A program made the translations under genes and the position numbers. Source: Asterochloris sp. CNOR1 (lineage: Eukaryota > Chlorophyta > Trebouxiophyceae > Trebouxiales > Trebouxiaceae). Taken from it: DNA of 64,000 bases. The DNA is taken from NCBI GenBank assembly GCA_963969365.1, contig OZ017748.1, positions 1,178,001 through 1,242,000 on the forward strand. The letters run 5' to 3'. Shown piece by piece: positions 1 to 64,000 of this stretch. Below the pieces are notes generated by a model. That model saw only the letters and a program-made list of their open reading frames with translations. It had not been told where the DNA came from and searched no databases. How positions within the stretch are numbered: the first letter of the stretch is position 1; every line of letters starts with the position of its first letter.

Positions 1-3000
1 CCCAGGGTCTCCATGAGGGTGGTTTCGTGCATCACGCTGGTGTCTCTGGCCCCCTCAGCCCCCCTGTCGCCAGCCCTGGCCATGTTGGCACCCAGGCGCC
101 ACCTGGCAGCGGCTGTCATGCCCCGCCCACTGCCACTCTTGGTCAGCAGCGTGGGCCCGCTGCCAGAACTGAAGACACTGCCGTCTCCAGAGGCGCGACT
201 GGGGCTTCCTGGTGCATGATCGTCAGGTTCGTCTGCAGGCATGCACATACGACATGGGCAAAGCAGCTGAAGCAAGGCTGGCAGCAGGGCCAGAGCTAGC
301 GTGGGGCAAATACACAAGCAGGCCAAGAGCTGCCCATGGGCTTGCCCCTGCAGGAGAGTGCAACGACAGCAGCAGCTGGGCAAGCTCTGGTCAGACATTC
401 TGTTGGCAGTGGCAGCTCATGAGCCACCACACAATGCCCACAAAACATGCCTGGGTTTGTTAGTGCATGTGTGTTGCCCAAAGCAGATGCTGCTGTTGCC
501 TTCAGAACTGCACTCCAGCCGGTGCTGCATGCACTGACAGCTCACCGTCCCGACTGCCCTTAGAGTTGTAGATGTTGTCGTGCGACATCATCCAATGGTT
601 GACCTGGCTGAAGTACTGAATAGCCGACATGGCCCCCACCCCCTGCAGCACAGTACTGGTATGGCTGGCTTCAACAGGTCAGTTCAGGCCAGAGCAGTTG
701 TGGGTGCCCAGTGAGCACCAGTACACTTAGGGTGTGCTGCGACGGCCAGCTATGCACCCTGCAAGCCCGCGTGTACAGCCGCTCACTCTTGTGGCCTGAG
801 TGAGCTTGAGGGCCGCTGTGCAGTTGTTGGCTTCCGTGAGAAGCCTGCACATTGCCACTTCAGAGGGATGACACCTGCCAACACTCATAAGCTGTGGAGC
901 TTCCCTGCAGGAAGCAGCCCACCCTACTTCTGCCGCTACCTAGGCCTGCCTGCCAGGCAGCAGCCCAACAAGGCAGCAGCCCACAAGGCAGCAGCCCAAC
1001 AAGGCAGCAGCCCAACAATGCAGCAGCCCAACTTACCCTGCCTGAGGCATGTTTACAGCCACCTGCAACTGGTGCACGCGCTGCGCTCAGTGATGGCCAC
1101 CTGCGCTGCGTGCCATGTCAACAGCTTGCAAGGGGCACCCCCTGACTCAGCACCTACACGCTGGGTAACATGCTGGGCCGGGTGGATCCCCGGGAATGGG
1201 CATGGGAACCACAAGTTCCAGTGCAGGGGCTCACCATGAGCCCCTCGGCCAGGGAGCGACCCAGCGGAGGGGTGCCTGCCACTGGACCTGGCGCATGAGG
1301 AGCTTGGAGTAGCGCAAGTGAAAGCTTGAAGGGAGCTGTGCGCCCCCAGAGCCAGGCAGGAGCCCACAGCAGCACTGCCACTATGCCTCACCAGGAACTG
1401 GCGCATGCGGCACTTGTGATATCATGAAATTGCCTGTACCACAGTCAGGCAACTCATAGGGGCACAAACGTTGCATTGTGATGCTTCGCCGCCATGACTC
1501 ACCAGGAACTGGCGCATGCGGCGCTTGTTGATGACCACTTGGCTTGCATGCTCATAGCTGCCCTCATCCTTGGTGTCTCGCAGCCACTTGTAGTCTGCCG
1601 TGACCTTCACAGAGCCCACCACCTTGTCGGAGTTGTGGAGGTCTGTCAGCTGCCACTGGTGATCATGGTTGCCCTGCGCAATCTCTGTGATGGGCACAAT
1701 CGCCTGCAGGCAGGGCCAGGTAGAGACGGGATCGCAGTCACACCCAGCCAGAGTGCGGCACAGCCATGATGTCCTGACCAAGCGGTGGCAGCACTGCCCC
1801 AGGGGTGACTCAGTAGCACCAGGTGCTGTACCCCTGCTGGCTGTGCACCCACGAGGATGTGCAAGTGGCGCCATCTGCCTGATCTGCTGCCTGCAGGGCT
1901 GTCACTAGCAACAGCGCGCAGCTGTAACAAGCCAAAGGCAGGCTGCGCCCACCTGGCCACAGTAAGGAGGCTTCCCGGGCAATCACTTGAGCTTGTGTCG
2001 CACCAGGCATATGCAATGAGGCTGCAAGAGACGGCGTGCCTGATCAAGGACATTCAAAATGAGCGAGCAGCTGCATCATGAGGTCCTACCTGACCATAGA
2101 AGGAGGCGTCCTTGTCGTCCTTGACCTTGATTAAAAACTCTGCATTGCTGTGCAGGATCACGAAGATGAAGATTGCATCCTCAAAGGTGGCGGCCTCCCC
2201 CTCCTTGTTGGAAGCATATTTCAGCTTTCCTCTGTCCCCCTCGCACCGCACCTTGACGTATGTGCTGGCCACTGCAATAAACGGCAGACGTGCACAATTG
2301 GCTTGTGTGCTATCAGGTGGCCAACGGTAGGCAGCTGCTGCATGCAAGTCCCTGCTTCCTATTGTAAGCAGGGCTCCGCACATGGATAAAGCACATCCCT
2401 GCGGACTGGCAGTGCAAAAGTGCAGGACACGTGCAGCACAAACAGGGGAAGACAGGACAGATTTTGCTGCCTGGGGCTGTTTGCGCCAGGTACTGCAGCC
2501 CGACCAGGTGAGCTAACCTCACCATGTTTGGTGCCTGTGACCTCCTGGATGCGCAGCGCCAGCTTCCCAATGAAAGGAGGGGAAGAGGAGTAGCGCACCT
2601 GCCACAATGAGCAAGGGCACCTCTCGTTGCAATCTGGAGGTATTTCGGTTTGCTGGGCATGTCAGCAGCATAACGACAATGGTAGAGGCAGGTTGACACA
2701 TGGGACAGCCACAGCGGAGACATCCTTTGGTTTGACAGACAGCTGGTTGTGGCTTTGCTGGGCTGTCCCTGTCAGCAGTATGGTACAACGGCTGTCGAGT
2801 CTGAAAGCCACATCAGCAGGCGCCAGACAGCTCACCTCAACGCCCATGCCTTGCAGAAGCCGCAAGTTGTCAAGCTGCGTCTTGGCTTCAGTCTCAGGAA
2901 AATTTTCCTGCAGAAATCCAGCCATTCTGAAGGGTGTGCTGCACAACCATTGTGGCGGTGCAAGTGATGGCTGAGCCCAGGAGGTTTACACAGGGCTGCA

Positions 3001-3571
3001 TGCTGGCTCTAGGCAGGCGATGTTTCCTGAGGCCGGCATTAGCCAGCAACCAGATTCCCAAGTTGGCGCCACTTAGTCTTGCCCCAGCAAGAACCCAGGA
3101 GAACCGTTGTGCACATAAATGCTGCCATCAAGGCTGGTTGCTTCAAGCAGGATGAAGCACAGATGACGCTAGCAATGCCAAGCCAGCACAACCATTGCTG
3201 GTGCTTGGACGCACCTGGATGACCTTCTGGGGATCATGTGCATCGGCAACATCATTTGATGTGCCAAAGTGTAATTTGCCACTCTTGGTTGCTTTGAGCT
3301 TGACCCCAGCCTCCTGCAAGGGACAGCATCAGGGGCTCACGTCATCACCAATGAACAGCAATGAAGCTCTCAGGAAATCTGCACTGACCTTGCCATCCTT
3401 ATAGACCTTGACGGGCGCCTCAGTCAGGGGTTCATCTGCTGGGGGAGTGGGCTTAGCAGCAGGTTCTGCACTGACTACCTCCCCACGACCTTCCAGATTT
3501 TCGGGTATAGGATTGGCATCGAGAGGAGCCTCCTTGGAGCCAGCGGCAGGCTTCGAGATGCAGACACCCAT
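1..3571 (-). CDS. N-myristoylation-motif, C2-domain-like protein (3' end outside window)
   Basis: Seven coding exons can be read leftward from ATG at 3571: 3389-3571, 3215-3313, 2836-2907, 2523-2598, 2090-2271, 1503-1703 and 546-642. All these junctions are in phase. A further open exon covers 177 to the left edge; its phase does not match 546-642 directly, so a small exon in 178-545 may be missing. The protein starts MGVCIS, a good N-myristoylation and possible palmitoylation signal, followed by an acidic Pro-rich stretch. Residues encoded by 2598-1503 look like a C2 beta-sandwich: GKLALRIQEVTGTKH, then TYVKVRCEG, FIFVILHSNAEFLIKVKD and a D-x-D-containing loop before GQAIVPITEI. The C2 call rests on pattern only, and Ca2+ binding cannot be judged. 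Likely a membrane-tethered peripheral protein (inference). The start lies head-to-head with the P5B ATPase gene, about 0.6 kb away. The C-terminus is not in this window. Confidence 0.6.
956..1032. repeat. 16-bp tandem repeat, about five copies
   Basis: The unit GGCAGCAGCCCAACAA occurs at 956-971, 972-986 (one base shorter), 987-1002 and 1003-1018, and a partial fifth copy covers 1019-1032. It lies in the 860-nt intron between exons 1503-1703 and 546-642 of the leftward C2-like gene. The unit contains CAG and resembles a 3' splice acceptor on the plus strand. No coding role is supported. Confidence 0.9.
1387..1528. repeat. Duplicated exon end plus splice donor (two copies, 111 bp apart)
   Basis: Positions 1498-1528 hold the end of the exon 1503-1703 and its donor (read leftward: codons for RMRQFL, then GTGAGT). 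Positions 1387-1417, inside the following intron, repeat the same 31 bases with a single mismatch and also carry a GT donor. The flanks diverge on both sides. The downstream copy is not needed for an open reading frame, so it looks like a relic or a decoy donor. It is the cleanest of several boundary duplications in this window. Confidence 0.85.
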
Positions 3572-4155
3572 TGTGCTGTGAAAAAGAGAAAGGCACAGGC
3601 GTTGACTTGGTCGAAGCTTGAGAGCGAGAAGCGTGATTGTCTGGTATGTTTGCTGATCAATCGGGATGCAACACTCCAGACAGGAGGGGGACACCGTGCC
3701 CCTGCGACAGACTGGTTCGGCAAACTTCGAGGTTGAGCTCACAGAGCATACACCTCCCCAGGCTGATGTGGCCGACCGCTTTGTGTTAGACACAGCAGAG
3801 GTGTTTTGTCTGGCATCCATTGAACCATGACTGCTAACCCCAACACCGCCACACACACTGAACATGTTTGCTGCACCTCTGCATTGCTGATTGCAGGCTC
3901 CAGCTCACCTGCAAGGATTTTCGCAGCCACAGCGAAAGCTCCTGCTGTACACTGCAGCTGGCATCTGCACAGCAGGAATAAGTTTTCTTCTTGCCAAATG
4001 GCACATGCCGCTGTACATCTGGCTGGCCTTGGAGAAAACAGACTTAGGCAGTGCACAGTATCTGCTTGTTCAGGTCAGACTGCTGTCTGCAGGGAATAAG
4101 TGCATTCTGTGCCTCTTGTGTCATTCATGTGTGCAGCATTGATGGGCAGATTCCC

Positions 4156-7100
4156 ATGCCTCCCGCACTCCTCATGCCTCTTGCCTCGAGAACGCAGTCC
4201 AGAGCGCAGGAGCAGGATTTAGTCAAGGTGGAGGTGCAGAGGGAGCCAACTCAGGCGACCAGCCCCAAAGCTGGCATTGTACCGGTAGGCTTGACACCTG
4301 AAGAGCTGGTGGACGGTGCAACTGCATTGTGATGCTTCAAAAGTCCTTATCTGCGCTCATGCATGCAGACTGCAACTGGTGCTTGGCTGAGATGGTCTAG
4401 AATTCTGGCCACCCAATCAATCTGCTGCATTGCATTGCCTCCATGATGCAGAGTGGGCAGCAAGCTGCGCTGCGAATCGCAGAGATCAGGTGCTCCAGGT
4501 TCCTCTACTCCCCACGGCGCCGAACTTTTGTTGCTGTGCCAGCACTGCCCCCAGACTTTGACAGCCGCCTGCAGACCTGCTGTGCAGCCCTCCAGGGCAC
4601 CAGCAGGGGCAAGCTGATTGCAGCGCATTCATCAGCAGGCAGCAGATCCTCAGTCCCTGCTGACTTGGACAACCAGGATCGGGAGCAGGCTCTGGCTGTT
4701 TTTGGGCATAATGAGATGGTTCTGCCTGTGGCCAGCTTCCTCCAGCTACTGGTGGATGAGATGTGAGTCTGATGTGCAAAGCTTGATGCTGCTCCTTATG
4801 TGCCTGGTGAAACATACAGGATCAGGTGCGTCTTTGCAGAGCACTGATGTCATCTGCAGAGTCGTGCAAGGCCCCATGGGTCTTCCTGGTGACAACATTA
4901 CATGTCTGCAGCTGAAGCGTTTCGAAAGGCCTCAGCTGCAACTTGCCTGCATGGTCACTGCTGACTTCGAGCTATTTGCACCTGGAGGAGGCCTGCCACC
5001 CATGTCAAGGCTCGGTCAGAGCTTGCGCCTCTGCGCTGCAGGTTCAGACCATTCTATGTGTTCCAGGTGAGTTGAATGTCAGCTTGTGTGCCTGTCACCA
5101 CAGGGGCCATGGCCTTGCCCCTGCTTCATGACAAGGTGTCGGCCCTTTTGCACCTCATCTCCTTTCATGTGAGCTTGCCACTGCCTTGCAGTATGCAAGC
5201 GTCGCCGTCTGGAGCATCGAAGCCTACTGGACCTACTGCCTGGTCATTCTGGCAATCACAGCCTGCAGCGTGCTGGTCAATGTGCACAACAGCCACAGCA
5301 GCACGCAGCGCATGGCAGAGCTGGCGGCCTTTGGCTGCCAGGTACAGATGCCCCGAGCGGGACGCAAGATTAGCATGCCCAGCCAGGATTTGGTGCCAGG
5401 TGTGAGTGGATCAGCAGTTCCCTCTTCACAGCCTGCTTTGGAGAGGGCTCTGGCTGCTTTTGTGCCTCAGGACTGTCATGGGAGCTGCCCATGCTCGCCA
5501 TTTGACAGTATCTTTTGCATGCTGCATCAGAACCGGCAAGAAATTGTATGACAGACGTAGGATTGGCACATCTGCAGCGCGCAAAGATGCTTGACAGCCC
5601 TGTGCTGCTCAAGCTGATCCCAGAATGCATGACTGTGTTGGCCTGCAGGTGACCTGATCTGGCTCACGACTGGCATTGTCTCCTGTGACATAGTGCTTCT
5701 GCGGGGGGAGGCCATCGTGGATGAAAATATTTTGACTGGAGAGGCTGTGCCTGTCCGGAAGGGGGCGTACTGCAAGCCTGCTGGCACCAAGGGCTTTGAC
5801 CCAGCTGCTTCCAAAAGCTGCATGCTCTATGGCGGGACCACTGTCGCTCAGGTGGGCATGCAGCTTGACGAGGGCAGCTTAGGGTGCGCTCCAGGCAGAT
5901 GTGCTGGTGAATTGCTGCTGGGCAGGGAGTTGAACGTGTCTGCCTGCCTAGCGTGTACACAGCACAGAAGCTGCTGACCTTAACGACCCTCATCCACTCC
6001 TGGCGTTCCTCATGCTATGCATCTGCCCTGAGCTGTCAGGGTTTACAAGCCATCTGAGGGTTTGTCTCACGCTGGCAGGCGCGCGCTGAGGGCGGTGACC
6101 CCGGCCCGCTGGGCATGGTCTGCCACACACGCTTCCACACGGCCAAGGGGCAGCTGCTCACATCCATGCTACACCCCCAGGTGAGAGTGTGTGTTTGGCC
6201 CTGCACTTGGGGGGGGGGGGGGGGGGGGGGGGTTTGCAAAGCTCTGCATTCAGCTGACCACCTTCAAAGCATTCTGCAGATCTGAGCTGTGCTGCACCTG
6301 CAGGCCCATCACAACACATTCGCCACAGATGCACTGTGGTTCATAGCCATGATGCTGGGCCTGGGCCTCCTGGGCTTCATATGGAGCATGTCATCTTTTG
6401 CTGTGCATGGCGCTGGCTTTGGCACCCTGCTCCTTCGCTTCTTGGACTTGGGTACGACTATGCCGCCTGCACTGCTACCACTTCTGCCTGCCGCACCTGC
6501 TCAAATCTGCTGGCGCCGCTCCATGCTATGGGCAAGACATGCAGATGCGTCAGCTCTGCTCTTACAGAGGTGTCTCAATCTGCCTGCAGTCACCATTGCT
6601 GTGCCGCCTGCCCTCCCTGCCTGCCTGTCGGTGTCGGTGGCATTTGCAGTGGCCAGGCTGAGAGCTCAGGACATCTTTGTCTCCAGGCCTGACAAAATTA
6701 ATTATGCAGGCCAGATTGACATGGTGAGCCTCCTATGAGTCACTTTCTGATGCCTTTGGGCGCCTCCCTCCCCCTGAACTCCCATCTTGACAGGCTGGCA
6801 GCTGTACAGGTGGAACAGAGGACTGCGCATCCCTGCAGGTGTGCTTCGATAAGACCGGGACCCTCACTGAGCCTGGCCTGTCCCTCCAGGGGGTGGCCTC
6901 CACTGAGCACACTGCGGATGGCAGGTGCAAGCTGGGCCCAGTGCAGCCCCACCTTGCTGTGGCTGCACCTGCTCTGCAGCTGGTGGCAGCCACCTGTCAT
7001 GGCTTGGCAGAACTGGATGGGCAGCTGGTGGGCGATCCACTGGACCAGATCGTCTTTCAGGTAGGCTGCAGCCTCAATCCAAGACCTTGCGCCCTGATCC

Positions 7101-10100
7101 TGGCAGGATGTGCTTTGACATTTGCTGGGTATGGGCAGGGCATGCAGCACTGCAGTGCGCTGCGCGTGTTGCCCAGACAATGCAGGCTGCTGGGAGTCAG
7201 ATTGCCGCTCTGCTCGCAGGCCACAGGCTGGAGGCTGCAGGAGGTCACAGCACAGCCTCAGGCACAGTGCAGTCCTGCCCTAGCTTATGCAGTGGACCAG
7301 CATGCTCAAAGTGAGCAGCATGCTCCGATAATGGCATGCGTGCAAGCCCCTGGGCAGCAACACCATATAGTCCGCAGAGTCGACTTCTCCTCCGAGCTGC
7401 AGCGAGCAGCCTGTGTGGTGCGGTCCCCAGCAGAGGCAGGCATGGTGCACTGCACCGTCCAGCGTCTGGACCCAGGCACAGATAGCGGCGATGACAGCGA
7501 CGAGGCTGGGGAGCCCCTGCTGGCTGGCAGCAGCCACCCCCAGGGTGCTCCCCTGACCACATCAGCTCCCAGCCAGAAAGAGCAGCGAGCCGACCATAAC
7601 AGCAGCAGTCTCAAAGGCAGCACCTCTCAAGGGCCCCATGACGCTGCACAGCATGAGACTGCCAGAATATGCGTGTGCGTAAAGGGGGCGCCAGAGATTA
7701 TTTGCAGGCTGGTCACACCTGCCAGTGTGCCGGCCAATCTGGACCAGACTCTGCATCATCAGACGGCAGAGGGCCTTCGTGTCATCGCTCTGGCCAGCCG
7801 GCAGCTGCCGCCTGACACGACGGCAGCACAGGTGAGCTTGGAGTCTTGATGTGAGATTGTTTGCTGTCTGGCAGCTGCCGGCTGGGGTGTCAAGGAACCA
7901 CAGCTGACGTGCTGCAGGTGCAAAGCATGACGCTGCAGCAGCTGGAGGCCGGCCTGGAGTTTGCTGGCCTGGCAGTGCTGGCAAACCCCCTGAAGCACGA
8001 CACTGCCTCCACCATCCACCAGCTGCAGGCTGCAGCAGTGCGCGTTGTGATGGTGACAGGGGACCATGCCCAGACAGGCATCAGCGTGGCTCGGCAGTGC
8101 GGGATCCTGGCAGACGGGCGGCCAGTGGCAGTACTCTCAGGCAGGGAGGGCGCACCAGCACGTGCCTCCCTCAGCTGTGTGGTCGTGCAGCCAGATGGGC
8201 GGCGGGCAGAGCTCGAGCTGCCGGAGGTTGTCAAGCAGCTGGCTGAGGTGGGCGCTGCAGAGCTCTGTAGCTTTGTCAAGGCAGTGTTTCCAGGCAGCAG
8301 AGGTGGGGGAGGGCAGCAGCTTTCCCCAGCTGCGTGGGTGTACAACCATATGCGTGGCTGGTAGGCCAGATCTCGTCAGCCAGCCGGGGACAGGCAGTGC
8401 TCATGGCTTGCTCCAAGACATGGCAGTCACTCGTTGCTGCAGGGTTCCCAGGATTGTAGAGGCTGAGCACCTCTGCACAACTTGCATGTGCTCTGGACAC
8501 GCCTGCCACTGCAGTCCTGCTTGATGTCTGGCTCCCTAATGGCAGGCCTGCGCATGCCTTCACCGCTGCATACCCTAGGCAGCAGGAGGCCCATCCTGCA
8601 GATGTCTGCATGAGGAGCTCCCTTTCAGAAAGCTGTGCCAACGTTTGCCCTTGCCTGCAGGGCGAAATCGGTTGCGCAGTGACGGGCAAGGGCTTTGCAG
8701 CCCTGCAGGCCACAGCAGGCGTGGACTCCCTGCATGCAGTCCTGCAGCATGCCGCGGTCTTTGCTCGCATGGCCCCTGCAGACAAGCAGCGGCTGGTGGA
8801 GCTGCTGGGGGAGGGCTGCAGCACCGAGGGCGGGCAGGCCACCCCAGGCCTGCAGCATTTTGTGGCCTTTTGTGGGGACGGCTCCAATGACGTGGCAGCA
8901 CTCAAGGTGGGCATGCTGCTGAGGCAGTGGCTCCTTCTCTCATATGCTCAGGCAGGGTACACCCACCTGCTGGTCAGGTGGGCACAGCACTGGGGACAGC
9001 AACAACTGTGGCACTGTGCGGCCTTGTGTGACATGGCAGCGCCCAAGCAAGTGCCCTGTTGTGAGCAAGGGCCTGCATTCCTTGACGATCTGCCTTGCCT
9101 GCTGGCAGTGCTGACTGTGCTGCACGCACGAGCTCTGTATTGCATTGTTGCTGGGCATTGGTTCTGGGCCACTGACATGGCATCTCAGCACGGCAAGGAC
9201 AACCCAGGGCAGCTTGATGCTATCATCGTTGTGTCTCCTTTGCCTGAAAGGCAAGGGGGACAGCAAGAACAGAGCGCGACCCACCTGACTCTGCAGGCCG
9301 CCCATGTAGGAGTTTCCCTGTGTGAGGCAGAAGCCTCTGTGGCTGCCCCGCTGACCAGCCGGCGGCCCAGCATCACCTGCATGCTGCACGTCCTGAGGGA
9401 GGGGCGTGGCACCATCATCACCACTTTCAGTCTGTTCCAGTTCATCATCGTCTATGCAATTGTTCAAGTCCTGGCAGCCAACATCATGTTGTCCTTTGGC
9501 CTCATCATAGGGAACAACCAGTATCTGATCCAGGTAAGGTATCCTGATGGGAGCTGAGCAGGCTGTGCCTGCTGGCCTGCTTGCTGCGCTGTGGCTCCTG
9601 TGAAGGTCACATGCATGTTTGCATGTTTCCTTCAGGCATGCTCCTGTATGGTCACTGAATGTGCCTGCAGGACCTTTTGTACACGACTGTGCTGGCAGCA
9701 GCCATGGGGCTCACGGAGCCTGCTGCTGATCTCAGCAACAAAGGCCCCCAGGCTCGACTGTTTGCCCTCCCTGTCCTCCTTCCTGTTGCTGCCCAGCTTG
9801 TTGTTCTTGCTTGTTTCCAAGTGAGGGGTTGCACTTCGCTTGGCACGCTGTTGCAGGCCACATGATGCGATTCAGGTGGCTATTCTGCCTTGTCCGCCTT
9901 GCTTGTTCTAAGCAGTTGGTGCCAATCTTTTCAACAGGGTGTCCAGCTGCTGCCATGATTTAGGGTGCCAAGGCGCTCTGAACAAGTGACACTCGCTTAT
10001 GCTGCAGTTTACAAGCATTGCAGTTCTGGTTCGACAGCCTTGGTATAATGGCTATGAGCGCCAAGGAAGAGCTTTTGCACCAAGGCCTACACCAGAGAGC

Positions 10101-10515
10101 ACCGTGATTTTCCTGATGTGCTTGGGCCAATTTCTGATTGCTGCATTTGTCTTTAACCGCGGACCACCATTCAGAAAGGTGTGCTTCCTGGCATAGTCTG
10201 TTGCCAACTGCTTGATTGTGCTCAGGTGTGCTGCTACTGACCTGCACTTCTCTCCTGCTCCAGCCGTTCTGGGCAAACAGGTGGTTTATGGCTGCCGTGG
10301 CATGCCAGCTCACCTTCCTGCTGTACTTGCTTGTTTCGCCTGGCAATTGGCTGACCAGCCACTTTGCCCAGGTTGTGCACCTGCCATTCAGCTTACATGC
10401 TGTGCTATTAATACTAATTGCCCTCAATTTCATAGTAGCACTTGGCATTGATGCTGCGATACAGATGCTGGTTCCACACTTGAAACTCCCAGTCCACCTG
10501 TCTTTGCAGCAATAG
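4156..10515 (+). CDS. P5B-type P-type ATPase (ATP13A2/YPK9-like cation or polyamine pump)
   Basis: Exons: 4156-4284 (tentative), 4452-4762, 5048-5066, 5192-5399, 5649-5851, 6079-6180, 6304-6451, 6590-6723, 6839-7060, 7220-7831, 7918-8247, 8661-8906, 9297-9533, 9671-9820, 10008-10178, 10264-10515. All junctions are in phase, giving about 1157 residues. Diagnostic motifs in order: PFYVFQ (5048), LTGE of the actuator (5731), PPALP in TM4 (6604-6618), the phosphorylated Asp in DKTGT (6848-6862), KGAPE (7684), TGD (8055), GDGSND (about 8874), then a C-terminal membrane domain with several hydrophobic helices. PPALP, rather than PPELP, marks the P5B subfamily, whose members act on endosomal, lysosomal or vacuolar membranes; animal ATP13A2 exports polyamines. 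The substrate here is not known. The first exon is uncertain: P5B proteins usually have a hydrophobic N-terminal hairpin that I do not see, so an upstream exon may be missing. The nucleotide-binding region has a long acidic insert (about 7470-7660). Confidence 0.93.
6209..6232 (+). repeat. Uninterrupted G24 tract
   Basis: Twenty-four consecutive G residues start 29 nt after the end of exon 6079-6180 in the P5B ATPase gene, inside the intron and well before the next acceptor at 6303. Such a tract can form quadruplex structure in the pre-mRNA and is prone to length error in sequencing. It does not affect the coding model. Confidence 0.95.
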
Positions 10516-10748
10516 TGCCTTTCAGCAGCATCCTCGAATGAACAAGCCTCATCAGGCACATCTTGCAGCACATGTGTTCATGTCTTGGCACCCTCCTCAC
10601 CCTGTAATGTAAAAGCAAGCCTGGCAAACTCATCACGCTGTGCGGTGCCACCTCCCTCAGGCTTGAAGGAGTCTCAGCTCATGGGCTTGCCCTGACCCAG
10701 CCTCAAAGGCCCCTCCCATCTGCTGGTGCTGCCTGTCCATGCTGGGCT

Positions 10749-11541
10749 TCACCCAGCGACAAATATGCTGGCAAAAGCCTCCTCCACATTCCTGCTGAGG
10801 CAGAGCTCTGCATCATAGCCACTGGCCTTGGCCATGGCACGCTGCTGCTCAGGCGTCATTTCATGGTGAGATGGTGGCGGCAAACTCTGAGGCATGGGCC
10901 TGCACACGACTGAGGCCATTCTGTGTCCAGGTCACAGGCAAGTGGTCTGGAGGCGCTGCTCCATCACATGGACTGATACTCCAGATGCTATCAAGGTCTT
11001 TGCTTTGCAACTCACATGCCTCCAACATTCGACTGCTGAGACAGGTCCACCCCATTGGCTGCGCCAGAGACGTCAGCAGAACGGCGCATAGCCTCTGCCT
11101 GCAAGGAAGGAAGAAACTCATCTGCAGCACAGGAGAAGGAACTGCACAACATTGGCATTCGCTGTTTGCTTGATGTCATACCTTGCGCGCTTGAATCTGC
11201 AGAATGGTGCTCCGATTTTCAGACTGGTACTGTTGGATCTCCTCCTCTGTCTCTTGAACATTGATGCCCTCCACAAGATTGTAGACTGTAGGTGAAGATG
11301 GCATGAGACTATGCCCAGACCAAGTGCTGCATCTGGAGGAGAGAAGCTCTCACTTTTGTCCTCAACTAGCTCCTGGTAGTCATACCAATCAGGAGTGCTG
11401 CCAAAGTCTGGTCTGGCCTTGTTGTAGCTGCAGGGAGGAAGGGAGAAACGGCCATGTGACGGCAGGAAGCAAAGACGACATGGTGGTGAGCCCTCACATG
11501 CCGAGCACCCTTTTGCGGATCTGCTCGCCCTTATTGGCCAT
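10749..11541 (-). CDS. MNAT1: MAT1-like CDK-activating kinase assembly factor (TFIIH subunit), RING-less
   Basis: Exons read leftward: 11498-11541, 11354-11427, 11182-11285, 11016-11098, 10749-10884. All are in phase, total 146 residues. The N-terminal block matches MAT1/Tfb3 just after the RING: IRKRVLGIYNKARPDF, then DYQELVED, IYNLVEGIN and a charged helix (EEEIQQYQSENRSTI) that corresponds to the MAT1 coiled coil. The C-terminus ends in an Ala/Phe helix (EEAFASIFVAG) like that of animal MAT1, which contacts CDK7 and cyclin H. MAT1 tethers the CDK7-cyclin H pair to TFIIH and stabilises the kinase. Animal and yeast proteins are about 310 residues and start with a RING finger; this model starts just beyond it, as plant MAT1-related proteins are thought to do (from memory). 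The ATG follows only 20 nt after a stop that closes another open segment on the same strand. Confidence 0.85.
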
Positions 11542-11559
11542 GTTGAGCTGTCCTCGAGC

Positions 11560-13650
11560 AGTCAAGCTTTGGCCTGCCAGTAATTAAAATCTGCCCTGTA
11601 GATCTGCTGATTGTCAGAGCAGCTCATCACGTCGTCATTTCCTGAGGAAAAATCCAGCAAAAGATCTAAGACCTAAAGTAAGCTATTATTCATGTGATCA
11701 CGGCAGGAGCAATACTGATTGATGCTGAAGCACTGCTGCACATACTCATCAAGGTACATCGGGAGTTTGGTCAGCAAAATGGGTCTCAAGTATGTCCTGG
11801 AAACAGGTGGTATATGGGCGTTGCGCCGGTCATCAAGCTGGGGACATACAGGGCAACAGGTGATGGGCAGAGTGCCCGTCAGTAGGCGCGTTGTGCTCCT
11901 GAGACCTTTCTCAAAAGGTCAGTCTGAATTCTGCAAGGCTGCTGTGGCATGCACTGCATGCTCTGCTGTTTGAGGGTGCTAGTTTGTGGGATGCCTGGAG
12001 GGGAGTCTCCTAACATCAAAGCCTGAATCAGGGTGCCTGGGTGGGACCACTTGACCCTTTTGAGAATATCGTGTCTTTGGGTGCTCCATGCTACTCCCAT
12101 TCTGCCATGGGCAGCCACATGCGCAACCTGCATCTGGGTTGCCAGAGCCATTGCGCGGCTGCAGCCTGCTGAGTGCTGGGCCCTGCTCCGTAGCGGCCCA
12201 AGGGGTGGCAGCTGGCAGCCAGCTAAGCGGGCACTTAAGGTGCTGCCTGATGGTGCTGGCCTGTCAGCTGGGAAAGACTCCTGCTGCCTGTGGCCGATGG
12301 ATGATAGAAGGCATGGCTTGGGCACATGGTTGTGTGCGCGCAGGGCATTGCAGTTCCTGCTGGCCTGTCCAGTGGGCTGTGCTGGGTTAGGACAAAGAGC
12401 TGGTTCCTGACCGTGTAATGTCTGAGACAGTCCAGGAGCAGGTGCACTTGCTCGCGGGCTGTGGTGAAGGAGAGTGGGGTGCTGGCTTGCGCACTGCCGC
12501 TGAGACACGGGCCTGACAATGTGGACCCCCCGGCACAGTCCACTGCAACAGGTCGCCATGGGCTGCAGTTGTTGCAGGCTTGCTGACAGCATGGTCACCA
12601 TGTGTGAGGCAATCTGCTGCTGCAGCCACCCACTTCAAGCAGGGACCTTTCACTGGGCTCAAGGTGTAGACGCAGCAGTAGTGCATCTGTTGCAGGGTGG
12701 CCACTGCGGGAGAGGCCCGCCTTGGACCCAGCGGCATGATGTTCAGAAATGCAGAGGGCCGCTGCTTGAGAAGGTGCTGGGGGAGGCAGCAGCAGTGCAT
12801 GTCTTATGCAGGATGGCTACTGGAAAAGGGCTCACCATGGTCCTAGAGGCTTGGTGATCAGAGACGATGACAGTGCTGCTGGCTGTGAAGGCTTTGCGCA
12901 GGTGGGCCCCTCTGGCGTGGACCTTTGAGGCATGCCAGGCAGCGCTGGGACGGAGGACCTCTCCAGGCTGGTCACACATGCACTGGTACTGCCCTCCCTA
13001 CACCAATTGCTGCCAGTTGGCTCCTTGCATGGGCTGGGGATGGCTGGCTGACAGCATACAGGCAGGACGCGGAGTCCCTCTGCGGGGAGTTGACTGCAGC
13101 CTGCGCGGCACCAGAGGGTGGATCCCAACAGCACCCTACAAGGCATGCAGGGCCTGGCAGCCCACAGGCTGACAAATCACTGCTTGTGTGATGAGGTGCC
13201 AATTTGGCTGCTGCACGACATGCAGCCTATCAAAGAGCAAGCAGTCAAAGGGTTTGGCCAGTTGGGCCATGTCGTGCACAGCTCCATGTGCATAGACACT
13301 GGAGAGGTTAAGGGCGTCCTCCCGCAGAACGTCACCCACTTACCTGGTACGCAGCAACCCCAAATTGCCAAGGGTGAAACCCCTCTGTGCGGATACGATC
13401 AGCCAGCCAGGATTGCCAGGCATCTGTGCCAAGGGCAGGCTGCTGATGGCGCTGCGCATGGCCTGCCGTCTTGCGTAGGGCAGATGCCGCTGTGTCTCGG
13501 GCCCTGCAGGCGCATGCGATGCCAGACTTCAGCATCCACCAGGACTGCAGCAAAGCAGCCAGATGCTCGTCCTTACCACCTTGGGGCCTCAGGCAGCATG
13601 CCTGGTGCGATGTGCTGTGCACATAATTTCCAGGAGGCTCAGACAGCATG
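11560..13650 (-). CDS. Unidentified multi-exon gene (exon set only)
   Basis: I do not recognise this gene. Several leftward segments have exon character, being open, with acceptor and donor and non-biased composition. They are: about 13345-13510, ending GFHPWQFGVAAYQ before a GTAAGT donor; 13185-13340, with HDMAQLAKPFDCLLFDR and VVQQPNWHLITQ; 12837-12960, ending VIVSDHQASRTM before GTGAGC; and about 12410-12530, containing EQVHLLLDCLRHYTVRNQLF. Another segment near 11720-11880 contains CCPVC and LPMYLDEYVQQCF. The last, 11565-11640, ends IYRADFNYWQAKA and a stop. Whether all belong to one transcript is unknown, and the last two could instead be an upstream part of MAT1. No domain can be assigned. 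The frames were chosen by splice-site fit and are tentative. Confidence 0.35.
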
Positions 13651-14059
13651 CTTCGTCATCATCCAAGCTTTCTGAGGATCGTGAGAATGATGCTGACCGG
13701 CATGCTAGGTCAATCCTCGACAGATGTGGACAGATGGTGTACGCTTGTACCAGGCAAATACAACTCAAATGCTCCAATGCTCAGAGGCGCTAGCCGCATG
13801 AGTTGAGGTGACGTTGACTGAAAGCCTTGCTCAGATGTTGCCCTGGCCTGCACTAACACCACATGTCACCCAGGTAGCTTTTGCATTGCATGTAAAGCCA
13901 TCAGCAGCATTCCCTATGCTGAAGTGGTGTACATCTGGCCCCTGCAGAGCGCTTCTGCTCTGTTTCACTTCAGTCACCAGCCAGCAGCAAGACCACCTTC
14001 GAAAGCATCTGCTGCCCCACTACCATGCCTGCAATACTAGTGACCAGCCGCTACTGCCC

Positions 14060-16050
14060 TTCAGCAGCGTGTACGGCCATGCTGCATGAAGGCGCCTGCA
14101 TGCTGCTCGACTGGGGACTGCAGGCGGAGAGGGGTCGTTTGAGGACTTTTGGTCTGTGTGCGCATGCTTGGCAGCTCAATCCGGGCATGAAGTTGTGAAT
14201 TGTCACCCCTTGTGCTGCAGCTGCAGGGCTGCCATTTTCTTGAACTCAAGCCAGGTGCGCACTTTCAAGGAGCATGCATGGCTGCAGAGTCTAGAGCATG
14301 GGACCCTCTGTGCTGCAGGGCAACCATGAGTGCCTACTCCAGTTGCTCCACGACATTGCCCAGCCCAGCTTGTAGGAGGCTTCACCTCTGTGCTTCAGCA
14401 CCACCATCCTCCAGATCCAGCAACAAATATCTGCCAAAAAGCGTCTGTAGCACTAGGTGCTGAGCCTGTGACCCATTCCGCTGCAGGGCTGCCACGGGCC
14501 GCCCCTGTGCCCCGCACCTGCAGATGTGCTTGAAGGAAGAGCACCGGCCTCCTGTGACATGCAGCAGGCCTGCCAACCTAGGTCGCATCTGCCGCCTCAC
14601 TGTCAGCAACATGCAGCTGTGCCAATCCAGCAGCACTACGCAGCCTCTGATTGGGAGGAACGTGAGCAGGAGGAGGGCTCAAGCTGGCCCACCACATGCG
14701 ATACTGTGGTGGCCTGGCTGCGCTGTGGGCAGTGCAGGTAGTGAGCCAAAAAGTATGCAAGCAGCCTGCAGGCCTGCATCTGTGTAGTCGTGGCTGCATG
14801 ACACTCTGCTTTGCAGCACCTTACCACCTTGTGTGCTGGCCGGACGGGGCTGTGCTGCATGCCCGGGTGGCCTTCCAAAGCATTTGCCTGAGTGTTCGTT
14901 GCGGCCAGCACAGCTCATTGCACCACTGGCATGCAAATGAGCCAGCACAGCAACGCTGGCAGGCCTTTGCTTCTTGAGGCCCTGGCGCCGAATTTCTGCT
15001 GTGTGGCATGCTGCGCTGCAGGCAGCACATGCAGCTCTGACAGGACTGCTGAGGCCCAGCCCAATACCTTTTCGCAGCAAGGAACTGGCCACTCTAACAG
15101 GGGTGGGCAGTGCACTTCTGCAGTTGATTGAAGGGCTTGCAACACCCAGCAGGGGTCTGAGAGGCTTTGCAGCATACCGCCCTCATCATGCAGCGGCCGG
15201 GCGTGCAGCCCCAGAAGAGGCCAGGAGGTACCTTGCAGCAGCCTGGCGCACCTTCAGAGCAGATGTCTGGCAGCCTTTTACGTCAGCAGCCCATGCCCCC
15301 TCGGGGTCAAGTTGGGAGCCGTTATCAAACCAACAGGTGCATCTACAACAAAACACGACTGGACATCCCCTGCAGCAGCCTTGCGCACCCTCCTGAGGCA
15401 GGTGCAGAGCTGTCTTGCAGCGGCCAGGCGCGTCCTCACAGAGCTTGTCCTGAACCCCCCCTGACAGAACGCCTTGCTGTGGGTTGGGCCTTGAAAGGAC
15501 TTGCACACTATGCAGGTGAGGATAGTACATCACGCAGGCTGGGGCTGCATCGACTGAAATTGGTCTTCCATTGGCTGCCTGCCACCAACTCTGTCTGTTC
15601 ACCGAGTCCCAACTCTTTGTGTTTCTGAGTGAGGGGATCACTTCTGCGTGACTGTGGCTGGGATGAGAATGGATCTCCACAGCTGCTGTGCGTCCAGTGC
15701 AGACTTGGAGCGTGCATGCTGGGCCTGCCCAGAAGCTTGCTTGTGCAAATGGCCAGAAGGTCATAATCAGTTGTGACCCTAGGCGCTTGAGATTAGAACC
15801 TGCAGCATGGCTGTTGCAGACACTACCCTTTCGAGTAGAGTTGCTGTCCAGCACTGCACAAGTTGATGAACTGTATGATTGCTGAAGTCATTGCTCTTGT
15901 GGAGCCTGGAGCCATACAGCAATGCCATTCACTGCCAGCTCCTGCCCCAAGACTGACTGCTGCGGCCACCAGTGCATCGAGCAGAGTTTCCAGACAGCTT
16001 GAAGCTGGTGAAGTGTCAAGGTGGCACCGTGATGCCTGCGCCTAGACTCA
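14060..16050 (+). CDS. Unidentified multi-exon gene
   Basis: Rightward exon candidates include about 14317-14373 (HECLLQLLHDIAQPSL), about 14493-14659 (ends QPLIGRN before a GTGAGC donor), about 15020-15345 and about 15410-15510 (LAVGWALKGLAHYA before GTGAGG). The 15020-15345 segment contains LLRPSPIPFRSKELATLTG and LIEGLATPSRGLRGFAAY. A possible terminal exon lies at about 15865-16045. The helical, Leu/Ala-rich C-terminal part is loosely reminiscent of the C-terminal domain of the nuclear-pore protein NDC1, but I cannot support that name from sequence alone. It ends shortly before the next rightward gene, and the two could be one transcript. Function unknown. Confidence 0.35.
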
Positions 16051-16279
16051 CCTCATGGGATCGCACAAAGTGTGCTCTATCAATGTGCAAGCATGCAAAG
16101 CGGCATCACACTGATCGTACCACCTACGCCGGGTGGCCCTCATGATCTTGACGCTGGGGTCAGGGCCAGTTGCCTGGAGATCTTCTGTGACTGGCATCAG
16201 CATTGGCGTTGCTTTGCTTGGCAGACGTTGCCCTTTTTGACTGGCTGGCTCAATTGTCAGCAATGGTCTGTCCTGCTTG

Positions 16280-19200
16280 AGCTGTCTCTTTTTTCCAGAG
16301 GCACTTTCAGAGCGGCAGGTAAAGTCAAACGCAGGTCAATGAAGGCTTTAGGTTACGGGCCAAGTGCAGGACCTGCACCATCACACCATGTGCTACAACA
16401 ACGCCAGGAAGCTGAGAGCACGCCACTTATCGGTGAGTAGACGCAGCCCCCTTGTTCAGCGCCCTGCCGGCACTAGGTCTGTCAACATCAGAAATGCACG
16501 AGATGCTAATGCTGCTGTGTTGCTCATGGATGTTCAGCCTCAATCATGCCTGCTGCACTGCCCTACGATGCATGTAGACAGCTCAAGTTGCCAGTCCGGG
16601 GGCAATGTAGCCACTGACTGGCAGTTGCAGGTTGCCAACACCAGGCTCAGATGCCCTTGCTGTGAGAGTCTGTCATGCACAGCCAGCTGCAGCTGCCTGC
16701 AGCAACAGGCACTGGCTGCCCATACTGCAGCCCCGCATGGCGCCTGCTGCTGATCAAGTAAGGCCTGCCCTGCACAATGCTGCAGGGCTAACTGAGGATG
16801 CCTGTCATCACGCGCAGAAAGGCGCGCCTGCAGGCGCAGGCGCTGGCTGACTGGGCACCCTTATGGTGCATCGCCAGGGTTGCCCTGATCTTCCTGCTCT
16901 TGCAAGTGATTCGTCTGGTGAGCGAAAGCAGGCAGGTGGCCTGCTTGCTGTGCTCATGTGCAGACCGCCTCCTGTGCTCTGGGCACCAGACGCTCCGGCA
17001 TCTTTGCTGCCAGCACTACCTGTTGCCACCTGCTGAGCATGGGCTGCGCTGGTCAAGCTCTGCGATGCTTCACAATCTGTAGGGCTTGAGGTGGTGGGGC
17101 TGCGGATGTCTTTCCCTGGGGCTTGAGCTCTGCAAGATCTTCTTATCTCAAGTTGTCAATGCCTGCTCACTGGCCTGTTGCAGGTGATCCTTGCAGCACC
17201 AGAGGAGGCATCAAGCGCATGCGATCTCGTGGGATCTCCATCCCCTGCGACATGGGAGATGCCTTCCCCACCACACCCCCTGGGCGCCGACCCGCCTTCA
17301 GAGGTCAGTGCCGCCTCTTGTCAGTTGGACAGGCATCCCCATGTCGGCCTTGTTCAGTGCGCCAGTGCTTTGAAAGACGTGCTCTGGGTGGCAAGCAGGC
17401 CTGCCTGGCACAGGCCTGCTTGCAGGCCCACCACATTCCAACAGCTGATGCTGCATGGTGGCTGGCAAGGGACTTTGAATGCAGCAACCATGGCAAGGGC
17501 AGTGCAGACAGTATGGCAGCAGGGCAGCATTGCTGCATGTGAAGGTTCCTGGCGGCCAGCAGGGACTTCCTGCATCGCTTGCCTCACAGGACCACTCACC
17601 TGCCCTGTGCCTGGCTGCTGCAGGCGCTCAGCACCCTGTCTGCTGCCCCACTGCAGGTGCTGAGTCGCTCAATCGTTGACGTCCTCGAGCAAGGGGCAGT
17701 CCCGAAACAAGGGGACAGGCCCACGCCTCAAAGTCAACCTGGGCCACGTGATCTGTCACAGGTACAGACCTGCCTCTCAAGCCCCGGGCCTCAGCATCAC
17801 AGCATGACAGCGTGCTGGATCAGCAACAGTGCCCACACCGCTGACAACCCGGTGGGCGACATTTTCAAGGTTGCCGTATGACGGCTTGGATAGGGGCAAG
17901 AGACTCTTGCATGCGGATTCCCAAGCTAGCAGCCTTGGATGCAGATCTGGCATCATGATTCCTACCCCGTCTTCTTCCTGCAATGGCTGCCTTCGGGTTC
18001 TGTATCTGCTGCGAGGGGCCAATCCAAGCCCAACAAAGCTGCACATGGACAAGCAGCAGTTTCCGGGAACAGCTGCACTAAGAAGGCAACCAGCTGCCAG
18101 ATCTTTGTCTGCCTGCAGGACGTGCTTGGACCCCTCCAACCCAGCCCAGATAGGAAACAGGAAGCACAACACCGCCAGCATGCTGGCCTCCATCAACATG
18201 ACACGAGGAAGTCAACTGTCCAGCGTCTGCCTGCAGGGGTGCCAGTGCCAACCCCCTTCATTGGGCCCCTGTGCTGAGGACAAGAACCAGCATGCCAGCC
18301 TCCCTTAACAGCCGCGTCTTGGATTCATCAGTCCAGTCCTTGCCTGCAGGGTGCCGAGACCGTCCCGCCCACCAGGCACCAGGATGAGCGGCAGCGCCCT
18401 GCCAAGGATCTGCTGCTGGAGGAGCTGCCTGACGAGCCATTGCAGGATGTTGAGGCAGAGACAGAGCCTGGGGAGGAGCTGCAGCACAGCCCTGCGGCAG
18501 AGCCATTGACGCCAGGGTCGTCAGAGCTTGATGGCGCCACAGCTGCACTGCCTGTGCTGGAGGCCACGGCAGCAACGCTGACACAGCAGCTGCCTCTCGG
18601 GGGGTCTGTCACAAGCCAGGTGAGCTGCTTTGCATCCATTCAAGTCCTTTGCTCAACCTGATGAGGCTGCCTCCCAACGACAGCCTGACAGGTTGTGGAC
18701 TGAGTCAGGCATGTGACATTGCTCGGCCTCAGATTATGAGCCGCCCTGTGGGCAGCACTTGACATGTCAACCTAATTTGTGCAGGAAGGCTTCCCGCATA
18801 TGACAAAATGGGACACCATCAAAGCTCTGGTGCTGGGTGTCTGCTTCGCTTTTAGCGGTAAGCATAATGTACTTTTTGAGTTGCTGTGCACCTGTGCAGG
18901 CTGCTGTAAACATAAAAGCATCCTGCTATGCACTGAAACCTATCCTTGTATGCAGTTGAGATAGTTGGCATGGTGACTGCCTCGTTGCTGGATGGCCTGA
19001 GCATGAAGGCTGGGCTCAAGCCCAGGAACGATGACAATTTGGCTGCCAATGCAGCACAAGGTGGGTATCAGGGTCTAATTAGCTATGAACGGTCACATTC
19101 CTGTTACATGATGCTGTCTTGCTCAAAAGCTAGACACATCATGACCGTCGCCTGGGGCCCTGCTTGTCCAGGGTGTTGCTGAAGCTGGCTTGGTGAGATC

Positions 19201-22200
19201 AACACAAGGTGCTGACTGCTCCTGGGGGCACGGGTGTCATGCGACATGCCTAAGAGAAGCTTTGGTGATGTGCTGCAGGCAGCACTGGGGTGGAGGCACA
19301 TGCCGCCCAGTCTCAGGCGTCTGTGGAGTTGACTAGTTTGCCAAACCAGCTTAAGGCTAGGGACAGAGCTCAAGGTAGGCACCAGCTTCACAGCCTCTCA
19401 TGCCAGTGCAACCTCCAATCTCAGAGGGGATCCACAGGGCTGGAAGCCAGCGTCAAGGCTTCAGGCAGGCATCTGCTCCACCTTGTTGGTAGCAAGTTGG
19501 ACTGGAGTAGCTGGGCTTCCCCAATTTAGTGTGGGAACAGCTGCTGCGCCAAGCAGCACGCTGTGGTTGAGGGCACCAAGAACAACACAATTGTCTAGCT
19601 TGAAAGAAACACTATGATGAGCATCCCAGCTCCTCGGTCCCACAGTCGAGCCTCAGAGCAGAGTCTCTCTGCCCCCTTTTAATATGTCAACTGCTTGCAT
19701 GCCCTGCAGTGCACTGGAGCCAGCAACACTCATGCCAGTGACCAGTGCCGCACACTGCCAGCCCCTCGGGAGTCCTAGTCTCACACATCCTGTCACGGGC
19801 TGAGTGTCATCAACACAGGTGGCCTGTAATGCATGATGCCAGCCCACTCAGCACGTCAGTGTTTACCTGTCCTGCAGTGTGCTGGAGCCAGCGGCACCAG
19901 CACCTGTGGCCAGTGCGTTTCAACGCAAACCCCCTGCGCATACCTGAACTGGACGTCGAGGACATTGGCGACCTGCCTCAGGTTGCACGTCCAGCCCAAG
20001 AGGGGCAGGCAGATGACGCTGCTGGCCCTGCAGAGGGGCAGTCATCGGGCCCCAAGCCTCCCGCGCTCATATACTTTGAGGCGCTGGCCCGGGCATGGGA
20101 ATGTGACCTTGCAGAGGTGTTCGCAGAGCTGGACAATGGCTCTGCAGCCTGGGCCTTCAAGATGTTTGCTACCTGCGCCATATTCCACACAACAGTGAGT
20201 GGCCTGTGCCTCATCTGCCTGTGTCATGTCTGAGAGAACATGAAGCATGTGGTGCCCTGAAGCATGTGGGGCCTTCCTGGTGTTGCAGGGTGCATCTGGT
20301 GTGAATCAAAGGTCAATGCTGCCATTCAATGGCCTGTGCATGTAGTTTCTTTCTTGGGAGTTGTGGAAGGGTGTCAGCTGTGGAAGGGTGTCAGCCGTAA
20401 TGGTCAGTGCCCGTGCCAGATGATGGGTTTGCAGCCTGGACGCTGTTTCCAGCAAATGTGCCCTGGCAGGTCGTGAGTGGGCTTCCTGTACAGTTCCTGG
20501 GGCATGCCCTCACAGGGCCCTGCCCTTTGAGGATGCTGGTTGGCAAAGCCTGAGCTGTTCTTGCAGTGCTCCAGCAACTCCCTCTGTGGCTGCTGTGGGC
20601 CGCGCATGTTACTCAAAATTGACACTGCCGGCAGGATTGCTTGACCTGTCGCCATGCACGGCCTGCTGCTGCAGGTGCACACATGTCTGTTTGCCTCAAG
20701 TCTGCCTCAAGGAGCGTTTGCCAGGCGTCAGCAGCTGGCAACCTGCAGCAGCTGACCCCTGCACCTGCCGCCTGCAGATATTCAAACTGTATAATTGGAG
20801 GAAGTTGTGCCTTGCAGCCCGGGCGCCAGACATCACCAGCCTTGAGGCTGGTGACCAGGCGAGATACCTGGTGCAGCCCCTGCACATGTTGACAGTTAGG
20901 TATCAGCCAAGCGTGTGGGGCTGGGGTGGAGCAGGAGAGGTGCAGCTCGTGGCCCGGGCGGTGTCCTTGGGGCTGCAGTGGGGGCATTACAACATGGTGA
21001 GCAGCATCCAAGTGACTGATGTGAGAGCCAGATGTGGACATGATTCGTGTCTTGGGCAGTGTTCCTTGGGCTGCAGTTCGCACCGCATGACATAGTAAAC
21101 AGCGCTGCCAGCACGGTGTATCTTGTGCTGTGTTGTTCTGTGTGTGAGAAAGCGGGCCTCTCCTGTGCTCCAGGACATGCAATGCAGGCACTCAAATTGT
21201 GGTGCAGTCCTGAAACACAAAGCATAGGCCTGGGCAGTGACCCAAGGGTTGCAGGGGGGCCCATGTGATGTGATGGGAATCTTTCCTGGTAGCTTCGTCA
21301 GGGACAGGGATGAGATCAGTCTGAGGAACGTCCCTGGGGCTACTGCGGGGGAAGTACAACAGGAGCAATCTGACATGCAAAGCTTCGTTTGTGACAACAG
21401 AGACAAATAGGGTTCAGGCGGCTGCACTTCCAGGTGCGCATCAAGTGAAAGGCGGCCAACACAGCACATGTGCATCCCTTGGAGCCAGGAAGCCATGCTG
21501 TGCATGCACAGAACAGAAGGGACTGTCCACTGTGGGGTGCTTTGTGTTGAGCTCAATGGTCAGTCAGCGTCAGGGCAGTCTGCGCACATGCCACCAGCTG
21601 GCTGTCCCCAAGCACTCACGTGGCGGTCTGTGAGAGCAGTTGCAGCCAGGAGGTCCCTGCCAGTGGTCCTCCAGGCCGGTGGCCTTGCTGCCTCAGCATC
21701 ACACAGGGCCAGCTGATGCTGCTGCAGGCAGCCAGCTTGATGACCAAGGGTGCAGTCTGCCTGCCTGGCAATCACTGTGCTCGCTGCCCCCAATGTTGCC
21801 CCACGATGCCACCCTGCTAAGTGGCACCCTCTTAGGGCCTGCCACTCACATTCATGGGTTCCAGGACAGAGGGCCTGCTGATGTCACTGCAGGCAGCAGA
21901 GATGATGATCAAGTACACAGGCTACCTTGGTGTCCAGGCAAACAAGCGGTACCTCACTCACAATGCCAAGACACAGTTGAGCCAGCATGCGCCCTGCTGC
22001 ATGTAAACGGTCAAGGACGCCGCCATCAGGTGTTGCGCAACTTAGAGCAGGTGAGCAGCATGTCTTGCTTTGTTTGTGAGATGGCAGCTCATCCCGCTGC
22101 GGGACTCTTCTTGATGGACTGCTCTCTACACAAAATATCCATGTTAAATCACAAATGTACCTCGCAGGGGCTCTAAGATAATGGGCAGCTCCTGATGTTT

Positions 22201-25200
22201 ACTTTTCTCATCTGCAAAACCTAGACCCATCCGGCTGGGGCTGGCTACACCAATGCTTGCCACTTGCTGATGACGCCTCACTCGGCTGCTGAAGAGCTGC
22301 AGTGGAGGCGTTGCCTCTGCAGGGGCAGGCCGGTGGCGGCAAGCCACTCAACACGCTCTTGGTGCCATCTAGCCCTGGTGCAGCGACCGCTGGGGGTCAC
22401 CCTTGTGGCCACTTCTTGGGTGTTACTGTATGGCTGTTGAAGGGCAGGTGTGGCACAGGCCATGCGTACTGCTGCAGGCCTGCAGCGCAGCACATCGGCG
22501 AGCGCTTGCAACCTGGCAGAGGGCCATACCGGCGTCACTGCAAACAGCGTGTCTTGGAGTCTGTGGCTCTCTGCCTGCAGGACTTGCTGGACATTATATT
22601 GTCCCCTGCAAGTGCAATGCCAGTCTGTTATCGCTGTGGCTGACGCTGCGCAATAGGCTACTCTGTGCAAGCAGCATGGCTGTGAAGCTGTGTGTCTCAG
22701 CTACATGCGTCCTGCCTGCAGGCAGAGAAGCTGTTGAAAAACGCTATTCTGGCTGCCGAGGCTCAGGAGTTTTGATGAGCAGGTGCATGGGGCCTTTGCA
22801 GCCGCAGCGTTTCCTGGGCTGCCCAAGACCAAGGCTGACCTCATTGTAGCTGCCAAGTTCATTGGATGTGGCGTCACAGAGCTGCAAACAGCCCTACTGA
22901 CCGTGAAGGAGTGAGTTGTTGAGAGCCCTCCAAGCTGCGAGGGCCCCTGCATGCTCGAGGCGTCACGGCAGGGGTGCAGAGCAGCTCTGATGCTGCCACA
23001 TTAGGCCTCAACAGTTGCATGCATGGTTTCTGGCTGGGCTGCAGGGGCCTGCATGGTGGCAGAATGCACATACAGGGAGTCACCAGCATGGAGGCCCTGC
23101 TCAGTGTGGATGAGCCGGTTGCTATAGGGGCCCATGAATATATGTGCAGCGCCATTCATTGGCACTGTTGCAGAAGTGGGAGCAGTTTGCACAAACAAGC
23201 AGGATGGGTTTGCAACATGGGCTCCCTGGCAGGGTTGTCTTGAATATCTTGAAAACAGACCTGAGAGCTGCTGCTCGGCCAAGAAGGGCTGGGGGCCTGC
23301 AAACAGAGCCAAGCATGTGGACAAGACTTGCCCAGCCAAGACTCTGTGTATGTTCAGACTTGCAGTTCTGTGCAGGTCGGATGGCGACTTCCAGAAATTC
23401 CAGACTTGGCGCATTGCTGTGACGGCGGCCATGGGCCTGTCTGTTGGCGTCCTGCAGCTGGCTGCTGACGCCATGCTGGACATCTGTCGAACCCACAAGT
23501 GCCTGGGCCCATTGGCGCGGTTCTGGGCACTGATGGCCCTGGCTGTCCGGCCCCAGCTACGACGGTGAGCCAGAGGCAGCCGGTGTGAGCTGGTTTGTGA
23601 CATTGCTGTGGCCTGTGAGGTGTGCGTATATGTCGGCGTTGTCGTCCTGTTTCTGCCCTCTTGCCTGCTGCTAGTCGCCATGCACCTGAGAGCAGCACCA
23701 GTTGGGCACTGGGCTGCTGTTCAGGAGTGCTGCCTCCTCCTCAAGGGGTCTTTCTCAGTGCAGAATGACGGCGCCAAATATGAGAGAACCCTGCTCATGA
23801 ACTGGCGTGGCATGCTCCAGAATGACTGCATCCTCTCAGCAAGTCAGTGCAGCAGTCTGCAGTCAGATGGCTGCATGCTGCTGCAGGATGCGCGCAAGCA
23901 ACTTATGCACACTGCCATGTGCCGCTGCAGAGGATGCCCAGAAGGGAGCAGGGAGTTCGTAGGACTTGACATGTGCCACTGCAGGCTGGTGCCTCCATGA
24001 GGGAAAGCGAGGTTCGTGCAACACATTGTCACTCGGTGCTGCAGGTGCCTGCCATTCAGGCAGAGAGGGACTTCTGTATGAGGGTGTGGAACGATGTGGA
24101 GGAGTACACGAGCCCCCTCATCGCCAGCATCTATGTGGGGTGGCTCCTGCAGGCTGTGCAGCTCAGTGAGGACGATAAAAGATCTGCCCAGGCCTGTATG
24201 GAGGCAAAATTTGTGACAGACCCCACTGCTGCCAAGTTGGCCAGGCAGATCAAGCGGGACCGGAACGGGGCTTTCAAGCGCCTTGGCTTCACCAAGAACA
24301 GACTTCCTCCGGTGGGCTACAGACCCATGTCCCACATGTCTTGCATGATTACTAGCCCCATGCAAGTGCTCTGCTGTAGTGCTGCCTGCCATGTGTGATG
24401 GCTGGGCCTCTGGCTCACAGTCGAGCTTTGTCCCCTGAGGGTGCACAGTGCCATTGCGGTGACATGTTGCAAGGGCAATGCAGACAGGCTGTCATGTCTT
24501 GGTGCTATGCTCAGGGTCTGCAGTGCTGGCTTCATAGCTGCTTGACATTCAGCTTTGCCAGGCTTGTGCTGGCCCCAATATGGGGGCTCAGCCTGCCGAG
24601 GCCAGGTTGCTGCTCACACACAAACTTATTGATGGCACCTGTGCAGTTTGGGACATGCTGCGCAGAGCACTGTAGCAACTCAGCTTTTGCAATACATCCC
24701 AGCAATCGGAGCTTACATGTGCATAGTCTCCTGCAGACCTGCCACAGGCAGATCATGTCGCTGGCCCTGGGTATCTGCCCTCCTGCAGAACTGCTTCAAG
24801 TTGGTTTGGCAGCGAGCATGCGCATAACCCTTCTGCAGGACCGCCATGAATTGATCAAGCAGCTTGCCGAAGGAGATTCTGAGGTTTTGAAGGCTGAAGG
24901 CAGGTGCTGGGATCGTAGCCTGTGCTGCCTCAAGCATGAGGTGAGCACCCTGCTTTCACGGGCTGTCATATGACTAAGCAGGTGGGAGCTTTGTGTGCAC
25001 AGAGTCGTTTGCTGCCTTGGCTCAGCCTGCTAGCATGTTTGCACATGCCAACTGCGTACCTCTCACAAAGAATCTGAAGCCATGCCTGCGTTCCGCCTTT
25101 GAAGGCATGTTGGGCTGCACCACTTGCAAGTTGTTGAGTACTGCTGCATGCTGAGCAGCCTATGGAGATGCAGTCAAGGCCAGCATACCTACTCTGCTGC

Positions 25201-28200
25201 AGGCAGGTACAGAAGCATTGGGTTCATATCTAGTGCCTGCAGGCAGCACCTGACTGCAAGTTGTTCCATGCTGTCTGCATGTGCTGCTGAGTGAAAGATA
25301 AGGCGCTACTCCATGTTCGTGCCTGCCTGCAATTGCCTTAAGGCTACATTCTGAAGAACTGCCTGCCAACTTATTGACAGCCTTCTGTTTGCCTGCGTGC
25401 AGGTGCCCAAGCGGTGGGAAATGATACACTGCCTGCTGGGGGAGATGTACAGGGGCGCAAAGCAACAAGATGCTGCTGACGCAGCAGCAAACGCTGATGC
25501 GGCAGCAATACAGGGGCCAGTGGCTGCCCCGTCTGCCAGGGCGTTGGTACAGCCCCTGCCTGTGCACCAGGCTGCCTCTGGTGGCGCCCCAGCTGCCAAG
25601 ACCATTCAGGGCGAGCCCCTGCGCACTCATGTCAACTTGTCAGATGCCGCCGGGCAAGGCGCAACCACGGGGCAGCAGGCGCCGCGCAGGACTGTGAGTG
25701 TGCCTGGGGAGGAGCAGGCGGCCGAAGCAGCACCAGAGCCACCAACTCGCGCCCTGCCTGTGAAGAGCAGCCTGGCAGGCAGCAGCATCAAGGGGTCCAA
25801 GCCTCAGTGGATGCTGCGCGCTGATCAAAAGAGTGGGTCAAGTCTGAAGTGTTCCACCTTGTGTACGACGGTCTTGCTGCATCCCAGATGCCGGCTGCAT
25901 GCTGCCGAAGTCTTGTGTGGGCTTAGTGTTCACAGGAACATGCAAGGAGATAAAGCTGTGCGCAGCAGATCTGGCCCTGCATGTGGAGCTAGAGTGTTCT
26001 TGTTGCTGAAGGCAGGAATCAAAGCTAGCCACAGGTCCTCCTTCACGATGGCAACCCAATATGTCAAGATCAGATGGCATACTGCCCTGCAGGCACAGGC
26101 AACCCCACGATTGGGACCAGGGTGTCCCCGACCAAGGACAGCTCCCCCGCGCCAGCAAACACGTTTCAATCTGGCGCTCAGTCTGCCTTCAGGAATGTGC
26201 CCATGTCTGGTCCAAGCGCAGCAGGGTTTAGCAGTTGCAAGAACAACTGCTCTTCCTCCCCGCCATCAGGTGCTGCCGAACAGACGGTGTCTGTTCAACA
26301 CTGTGTGTATGTCTAGTCACTTGGCACGCAGTCCATTTTGGAGCCCTGCTGTCAACATCTAAGCATCTCTGCTTGCTGGGCAGGCAGAGCTCCATACAGG
26401 GAGAAACCTTTTGTGTTGTGATCCTGCAGCCAGGCCCTTACCAAGCATCTGCTTGCTGTGCAGGTGGTGCTGCGGCGGCCTTTGACCCAGCCTCCTCAGC
26501 GTCAGCACCGGGCGTGTCTGACTCCTTGGGTGGGATCTGGCCAAGCAAGCCTGCCGCCACTTGTGGGCCAGGCGCGGAGCCTCAAGGCAGTCCCTTTGGA
26601 GGCAAGTCCATGCAGGGCCTGGACGGTGGCGACTCCTCCACCAGGAACCTGTTTGGGCGACCCCTGGGCAGCCCCGCCTCCACTGGGGGCTTTGGCTCCT
26701 TCACCCCGGCAGGCAACCTGGGATGCACCAGCATGGCAGGTGAGACGTCCCAACACTGTGAATGCCACCAGCAGCTCTGGCTTCTGGCTCCCTCACAACA
26801 GTCTGCCCCACCTGTGGCCCAGCCAAGCCTGCCCATGCACGATCATTGCTCAGGATCAGGAATGTGATCGCCGTCTCCACACTCTGCCCCCTCCCTGCTT
26901 TCCAGTCAATGCCCTGCATAGACTCCAGCCGTCAACATCAGGTAAGTCCTCCCTCATAGCTTGGCCCTGCGCACACTTCCTGATGGAGGCGTGTGGATTT
27001 GGTGGGGTTCAGCCTGCCCAGACATAGGCCATGCCCTTGAACACTGGCTACCATTGCTTCCCGCAGGCGTTGGATTCAGCAGCAGCCCATGTTTGGTAGG
27101 TTCCAGGGCACCAGCAGCCTCACTGAGCTATTCTTTGGTTCTGCTCCAGCCTTTGAGGGTGAGGTCCTGTCATTAGGGCAGATGCTGTGCTTGCGTGGTT
27201 GGGCCTTGCAGATGAGCCTCTGTAAGCCAGCTGCCCCCAGCAGTGCACCAGTTCCTGTGTGCACAGACAGTGTAGCTTCAGCAGGCCACTGTGCTGCCTG
27301 CTGCAAATAATGCTGTGTCACAGAAGCTGAACAATGCCTTGCTTTGCGGATACTCTGGAAGCATGCACTTAGTGTCAGTCAAATAATTTGATCTGTGAGG
27401 GGGGGCTCAGTCTGCCCTGTATGTCTCTGGGGGAGCCACAATGGTGTGCTGGCCTCCTGGTGGCAACCATGCTGCCCTCGCAGCGTTGCATCAGCATCGC
27501 AGCTGTCTGCTGTGTGTGCTTGGCCCTCAAGTGTCGGCACTGGCTGCCCAGGCAGGCAGCTCTTAAATGCGCGTTGTTGTATGTTGTTGAGTCCTGTATA
27601 AGATGAATGATGAAGGGAGACAGCAATCAGCCACCCCTTCAGTCCCCCTGCTCATGCCTTTGAGCAGCGTTTGCTTGAAGCTTGTACCTTCTTGCCATAG
27701 GCGCGCCGCACCTCGTGCAAAAAAAAGGGTCTGCGTCATTGCGTTGCACCTGCTTTGCACCTGCTTTGCACCTGCTTGCGCTTTTTCCTCCTACAAACGC
27801 AATATGTTGCCCTAGTGCAGGGAGCGGAGCAGGCATGGTGCCGGCTGCCAGCGCACCAGCAGTTCAGCTCTCCAAAGGGAGCAGCAGCGGTCCACTGCTT
27901 GGCTCTGGCTCAGAGCTCCTTGGCTCGGGTCTTCCTGGGGAGTCCTTCACCTCAGCCCCCGCCCCGACCCCTCTGGCTGCCCAGCCGCATGCCAACCTGT
28001 TTGGCAGCCCATCATCGGCCTTTGGCTCTGGTGCTCAATCAGGACCTTTTGGATCAGCCTCTGTTGCTGCCCCTGTGGTCGGCCAGCCAGCTGCCCAGCC
28101 ATTTGCCAGCCTGCCATCATCAATGGATGTTCAGCGCTCTGGCACCCAGCGCAGCTTTGCAGCCTCTGCAGGGCGGGCACGCCGGCCTGCCGGCAGGGCT

Positions 28201-29920
28201 GCGAGGGGCACCTCCTCACACCGGAGGGGAACAGGTTGGTGGCATGCTCTGCACCAAATGAAAACAGCATGCAGCCACCGTCAGGACATGCACTCTGGGC
28301 TGACGCAGAGTACAAGTCAATTTACCTTCATGGAGCCGCTTTTACTGGGCAGATGCTGCTGCTGATCTACATGTCCTGCTCTGACAGTCAGCCCGTGCCA
28401 TCAATTGTGGCCTGTGCTGCCAAAGCGCCCTGACGAAGTGCGCTTTGCGTTGCTTGTCCTCTGCAAAGGACACGCTGTGCCCCAAGAAAGGCTCTTTCTC
28501 CTTTGGCTACCAGTCATCACTGCCATGGTTGTCCCTGCAGGCACTGCTCAAGCCACAGGGGCCACAATGGAGGCGCACGCCTTCCCAGCTAAACCCTTTG
28601 CAGTGCCCTTTCCTGGCCACATCTGCCCAGGCAGCTCCTCAAGCTCAGAGGGTGGGGTGACCTGCTGTCTAAGCTGCTGCCAGGGCAGCTGCCTGCCCCG
28701 GCCCACCTCGTGAAACTGTCTCATAGCCTCTGGATGCAGCTCACCATGACTGGTCTGCTGCCAACCTGTATCGTGTGTCCTCAGGATGCATCACCTCATC
28801 ATTCAATTCTGCTGCTGAAACGTCTCTACATTTCAGCTGTGGTGTCTGCCAGCTCCCACCCTGTCATCTGAAAGGTCCTGAATGCTGCAGCAGGGCTGGG
28901 ACATGGTGTTGCACATTTCTGTTGGTTCCCTTGACAGCTGTATATTTTGACGATCGCTGTGTCTGCAGGTGTAGCATGCCAGGCAACCTCTGAGATGTAC
29001 AGCACCCTCGCCTCAAGCAGCACTGCGCTGCCTGTCCATGGCACCAGCAACGGCACCTTTCCTGCGAGCGCCCCCGCCGTGGTGGCACCAGAGGTGCATG
29101 ACCAAGCCATCATGGGGAGGTTAGCAGCACCCGCGCCCAGTCACTCTGCTGCAGAGGGTGAGGCTGTGATTGGAGAGCAGCCATGTCCAGTGTGAATGCT
29201 TGCTGATCTGAGGCCCGCGCCTGCCACATGTAGGTCGACCGCGGCTGTGCATCCTGGCAGTGCTCTCTAGCGACCAGGTCACTGTTGCATCAGCTGTGCA
29301 ATGACTAGATCTGCCCGGTGTCTCTGCAGGTGGATTTCATCCCCTGGCCGCCTCTGACACATTTGGCGCCCTGCGAGCAGCATCCCTCAACGTGCAGGCA
29401 TCTCAGGTGCATGCCCAGGCCCAGGCCACTGTGGAGAGGGACGTAGCAGCTGCTGCCTGCCACCCTGTGCCGAACGGTGAGCCAAACGTGAACGCAGCTA
29501 GGGCCACATTGTTGCTGAGCAGTGTTTGCTGGCTCAAAGCCCCAACTGCCATAGGTGGGGCCCTATGGCTGCAGCACAGCAGGTGCACCCATGCAGTGCT
29601 CTCCCACGGCCTGACCGCTCTCACATCAGGCAGGCAGGCGCAAAGCTGTCTATCATGTCTTCAGGGGCCAATGCTGAGTCTGCTCTGCCCACCAGCACAA
29701 TGCTGCCAGCAGCTGTTCTGCCTGGTGCAATGCCCGCATCCCTGGCAAATCCACAATCGGTGGCTGACCTGGTCCTCAAGGAGCTGCACATGGCTGCCAG
29801 CTCACACCCTGCTGAGGAGGCCTCACCCAGCCCCTCCGCTGTCTCAGGTGAGTCCGCAGTATGTCAACGCCAGGCAGCACAAGCGCCATGCAGCAAGCGT
29901 CATGCAGAAGCACAAGCTGA
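16280..29920 (+). CDS. Large protein with membrane-like helices and C-terminal FG-containing modules (nucleoporin-like)
   Basis: Many exons read rightward; the start is not fixed. The N-terminal half has hydrophobic segments: about 16832-16919 (LWCIARVALIFLLLQVIRL) and 18783-18992 (spliced TIKALVLGVCFAFSVEIVG). An acidic stretch follows at 18349-18619. Further exons are at 19877-20193, 20777-20998, 21893-22010, 22722-22910, 23378-23563, 24045-24311 and 24735-24940. Exon 25404-25832 joins in phase to a run of symmetric phase-1 exons: 26096-26270, 26465-26740, about 26906-26941, 27822-28233, 28543-28651, 28969-29158, 29331-29476 and 29661-29848. These encode Ser/Ala/Gly/Pro-rich sequence with FG dipeptides (SPFGG, NLFGR, GGFGS, NLFGS, SAFGS, GPFGS, TFGAL). 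FG repeats bind transport receptors in nuclear pores; membrane helices plus an FG tail is the plan of animal POM121. Identity is inferred, and the terminal exon (stop at 29918-29920) is tentative. A TTTT run at 22770-22773 breaks the frame of one exon. Confidence 0.5.
19702..19918. repeat. Duplicated splice acceptor plus exon start (two copies, 168 bp apart)
   Basis: 19702-19750 and 19870-19918 are diverged copies of one segment. Both carry CTGCAGTG, then (A/G)CTGGAGCCAGC, then a GCCAGTG box. The right copy is the acceptor and start of the coding exon that continues to 20193. The left copy carries an equivalent CTGCAG acceptor but leads into no supported exon. Confidence 0.75.
20961..21367. 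repeat. Exon end repeated two or three times in the downstream intron
   Basis: The end of exon 20777-20998 with its donor (CCTTGGGGCTGCAGTGGGGG, then CATTACAACATGGTGAGCAGC) is echoed at 21060-21104 (CCTTGGGCTGCAGT, then GCATGACATAGTAAACAGC) and more weakly at 21329-21367 (CCTGGGGCTACTGCGGGGG, then AAGTACAACAGGAGCA). The later copies have lost the donor dinucleotide or the reading frame. Read as diverged tandem duplicates of an exon-intron boundary. Confidence 0.6.
21713..21914. repeat. Duplicated acceptor plus exon start (two copies, 165 bp apart)
   Basis: 21878-21914 (CTGATGTCACTGCAGGCAGC, then AGAGATGATGATCAAG) is the acceptor and start of an exon that codes for EMMIKYTGYLGVQANKRYL. 21713-21749 (CTGATGCTGCTGCAGGCAGC, then CAGCTTGATGACCAAG) is an upstream diverged copy with no open exon behind it. 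Confidence 0.7.
27744..27776 (+). repeat. Three exact copies of an 11-bp unit
   Basis: TTGCACCTGCT is repeated three times without a break at 27744-27754, 27755-27765 and 27766-27776. It lies upstream of the phase-1 exon that starts at 27822, within the intron, and follows an A-rich run near 27720. It may act as part of the polypyrimidine and branch region; no stronger claim is possible. Confidence 0.9.
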
Positions 29921-30339
29921 TCAGCTGGGCCTGCCAACTGCAGAGCCAGCCTCTGAGCCCTCCAACTTTCCTACATCCTCGTGATAGACCATTCCAGGTG
30001 TGTTTTCTCCATTGCCATTGTGCACAAGTGCTATCTGGCCCAGTATGGCAGCATAATATTGCACGCACCTTTGCAGCAGACTGACTCCTGAACTTGCTGC
30101 TACAGGATGTTGCACGTCAGAACCCATCCATATCCCTTTTCCCACCTGTAAGTACCATGGTGAAAATGTTGCCCAATGGTATTGGTTTGTCCTTGGACAC
30201 CAGCAATCTGCAATGCGATCAACAGGAAGATGGCTTGATTCTGGAAAAAAACAACAATGGCTTTCACCATCGAAACTTCGCAAGCTGGGTCGCACCGCAG
30301 CGAGTCTCGGCAAGTGCCATCAAATACAGTTGATACACC

Positions 30340-33300
30340 ATGGCAGGGGTTTCTGAAGTGAGCAAACGTATCGAGATCTCTGCATGAAGATGTGACAAGC
30401 GACCTGCTTGTCAGACAATCCGCTGTTGGTGCAGGGCGTTAGCATCTGTGCGATTGCACACGGCTATGAACAATGCCAGCTGTTCCTCGGGATGCATGCT
30501 TGGGATCTTACAGGTTTGCTGTGCTTTGTGAGCATCCTGTTCAGCTCACCCACTGACTGCCTCGCTTTGCAGGGGTAGAGATGATGATGCTAACTTGATA
30601 TCATGTGTGTTCCTACAGCCATCCCTGGCATAGCACCTGCCACCGATGACATACACCGCGCGACGCATGTGGTGCTGCGGCACAAGCAGCTGGCGGCCTA
30701 TCGCAGCGCCAGATGCCTGCGCAAGAAGATGGTGTCCATATTCTGGGCTGCAGAGTTGGCCAAGCAGGGGCAGCTCATGCCACTGGATGATCCCGTGAGT
30801 TGCCTTGGTGGCCGCAGTGTGAACCCAGAGGGCTTTGTGAGGTTTTGGGAGGAGATCTGGAGGCTGCTGCCCCTTGCAGTGATGCTTCTGGGTGCCTGTG
30901 CTGCGTCCCGCAGGTCAAGCCAGGCATCTGCCATGCCTTGCATGCTGTGCATCCCGTTACGGGCCTAGCTAAGCTTGCACCTTTGCTATGCTGCACCAGG
31001 CTGACGACACTGTGCACTGCCTGCAGCTGTTCAGGCCGTTCAGAGGAGCAGCCATTGATGGCGCTGGAGGTGTGGCCAGATTGATAGCCTGATCTGCACT
31101 GCCTCTAGCTTGCGCATGCATCATTGCTGGAGCCTCGCTTGGAGCAAAGACCAGCAAGAGCTCTTGCAGAGCAAGCAGCCTCCTCTCCCTGCACAGTACT
31201 GTCCTTGAGCATGTTGGGCAGCCTCCAGTAGCTTAGCCATCAGATCGAAATCGCCTTTCCTGCGAAGTTCATAGCTGCAAAGGTAGCCTGGACTTCTCTG
31301 TCTTCTCCTGCAGACCTGGAGGTGACTGTGACAGGCTTCCAGGGCCTGCAGCGGCATTTCATGCTGGGCCTAATCCAGTGCGCAGGCATGAAGGCTGTGG
31401 GCCCCATGGACGTGCGCACCGTCACCCACGTCTTGGCAGAGAACGTGGCAGCGCCCAGTGAGAAGCTGGTTGCTGCTCGGAAACCGTGAGCGTGCTACTC
31501 TGCTCTCGCTGCCACTATCAGGGGCCTGCCTATGTGCAGTGCTTGCGACTGGCCCCCAGCGCCTGACCTGCAGGCCGCCTGCACCGCATGAGCCTGCTGC
31601 TCTGCTCTGCTTGCCCGCAGCCCGACAGCAGACTGCCTGCGCTGCCTGCACTTCAGCCGCATGCAGGATGTTCCTGTCACCTTGTGGTGCCTGCACTGAG
31701 CGGAGGTGCTATCCTCACCTGGTCGCCTGCAGGCTGAGACCTGCTGTGCCTCGTCAGTTGCATGCAACTTGCTTGCGGCAAGCCCACATGGTGCTTTGTG
31801 GGAGCTGATGCAGTAGCAAATTTGTCCACACAGTGCACTGCCCTCAGCCCAAGTGCCACGGCAGCAATGTGCTAAAGCCTGCTGTGTGCTGGCCTGCCCT
31901 AGCTGCCAACAGGCACAGGGCAACCTGCATTTGGTTTCCAAACTTGGCACCCAGTGCCAAGCTGCAGGCCTTTTGTGTCAGTCTGTGCGCCAGTGAGGGG
32001 GGCTCCGGCAAGCTGCTGTCTGCAGCAAGGCTGCCTCCTGCAGTGGCACCTCTGGCATGGGGCAGCTGCCTGGACCTCATCGCGCACGGTGTGGAGGCTG
32101 ACAATGTGTGGTGTGGTCTGCAGGGAGAACAGACGCATCCACGTGGTCAATTGCCAGTGGTTGTACGACACAGTGCGATTTTGGCAGGTCAGGGACCCAG
32201 GTGAGGCGTCAGCCTGCAGGCAGCTGTGCCTGTCTGCCAACAGCTGATGGTGGGCGGTACCAAGCATCGCCAGTGAGGAGCATAGTGCAGCTGGCTCCTC
32301 ATCGAGACACGTGCCGCAAAGCCTGGCCAGCTCAGCCTCATGCTGCAGCCTGTGCCTGCTTCCTGTCGGGGTGTTGTGCCTGCCGGCAGCATGCCTGGCA
32401 GCACCTCTGATGTCGGTCTGTGGCCACCTGCAGGGAGCTATGACCAACCCTGTAGCAGTGACCCTGCAGCGTCGTGGCCCCCTGCTGGCCCTATTCCGCA
32501 GGCCGCCCTGCAGTCCCCAAGCCCCCTGAAACCAGACTGCATCCCAGAGTCAGATGATGAGGAACAGCACGCTGCTAGAGGTGTGTCTTGAGGATTCTGG
32601 TATTGGTGGAGGACGGTTACCGTCAACTGATATGCCTTAAGGATGATGGTCACTGTCGAACCTCTGCCTGAAAAGCAGGGCTGCATCGCCAGTGTGGTTC
32701 TGGCTGAGCTGCCGACAAGTCTGGTGTGCGCCTGTTGTTGGTCCAACCCCAATCTGCATATTACCAGCTGCGAGTATTGCAGCGGGAAGCACGCGGCGTG
32801 TGGTTGCTGCAGGGGCACCAGGAGCGCCTCAGGACAAACCCAGGATGCAGCAGGGCAAGACCACTGAGCCTGAGAGGAATCGGCCTGCAGGGGGCGGCAA
32901 TAACCATCTCTCCCCTGGCGCTCACAAAGCAGCGGGCTGCCAGCAGGAAGATGCCCTGCCTGACCCTGACGGCACTAATTGTGGTGGCTCCAAGCACAAT
33001 GCGCCAGCTACTACTTGTGAAGCAGCGTCAGGCCAGCATCAGGAGCCAGGAGATGCCAGTCAGCCCCACGCAGACGGCGCTGCCATGCAAGAGCAGGGGG
33101 CGGAGCATTGGATGGGGGCTGCAGCGGCCAGCACTGGGGCCTTTGCGTCTGGGGGCAGGCCTTCTGCCCTGGGGGTCGGGCTGGAGAGCATCTTTGAGGC
33201 TGTGGCATACGAGCCTGCTGCTGGAGCTGGCAAATTCAAGGCAGCTGCTGCTGGAGCAGGCAAAGCAGAGGCATCTGCTGCTGGAGCTGGCAGTACACCG

Positions 33301-36300
33301 CCGTGTGATGCTGGGGCAGGCGCAGCACTGGCAGCTCCAGCTGAGCAGGGCTGCCACGCAGCCCAGCAAGGCAGCCTGCCGATGAGCACGCTGTCCACAG
33401 CTGTGGTGGTCGGTGCCTCAGAGGCCACACAGGATGCACAGACTGGCAGCATCACTGCCAAGCAGCACAGCCACCAGGCCGAGGTGATCGAGGCGGTCAG
33501 GGAGCTGCCTGCTGCAGGCAGCGAGTCAGAGGCCACCGAGGCGGCAGCTGGGGTGGTGGAGCGTGGTGCTGCCGCCTGTCGGGAGGCTCTGGCAGGCGGC
33601 AGCGGCTTGCATGCCACAGAGGGTGGTGAGGCAGGCAGGCGCCTGGGGGCTGCTGCTCAGGCGCAGCTGACACGCACGATGCTGCAGCAGCACGAGACAG
33701 GCGTGAGCCAGGTGGGTGCTGCCATGCCTTGTTCAGTGCTGGGGAGGCCTGTCTGCTCCAATGCACGCAGGGCCATGGGTTGCCTGCACCTGCACACCTT
33801 GCGTCCTGCTGCCACCAGGGCAGCTTGCCTGCTGCAATGGCTGCTCACCAGGGCAGGCTGCCTGTCACCAAAGGCAGGCTGCATGACGTGCCCTGCACGG
33901 CCTGGCATACTGAGCTGGCTACAAGCAGCAGCCGCTGTGCACTAGCATCTGCAGCAGCACGCTGATCTCTTCTAGTGAACGGAGAACATACCTACCTTGG
34001 GGTTCACTTGCAGCAGGATGGCAGCGCTTGTCCTGGCTCCCCCTGCAGGCGGCCAGTGCCTTCAGCAAGGTCAGGCAGTTCCTGCGGGACATGGACCCTG
34101 CAGAGGGCTCAGAAGAAGCGCAGCCCTTATCAGACGCCGTGATCAGCCCCATTGGCAAGGCTGCTGCTGTTTCTGGGCCCAGCTCCCGTGCAGCAGAGAA
34201 GCAGGCTCACTTGTGCAAGGGAGACAGAGCTGCCGTGCCCAGCTCACATGCAGCAGGAGTGAATGAGCAGCGCTGGCGTGGGGGCACCGGCGCTGCAGCA
34301 GCAGCTGCCCTGGCAGACTCAGAGCACGGCACTGGGGCAGCAGGTGCCTCACGCAGTGGCGCTGCAGAGGATGCGGCCGCTGCTGGTGGTAGTCGCGCGG
34401 GACAGGATGGTGCAGAGCAGGACGGCTCAGACGCAGAGATGCTGGATGCTCCCGCCGAAGGAGAGGGCCCTAAGGGTGCAAGCCTTGACAGGGTGCCTCC
34501 GCCGCAGCAGCACAGCCAGGGTGGGGCAGAGGGCAGCAAGACCCTGGCACCCAGGCAGGCCAGGAGTCGGCAGGCTCCTGCCTCTCAGCAGGTGGGCGCT
34601 GCACCCATGCGTCCGTCCTGTACAGTGCCAGGCAGCTCTCTGCCTGCGTGCCTGGGGCACTCCTGGTGCAACGCAGGCCAAGAGCGCGCCCCTCATTGGG
34701 GCATTCGCTGGCATGTGCTGGGTTAGATGATGCACGTCTTACTGTGCATCACACAGGCCCCCGAACTATGAATAGTCCTGCCAGACATGTCGCTGCAGCG
34801 GGACAAGGTTGCACCGCTGTGCAGTGACCCTCTGCTTGGCACCCTACTAGAGGGCTGGCCCTGAGCTGCCCAACCGTAGCGCCGTATCAATGAGGTTGAT
34901 GGTGCAGCTCCGAACGACCAATGATGATCTTACTTTGCTATTCTTCTTCACAGTGTGTGGATCGGCCATCAGCGGCTGCATAAGTTGATTGGCTGGGCCC
35001 TGTGCTGCCCTGCAGCCCACCAAGAGACAACATGCACCTGAGTGCGTTTTCCGGGCAACCGCCAATTCTGCTTGAATCACTCTGTGTCTGCAGCCACTCA
35101 GGAGGCAGCCCTGCCCTGTAAGCCATTCTGTGCCAACTGTGCAGGAGGGCCCTCCTGCAGGCGCAATTGCGATGTGCTCCGTTTTGTCTGCAGCGGGTCA
35201 CTTACCCGCCTCCGCCCTGCAGACCACCAGGCGCCAGCAGGCACGGGGTGCATCCCGGCTGGGCAAGCGCAAGGCTTTGCAGCCGGCCGCCCCAGCAGAC
35301 GCAGCCAATCCTGGCACCATAGGGCCACCCAGCAGCGCTCCCAGCCGGTTGCGCGGCAAAGCCGCGCCGCAGCAGCAGCGCACGCAGGCCTCGGAGCCCC
35401 AGGCACTGCTGGGGCGCCGCGTGCACAAGCACTTTGAGGAGGGCTGGTTTGAGGTGAATGTTTTTAAGGGAGTTTGGAAGCCAAGCTTGAACAGCCTGGC
35501 ACGCTGGCAGCTGCCCATGCAGTCCGTCTCAACCAACCCCCTCAAGATGCCTTTGCATAATGCACATGTCATAACACTGGGAAGTAAAGCAGCTCATGAG
35601 GACTGATTCAGAGGGCAGCATGGAACATGAGAGTGGAACCTGAGCTGATGTGTGGACTACAGCAATAGAACAAGGATGGTCTGTAGTGAGAACAGTGAAA
35701 CAGGCTGTGCTGCCTAGCCTGAGGGATGGGGACAGCTTTGACAGTCATGGGCATGCCAAAAGATAGGTGGCTGACAGTGAGTGCAGCAGCTGAATGTGAG
35801 CCCATGGTGTGCCTGTGCAGTCAGCTGGCTGAGGAAGCGAGCTGAGATGCTGCCTGCATTGACTCGCACATGCGGCTGCTGCCCTTGCCTCACAATGCAA
35901 CTGCTGCTGAATATCAGCCATGCCTCGCCACATTGCGCTGCCGGTGCAGGGGCTGTCAAGGCAGATCACTGTGCCGCTGTTGACCACAAGGGCGGTTGAC
36001 CGCGAGCCCAGGCAACCTGCTCATCACTGTGGTGTGCTAGCAGAGACAGTGCCTAGGCGGCAGCTTGCAATGCAGGGCTGTCCAGCCTCAGGGACTGGTC
36101 TGTAGCTGACTGCAGGGCGCTGTCACGGCGTACAATGCCATGAGCCAGTGGTGGAGGGTGGAGTACGAGGATGGCGACAGGTGAGCTTATCTTCCCCAGC
36201 AGACCCTGCTGTCTGGCAGGGGAAAGTGGCTGGACTCCCATTTGTCTCCAGTGCATGGCACACAGGACATGCCTGCAGTGTTCCTTCTGGTGCAGACATG

Positions 36301-39300
36301 GCGCACAGTTGTCCATTGTTTGACTGGTTGCAGCAGGAGCTCTTGGCAGCCTTCTTGCAGCCTGGCCTCAGGGAGCTCTGCTGCAGCCCTCTCAGCAGCG
36401 TGCTGCACCCGGCTGCTGGGCACCCGCTGACGGTGGGCTCTTGAGTGTGCAGGGAGGACCTGTCATGGCAGGAGCTGCAGCCCCACCTGCTCCCCCTGGA
36501 GCCAGGCACTTCTAATCCTTCTGCCAGCCTGGGGGACACCTGTGGGGAGGCTGACCAGCAGGATGCAGAGGGTGAGACTTGCTGACGGCAGCCTTGCAAG
36601 GCTGCGAGCTGCCTCTCAGCCTGTCTCCCTCGCCTTGCTTTGCAGCTGCGTGGTCAGAGCTCCCTGCGGGGCGCATGCTTGTTGCGCTGTCCAGGTGTTT
36701 ACCAGCCACAGCAAGCCCCACAGCTCCATGCACTGCTGTGCTTGAAGTCATTATTGACATGTGGTGGCTGCGCCTGTGGTGGCACTCTCTGGCTGAATGT
36801 CTAACAACATGTGCCTGCCCACAGAGGCTGAGGTTCACAGCATGCTCTGTCACCCACCTGCACAGCCTGTTTCCTGCACCACAGGGGCGCCACTCCCATC
36901 ACTGGTCTCGCCTGTGCGCGGCCAAGCTGCCCCGTCGCCCAGTGCAGTCCCCTCCCGCCGGCTGCCCTGCTGATGAGGCTTGCCCCACCCGGTGCAGGGT
37001 GGAGGCAGTCCCAGGGAGAGGGGCCCGCTCTGGGCCTGCCAAGCACCACGCCTCCCCGCTGACTGCGCGTGCTCCAGCTTTGCTTGCAGGGGCCAAGCTG
37101 TGGCCAGGGCGAGGAGCCAGGTGCCAGCTCACAGACTGCCTGCACAGCCCCGCCCTGCACTGACCCCCCTCCTCGCCTTCACTTTGGTGTAGGGCCCGAT
37201 GCCGTGCAGCACCATTGTGAGGGTGCAGGCACCAGCTTCGAGCCTCCAAGCTGCGGTGCACCATGGGAGCTTACCGCAGACGCCCTGCTTGTGACTTTGC
37301 TTGATTGGTTCCCTGCTGTGCAGGGCTCAGTGACAGCCATTCCCAGGGTGGGGGCCCAGACACCAGCTCTCGAGGCGGCAAGCGGCAGCGCACCTCCTGG
37401 GGCTCTGGAAAGAGGGCGGCACAGCCCCTGGAGGCCATGCGGCCCCTGGTGCTGCTCAGCAGCATGCACTCCAGCGAGCAGGCGAAATGCACCAAGGCGC
37501 TGGCCAAGCTGGGCATCCCGTGCCTGTCCCATGCAGACTGCCAGAGGTGACCCACTGGGTGCCAGGAGTGGGTGACTCTGTGCATGCTGGGCCTATTGTG
37601 CTGACAGCCTGCCAGGGGCCAGCGTGAGGATATCGAGTGGGTGCAGCTAGTGCCTGTCCATGCAGACTGTAAGGTGTGTATCAGTCTGTACAGTGGCTGT
37701 AGGTGTGAATGTATCGCATGCCTGCCCTCTGCACAGCGCTGCGTGTATCAGGAGTAGGGCAATGCAGTGCCTGTCCCATATGGGGGTGAGTGAAAGTTTG
37801 CATGCATCTAGTGCCTGTATATGCAGACACATGTGCTGGCTTGAGTCAGAGTGGCAGCAGGCGCAGTTCCTCAGGAAAGTTCCATGCAGTGCCTGTCCCA
37901 GGCAGAATGCCAGAGGCTGCTTCAGGGGTGCATGCAGTGCAGGTCTCGGGCGCAGGGACTCCTGTGTGCCGTGCCTTTCCCACAAAGCTGCTGAAGTTGA
38001 GCACTGACATCAGCCCTGGCTACGCATAACGGTGGCTGAGGCCAGTCAACAGCTGCTGTGCTGATCCACTGAGTCAAGCGTACCCCTGCGCACCCACAGG
38101 TGGCGGGACAGGACCACGCACGTGGTCATGCCTTCACTCGGGCGCACGCTGAAGGCTCTGGCAGGCATGGCAGCTGGGCGGTGGCTGGTCAGCACAAAGT
38201 TTGTTGACGACTGCAAGGAGGCGCAGGGCCTGGCTGAGCCGGTGAGCTGTTGAGTTGTGCTGATGCGTGTGTGTGGCACCTTCTTGAAGTCATTGGAGGT
38301 GCAGAGGCTGGCTGAGTCAGGCAAGGGCTGGCTGAGCTGGTGCTTCTGGGCTGTGCTGTTGCTGCTGGGGAGCTTGCAATCCCCTGGCTACGCACAACAG
38401 AGGCAGTGCAGATGGCTTTTTTGTGTGTAGCCAGCAACCTTGAGCATGTTGCGCTGTCTCAGTGGCCAAGCATGGCATGCTGCACTTTCGCACGCTCTGC
38501 TGTGGACACCTACTTGCACCTGTGTTGTTGTCCCAGCATGCTGCTGCGTGTGTGTGGGCCATCAGCCTGGGTGGACGCGCAGCAGCTAAGCAGCTGCTGA
38601 GCACTGCCTCAAGGCCACCTGCTACCCCTGCACAGACCTGCTGCTTCTGTCATGTTCCTTTCATGGCAGCCCTGCCTCTTATCTGCAGCCAAGTCACTGC
38701 CAGCTGTGTGCAGGGCCCACGTGAGCTGGGCAGCAGGGCCTGCAAGGCGGACATGGCAGAGGGCGCGCCCAGGCACTGGCGGCAGCGGTATGAGGCCACA
38801 GGAGAAGGAGCCTTTGTTGGCCTGCAGGTGATGGTACCTGCCATTGCACAATGCTGTGCGGGGCTTGTGAAGGGACCTCATCTGCCACACCGCGTCATGC
38901 AGAGCCGGCTGCTGACAGCCCGATGGCCAGCTGGTCACTCCATGGTTGCCCCTCAGGCACCCGTGTGCGATGCGACTGAGCTCTCCTGTGCTGCTGCAGT
39001 TTGTCTTGTTTGGCAAGTGCGACGAGCCAGGTCCAGATCATCAGTAAGCATCGCCACTGGCAAGTCCTTGCTGCTGCCATGCTCTGCTGTTGCCTTAGCT
39101 TTGCTGTTGCCATGGCTTTGCGTTTGCCAGCCGTGAAGGGCCAAGCATGAGCTTGGACTGAGCCTAGCCTGGCCTGAGCTAAACTGCGCAAACATTGATG
39201 TTGCTGTGCAGGGATCTGCGGACCATCATAGAGGCTGGCGGTGGCGCAGTGACCAGATGTGACAAAGAAATGTCCACCGCACTGACGACTCTCATCAGGC

Positions 39301-39509
39301 AAAAGGGTGTGCACGCGGCACTCATGCGGGCCGACACCTCAGGAGCCCTTGGGCCAGTGCAGGCGCTGCTGGAGGCCCAGGTGCCCTGCGCCTCTCCACG
39401 GTTCCTTGTGGAGTGGCTGGCACACCCTTTTGACCAGACACTGGAGGACCACTTGCTTTTTGGCTCAAAGCTCTCAAAGGAGCTCAGCCAGACTTTACAA
39501 GCTCGCTAA
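30340..39509 (+). CDS. BRCT(2)-disordered-Tudor-like-BRCT(2) protein, likely DNA-damage mediator
   Basis: Nineteen exons close in phase to 1171 residues: 30340-30357, 30435-30513, 30619-30794, 31027-31069, 31314-31485, 32124-32200, 32434-32580, 32813-33711, 34049-34591, 35223-35453, 36116-36180, 36453-36571, 36885-36913, 37090-37186, 37324-37546, 38100-38241, 38714-38827, 39000-39043, 39212-39509. N-terminal BRCT pair: residues about 5-110 (ATHVVLRHKQL, VSIFWAAEL, LFRPFRG) and 111-200 (EVTVTGFQG, VTHVLAEN, IHVVNCQWLYD). Residues about 240-720 are Ala/Gly-rich and disordered, with short repeats of the type AAGAGKAEA. A Tudor-like segment spans about 770-830 (LLGRRVHKHF, WWRVEYEDGDRED). The C-terminal BRCT pair covers about 925-1165 (RPLVLLSSM, THVVMPS, WLVSTKFVDDC, FVLFGK). 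End BRCTs resemble plant At4g02110-type proteins; Tudor followed by tandem BRCT recalls 53BP1/Crb2. Such proteins read histone marks and phosphopeptides at DNA breaks. Exons 30340-30357 and 36885-36913 are the least certain. Confidence 0.85.
37519..37915 (+). repeat. Exon-terminal motif repeated four times in its downstream intron
   Basis: The end of exon 37324-37546 reads GTGCCTGTCCCATGCAGACT followed by GCCAGAG and the donor. Diverged copies follow inside the 553-nt intron at 37649-37675, 37767-37790, 37810-37830 and 37889-37915, sharing GTGCCTGT and mostly CAGA(C/A)TG. At least one copy also carries a GTGAG donor-like box (37786). The copies are out of frame or blocked by stops, so they are not alternative exons of the ordinary kind. 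Confidence 0.7.
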
Positions 39510-40147
39510 AGTCATGCGAGTGACGGTGCAGCCTTTTGAAGATAGAAATGCAGGGAGGAGTCTGGTTGCTCACTGTAGGTGTTGATTTATCAGTTTTCAA
39601 GTGAGTGCGGAATTGTATGCATTGGGAAAAGCATTTCCTAATGCATACGAAGCTCCAAGTCAACAAGCTGGTCATCTACTGCATTGCCAGGCCTGATGTG
39701 AGGTGCTTGGCAGATGAAGCTGACCATGATGTGTTCTCACCTTCGAACTGCACAATAGGGACATAACGGCCAAGGCCATATCCCTCCAAAATGAAGACGC
39801 TGGTGGTAGGACTGAGGGAGGGGCACCAGACAGCCTAACAAGGCAGATTTATGATAGAAGTGCACGATACATGTTTTGATACACAGCAACCACGGCACTA
39901 CATGTCTCCCACTGCTCTTGACACTGCTCTTTAGCTATTTGTATATTCTGAGGACAGCTGGGGTCCACAGCTGGGCATAAGTGACACCATCTTGCTCATT
40001 CCACTCCACAGTGCTGCATCCTTCAGTATCGAAGGCTTGTCTGACAAGCCCACTTCTCTTTGGGCAGTGGGGGAGCCAAGGGTTTTGATGGCCCCTTCAA
40101 CAGTGCATGCAAATTTTGGTTTCAAAGCTCTCGCTCGGGCCTTTTCA
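39510..40147. other. Convergent intergenic region, no gene seen
   Basis: This 0.64-kb stretch separates the stop of the BRCT gene from the stop of the leftward GLX2 gene, so it should hold both 3' untranslated regions. It is more AT-rich than its surroundings. A leftward open frame at 39931-40197 overlaps the GLX2 stop in another frame, lacks a supported ATG and is best read as 3' UTR. TGTAA-type polyadenylation signals are not obvious. Confidence 0.6.
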
Positions 40148-41592
40148 TCAATGCCTGATGCCTGCCATCCTTGCCAGGGGACCCACAGCGTTAACAAGAT
40201 TCACAACACGCCCGAAGACTGCAGCTGAGAGGCCACCAAATGTGTCTTTGCGATGCCTCAGTGCAGCAAGGACCCTGATTGGATCGCACTCGCCAACAGC
40301 TTTCTGCACCGCTAGTTGCTGGCATCTCAGAAAGGGATTGTACCCCAGCTCCTCCTGCAGCAGTGATCGCCACAAGCCTGACTGTTGAGTCGAGCTGGGG
40401 CCTTGCATCGCGTCTGCCTACAGCAAGCCGGGCTTTGCAAGGCTCACCTGGATGGTTGAGGGTACAGTGGGCTGCCGCTGCTCGCGCTGGGCTCTGGCCC
40501 ACTGCAGCTTGCGCTGCACAGCAGGGTTGTCGGGCTCTGCACAGCACCAGTGAAACTCAATTCCGTCAGTCAGCAGTACCAAGAACGGCAGTGCTCTGCA
40601 CAACACACGAGCTAAACCAAGCCTGTACTTGCCTATGCTGGCTGCAAACTCCATGTTTGCGACTGTGTACTCGTGTCCGCACCAGAGAGCCGTGTCTGGC
40701 GGCACCTTGGCAAGCACCTCGATCAGCGAGTGGTACATTTGCTGGGGTGTGCCAGAGAAACACCTGCAGAGCTGCGCAAAAGATCTCAGGGCTGCTGCAG
40801 ATGCCCCTGCCACCCAGCAGTTCTTGGGTGTGATGTTACAGCAGTGCTGCAGCTGCTTGCCTGCACGGGATGCACCTGCAGCAATTAGTGTTTTGGATCT
40901 GGAGGGTACAGCAGCACTGCAGCTGCTCACCTGCCGCAGCCGCCAACAAAAAGGGCGTCCCCTGAGAACAGCACAGCCTCCCCACTGCCAGTCTGGGTGC
41001 AGAGGTAGCAGATGTGGCCCTCGGTGTGGCTTCAGCATGCACATGCACCAGGCACAGGTCAGCCCAAGATCCCAGCTTGAAGCAGGGAGACAGAGGGCAC
41101 CCCTGCATCACTCACTAGGGCGTTTCCAGCGCCATCACCGTCACATCATCAAGCTCCATGCGGTCCCTGTCATGCAAGGGGTTTGTGCAGCAGGCAACGC
41201 CATCGTGTGCACCGCCATAGATTGGGATGCCTGGCACAATTTGAGCCAGCTCAGCGTTGCCGCCAGCATGGTCCCTGCATGGTAGCAGAGAGGAGTGAGA
41301 CACAGCTAGTACACGGTCGCCAGCGTTGCGCACAGGAGTTGGCTCATGCGTGGTGGTGGGTGGTCAGGCAGCCTGCCACGTCCAGGCCAGCCTGTTGCGC
41401 AGCGTCGAGTACCTTCCTGGGCTCTACTGGATCCACCAACAGCGCCTTATTGCTCTTGCTGTTGGACAGTCTGCAGGCAAGGGCGGTCAGAAAGCAGCAC
41501 CCGGCTCTGCAGAGCTGAGGAAGCAGAAGCAACTGCCGCACCCACATGTAGGCGTAATTGTTGGAGAGGCATGGGACAGGGATGACCTTCAT
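40148..41592 (-). CDS. GLX2: Glyoxalase II (hydroxyacylglutathione hydrolase)
   Basis: Exons read leftward from ATG 41592: 41546-41592 (exon begins 41598), 41348-41470, 41116-41274, 40931-41029, 40633-40763, 40448-40536, 40148-40354; in phase, 284 residues. It hydrolyses S-lactoylglutathione to lactate and glutathione, the second step of methylglyoxal detoxification. The binuclear-metal motif THHHADH is split across the 41348/41274 junction. Other ligands: H in TEGHICY, D in FSGDALFVGGCGR and H in WCGHEYT. The C-terminal substrate domain has NPFLR. Start MKVIPVPCLSNNYAY is the usual cytosolic form. An upstream exon with ATG at 41791 encodes a basic, Ser-rich leader (MLKLLRKCSAPGCARTFSSA) like a mitochondrial presequence, but joining it in frame needs a 46-nt intron. 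Two splice oddities: donor GCAAGT at 40632 (GC-AG), and donor ATGAGC at 41347 where GTGAGC is expected. It runs head-to-head with the AT-hook gene. Confidence 0.93.
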
Positions 41593-41791
41593 TGATGTCT
41601 GCATGAGCAGCAGTGTCCTTTTGCAGTAACTGGGGCTCCTTCACAGTAATGCTTCTTGTGAAAGATGCGAGGTCCTGCTTGTGTGTGTCTAGTGTCAGAC
41701 ATAAGTAATCAACTACTTGCCTTCTTTTTCTTGCTGACGAAAAAGTGCGGGCGCAACCCGGTGCTGAGCACTTGCGGAGCAGCTTGAGCAT

Positions 41792-42027
41792 CAGTGCTGT
41801 CGGGGAGAGGGTTGATAGCCCAAAGAGCCGAGTCCGGACCCACACACAATTTCCGTTTTGCCGCAACGGAAACAGGTATTCATTCCTTTCCTTTGACTGA
41901 GCTGCCAGGCCTGCAAGAAGAGACGACGTCTTGCATCAGATGTGGCTATTCGTCGTCCCGGTCCCTCTTGTTGCTTCCAACAGCAGGCATCCTACCTCTC
42001 TTCACCATCTGCAGGTAGCGGCAGATC
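41792..42027. promoter_or_regulatory. Putative bidirectional promoter between GLX2 and the AT-hook gene
   Basis: Only 236 bp separate the upstream ATG of the leftward GLX2 leader (41791) from the ATG of the rightward AT-hook gene (42028). No other gene fits here. The sequence is pyrimidine-rich on the plus strand and has no obvious TATA box near either start. Co-regulation of the two genes is an inference from this geometry. Confidence 0.4.
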
Positions 42028-45000
42028 ATGGCAGACTATGGGCAGCAGCTTCCACCCCCGCTGCCTCCAGCCCAGCCCCTGCAAAACACGCCGCAGCACC
42101 ATGCGCTGGCCCCAGAGCATGCTGAGATGAAAGCTGAGTACGGTGGCGGAGCGCACCCCTCGGCCCAGGAGTGAGCCCTTGTGCACACGCTCCTGCCATG
42201 CACAACCCTCCAAACATGCCTCTCGCTTGCACCTGGCACTGGCCCAGGTTGGGGTGCCTACTGCCCTGGCGTTTTTGAGCATACCTTTTGCGCTGTCGAA
42301 AGTGCTCCTGTTGCTGCTGACTCAGACTGCATCTGGACATCTGCCAGGGGTAGTTGCTGCAGCCAAGTGCCCGCCTTGCTGCTCAGTCAGCAACCTCCAG
42401 CGGTGTTTCCACCCCATACCCGACAATGCAAGGAGTCCTTTGGCCCTGATGGCCTCGTTGACACTTCTGCGGTGCCCCATGCAGGGCCGCCCAGTTCCAG
42501 GCCGCCCGTGCAGATGGGCAGTACCACCATCAGCTGGTGGCCCCGCCTCCTGATGTGCACACAGTGGCATACGACGCTCAGGCAGTCGCTGCTGTCCCAG
42601 AGCAGGACCCTTCCTACCAGCCAGGTGCTTGACATGCCCGTCCATGCCTGCACAGCACAGCCCATGGATGCCTGTAGGAGTGCCTGCTGGCCAGATGCTC
42701 TATGCACTAAAGCCAAGGCACTGGCTGGATTGCAACTGTTGCAGACAGCTGCCTGTCTGCCTGCAGCCTGTCTGCTTGCGTGCTGCCCTGCAGAAAGCAC
42801 AGGCTGCAGGAGTGACCCCCCCTTGTGCGATGCGCTGGGCTGACCGTCTGGTTCTGCTGCAAGGCTAGGAAGTAGCCTGAGGGGTACATGCCTGCAGCTC
42901 AGGCTCGTGTCTTGCCTGGCCAGCCAGGAGAGCCCTGCATGGTGCCCCGCTGCAGGAATGCCGGGGGCCCACGCGCACCTGGGGCAAGAAGCTCCCCAGC
43001 AGCGGGCGCGGGCCACTGCCGGCAGGAAGGGCAGGGAGGGGGAGGTGAGCCGGGCACAGTGCTGCTTGTCAGCCTGCAGTCATGGACCGCCTTGCCTCAC
43101 TGGCATGGCAGGCTGCTGTGTTGACCGGTCGCACATGCTGGCACTTTTGAACTCTGTTGTCAGGCGGGAGCGTCCCCAGCTGCTGAGACGTCCTGCACCA
43201 GGCACCTTGACAGACTTGTGCCGAAGGAGGGCTAGGCAAGTCTGACGCGAGGGTGTGCTGTGTGTGCAGAGCATGGGCACCGATGACATGACTGAGGTGG
43301 CGGCGATCCCAGAGGAGGCAATGCAGGCAGCTGCCCACGCTGCAGGGCTGCTGCAGCTGCCAGGTGGGCAGCTTCCTTGTGCCTGACACTGCATGGCGCC
43401 CTGGCACAGCAGGGCTCCCCTCCTGCCCGACGCTGCAGGCCTCACAGGGCACTCGGCATGATGGACCATACCCTGGGCTCACTTCTGTGCCTGAGCCTTG
43501 ACGGCAGTCTGTTATTACCCAACTGCTGCTCAATGCTCAGGTTGGCACCCTAAGCTTCCTTGATTTGGGCGACGCGAGGCGGCAGAATGCCGCAGAACCA
43601 GCATCCCTCCCTGCCAGCTCTGTGGAGCTTTTTGCAGGCCGCTGCCTGAGCGTCTGGCTGAGCATGCGCTACCAACAGCTGTTCAGTGACTGCACACCAC
43701 AGGAAGGAGCACGAGCCCGTCAATGACCTTGTCCATGCACAGCAGTGGCCCGCCCTCACCTGCAGGGCCCCGCATGAAGGTGCCTGGGCGGCGCGGGCGC
43801 CCCCCAGGGAGCAAGAACAAGAAGACGCTGGCACTGGAGGCACTGGCCAGTGCAGGGCTGGATCGCCGGCAGCAGGAGCTGGCCATGCAGGTGCGGGCCC
43901 TGGTAGCTGCCCTGTGCACTGCTCTGCACGGTGGACGCCCTGCGCGGTGCACAGCAGCGCCCCTGGGCTGCCCTGTGGCTGCACATCCAGTCATGCTGCT
44001 GGGCATGCTGCTGGCAGGGGCCGGCTTGCTGTCACCACTGAGGTGTCATCTGCAGCAGCTCTGCTGGGGTCCTGCATCAAGGCACTGCCTTACCTTATAG
44101 CAAAGCAGGCTTCAGTGGGCCAGCCCTCTCCTGCGTTGCGAGCCCTCTGGAGGACTTCCAGTCACATCACCACCGAAGGCCCTTGTAGCTGCAACAACTA
44201 CAGGGGCTGATGCCAGCAGGCTGCCCTGCATGCGAGTTATCATGCCCGTCATGGCCCTTCAGCTGCAGGATTGTGCTGCTGCGAAAGCGCCAGCCGTTCA
44301 GGGTGGCAGCACAGTACTGGCCCTGCCTGCAGATCATCATGCAGCAGCAGGACGACATGACCCGAACGAGGGAGATGCAGATCCAGCAGCTGGAGATGCA
44401 GGGGCGCAAGCGGCGGGGGCGCCCCCCGGGGAGCAAGAACAAGCCCAAGTCGGATGTGTCTGGAGGCTTGGAGATACGTGAGTTCCTCTCCTCTGCTGGG
44501 CACGTACTGTCGGGTGCTAGTTTGCTGGTGAGGCCTGCTCAAGGCGGGCAGCAAGAAGATTGACCCCCATCTGGACGCAAGCTGGAGGTCAGTGAGCCTC
44601 GGACTGGCCAATTTGCTGCTCTGCATGGTTCATGTGCACTGCAGCCGATTGTGGACCTGGCTGCAACTGCTGCTTGCTAGAAAGCAGCCCCTGACTGCTC
44701 CCACTGACCCTGCTGAGAGTCTGGTCTGCACTCCCCTCACATGGCTGCCCACGCCATGCACAGCCTACATGACGCCTCCATTGCTGTACTGCAGCCAAGC
44801 AGGCATCGCCCCTGGGCCCAGATGGCCTGCCCATAAAAAAGCCCCGCGGCCGCCCCAAGGGCAGCAAGAACAAGAAAACTCTGTTGAAGCTGGGCGGCGA
44901 GGTGACACCCGGCATTGTGGTTTGTGCCGGGAGGCAGGTTTACTTGATCTTCACAGGCCAGCTGCACTCTTCAAATGGCAGCCAGCCCCAGCACCCAGAG

Positions 45001-46299
45001 GCGGCGTGTCTGGCAGGGGCACCTGTCTGCATACCAAAAGCATCTGGGCTGCCTGCGGTACTGACGGCCAACCCCTGAAACTTTGCCTGGCTTCCCTTGT
45101 CGCTGGTGGTTCTTAGGAAAGGTCCCAGGCTTCATTGTCATGTTGAAACCTGACACGGTGTTTTATGGCACCTGGCTGGGTCACTCCTGGTGCTTGCACC
45201 AGCTGCAGTGCAGCCCTATGGCACTTAGTCCTGAGATGCCAGCTGCCTGTGCGGTTCATCAGAACCCGTGCAGGAGCCACCAGGGCCACCCTGCAGCTTT
45301 CAAAGCCAGCCCCACAGCTGCAACACCTCGCGTGGCATGCGAAATGGTGCAGCCTGTAGGTGCTGTCTGATGCCAGGTTTCATGAGCTGAGCCGCCCCCA
45401 CGGGTGCATGCAGGCACAGGAGCACTTCTCAGAGGACGGCGAGTCGCAGCCCCCGCTGCCCACAGAGCCTCAGCCGCCGGAGGGGGAGGCACACAGCCAC
45501 GCACACACCGTGGGGCACATGCACGACATGCAGGGGCACGCCCCGGGCATCCTGCATGTCGGCGACATGCAGCCACACCCGGGGCAGGCCATGCTGCCGC
45601 AGCATGTCGGGGAGGAGCTCCAACACCTGCAGGTGAGGCAACAGCAGTGTGGTTGGGGTGGCTGCACACGGAGGACACACAGGTGCATCCAGGCACGGCA
45701 TGCTGCTGCAAAGGTAGACAGACGCTGCACATGCGCTGCTGACTGGCTGCTGGGTGCTGGATGCAGGGGCAGGAGATGCAGGGGCAGGCGCACTTCCAGG
45801 ACCTCCACCATCTGCAGCATGCCCAGGCTGGCATGGCTGGGTACCAGGCAAGCCATGCACTCGAGCTGCATGGAGGGAGCAAGCCTGCCTGATCAAGCTG
45901 TACTGTCCTGACACTCAACCTTCTGGTGTCAAATCTCAATACTGCCTGTTCCCACATGAGACCCTGCTCGTCTCAGCCTCTAATGAACTCCTGCTGTTCC
46001 CTCGGCTTGGCTCTTGCTCATTGCGGCCTTGGCTCAGCTCTTGCTCTGGCCTAAAGTTTGCATGGCTTGCAAAGCTGACCACCTGCTTTGGCCTCTGAGG
46101 GCTGGGGCCACACCTGAAGCAGTCCACTTCTGGCATTCATGCAAAAACCAGAAAGCCTGAGGCGCCACTGCAGGGTCACGAGCAGCAGCAGGCTGTGGCG
46201 GCCCCGCAGCAGTTTACGTCAGAGCAAGCGCATTACATGCAGCAGGCCACCGGTGCTGGGCATGACTTGGGTACATACCATCACATGACCGGTCACTAG
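42028..46299 (+). CDS. Triple AT-hook, His/Gln-rich nuclear protein
   Basis: Ten exons in phase give 422 residues: 42028-42170, 42485-42624, 42956-43044, 43270-43363, 43766-43890, 44333-44477, 44795-44901, 45414-45632, 45767-45847, 46174-46299. Three AT-hooks with the GRP core are each extended by SKNK: RRGRPPGSKNKK (about residue 164), RKRRGRPPGSKNK (about 222) and KKPRGRPKGSKNKK (about 259). Each sits in its own exon (starts 43766, 44333, 44795). Residues about 282-422 are rich in His, Gln and Met (HSHAHTVGHMHDMQGH, HHLQHAQ, YHHMTGH), with no other domain. AT-hooks bind the minor groove of AT-rich DNA; a chromatin or transcription role is inferred. The His-rich tail could bind metal. The intron after 45847 has a GCAAGC donor (GC-AG). 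The gene lies between the two glyoxalase genes, head-to-head with GLX2 and tail-to-tail with GLX1. Confidence 0.85.
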
Positions 46300-46378
46300 A
46301 TGTCTCAGAGCGCGTTGAAGGAGCTGGATTTTACATATAAGGCGGGAGCTGTATTTGTCTTCTAAGGACCCAGAGCTT

Positions 46379-47949
46379 TCAAGCAAACTGCCTAGACGTT
46401 TCGCCGTTGAAGATCTCAATCCTGCAAGAGTGGTGCCAATGCCTGAGTTGTAAGCAAGACGGTGCTGTGCCTCCTTACTCCTAAAGCACAAGCCAGGCGC
46501 CCTATGAGGCACATCTTACACCTACCAGTAGCCATCTGGGTCCTACACAGAACAGAGGGAAAGTCTCAGTGGCCTGGCAGTACTGTGTGGGGCATATGAT
46601 GATAGCTTGCTTGGCCTGAGCAGCAGCAGGACAGGAAAAGGCATGTGCCATCTGCAGCTGCTGAAAACCAGCTGGTGCCAGCAGCTGAGTGATGTAGGCA
46701 GCAGCTGACAAGAGGTGAAGCAGCCCGCAGTAGGACCATCTGCTGTGGCGCACTTTGATGAAGGCAAGCCCCTTCATCTTCCCGGCATCAGGGCGCTTGA
46801 CAAACTCGACACCAAGGTCGTCAAACCGTTTGCACGCTTCATCCACATTGTTCACATGGAAACCAATGTGTCCATACCTGTAAGCAGGAGCCGCTTTTCA
46901 TAGACTGATGCAGCCACAGGCTACAGGTGATGCTTTCTGCACAGGAGCCAAAATTGCAGCTGCAGCCCAGAGCTGGCCACCTTCAGGGGAAGCAGGACAG
47001 CATGCAGCCATGTCAAGCTGTTGAGCTGCACTGCGGAAGTGAAGTGCAGCTTGAGAATTGCAGCTGCCCACGATGCTGGGCACCTACCCCTGCGGCTCGT
47101 CGTTGCCATTGTGTGCCTTGAAACTGGGGTCGTTCTCAGAGCCCCAGTTGTGCGTCAACTCAAGGCAGGCCTTTCGAGTGAACATCCACTCGATCTGGGC
47201 AGGCACACACGATGTTGGTTGCATGGACGTGGCACAATGCTGTAGTGGAGCTCTCAGCAGAGGAACCCAATACATGGAGGCTGTGACTGCATTTGAGCAG
47301 CACATGGCAATGCATGCAGACGTGTCCCACCCTGTCTCCGCGGTCCTCAGGAATTGCATCAGCAGGCTGGTGGCCCAGAAAGTAAAGGCTGAATTTTGCT
47401 TCCTCAAAGTCTAGCTTTTCCAGCAGCCTGTAGCCACAAACCGGGAGGAGTGCTGGGCAGCACCATCAGGGGTCGTGCAGCCAACTCGACACCAAGTTGA
47501 CGGGAGCTACGGCAAGCACCCCTAGCCTGGACCAAGCCCCCTCCCTCAAGTCCCTCCGCTGTTACCCTAGTTGGGCAAATGGCCACACCTGAAGCCCATG
47601 ACCTTGGTGTAGAACTCCAGCGAGCGCTTGGGGTCCTTGATTCTATACATGGTCTGCTGAAAGATAAAGTCCTTGGTAGCGGCATCCGGCTCATGCACAC
47701 CCTGCATTGCAACAAGGCAAGCTCATGCAGCAGCTTCGTGGCGGCAGAGAGGCAGGCTCTTGCACCACTGCAGGCTGCCAAGCCAGGCTCATGCGCCCCA
47801 GAAGGTGCCCGCTCAGGCAGGCCATGGCAGCGCAGCAAAGTGTTGCTGTTGGCATCAGCCCTGAGTGCTTTGCAGCCACAAGTTAGTGCAGGAATAGCAC
47901 CCACCGGCACGCTCGCCAGGTCAGAAGGACCAGCAGCTTTGGAAGCCAT
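46379..47949 (-). CDS. GLX1: Glyoxalase I (lactoylglutathione lyase)
   Basis: Seven exons read leftward close in phase to 181 residues: 47905-47949, 47589-47701, 47331-47427, 47088-47194, 46754-46877, 46526-46542 (17 nt), 46379-46421. It isomerises the methylglyoxal-glutathione hemithioacetal to S-lactoylglutathione, the substrate of GLX2. All four expected metal ligands are present: Gln in [13 protein letters not shown], Glu in [13 protein letters not shown], His in GYGHIGFHV and Glu in YWIEIFN. Family landmarks [12 protein letters not shown] and [18 protein letters not shown] are intact. Length matches the short single-domain plant/animal GLX1 (about 184), not the two-domain plastid form. 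The motif DPDGYWIEI is split by the microexon 46526-46542 and the last intron. No transit peptide is evident, so the protein is probably cytosolic. A divergent partner, the secreted Ala-rich gene, starts 0.44 kb away. Confidence 0.95.
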
Positions 47950-48387
47950 ATATGCTTTGCGGCCTATGCATGATGTGAAGTGCTTAGTAGGAGGCTCTGT
48001 GTCCAGGCAGAAGCAGATCAAGTATACAGGCAAGCGACACACTAATCACTGCATGCATACCTGATCTGCTAATCTGGGCTCCTTTCGAGGGCAGGTGAAC
48101 AACGCCTGGGTGGCAGACAGCCTGTCGGAGACTGCACAAAGGTACACCTCCGAGAATGATTGTACAGGCTTGCATCACAAGCGCGATCAGACAGGGAGAG
48201 TAGGTCAAACTGCCCGTTTCTGACAGATCAGCGATGGCTCCAAGAATGGCAAGAAAGCCGAGTGAGACAGCTCGGAGGGATTCCGGCTGCAGCAGCTGTC
48301 ACAGTCAAACCGCAGCTGGGACAGAGACCTCTGCCCCCTGTCTCTTGCTCCCCTCCGATACTGCTACAGTCCGTACAGGCAGCAAGC
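47950..48387. promoter_or_regulatory. Divergent intergenic region between GLX1 and the Ala-rich gene
   Basis: This 438-bp region separates the ATG of leftward GLX1 from the ATG of the rightward secreted-protein gene and must hold both promoters and 5' UTRs. No convincing exon lies in it. I see no clear TATA box or other named element. Confidence 0.4.
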
Positions 48388-51300
48388 ATGAAGCTATATG
48401 GAGCTGTTGCATTGCTCCTGCTCTCCATTGGCACAGCGGCAGGTGAGAAGTACCTTCACAAGGCTGGCATGCTCAGCAGCTGGATATGGCCCCCACGAAA
48501 TCTCCCATGATCCTCAATCTGAAAAGCTCACATCAGCCCCAGTCAAGGGTCTGTAGCCAGCAGCCTTGCAGATCTTGTGCATGCAGTGTGTGCCATGCAA
48601 GTCTGTCAAGGCCTGACCCCTGACGCGTTGCAGGTGCTGGCAGAGGCCTTCTGCAGACCCCTTCTGGAGCAGTGCTGCCATGTGCAACTACGCTGGCCGC
48701 AGACCTGAAGAACAGTGAGCTTGCACTCGAGGGGGTCTTGGATGGGTGGTTGTTGGCTCTGACATGTGTCTCTGCAGCTGGGCACAGCTGGACATGCAAC
48801 AAACCTGTTCTCAGAGGCCTGAAGACAAATGGGCTGCATTCAGCAACTGACCACTTGGCGAGTGCTGCCCAATCCCACGCTATATGCCCCTCTTCACTGA
48901 TTTCTGGGCGACCTGCTTGTAGATGAAATTGTGCAGCCCATCTCTTGGGCTGCAAAGCCAACACAGCCGCACGTCCAGTCATGCTGACAAGATTGTTTTG
49001 AATTGGCAGATGACTTCCTGAAGTTCAGCCAGGATGTGGCAGCCCTGCCTGCTGCCCAGCAGGGGCCATGCATCACAGCAGCCTTCACGGCCTCCACCCA
49101 GATCCAGGGAACCACGCCACAGGCTGCTGCCAACACAGCCGCCCAGGCTGCCAAGGCAAACCCAGCTGTGGCCCAGGCTGCATCCACAGCTCTATCTCAG
49201 GCCTCAGGCCAGACCATAACCCCGCAAGACGTGAGTAGTTCTAAGACACGTAGCCAGAGCAGCTGCCGATTGCCAGCGCTTCATGTCATCTTGGCCTGTG
49301 AGCTGTCCTGGCGCTGACTGATAGTGGCAAGGCTGCATGTCAGCTCATTTTCAGCTTTGGAGTACAGGTGCAGGAACGGTTCGAAATATGCATTTTCAAA
49401 TCTGGCCTCTGATTTCCTTTAAGTGTTCTGCAGCTGACAGGCGGGAACACTGCCGCTGTGGCAAATGCTGTTGCCTCCAGCACAGGTGGCAGTGTCACCT
49501 CGGTGGCCAACGCCAACTCAGGGGTAAGCTTTTCATTCTGCATCAGAGAGTTGCGAGTGCTGACATGCATGCCACAGCTGCCAGGGTCGCCAGTGGCTGC
49601 CTTCATCTTTGGTATAAGCAAGTGTGCCCCTGAAGCAGGCCTGCTTTGCAGGCTATTGTGCCCTATAGGCTAGCTAGCACCGTGCAGGACTGCTCAAACT
49701 TACGCTGCTCTCCTGCAGGCCTTGTCCCAGGTCAACAATAATGTGGCCAATGCCACAGCCCAGGTCAGGCTGCTATGCTCCTGAGTTTGCTGATGTGTTT
49801 GTCAGAGCAAGGCATCTGACTTTATGATTGCTGTCTTGTAGGCCATCGCAGCGGTGGGCATATCTTCCAGGGGCTTCAATGCATCAGCTGCCTCCGCACT
49901 GTAGCTCATGACTTGTTGTACCATGACTTGCTGCACTCATGCTGCCTGATGTCACTTCTTGAGCTGCCTGTGCCTTTGCCTGCAGGTCCAGGGTGGCGGA
50001 AATGCACAGGCTGCTGCCCAGGCTGCTGCCACCGCCATTTCGACTGTGAGTGCTTTCCACGTTGCACAATGGCCGGAGGCTGCGCTGCTGAGTGTCCCAC
50101 ATGCATGTGTGTTAGCTCATTGATGCACTTCCGTGAACGCAGGCCACCGCAACCGCCTTTGCTCAGACCTCTGCCAGCGTGAACACCCAGGGCTCAGGCA
50201 CTGGGACTGCGTCAGCCACGGCCTCGGCCGTGGCTGTGGCCAAGGTGCGCTGCTGGTGACACGAGCTGAAGCCTCCATGGAAAGCTGCAATGTGTATCTT
50301 ACTGACAGGGCTGCTGGCTTCTGCAGGCTGTTGCCACTGCCATAGCAAACGCATTTGCGGCTGCACTGGGGCCCAATGCTCAGGCCACCGCAACCGCTAA
50401 AGCACAGGCTACAGACACCGCCTTTGCGCAGGCCATCGCCCAGGCCAGCTCACAAGCCTCTGCATCCAATGGTGGGGTCTCTTGCTGATGCAGTGTTGCA
50501 CAGCACAAATCTCCCAAGCTGCACAGCTCTGGAGGACTGAGTCACTCTGAGTGCGTATGTCAGGTCTTCACCCCGCGCACCTGACTCTCTGCAGGTGGGA
50601 ATGCCCAGGCCCAATCCACAGCCATTGCTCAGGCCGTTGCCACTGCCACAGCTACAGCACTGGCCGCTGCCCTGGCCCAGGTGACACCCACAGCTGGCTC
50701 AGGATGAGGTGCTGCCCACTCCCTACCAAGAGCACCATCGACAATATGCCTCTTGAGCCTCCTTTTGCGTATCTTTTGTGCTGCCCACCTTGAACGCGTG
50801 GCTGAAAGCTCTGATCAAGACCCCTCCTCGACACAAGCACATATTAGCAGTACCATGCCTGTTTTGTAAATCAGTATTAAGACAAGATGATTGCGAAGTC
50901 ATCAGTACAAGTACAATCAGATCTACCTTGCATGTCCCAATCTGTCATCTCTGGCTTGCTCAGCACCATAGGGGTGCTTGTTTGCATTGGGGCTCAAGTG
51001 TGGGCAACGGCCAGAGAGATTCAAACAAAGGGATGGGCCATTAGCAAGGTATAGTGATACTGTGGATGCTTGACAATTGATTCTGATGTGCGCATGCATT
51101 TCCACCTGCTGCTGAGGCAGTTCCTGCACTGGCCTCTCAGGTAGAAACCTCAACAACATCTTCTGCTCTGCAAGGTAGGTGCTGCCCTGTGCCAACATAT
51201 CAAGGGGCGGCCTCTCAGTCAGACCATGACAGCAGTGCAGGTTGTGGCTGCTGCCCATGACGTTCCTGCTTGGCTGCTCCTTCATCTGCTGGCGCCTACC

Positions 51301-51590
51301 GCCCAGGAGCACCATGCAGATTGGGCTGACTGTCTCTGCATGCAGCAGGTGCAGCAGCCCAGGCGGTTGCCTGAACTTCTGGAGGTGCTGCCAGGCCCAC
51401 TGCAGCTGCGCAGAGCAGTACCACTGCAGTTGCGCAGAGCAGTACCACCGCAGTTGCCAACGTCAGCCACCTTCGAGAGTGATGATGGCTGGCTGCCAGC
51501 TCATAACAAACAGCTCTGACCTTGCAGCTCCTCTACAGGCTGTCGCCACTGCCTCCAGCTCAACACAAGCTGGCAATGGTGAGGTACAGC
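48388..51590 (+). CDS. Secreted alanine-rich repetitive protein (wall/matrix-like)
   Basis: Exon 48388-48442 encodes a signal peptide (MKLYGAVALLLLSIGTAAG). The next exon, about 48635-48711, gives AGRGLLQTPSG; RGLLQ shortly after the signal is frequent in chlorophyte wall proteins (from memory). Then follow 49010-49229 and short exons near 49434-49523, 49720-49763, 49842-49902, 49986-50046, 50143-50244, 50328-50471 and 50595-50672. They encode A-x-A-type low complexity: AAANTAAQAAKANPAVAQAA, AIANAFAAALG, AIAQAVATATATALAAALAQ. Nearly only Ala, Gln, Thr, Ser, Val, Gly and Asn are used, with few charges; such sequence may form helices or beta-rich fibres. The frame can stop at 50706 (VTPTAGSG), or, if the GTGACA after LAQ is a donor, continue to same-composition exons near 51348, 51406 and 51535-51588. 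The 3' end is therefore open. No enzyme domain. Confidence 0.65.
51407..51454 (+). repeat. 24-bp tandem duplication encoding AQSSTTAV twice
   Basis: 51407-51430 and 51431-51454 are identical except for one silent change (ACT to ACC). In the frame that matches the Ala-rich protein they read AQSSTTAVAQSSTTAV. The in-frame unit length (8 codons) supports a coding role for this stretch as a late exon of the secreted protein. Confidence 0.8.
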
Positions 51591-51599
51591 ATGCTTTAT

Positions 51600-52117
51600 G
51601 TAGTTCAGGCTGAAGCTTGCTTGGCCATAGCAAGACATTGGCATGTCGGGGGTGCATATACCGGCTGCTGCATCAAGGCATCAGCTGCAGGTCGTCTGCC
51701 CAACCATCTGGCACATGTCTGCCTGCAAGTGCAATGCTGAGGCCAAGAAACTTACAACCCTGGCACCAGCTGCTTGCCTGCAGATGGCAGTGCCTAGGCA
51801 CAGAGCAAAGCCATATCCAAGTCTGCTGCCACTGCTGTGCCAGATGCTGTGCCCTCTGCACGTCCCCAGCTGGCATGCAGCCACGCCGGCTGACGACCTT
51901 CACTGCCAGTCTCCCCACCATGCAAGAACTTCAAGCCAACAACCCCTCCAAGGATCAGTGTATGTTGAGCTGCATGATAATGTTCATTGACAGGCCGTAC
52001 AAAGCAGAGCATACATCACATGTGGTTGTCTGTGTATCACCTTTGTGTTTGCACCAGGACATGCGCATCTGAACACTGCCCAAAAACCAGTTCAAAAAGA
52101 TTGGCTTGAAAGCCTAC
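51600..52117. other. Intergenic stretch, no supported gene
   Basis: Between the last Ala-rich exon and the stop of the leftward 2OG oxygenase gene there is about 0.5 kb with only short open frames in all six phases and no convincing splice-bounded exon. It should contain the 3' UTRs of the two converging genes. Confidence 0.5.
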
Positions 52118-53303
52118 TCAAGCCTGAGTCCTCTCAAAGCAGACATCACTGCGCAGAACATACTTGAGCCCCTCAGTGACGGCAGCCCCCTCATGTTCCA
52201 AGCACTCCTCTCCATGTCGGTGTAGCAGGGCCATGCCAGCCACAGGTGCCACGCAGGCTACTGCCCTCGGCTTGCGGCCTGAGCTCCAGAAGATGGTTTC
52301 GCCGCCTCTGAGGTGGTGGTCAACAGTGAGGTAGATGAGCAGCGTGAACAGAGTGCGGCGCCCTGGGGCTGGCAGGTCTACAGAGTCGTCTACATGCTTC
52401 CCAAAGCGCTGACCCTTGCAGTACCTGCAGCTAAGCGGTGACTTGTATGGGCAAAGCCGAGCAGTCCTGCCACACCCTAGCTTGCTTCATGGCAGCAAAC
52501 GGTGGCCAGGCAAGGCTTCCCCTGTGCTGCCAAGCCCTCAGCAGCGGGTGGATGCTCGACCGCACACAGCTGCATGCCACCGAGGCATGAGACCAGCCAA
52601 GGCCTGTCCGCATGCTGCTCCGCTCACTTGTACACTCTGATGTTGGGGTTGAGCCCAACGGCCTGCCAGCCCTCAAGGTCCACATCTGCAAAGACCTCCT
52701 GCAGGCCTGTGCAGCTCCAGAGCTGCTGTGCCAGAGCCTCATCCTGGACTGAGATGCGCTCATTGTCTCGAAAGGCCTGCAGCCAGGGCTGTGTCAAGGG
52801 CTGCTTGTCGAAAGGGGGGGACCAGCAAGCTGCCAGCATGCTCCAGAATCCCAAGCCCATGCATGAACTGTTGATGCAGTGCAGCAGTTCCTGTTGGCGC
52901 CGGCCACATCATGAGGACCCAGTGTAGCATTGCCACTCAGCTCTGTCTTGCTTGTGGAGAGGCATGTCTCCTGCCTGGGCTGTCTGTGGTCACCGCTGTG
53001 CAAGCTCACCTCCCCATAGGCAGCACCTCTGCTGCTCTGGTGCTGAAAGCCGATACGTGCAGCGGTCTCCACAAATCTGGCAGCCTCAGCAACTGAGAGG
53101 CAGCCTTGCACCTGTGCATGGATGAGGAAGAGTGAGGGAGGCTTTGACAGCAGGACCTGTGCTGTCTGCTCAGCAGGAGTGGCAGAGCTTGCCTGCATGA
53201 TGTCCTGCCCATGCAGCTCCTCAGCTGCCAAGCCACGTTTCTGCTGGATCTTTGGCCACCTGTTGGCACCCTTGCCAGTGGCAGCAGACTTGCTCTTGGC
53301 CAT
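52118..53303 (-). CDS. 2-oxoglutarate/Fe(II)-dependent oxygenase, prolyl-4-hydroxylase-like
   Basis: Three exons read leftward: 53010-53303, 52628-52776, 52118-52424; in phase, 249 residues. The C-terminal double-stranded beta-helix carries the iron triad: H and D in FGKHVDDS (about residues 158-160) and the distal H in CLEHEG. The 2OG-binding Lys follows in GLKYVLRSDVCFE. Family landmarks YCKGQRFG, LLIYLT and GGETIFW are intact. Such enzymes hydroxylate protein or small-molecule substrates using 2-oxoglutarate and O2; the substrate here is unknown. The N-terminus is Lys-rich (MAKSKSAATGKGANRWPKIQ) without a signal peptide, so a nuclear or cytosolic location is more likely than the ER. Its closest relatives are probably the plant-type soluble 2OG oxygenases (inference). 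The start lies 123 bp from the divergent plastid-protein gene. Confidence 0.88.
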
Positions 53304-53426
53304 TGCCCAGGTCAACAACAGGATACTTGAGTGGGTCAAACGTTTGCAGATATCTTGTGCTGCATCGCAAAGCTGCATCTACCAGCAGAGAGGTAGCCCA
53401 GCACGCCACTGGACAAAGGCAGCACC
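53304..53426. promoter_or_regulatory. 123-bp divergent promoter region
   Basis: The ATG codons of the leftward 2OG oxygenase (53303) and the rightward plastid protein (53427) are 123 bp apart, the tightest head-to-head spacing in the window. The two genes must share or overlap core promoters. No TATA box is evident. Confidence 0.5.
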
Positions 53427-55801
53427 ATGAGGACCATCGCCCCCTGCTCGCAGTGTGGGTGCCTGCAGCGGCATTTGCAGCAGAGATTGGCACACCAGAG
53501 CACCCCCACAACACGGCTGCTGCCATGCCCAGCCAGGCAGAGGAGACATCAACATAAGAGGCAAGCCGTCGCTGCAGAAGCAGCAGCCCCTGCTGGCAAG
53601 TTCATCTCTCAGGCAGAGATCCCGGCCTTCATCCCTCGCAAGGAGTTTTTGGAACAGCTTGCATCCTGGGCCACCGTTCAGGTTGACACAGAGGGCCCCC
53701 GCAAGTTTGGCCTCCCCATGAAGGTGAGAATGTGCACAGAGCTGTCCACTTCAGAGATTGGCTGCACCTGCTCTTTCAGCAGTGAGAGGCACACTTCCAG
53801 CACGCGAATTGGTGGTTGTTCCAGATCTGGCGGGCTGCATGCAGTCTGCTGCTCAAGGTGAGACGGCTGCAACCAGTGGTCACTGTGGAGCGCTGCAGCA
53901 GGTCCAGCCCTGAACGTTCAGGGCGCTCTGCTCTCCGCAGCTAATGGCTGCCATCACCCAGCTGAGTGAAGTTTACTGCTGTCCGTTATCGTTCAGATGG
54001 TGCTGCAAGAGCTTGAGCTTCCAGGGTTTCCCTGCCTTCTTCCCCTGGTTCCTGCCTTCCTCCCTCTGTATTGGGGTCACTGCAACAGACGCTGCAGCAT
54101 GGTCATACTGAGAGTTGATTTGAGTCTCCAGGGTACCTTGCCCTCTGCATCTTGCTGCCTGGCCTATGCCCTGCTTCAAGCATCTGCCTCAATGCAGGAG
54201 ACATTGGTCTTGGATGCTCTGCAATGCCCTGCTCTCCAACCTACGATCTGCACCAAGCACCTGCTGTGATGCAGGTGACAATGATCAGCCGGGACGAGAG
54301 CCCAGGTTTCAAGGTCTCCTTTGTGCGGGATGGCCAGACACTGACAGACATCAGTGTCGCATTTGATGGCGAGATGGCCGTCAAGTCTGAATGGGTGGGC
54401 AGGGGCCCCGAAGGCTTCCCACAGATGGAGGGCAACGTGACCCAAGTCAGGGGCAAGCACCTCATCATCAGGTGGGGCCCAACAGTGCTGGCCAGGTGAC
54501 AGCACTCTGTTGAGGGCAGGGCTGTGCTGATGAAATCGCCCAGCTGTTGGCTGACACTTAACTGGAGTGATGGGGACCAGGACCAAATGTGGGAGCAGCG
54601 GCTGGTCTTGGGGGGAAGCCCAAATCATGCGTTGCTCAGGGTGTGCCTAGCTCATCATCCAGCGTCATCAGCAGAGGCGCTACTGGGGTGGCTGTGGTCA
54701 CTGCTGGGTTCCTGGGGTACTGATTGGAGGGTGATGGGGACTAGAACACGAGGGAAGCACCTCATCATCACATGGGACCTGGAATGCTTCAACATTGTGT
54801 GGGGCTGGCTTCTGGGTGTGGGCGTGCTGCTTTGCTGTTGTACCACTGGCTTGACCAGCAGGTCAAGTGGATTCCCGATGCGATCCCAGCGAGAGCAACC
54901 CTGGATATCAGGTACACTCAGCAGAGCATATCTGGGAAACAGGGGACTCTTTGCAGGATGAGCACGGGCCACGGCTGGAAAAGCAGCCACCCGCGTAGCA
55001 GGGAGCGGTCCTTGGTGTCCTGTGTGCTCCTGCCCCTGACTGCATGCAGCGGCATGCGGCTCTTTGGCTGAAGGTGCATTTCCAGCCCAGGCTGCAGTGC
55101 GCTGGCGCTCTGTGTCAAGGTGGGGCCCTGCTGCCAAAGCTATGAGCAGGGCATTGTGTCAGCGCATGCATCAAGCCACTTCTTGAGGAGGAGTGCTGAC
55201 ACCTGTCACAGCCAGCTGCACGTAGAACGTAGGGGCGTTTCTGATTCCAAACCCAATTGGCTGCACTCTTGTCAGGAGCACAGTGTGAGGGTTGCTGTAC
55301 CAGCCAACTGGGGAGGGTCCAGCCGTGCTGCTGTGGCTAGGGAAGCGCGGCATTGGTGGCCATCAGAGGTCACGAAACCAGGCATTCAGCTCGCATCTGG
55401 ACAGCCTGCTGGCCAATACACTCCTTGCTGGGCACTGTCATAAAACACAGGGTGCGGCTTGTTTCATGTGATCCCTGCCTGCAAGTTGTTGCTGCTGAGC
55501 TGGTGGTGGTGCTCAGAGTGCAGTGGGTGATGGTGTTGCGGCTTGCAGGGGCCCATGCATAGCTTGTGGCCGAGACAGCCAACAGCAGGCGGTCAGGCAG
55601 AAACTGCTGCCTGTGATGCACATATCATGCTGTGGCGCCTGCCAGGATGCCGACGCCTCTTGTCTGAACCGCAGGAAGGATGACGACAACAAGATCGACG
55701 ATGACACGAGAGGAGCAGTGAGGATCTTCTGCAATGAGCTTGCAGCGGCCATCAACAAGTACTATGCCTTTGGCAACTGTTTCGTGGACGATGCTCAGTA
55801 G
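53427..55801 (+). CDS. Conserved plastid-targeted protein of unknown function
   Basis: Three exons, 53427-53723, 54275-54471 and 55675-55801, join in phase to 206 residues. The first about 55 residues are rich in Arg, Gln, Ser and Ala with almost no acidic residues, like a chloroplast transit peptide. The mature part begins FISQAEIPAFIPRKEFLEQL and has FGLPMK, GFKVSFVRDGQTLTD, EWVGRGPEGFP and GKHLIIRK, then a C-terminal helix ending INKYYAFGNCFVDDAQ. The joins across both introns read naturally, and I have seen this pattern as a single-copy protein in plants and algae (from memory) but cannot name a function. The second intron is long (1203 nt) and contains degenerate copies of the exon end that precedes it. 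Divergent from the 2OG oxygenase. Confidence 0.75.
54449..54777. repeat. Exon-end copy and a second duplicated box in a 1.2-kb intron
   Basis: The exon end and donor at 54449-54477 (GGGCAAGCACCTCATCATCA then GGTGGGG) recur at 54750-54777 (GGGAAGCACCTCATCATCA then CATGGGA), where the donor GT is lost. Between them a second pair is found: ACTGGAGTGATGGGGACCAG at 54560 and ATTGGAGGGTGATGGGGACT at 54722. The intron interior thus seems built partly from local duplications. Confidence 0.7.
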
Positions 55802-56153
55802 AGCCCATCACAGAGACAATGCCTGTGCAGCTCCCCAAGCTCTTTTCACCCCTTCTCAGTCCCTTCCAGCTTATCAGACCCTCAACAGTGCAGTGTCACG
55901 TCCCAGCTTGTCACATAAAAAACTCGATTTACTTTGTTCAGCCTTGCCAGCAACCGATCATAAAACGCGGCTTTACATCCAAGACAACATGCTAATTTCT
56001 GCTCCACAAAGAGATTGTGCCTGTATTGATGGCAAGGGTACTCACCCAGCAGCAGACTGCCAGAGAGGCAACATATCCAACAGATCCATCGTTTGGCAGG
56101 GTGACATAGTTGCCCTCAGGTCAGGCTGCAAACTCAGTCAAGACAACTTGACT

Positions 56154-57285
56154 ATGGCGGACGCTAGTCCTGAATCGGCCGCAGTGCGAGCTGATGGTCG
56201 GACAGATACACAGATCAGGTTTGGTGGTGTGAAGCAGTGCTGCCTGCTCATGCCAGAAACAACCATTGCCTGGACATAGCAATCCGTTGCAGGACACTGT
56301 TGTGCGAGCGGGGCCTGCTTCAGAGGGCAGATGGCTCTGCGCGGTGGAGTCAAAGCAATAGCAGCATTCTTGCGGCAGTGTATGGACCCCGCGCAACAGT
56401 CTCCAGGAAAGAGGACTCCCAGCAAGCTGTGGTGGAAGTGGTCTTCAAACCCAAGTCTGGCTATGTGCGAGCTGGCGAGGCAGGTGAGATGCGGGCTCCC
56501 TCCTGTATGTGTCCTCATGCAACATTGTGCTGAGCACTGCATGGCAACGCTGCAGGCCAGGAAGCACAGTATCAGCAGGTCATCAGGCAGGCTGTGCAAG
56601 GCATCTTGCTGGCAGCCCTTCACCCGAGGACAGTGGTGCAGGTTGTCCTGCAGGTGGGGTCCACAACATTGTACGCAGCGCCTTGTGCTGCATGCTCTGG
56701 CGTTCAGCATCTAGAAGACGTCTGGCAGCAAGGGCATCGCTGTGTGCATGCTTTGTCGTCAGGAGCAACAAGCAGTCTTGTCGTCAGCTTGAAGAGCATG
56801 ATTGATCATGCTGGCACAAGCTGCCCTTGACTGCAGGTGCTGAGTGAGGATGGCAGTGTCCTAGCCTGCGCCCTGAATGCAGCCTGTGCGGCTCTGGTGG
56901 ACGCAGGGGTGCCTTTGAAAGGCATTTTTGGTGAGCTCAACTCACACCCTCCAGACGGTGCCTGCCCCGCATCTGTGCTGAATGACCAGTCCTATCTGTG
57001 CCTGCAGCCGCAGTCAGCTGTGGCATCACTGGGCAGCAGCAGCTTGTGCTGGATCCAACTGCTAAGGAGGAGCAGGATGCTGAGACGATATGCTGCTTTG
57101 CCTTCGCTATCAAAGGCGACCATGCCGTGGCTGATGGGCCCATTGTGTCGTATGCCATGGGTGCTTCTGACATTGACACATACCTGACAATGCATGACCT
57201 GGCCAAGGCTGCATGCCAACGCATTGCCCACTTCACAAAACTTTCACTTGACAAGGTGTTCACTAGGACGCACAATCGTACTTAA
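56154..57285 (+). CDS. RRP46: RNA exosome core subunit RRP46 (EXOSC5-like)
   Basis: Five exons, 56154-56218, 56293-56483, 56556-56653, 56837-56930 and 57008-57285, close in phase to 241 residues. The RNase PH fold is clear: [19 protein letters not shown] at the start, [26 protein letters not shown], then [19 protein letters not shown], and a C-terminal [11 protein letters not shown] block. These match EXOSC5/RRP46 rather than RRP41 or MTR3. The subunit is part of the six-member PH-like ring of the 3'-5' RNA exosome in nucleus and cytoplasm. A short N-terminal leader ([20 protein letters not shown]) precedes the domain. The catalytic status of the ring member cannot be decided by eye. It follows the plastid-protein gene on the same strand, with 352 bp between. 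Confidence 0.92.
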
Positions 57286-57389
57286 CTTGAAAGGCCTCCT
57301 TTTCATTCTGGCAGTGATGCAAGCTTTGCATGAAGAGTCTTTGCATGCAAAGGTCTGCACCACGGTCCTCAAATTAAGTTGTGATATCT

Positions 57390-58106
57390 GAAGGCAGCAT
57401 GACTGCGTGTACACATGTCAAACTTCATGCCACAGAGTGAGCTGAGTGACAGTGGGTGGCAGTGTGAGTAAAGTGTTGGGGTGCAACTCTGCACCCAAAT
57501 GTACATCATAGCCACCAACAGCCAAATTAAGGTCCTCAAGATGTTCCAATGGAGTCAGAGAAGCTGCCCAGCATTTGCAAAGAGATCGTTCTGGTTTCCA
57601 TCGCTCACCTTGGGCAGGTCCAGTACGTGCTCGCCATGAAAGCTCATGGTGGTCCAGCTAAAGCCGCCAAAGGCCAGGCATGCGCCCGCAAAAAAATGCC
57701 GTGTGACAGCACTGATAGTGGCCGCTCATCCCCCATACAAGTACTTCAGTCTGACTGGTCTGATGACTGCAGCTTGCAAGGGGCTGAGGCCGTCCAGCCC
57801 TGTTCAGATGGCGATGCTGGCCATACAGGGCTACCGCAGGGCTGAGTGCCTGAGCTGCGCAGCCCTGCCAGGCTGTACACACACAGACGTCAGCTGGCAG
57901 GTCATAAAGGCGCCTGAGCGCAGCGTAAACAGAGACCAGCTCATGCGCTGGGAGGGCTGCCCATCCTGTTGGAGCAGTGTCAGCCTACATGCACACCTGC
58001 GTTTCTGTGAGGAGGACAAACAGCCATATGGAGGTAGCAACAGCAGCATCTGCGGCCCCTATGGGGAAAGTGCTCCCACCTCAATGGTTCCAGATGTTGC
58101 AGGCAT
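57390..58106 (-). CDS. Possible small multi-exon membrane protein, unidentified
   Basis: A leftward exon set is suggested but not closed. ATG 58106 begins MPATSGTIE before a GTGGGA donor (58080-58106). A segment near 57860-57972 has AQRMSWSLFTLRSGAF-like sequence in one frame. Exon 57742-57810 reads GLSPLQAAVIRPVRLKYLYG. 57612-57720 contains a hydrophobic stretch (FFAGACLAFGGFSW) and ends VLDLPK at a GTGAGC donor (57611). A last segment near 57470-57545 reads LAVGGYDVHLG. The order and frames make a short protein with one membrane helix plausible, perhaps mitochondrial, but phases were not all verified and no family is recognised. The start would be head-to-head with dUTPase, about 0.3 kb apart. 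Confidence 0.3.
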
Positions 58107-58424
58107 GATGTGCGAATGAATCGTGCATTTCCCCACAGCCTTGTACTGCCACAGATCAGCTTGCAAACACATGGCACTGGCTGAGGCATGCAGCTAAATA
58201 TGAATGCAGGCAAGACAGCTTGCATGTAAAGACCGTTCTGGTCCCTCGTTCCCAAAGGCGAGCCCAGCTCTGATTGAGAGGCCACAGCTGCAACGCAACC
58301 ATTTATTCTCCTTTCTCTCTAATCTATAGACAGACGTTTTGACCAGCCTCCCGCCATTCTGTGATCCATTGTCTGCCCTTGCATCAGGCAGTCTGGCCTG
58401 AGGACTACGTCGTCAGGGTGTGGC

Positions 58425-59497
58425 ATGTCAGTGCTGGCAGAGGCAAAGCATAACAGGGAGAACCTGCCAGAGCAGCCAGCAGCCAAGCTGCAGAAGCTGG
58501 AGCCCATCTCAACCCTCAGGATAAAGAAGCTTACGGAGCACGCATTCCTGCCTAAGCGGGGCTCTGCTAAGGCTGCAGGCTATGATCTGTCCAGGTAGGG
58601 AGGCAGCCACACCTGATCAGCAGCCGTGTCGTTTGCTGGACTCACTGAGCTGCGACTCTGTGAATGCAGCGCCTATGACTGCTCAGTGCCAGCACGGGGG
58701 AAGGCTGTGGTTAAGACCGACATTGCCATTGCCATCCCACCTGGAACATATGCCCGGATAGCTCCCCGCTCAGGGCTGGCTGTGAAGCACTTCATAGACA
58801 CAGGCAAGCAGCAACCCCTTGTGCTCATCTGCTTGTTACAAACTGGCCGTGGTCATGCCCCCTGCATCAGCCTTAGAGGGATTTCCCTGCAGCAACAGCA
58901 GCGCATCTGAATAGCCAAGCATGCCATACCGGCTGCAGCCGAGTAACAGCATGCCTCCCTTCCAGCAGCAGCCACACCAAGTCATGACTCCAGCAGCTGC
59001 CCTACAATAACATGTCTCCAGCGGCAGTCAAGAAGTGGTTGATGACTGCAGGTGCTGGCGTGGTGGATGAAGACTATCGGGGCCCAGTGGGTGTGGTGCT
59101 CTTCAATCACAGCGACTCAGACTTTGCAGGTCAGGCTCTGCAGGTCACCTGTGCAAGTGCCAGCCTGACAGGTACAGCACAGAAAGAGACTAGTCAGTAC
59201 TCCCAACAGGCTGCGCACATGGTACCTGTTGATGTCCAAGTTTGACAGGCACACCCTTCAGTGACAGGCACCTTATCAGATCTGCATCATCTGATCGTGT
59301 CATTACCTGCTCGGTAGCAGTGACCCACAAGCAATAACTAAACTGACAGACCGTGCGGTGCAGTTGCGCGTGGAGACCGCATAGCTCAGCTTATTCTGGA
59401 GCGCATTGTAACACCAGATGTGGAGGAGGTGCAGGAGCTTGACGTCACTGTCAGGGGTGCAGGTGGCTATGGCTCCACCGGCACCGGCAAAGCATGA
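58425..59497 (+). CDS. DUT: dUTP pyrophosphatase (dUTPase)
   Basis: Four exons, 58425-58594, 58670-58803, 59052-59129 and 59364-59497, close in phase to 171 residues. All five trimeric-dUTPase motifs are present: AAGYDLS (1), APRSGLA (2), [17 protein letters not shown] (3, with the catalytic Asp and Tyr), [11 protein letters not shown] (4) and the C-terminal P-loop-like [10 protein letters not shown] (5). The enzyme splits dUTP to dUMP and pyrophosphate, keeping uracil out of DNA and feeding thymidylate synthesis. The N-terminal extension ([18 protein letters not shown]) lacks a transit-peptide look, so a nuclear or cytosolic form is likely. The second intron has a GCAAGC donor (58804), a GC-AG intron confirmed by phase. 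Confidence 0.95.
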
Positions 59498-59602
59498 AAT
59501 TGCTATACGTGGAGTGCAGTGGCCAAGGGAATGCAAACAGGCTGCTCATTTCATGACTATTTAGTACATTTGGTTACTTGACTTCACACTATTGCAGAAG
59601 AA

Positions 59603-62600
59603 TTACATCACGTAGACTCTTGCTGAGGAGGCCTTTCTTGACTTCAACATTTGCTCTTGTTTCTGTGCTCTCAAATGCGCTGAGCTCAGCAGCTCTGCAG
59701 ACTGCTGCAGCCTGCTGTTGATGGTCTCATGTCTGGCCAACCTGCACATCATGGCATGGTTGGTACGTCTCACTTCAGGGCCAAGCATGCATTGCAAATT
59801 GTGTAAGATGTGTCGCGCAGCATGCAAAAGCACCTGACATTGCGCTGGCCAGGAAAGCTATGATCTCTGGTGTCATCCCCAGCATTCTGCCGCAGCGCTG
59901 CTGCCTGGTAAGCTGGGATCTGAGTGGTGATGACTCGCCGGCGAGGAGGCTCCCCCTGCTGTTGCTGTTGCACAGCAGCCTCGTCGTCCACCACTAGGCC
60001 AGCCTTCAACAGGCACCTCCATACAGCTGCCTCGGTCGACCTGTACAGGGCAACCCTCTTGCCTCAGCTCACCTCTAGTGGTTTCCATGGCATATAACAG
60101 CAGGGTGGAGGAGTAATCGCAGACAGTATCTATTCACCAGAAGCTCTTTGCACTGCACGTGAACGGGTCTGCGGTCTGCAGACCCCTGAGTTTCTTGGTC
60201 CTAATTACAGAAGAGCTTTGCAGATGTGACAGGTCACCGTCAGTCAGCTGTCGCAGTCAAAGCACCACATTCTGACAGGTCAGGTAGGGCTGCCTGCATC
60301 CTCACCTGGCCAGGGAGTTGGGCTCTGCTGGCGCCTGCTGCTCCTCCGCAAGTGACGCATGTTGGTGCCAGCCCCAGGCCGCCTGCTGCATTGGCTGTGC
60401 GCTTGTGGTCCTGGCGGGGGCCGTCACAGAGCGGCAGAGAGGGTCTGCCCTGAGGGGGGAGGGTGCTGCGCTGGCAGGGCAAGCCAGGCCCTCAGACCCC
60501 TCAAAGTGGTCTGCCAGCTGCCGCACCTGCAGCATGGAACAAAGAGGATAATGGATGTTATGAGCGGCAGCACAGTGCTGCTGCCCAAGGCTGCAGGGTG
60601 CCTGTGGAGGCGGCCATCAGGCTGTGGCACTTTGGAGGCCAGGCAGCTCCTGTTGCCCTGCAGCGTCCTTCAATAGATATCAGGCGGCAGCAGCAGCAGA
60701 GCAGCGTCCCGTCCCCTGCAGGCGGCCAAGCCCCCATGAGACTGGTCCAGGGCAAGAGGGCGCCTGTAGCCTGTCGCAGACCTGCCCTGCATGTAAGAGG
60801 CTTTGCAGACAACGAGTTGGCCAGCAAGCACACTGTTGGACTGGGGGGACTCCAAGCTGACGAGCACACCATCCAATCACCTGTTCCGGCACTGCGGGCC
60901 CCCCAGCAGCCCCCAGTTGACCGTCTAGCCCTGCCTGCAGCCCGCCGTCTGCGCCTTCTCTGTTCAGCACTAGCCCTGCAGTCCCAGGTCGCAGCGCCAG
61001 CAGGCTGGATCCCTCACTCCGCAGCGCTCGTTGCCGATCGCTGGGCGCAGCCGTGGCGGGGCGGGCCAGCCCCTCGCTCCCCTCATAGTGCGCTGCGATC
61101 TGGCGCACCACCTCGGGGGCTTCCCCATCCCCCTCTGGGCCCGCTGTGCTGTCTGCACAGATTGGGCTGAGATCATGTAGAAGCCAGCACGCGCCCCAGT
61201 GCATGCATTGCTGGTTGGGAGAGCCAGACTCCAAATTTATGACTGCTGTGCTGGCAGAGCTTGTCTGCAGCAGGACCATGCAGCGCACTGAGTCACGCAT
61301 GAAGCAGAGGTTGGGGAATGTGACAGCATCAACGTGACATCTGCTCCAGAGGCGCTCTTGACCAGCAAACTTCTTGTACAGAAAGGTCTGCACCCCACCT
61401 GGTGCCCGCCCCACCCCCGACCCCACTGCCTGGCGGCGCTGTGCCCACCGCTGCTGCCCCTGCGCTGCCCCTTCAGCCCCTTCGCCCTCCACGCCGCTGC
61501 CATCAGACGCTGCATCCCCTTGCTTCACGGCCCCATCCTCTGCTGCTGCAGCCGCCAGCCTCCCATGATCCCGCTGCTGGGGCTGGATGCGGTCAGGCTG
61601 CAGCCAGCCTGCCGCCTGCTGCTGCTGCGGCTCCCTGGGAGGCTCAGCAGCCTCCATACGATCCCAGGCCTGCATTGCGGCGGCGCTGGGCAGCAGCAGA
61701 GGGCGGTCAGCTGGCTCAGAGAGGGCTGACACGCCGTGTGGCAGCTGCAGGGAGCTCCTGCGGCTGATGGACAGGGTGGTGGGCCACATCTGCAGCGCTG
61801 CACTGGGCCCCTCCGGAGCAGGTGCTGCGGGGCGCTGTGTTTGTGTCCTCTCCAGTACCTGCACCAGCAGCATGTCATGATGATACATGGTGTGAGGTAA
61901 GCTCTCTTCTGTGATTGGCTGTTGTGGCAGCAGCACTGTTTTTGGTGAAAGTGTTGCAGGGGACGTGCATGACCACCTGCGGATGGGCCCCCTGGCCACG
62001 GTGTAAATGTTTCTCTACGAGCCGCTTGTGCTGCGCCAGCAGGTCTGCCTGGCGCCCCAGCGCCTGCTGCAACTCCCGCTGTCGCCGCACCTGCTGCTCG
62101 CGCTTGTGCACCTTGGTCAGGCCCTGCAGGCCAGGTCTCCAGGAGATGGTAGACCAAGCTGCTAGCAGCTCTACGCTTGCACAGGCTGGTGCTTGAACAT
62201 GCTGTATGTGCTTTTGCACCTCAGCTAAGCCCTGGAAACCAGAGGGGCCGAGGAAGGCCCCAACGCTGCTGGCAGCTGAGGGCTTGCACAAGCTGCGTGT
62301 GCTGATGCACGCCTGTGGCATCCTAAAGGGTGCTGACGGTTTGGGACAAGTTCAGGTTGGGAACTTCATGGTCAGCTATACAGTGATTGCTGCCTGGCAG
62401 GCACAAATTGGCGAGGGGCGTGGACTGTTGTTGCAATCAAGATGTGGCCAGATGTTCTGGCAGGCATGCCTCTGGCTGGCAGCGCCAAACCTCTCCAGGC
62501 TACACCGCAGCCTATTGCAGCTGCGCTTCCCTCAAGACACAGGCCCACCTTGCTGGGAGGCTCCATGATGGGCTTCCTGGCGCCGTCTGGCAGCTCCTGC

Positions 62601-64000
62601 ACCACTCCTGGGGCACGCCACACATGCGCGGCCACCTCTGCAGGTGCACAGTGACAGCACGAGTCATTCAAGGGGACGTAGGGAGGCACTGTCAGTCTCA
62701 ACCTGGGTCTGTCGGCAGCAGAAATGCACAACCAGGTGTGCAGAGTGGTGCACGCAAAGACCGCCCAGGACATGGCGCACCCTCCTGGCTGTTCTCCTTG
62801 CCAGCCAACCTGGCAGCACCCTTCTTCTTGCGCTTGCCCTTGGCAAAGGCCCCATTGGCTGCCGCTGCCAGGATCTCCTCCAAAGCTGAGGGACTGCACA
62901 GCAGCATTTAAAGTGACAGGGCCCAGCAGCCAGAAGCAGCCCTGCTTGCAGCAGCAGTGCACCAGCCCACGGAGTGCAGCACCCCACGGAGTTGCAGCCA
63001 TTGCCAGCAGCTTTATGTAGGTGAGGACAGCCTGACGGGCAGCTGCAGCATGCTTGATGTCCAGAAGACCACAAGTCTCCTGCGCCGGGCTGTGCAGCCT
63101 GCAAGGGACGCTTCCAACTCGGCCCAGTTACATTGACAACAATGATGATGTCTCTGCAGCCACCTATCACACACACATAGAGGGCCTCCCCAGTGGCTCT
63201 CACCTCCAGTCGGCCATGTGGGCAGCCATGGCCTGCAGGTCTGCACGCAGCTCGCCACGCTCAGCCTCCAGGGCAGCAATGTGAGCCTGCATCTCACCCC
63301 GCCCCTCAGCCCGCAGGCGCCCCTCCAGGGCCCTGCTGACCTCGGTCGCCCGCTGCAGGTGGTCCTGCAGGCCTCCATGCAGGCTGGGGGCAGCTGTAGA
63401 GTTTTGAAAATATGTTATTTGGAAAGTCAGAGACGCCCCTCCAGGGCGCCTGCCCTTGGCCAGCCACTGCTTCTGCAAGCAGCCCTTTGCCCCGGGGTTG
63501 AGCCAGCTGCCAAGGTGACCTCTGGCGCCTCCTGCAGGTGCTGCTGCAGACAGCCTGACATGAAACTGAGGCAGCTGGCAGGCTGGCAGGGTCAAATCAC
63601 TGCTCAGCCTGCAGCTGGCAAGCTCAAGGGATTGCTGGAGGGGTCTGTGCGTCCAGCCAACCATCATGAGCTGCAATAATGTGCATCTTGAGGAGCATGC
63701 TTTCGACATCATTGAACATGCAGCTATACTGTCTGCCTCAGGTACGCTGATGATGGGCTTCAAGCAAGTGCAGCAGGCAGGATAGCACTCATTTGTCAGC
63801 CGGCACTCGGCTGACCGAGGGCAGCCACAAACAGCAAGCAGGCTGGCATTAAAGACCAGCAGCCCTGCTGTGCTGGAAGCTGGTCTCTCATTGCGTCCAG
63901 CACGAGCAACCTCAATGGGCCAGCACACACAGCGCCAGTCGAGCAGGCCGCCCACCTGCAGCTCCATGATGCGCAGCTTCAGTGCCCTGCTCTGCTGGCG
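59603..64000 (-). CDS. Coiled-coil protein, N-terminus outside window
   Basis: Leftward exons run from beyond the right edge (the first visible coding segment ends KLRIMELQ before a GTGGGC donor near 63958) to a stop at 59603. Clear segments: about 63206-63395, a heptad-rich coil (EGRLRAEGRGEMQAHIAALE, RADLQAMAAHMADW); 62700-62890 with a Lys-rich stretch (AKGKRKKKGAARLAGKENSQ); 61980-62127, a second coil (KREQQVRRQRELQQALGRQA); 61400-61860, Gln/Ala/Pro-rich; 60890-61155 and 60306-60526, which share a repeated motif (VRQ-(I/L)-A-x-H-(Y/F)-EGSEGLA); and a C-terminal helix at 59603-59831 (RHILHNLQCMLGPEVRRTNH). I do not recognise the family. Long coils, a basic patch and disorder suggest a cytoskeletal, centrosomal or scaffold role (inference). 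The last two exon junctions were not closed in phase. Confidence 0.55.
60455..61125. repeat. Duplicated coding block within the coiled-coil gene
   Basis: Read leftward, 60455-60526 encodes VRQLADHFEGSEGLACPASA and 61048-61118 encodes VRQIAAHYEGSEGLARPATA, followed in both by APS. The nucleotide sequences are clearly related. The lower copy begins exactly at a CTGCAG acceptor (60527-60532); the upper copy lies inside a longer exon. This is an internal protein repeat, probably from a local duplication about 0.6 kb long. Confidence 0.75.

Follow-up and report, generated by a model that had tools for sequence, protein, structure and literature searches.

Copies of exon-intron boundaries in the alga Asterochloris sp. 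CNOR1 and the probable lengthening of its introns by short tandem duplications

Novel introns are reportedly counted as a frequent outcome of internal gene duplication in the work of Gao and Lynch. Internal gene duplications as such are commonly observed, a statement for which PMC4974935 cites Gao & Lynch (2009), a PNAS paper that is also cited in PMC3296678. The events described here are likewise tandem duplications of gene segments, but the units are about 100 nt, the apparent outcome is a longer intron, and well-supported introns carry no signature of intron birth. A second model is intron gain by tandem duplication of AGGT-containing sequence (Rogers 1989; ATP2A1, Hellsten 2011; as described in PMC4974935). 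Splice-site sequence is duplicated in tandem in both situations, but in AGGT gain the unit is exonic and the new intron has a copy at either end, whereas the present units span boundaries that already exist. The potato RdRp gene described in PMC4974935 shares a duplicated sequence that crosses an intron-exon boundary; its new intron was demonstrated against relatives and supported by the transcriptome, whereas such a use of the copies reported here would be putative. The same paper describes an 83-bp tandem duplication within a potato intron that left gene structure unaltered, much like the common case here. In Drosophila, 5 of 31 near intron pairs were traced to a tandem duplication inside the reading frame (PMC2891723); these pairs were chosen for novel intron positions, and the study is not known to survey boundary copies in introns. 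Among the literature matches listed, no title or abstract opening described boundary copies as a genome-wide algal trait.

Boundary copies in the window

The window is the whole 64,000 nt stretch of Asterochloris DNA that was analysed. An original prediction held that introns in it contain diverged copies of their own borders. Splice sites were called with a self-trained gene HMM that was given none of the predicted coordinates; the resulting gene models are computational predictions from the DNA. At the predicted boundaries the HMM placed donors at 1503 (minus strand), 20996, 37546 and 54471, and acceptors at 19878 and 21893. Each named pair was then compared with 2,000 first-order Markov resamplings of its host intron. 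The observation of boundary copies is real. For seven pairs out of the ten (1498/1387, 20961/21329, 37519/37649, 37519/37889, 54449/54750, 19870/19702 and 21878/21713) no resampled intron reached a match as good; the other three are individually weak (20961/21060, 76/2000; 37519/37767, 73/2000; 37519/37810, 65/2000). The features are listed in Table 1.

The original prediction counted at least six host introns; here the named pairs are placed in five. For this count nt 20997-21892 was taken as a single intron with copies of its donor as well as of its acceptor. The HMM divides it by two mini-exons (21077-21115 and 21728-21749), both of which coincide with copies and are treated as false. At least three further introns of the window contain copies (1704-2089, 38242-38713 and 63365-63519). 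The predicted range of ages is also seen, from the recent, GT-intact copy at nt 1377-1420 to the decayed one at nt 21059-21102, for which a longer alignment to the source gives 58/83 outside the GT. The recent pair (1377/1488) is not cleanly head-to-tail, with a 67-nt gap between copies at 89% identity. Paralogues that could date its intron (905-1502) were sought, and among the best candidates in the genome the two matches were both exons of that very gene. In the gene with the exon end at 37546, a BRCT match (PF16770, 27.1 bits, cut-off 27) bridges the exon junction. At some exon ends, short copies occur several times over at scattered positions, as at 37519; the exon ending at nt 7326 of sampled stretch L019 seemingly has at least four (by eye).

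Table 1. Boundary sequences (sources) and their intronic copies in the window. Fractions over 2000 are resampled introns that matched the pair.
Feature	Position (nt)	Strand	Evidence
Source: exon end + donor (exon end 1503)	1488-1532	-	HMM site; resampling
Recent copy of 1488-1532 in intron 905-1502, GT intact	1377-1420	-	35/37 identical; 0/2000
Older third copy of 1488-1532 boundary	1284-1306	-	20/23; 3/2000
Source: exon end + donor, intron 1704-2089; not in original prediction	2085-2129	-	alignment
Intronic copy of 2085-2129	1948-1995	-	36/48
Source: acceptor + exon start (exon from 19878)	19863-19897	+	HMM site; resampling
Upstream copy of 19863-19897 acceptor + exon start, intron 19375-19877	19695-19729	+	28/35; 0/2000
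Source: exon end + donor (exon end 20996)	20961-21004	+	HMM site; resampling
Decayed downstream copy of 20961-21004, overlapping mini-exon 21077-21115	21059-21102	+	31/43; 76/2000, weak alone
Second downstream copy of 20961-21004	21330-21367	+	32/38; 0/2000
Source: acceptor + exon start (exon from 21893)	21866-21927	+	HMM site; resampling
Upstream copy of 21866-21927 acceptor, overlapping mini-exon 21728-21749	21701-21762	+	39/47; 0/2000
Source: exon end + donor in BRCT gene (exon end 37546)	37514-37547	+	HMM site; resampling
Downstream copy of 37514-37547	37643-37676	+	30/34; 0/2000
Possible downstream copy of 37514-37547	37758-37779	+	19/21; 73/2000, weak alone
Possible downstream copy of 37514-37547	37804-37828	+	21/25; 65/2000, weak alone; 88% to copy at 37642
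Downstream copy of 37514-37547	37883-37916	+	30/34; 0/2000
Source: exon end + donor, intron 38242-38713; not in original prediction	38217-38277	+	alignment
Downstream copy of 38217-38277	38295-38362	+	49/68
Source: exon end + donor (exon end 54471)	54452-54479	+	HMM site; resampling
Downstream copy of 54452-54479, GT lost	54752-54779	+	24/28; 0/2000
Source: acceptor + exon start, intron 63365-63519; not in original prediction	63287-63396	-	alignment
Copy of 63287-63396 acceptor, upstream in gene; overlaps predicted 24-nt exon	63467-63577	-	alignment

Frequency across the genome and the signature of intron birth

Twenty-five other 10-kb stretches of the same genome (labelled L002, L010, L019, etc.) served as the genome sample. 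Each boundary was sought up to 450 nt on its intron side at a threshold score of 15, the null being another gene's boundary sought in the same sequence. Outside the window, 23/253 donors and 29/251 acceptors have a copy of their own (1.2 and 2.2 expected), together 52 of 504 boundaries, about one in ten, against 3.4 expected from the mismatched controls. The predicted genome-wide excess is thus present, and the window itself is ordinary (7/64 and 5/64 donors with two boundary query windows, 4/65 acceptors). Exon sequence lying 26-60 nt from the boundary has copies for 4/253 on the donor side (1.6 expected) and 12/251 on the acceptor side (1.4 expected). The boundary profiles, mismatched controls, copy alignments, count of retained AGs, simulation comparisons and filtered frame and birth counts were limited to exons that were not short and had a coding score of at least 6 or 8.

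Similarity arising by chance from the splice-site consensus, to which the three individually weak pairs would lend themselves, has a negligible probability. Other genes' donors reach score 16 in the same introns in 0.2/143 cases against 11 for the introns' own, and other genes' acceptors in 0.4 against 15; these mismatched boundaries share the same consensus, which refutes the explanation. Nothing was seen in favour of introners, or of another dispersed family carrying boundary sequence; they can practically be dismissed and were rejected in this sample, where 615 introns give just 11 between-gene pairs at E<1e-5, all involving L002, L013, L017 and L027, and similar introns are not spread over many unrelated genes.

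The original prediction saw in the copies several ages of intron creation, by tandem duplication of a segment that contains AG-GT. The mutation is of the right kind for this. The signature sought, that of such a duplication within an exon, was a copy of the upstream exon end at the 3' end of the intron and a copy of the next exon's start at the 5' end, both displaced by one intron length. At score >=12 it is absent from all 180 well-supported introns (0.3 expected) and from all 242 introns under a looser filter (0.6 expected); for ideal, indel-free births at score 14 the power falls from 1.0 at K=0.3 to 0.92 at K=0.5 and 0.22 at K=0.8. When all 636 introns are taken, weak models included, four reach a birth score >=14 against 0.1 expected, but in three of them the exon ahead of the intron is predicted to be a mere 1-3 nt long, in our view a gene-finder artefact. 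In the fourth (L019 7327-7701) the upstream exon end is copied exactly at the 3' end of the intron (21/23 exon bases), but the exon that follows is weak (39 nt, score 2.1). Aligned copies, moreover, mostly lie at offsets without relation to intron length. Creation of introns by this route is therefore very improbable, and this part of the prediction is not upheld.

Local direct repeats and simulated blind duplication

Boundary copies are set in a general background of local repeats. In 264 kb, 273 local direct repeats (offset 18-1199) were found at score >=18, against 3.0 in Markov-3 sequence; as a control of the method, 50 kb of E. coli K-12 gave just 3 pairs at score 18, where the same length of this genome has 48.6. 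Their density peaks around offsets 60-140, and the offsets of intron-internal pairs have a median of 107 nt (quartiles 66-164). The geometry is largely head-to-tail: once redundant pairs with starts <=80 nt apart had been collapsed, 18 of the 30 top-ranking pairs (offset 40-600, identity >=0.86) abut or overlap, another 5 are separated by no more than 17 nt and 7 have larger gaps. Examples are L010 678-803/801-926 and L019 6918-7038/7037-7157. Orientation is direct, with direct to inverted ratios of 245:5 at score 18 and 343:21 at score 16 (spans up to 500 nt). The orientation and adjacency support tandem duplication as the process, as originally proposed. The same ratios reject, as a main source, inverted duplication at short range or a switch of template to the opposite strand.

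Placement and frame were counted after redundant pairs (same stretch, start <=60 nt, offset <=15) had been collapsed. Introns hold an ordinary share, with 93 intron-intron pairs against 105 under uniform placement, while edge-intron pairs (87 against 44) and edge-edge pairs (22 against 8.6) exceed it and predicted intergenic DNA is poor in pairs (2 against 12.3 expected). The original prediction had named copies equally common in mid-intron as one half of a refutation, and this half is what the intron-internal share shows. Offsets are divisible by three in 17/17 same-exon pairs and are spread 41/35/43 over the three frame classes in intron pairs, a test that is partly circular, since the HMM admits exons only in frame. 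Those of edge-intron pairs are uneven (30/20/42), which, like the poverty of intergenic DNA in pairs, the seven gapped pairs and the scattered copies of single edges, counts against blind duplication.

Tandem duplication blind to gene structure was simulated, with events that altered the mRNA rejected and the rate set by hand rather than fitted. A first simulation fitted the boundary peak but over-predicted deep-exon copies (5.3% at 26-60 nt from donors, against an observed excess of 0.2%), part of which could be due to the gene finder calling long copies exons. When the profile was repeated with annotation-free targets, the exon shortfall persisted, though smaller on the acceptor side. Later runs added balancing deletions and used the same 151 introns as the real data. 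Here blind duplication roughly yields the boundary rates (simulated 6.5% and 7.3%, real 15/151 and 13/151) and, at the same settings, the intron-internal rates (simulated 4.0-5.8%, real 2.6-7.3%), with real boundary windows rather above simulated ones (17/151 against 7.0%; 11/151 against 6.2%). Three features are left over. The exon reach of copies is shorter than modelled (median 36/34 nt against 54/58; share reaching >=50 nt 0.40/0.20 against 0.54/0.59), these figures omitting alignments that miss the boundary or extend <12 nt into the exon (1/28 donors, 5/32 acceptors); at 26-60 nt from the boundary, real exon windows give 2/151 and 4/151 against simulated 4.8% and 4.4%, about a two- to fourfold shortfall. 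The acceptor AG is kept somewhat too well, in 22/26 copies against 15.6 expected from exon identity, the simulation being just 7% above its own expectation. Finally, there are a few pseudo-exon candidates.

The boundary peak, the short exon reach and the recurrence of a single edge in several scattered copies would suit a boundary-aware process that copies exon edges into introns, through spliceosome-bound RNA, reverse transcription or breaks at exon edges. It is nevertheless quite unlikely, as the intron-internal share is about what uniform placement predicts and the blind model comes near the boundary rate. There is a small chance that exon edges are preferred sources or survivors on top of a blind background, through splicing-coupled mutation or selection for reserve acceptors; this would account for the short reach, the scattered copies and the retained AG.

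Retention of the AG and the excess of edge-edge pairs would also fit boundary-crossing duplications of the potato RdRp type, in which both copies of a site are used and a small exon arises between them, adding exon pieces and introns. Consecutive predicted acceptors are alike in 20/578 pairs at score >=18 (2.7 expected) and consecutive donors in 7/578 (1.9 expected), and the middle exon scores above 6 in three cases (window 28969-29157, 6.5; L023 9359-9451, 6.3; donor pair L016 8915-8998, 8.2). Between the alike acceptors, however, the middle exon scores <4 in 18 of 20 pairs and is no longer than 50 nt in 13, which is what a gene finder mistaking copies for exons would give, and this origin is unlikely to explain the copies.

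Probable lengthening of existing introns

The most likely explanation, in which we have considerable confidence, is that near-neutral short tandem duplications, blind to gene structure, lengthen existing introns. Frequent head-to-tail duplications of about 100 bases would arise regardless of gene structure, perhaps by strand slippage or by end-joining repair of staggered nicks, and those altering the mRNA would be purged by selection. Within an exon a duplication would survive only if in frame, while within an intron it would be free. One that straddles a splice site would be almost as free: splicing at the outer donor or acceptor would still give the unchanged mRNA, and the duplicate boundary would come to lie inside the intron. 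The intron would gain one unit and the copy would decay, while the exon half of the source would be held by selection and therefore stay recognisable, as an exon end plus donor repeated downstream or an acceptor plus exon start repeated upstream. The original prediction would thus have been looking at intron lengthening rather than intron birth.

The duplications most likely lengthen existing introns and give no clear sign of creating new ones. That such duplications lead to new introns is often cited and could be tested here, where the raw material abounds, and in this sample that plentiful material is accompanied by no convincing newborn intron. The way in which introns of small, gene-dense genomes acquire their length is seldom seen event by event. 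As about one boundary in ten keeps a readable copy, this alga would allow direct measurement of how often short tandem duplications arise, how large they are and what becomes of them.

Exon-border copies within introns

The original prediction held that introns contain diverged copies of their own exon borders. Seven of the ten border/copy pairs that it named beat all 2,000 resampled introns, the other three being individually weak. A stronger test than these pairs is the comparison of own with other-gene boundaries, in which the boundary of a well-supported exon was searched for in its own intron, with other genes' boundaries run against that intron as the control. In the first 264 kb, 143 introns were compared in this way: a score of 16 was reached by 11 donors (0.2 expected) and 15 acceptors (0.4 expected), while exon windows 37–75 nt from the boundary gave 2/140 on the donor side (0.5 expected) and 2/141 on the acceptor side (0.3 expected). 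Outside the window, where annotation-free targets of 450 nt were used, 23/253 donors (1.2 expected) and 29/251 acceptors (2.2 expected) had a copy. Exon windows there returned 4/253 for donors (1.6 expected) and 12/251 for acceptors (1.4 expected) at 26–60 nt, and 3/253 (1.2 expected) and 7/251 (1.9 expected), respectively, at 46–80 nt; donors thus show the sharper drop into the exon. The named pairs and the excess outside the window show that the prediction was right on this point and that boundary copies are widespread. Within the window, 5/64 or 7/64 donors and 4/65 acceptors have a copy, and the window is ordinary for its own genome in this respect.

The sample comprised the window (positions 1178001–1242000 of contig C3; genome of 56.4 Mb in 21 contigs) and 250 kb of the same genome outside it. 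Introns and exons were predicted with a purpose-written, self-training gene HMM, which returned 530 introns in 264 kb and 638 in 314 kb, learned CAG|GTGAG as donor and CTGCAG|G as acceptor (264 kb) and, blind to the coordinates of the finding, placed splice sites at all six of its boundaries. Some gene models are supported by Pfam matches; a Pfam search gave no match for two window models. Chlorophyll a/b-binding family sequences gave 31 exon-by-exon matches in the genome, which points to a photosynthetic organism among the eukaryotes, probably a green alga. Predicted acceptors are unusually uniform, with T and G at −5 and −4 in 94–95% of introns across the whole sample (TGCAG|G), a uniformity that may be sharpened by the self-training HMM.

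Features of the window and of other 10-kb stretches of the same genome (L numbers)
Location	Feature	Details	Reading
Window 955–1032	16-nt tandem array	About five copies, inside the intron holding the 1377–1420 boundary copy	
Window 1498	Boundary	Copies at 1377–1420 and 1284–1306	
Window 4174–9865	P5B-type ATPase gene	Top match among solved structures: the polyamine transporter ATP13A2 (E 5.5e-52, first 441 residues)	
Window 37519	BRCT exon end	Several short scattered copies	
Window 37546/38100	Exon junction	Spanned by BRCT domain match (Pfam; 27.1 bits, barely over the cut-off of 27)	
Window 50140–50680	Repeats, some spacings 24 nt	In predicted gene coding Ala/Gln/Thr-rich tract	Perhaps the same duplication process acting in coding sequence
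Window, from 53427	Gene model	RNase PH and dUTPase domains (Pfam)	Perhaps two merged genes
L001 7965–8096	Birth-trace candidate	Preceded by predicted 1–3 nt exon	Looks like duplicated acceptor called an exon
L026 2029–2107	Birth-trace candidate	Preceded by predicted 1–3 nt exon	Looks like duplicated acceptor called an exon
L026 7575–7701	Birth-trace candidate	Preceded by predicted 1–3 nt exon	Looks like duplicated acceptor called an exon
L019 7327–7701	Birth-trace candidate	Upstream exon end copied exactly at 3' end; downstream exon weak	Best single candidate for a splice site supplied by an exon-end copy
L019 7326	Exon end	Seemingly at least four copies of its end in downstream intron (by eye)	
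L019 6918–7833	Region of exon ending 7326	Acceptor side of the exon is a clean 119-nt tandem duplication	
L010 678–803/801–926; L019 6918–7038/7037–7157	Direct pairs	Overlaps of 2–3 nt	Could be microhomology
L017, introns from 7265 and 9324 (also 7779, 9064)	Predicted introns on opposite strands	100% match over 469, 215 nt	Therefore duplicated in inverted orientation; may be a mobile element
L002 intron from 3667, L027 intron from 7664 (also L017 intron from 265)	Matching predicted introns on different contigs	99.4% over 641 nt; 95% over 154 nt	Probably members of a repeat family that were predicted as genes

Local direct repeats

Every offset from 18 to 1,199 was scanned, with Markov-3 sequence as the null, and 273 direct local repeats at a score of at least 18 were found in 264 kb against 3.0 in the null. 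Inverted pairs were rare (5 versus 245 direct, score 18). As a method check that says nothing about the rank of the alga among eukaryotes, E. coli K-12 gave 3 pairs in 50 kb by the identical method, compared with 48.6 per 50 kb here. Repeat density peaks at offsets of roughly 60–140 nt and is low beyond about 500, and for intron-internal pairs the median spacing is 107 nt (quartiles 66–164). In the best 30 pairs, 18 abut or overlap, five more lie at most 17 nt apart and seven have larger gaps. Offsets of same-exon pairs were divisible by three in 17/17 cases, a result partly built in since a predicted exon must stay open; intron pairs were spread over the three frame classes as 41/35/43, and edge-intron pairs unevenly as 30/20/42. 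Predicted intergenic DNA, in stretches that are short and may include promoters and untranslated regions, held 2 pairs against 12.3 expected.

The predicted trace of a proposed intron birth

It was also proposed that tandem duplication of AG-GT gives rise to new introns, the classical model described in PMC4974935. Birth by this route ought to leave a defined trace, which was found at score 12 in none of 180 well-supported introns (0.3 expected), and the claim of new introns was not borne out. For ideal births without indels, power was 1.0, 0.92 and 0.22 at K values of 0.3, 0.5 and 0.8, respectively, so that older births would be missed. Among all 636 introns, four scored at least 14 (0.1 expected) and are listed in the table as birth-trace candidates. 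Consecutive predicted acceptors were alike in 20/578 pairs (2.7 expected), with 18 of the 20 intervening pieces scoring under 4; these pairs are candidate places for the outcome known from potato RdRp, where both splice-site copies are used with a small exon between.

Probable blind tandem duplication and intron length

The simplest reading is a mutational process blind to gene structure, the results of which are sorted afterwards by selection. A tandem unit beginning in an exon and ending in an intron would be tolerated because the outer splice site stays in place, and the exon part would have its copy placed in the intron; a unit entirely inside an exon would be tolerated only when in frame. 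Exon sequence would therefore appear in introns mainly alongside its boundary, and such copies would remain recognisable longer than intron-intron copies because exon sequence changes slowly. Relative to uniform placement, edge-intron pairs were about twice as frequent (87 vs 44), intron-intron pairs close to expectation (93 vs 105), exon-intron pairs fewer (40 vs 58) and edge-edge pairs more numerous (22 vs 8.6), an excess that partly reflects copies predicted as exons by the HMM. In a simulation that drew its unit sizes from the intron-internal pairs and used a hand-set rate, the share with a copy was 6.5% for donors and 7.3% for acceptors, compared with 15/151 and 13/151 in the real data under the same rules; with settings unchanged, intron-internal windows gave 4.0–5.8% simulated and 2.6–7.3% real.

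The real data depart from this blind model in several respects. Median exon reach was 36 nt (donor) and 34 nt (acceptor), against 54 and 58 simulated; the real medians were 41 and 37 nt in a larger set to which the two-sided filter was not applied. Windows 26–60 nt inside the exon gave 2/151 (donor) and 4/151 (acceptor), where the simulation had 4.8% and 4.4%; windows at the donor boundary exceeded the simulation (17/151 vs 7.0%). Selection against longer pseudo-exons possibly accounts for these differences, as possibly does a process that is itself boundary-aware. The copied donor dinucleotide was retained in 18/26 cases (16.2 expected from exon identity) and the acceptor dinucleotide in 22/26 (15.6 expected), with simulated ratios of 0.98 and 1.07; the acceptor excess is suggestive only. 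Scattered multiple copies of one edge may reflect re-duplication of already duplicated stretches.

Direct, largely abutting pairs and a simulation near the observed boundary rate uphold the tandem duplication part of the original prediction, while its new introns are not upheld, the birth trace being absent from the 180 well-supported introns. The rate of duplication looks high in this genome. Ordinary tandem duplication, a process familiar from the genes of eukaryotes, is the most likely mechanism, and its most likely effect is to lengthen introns.
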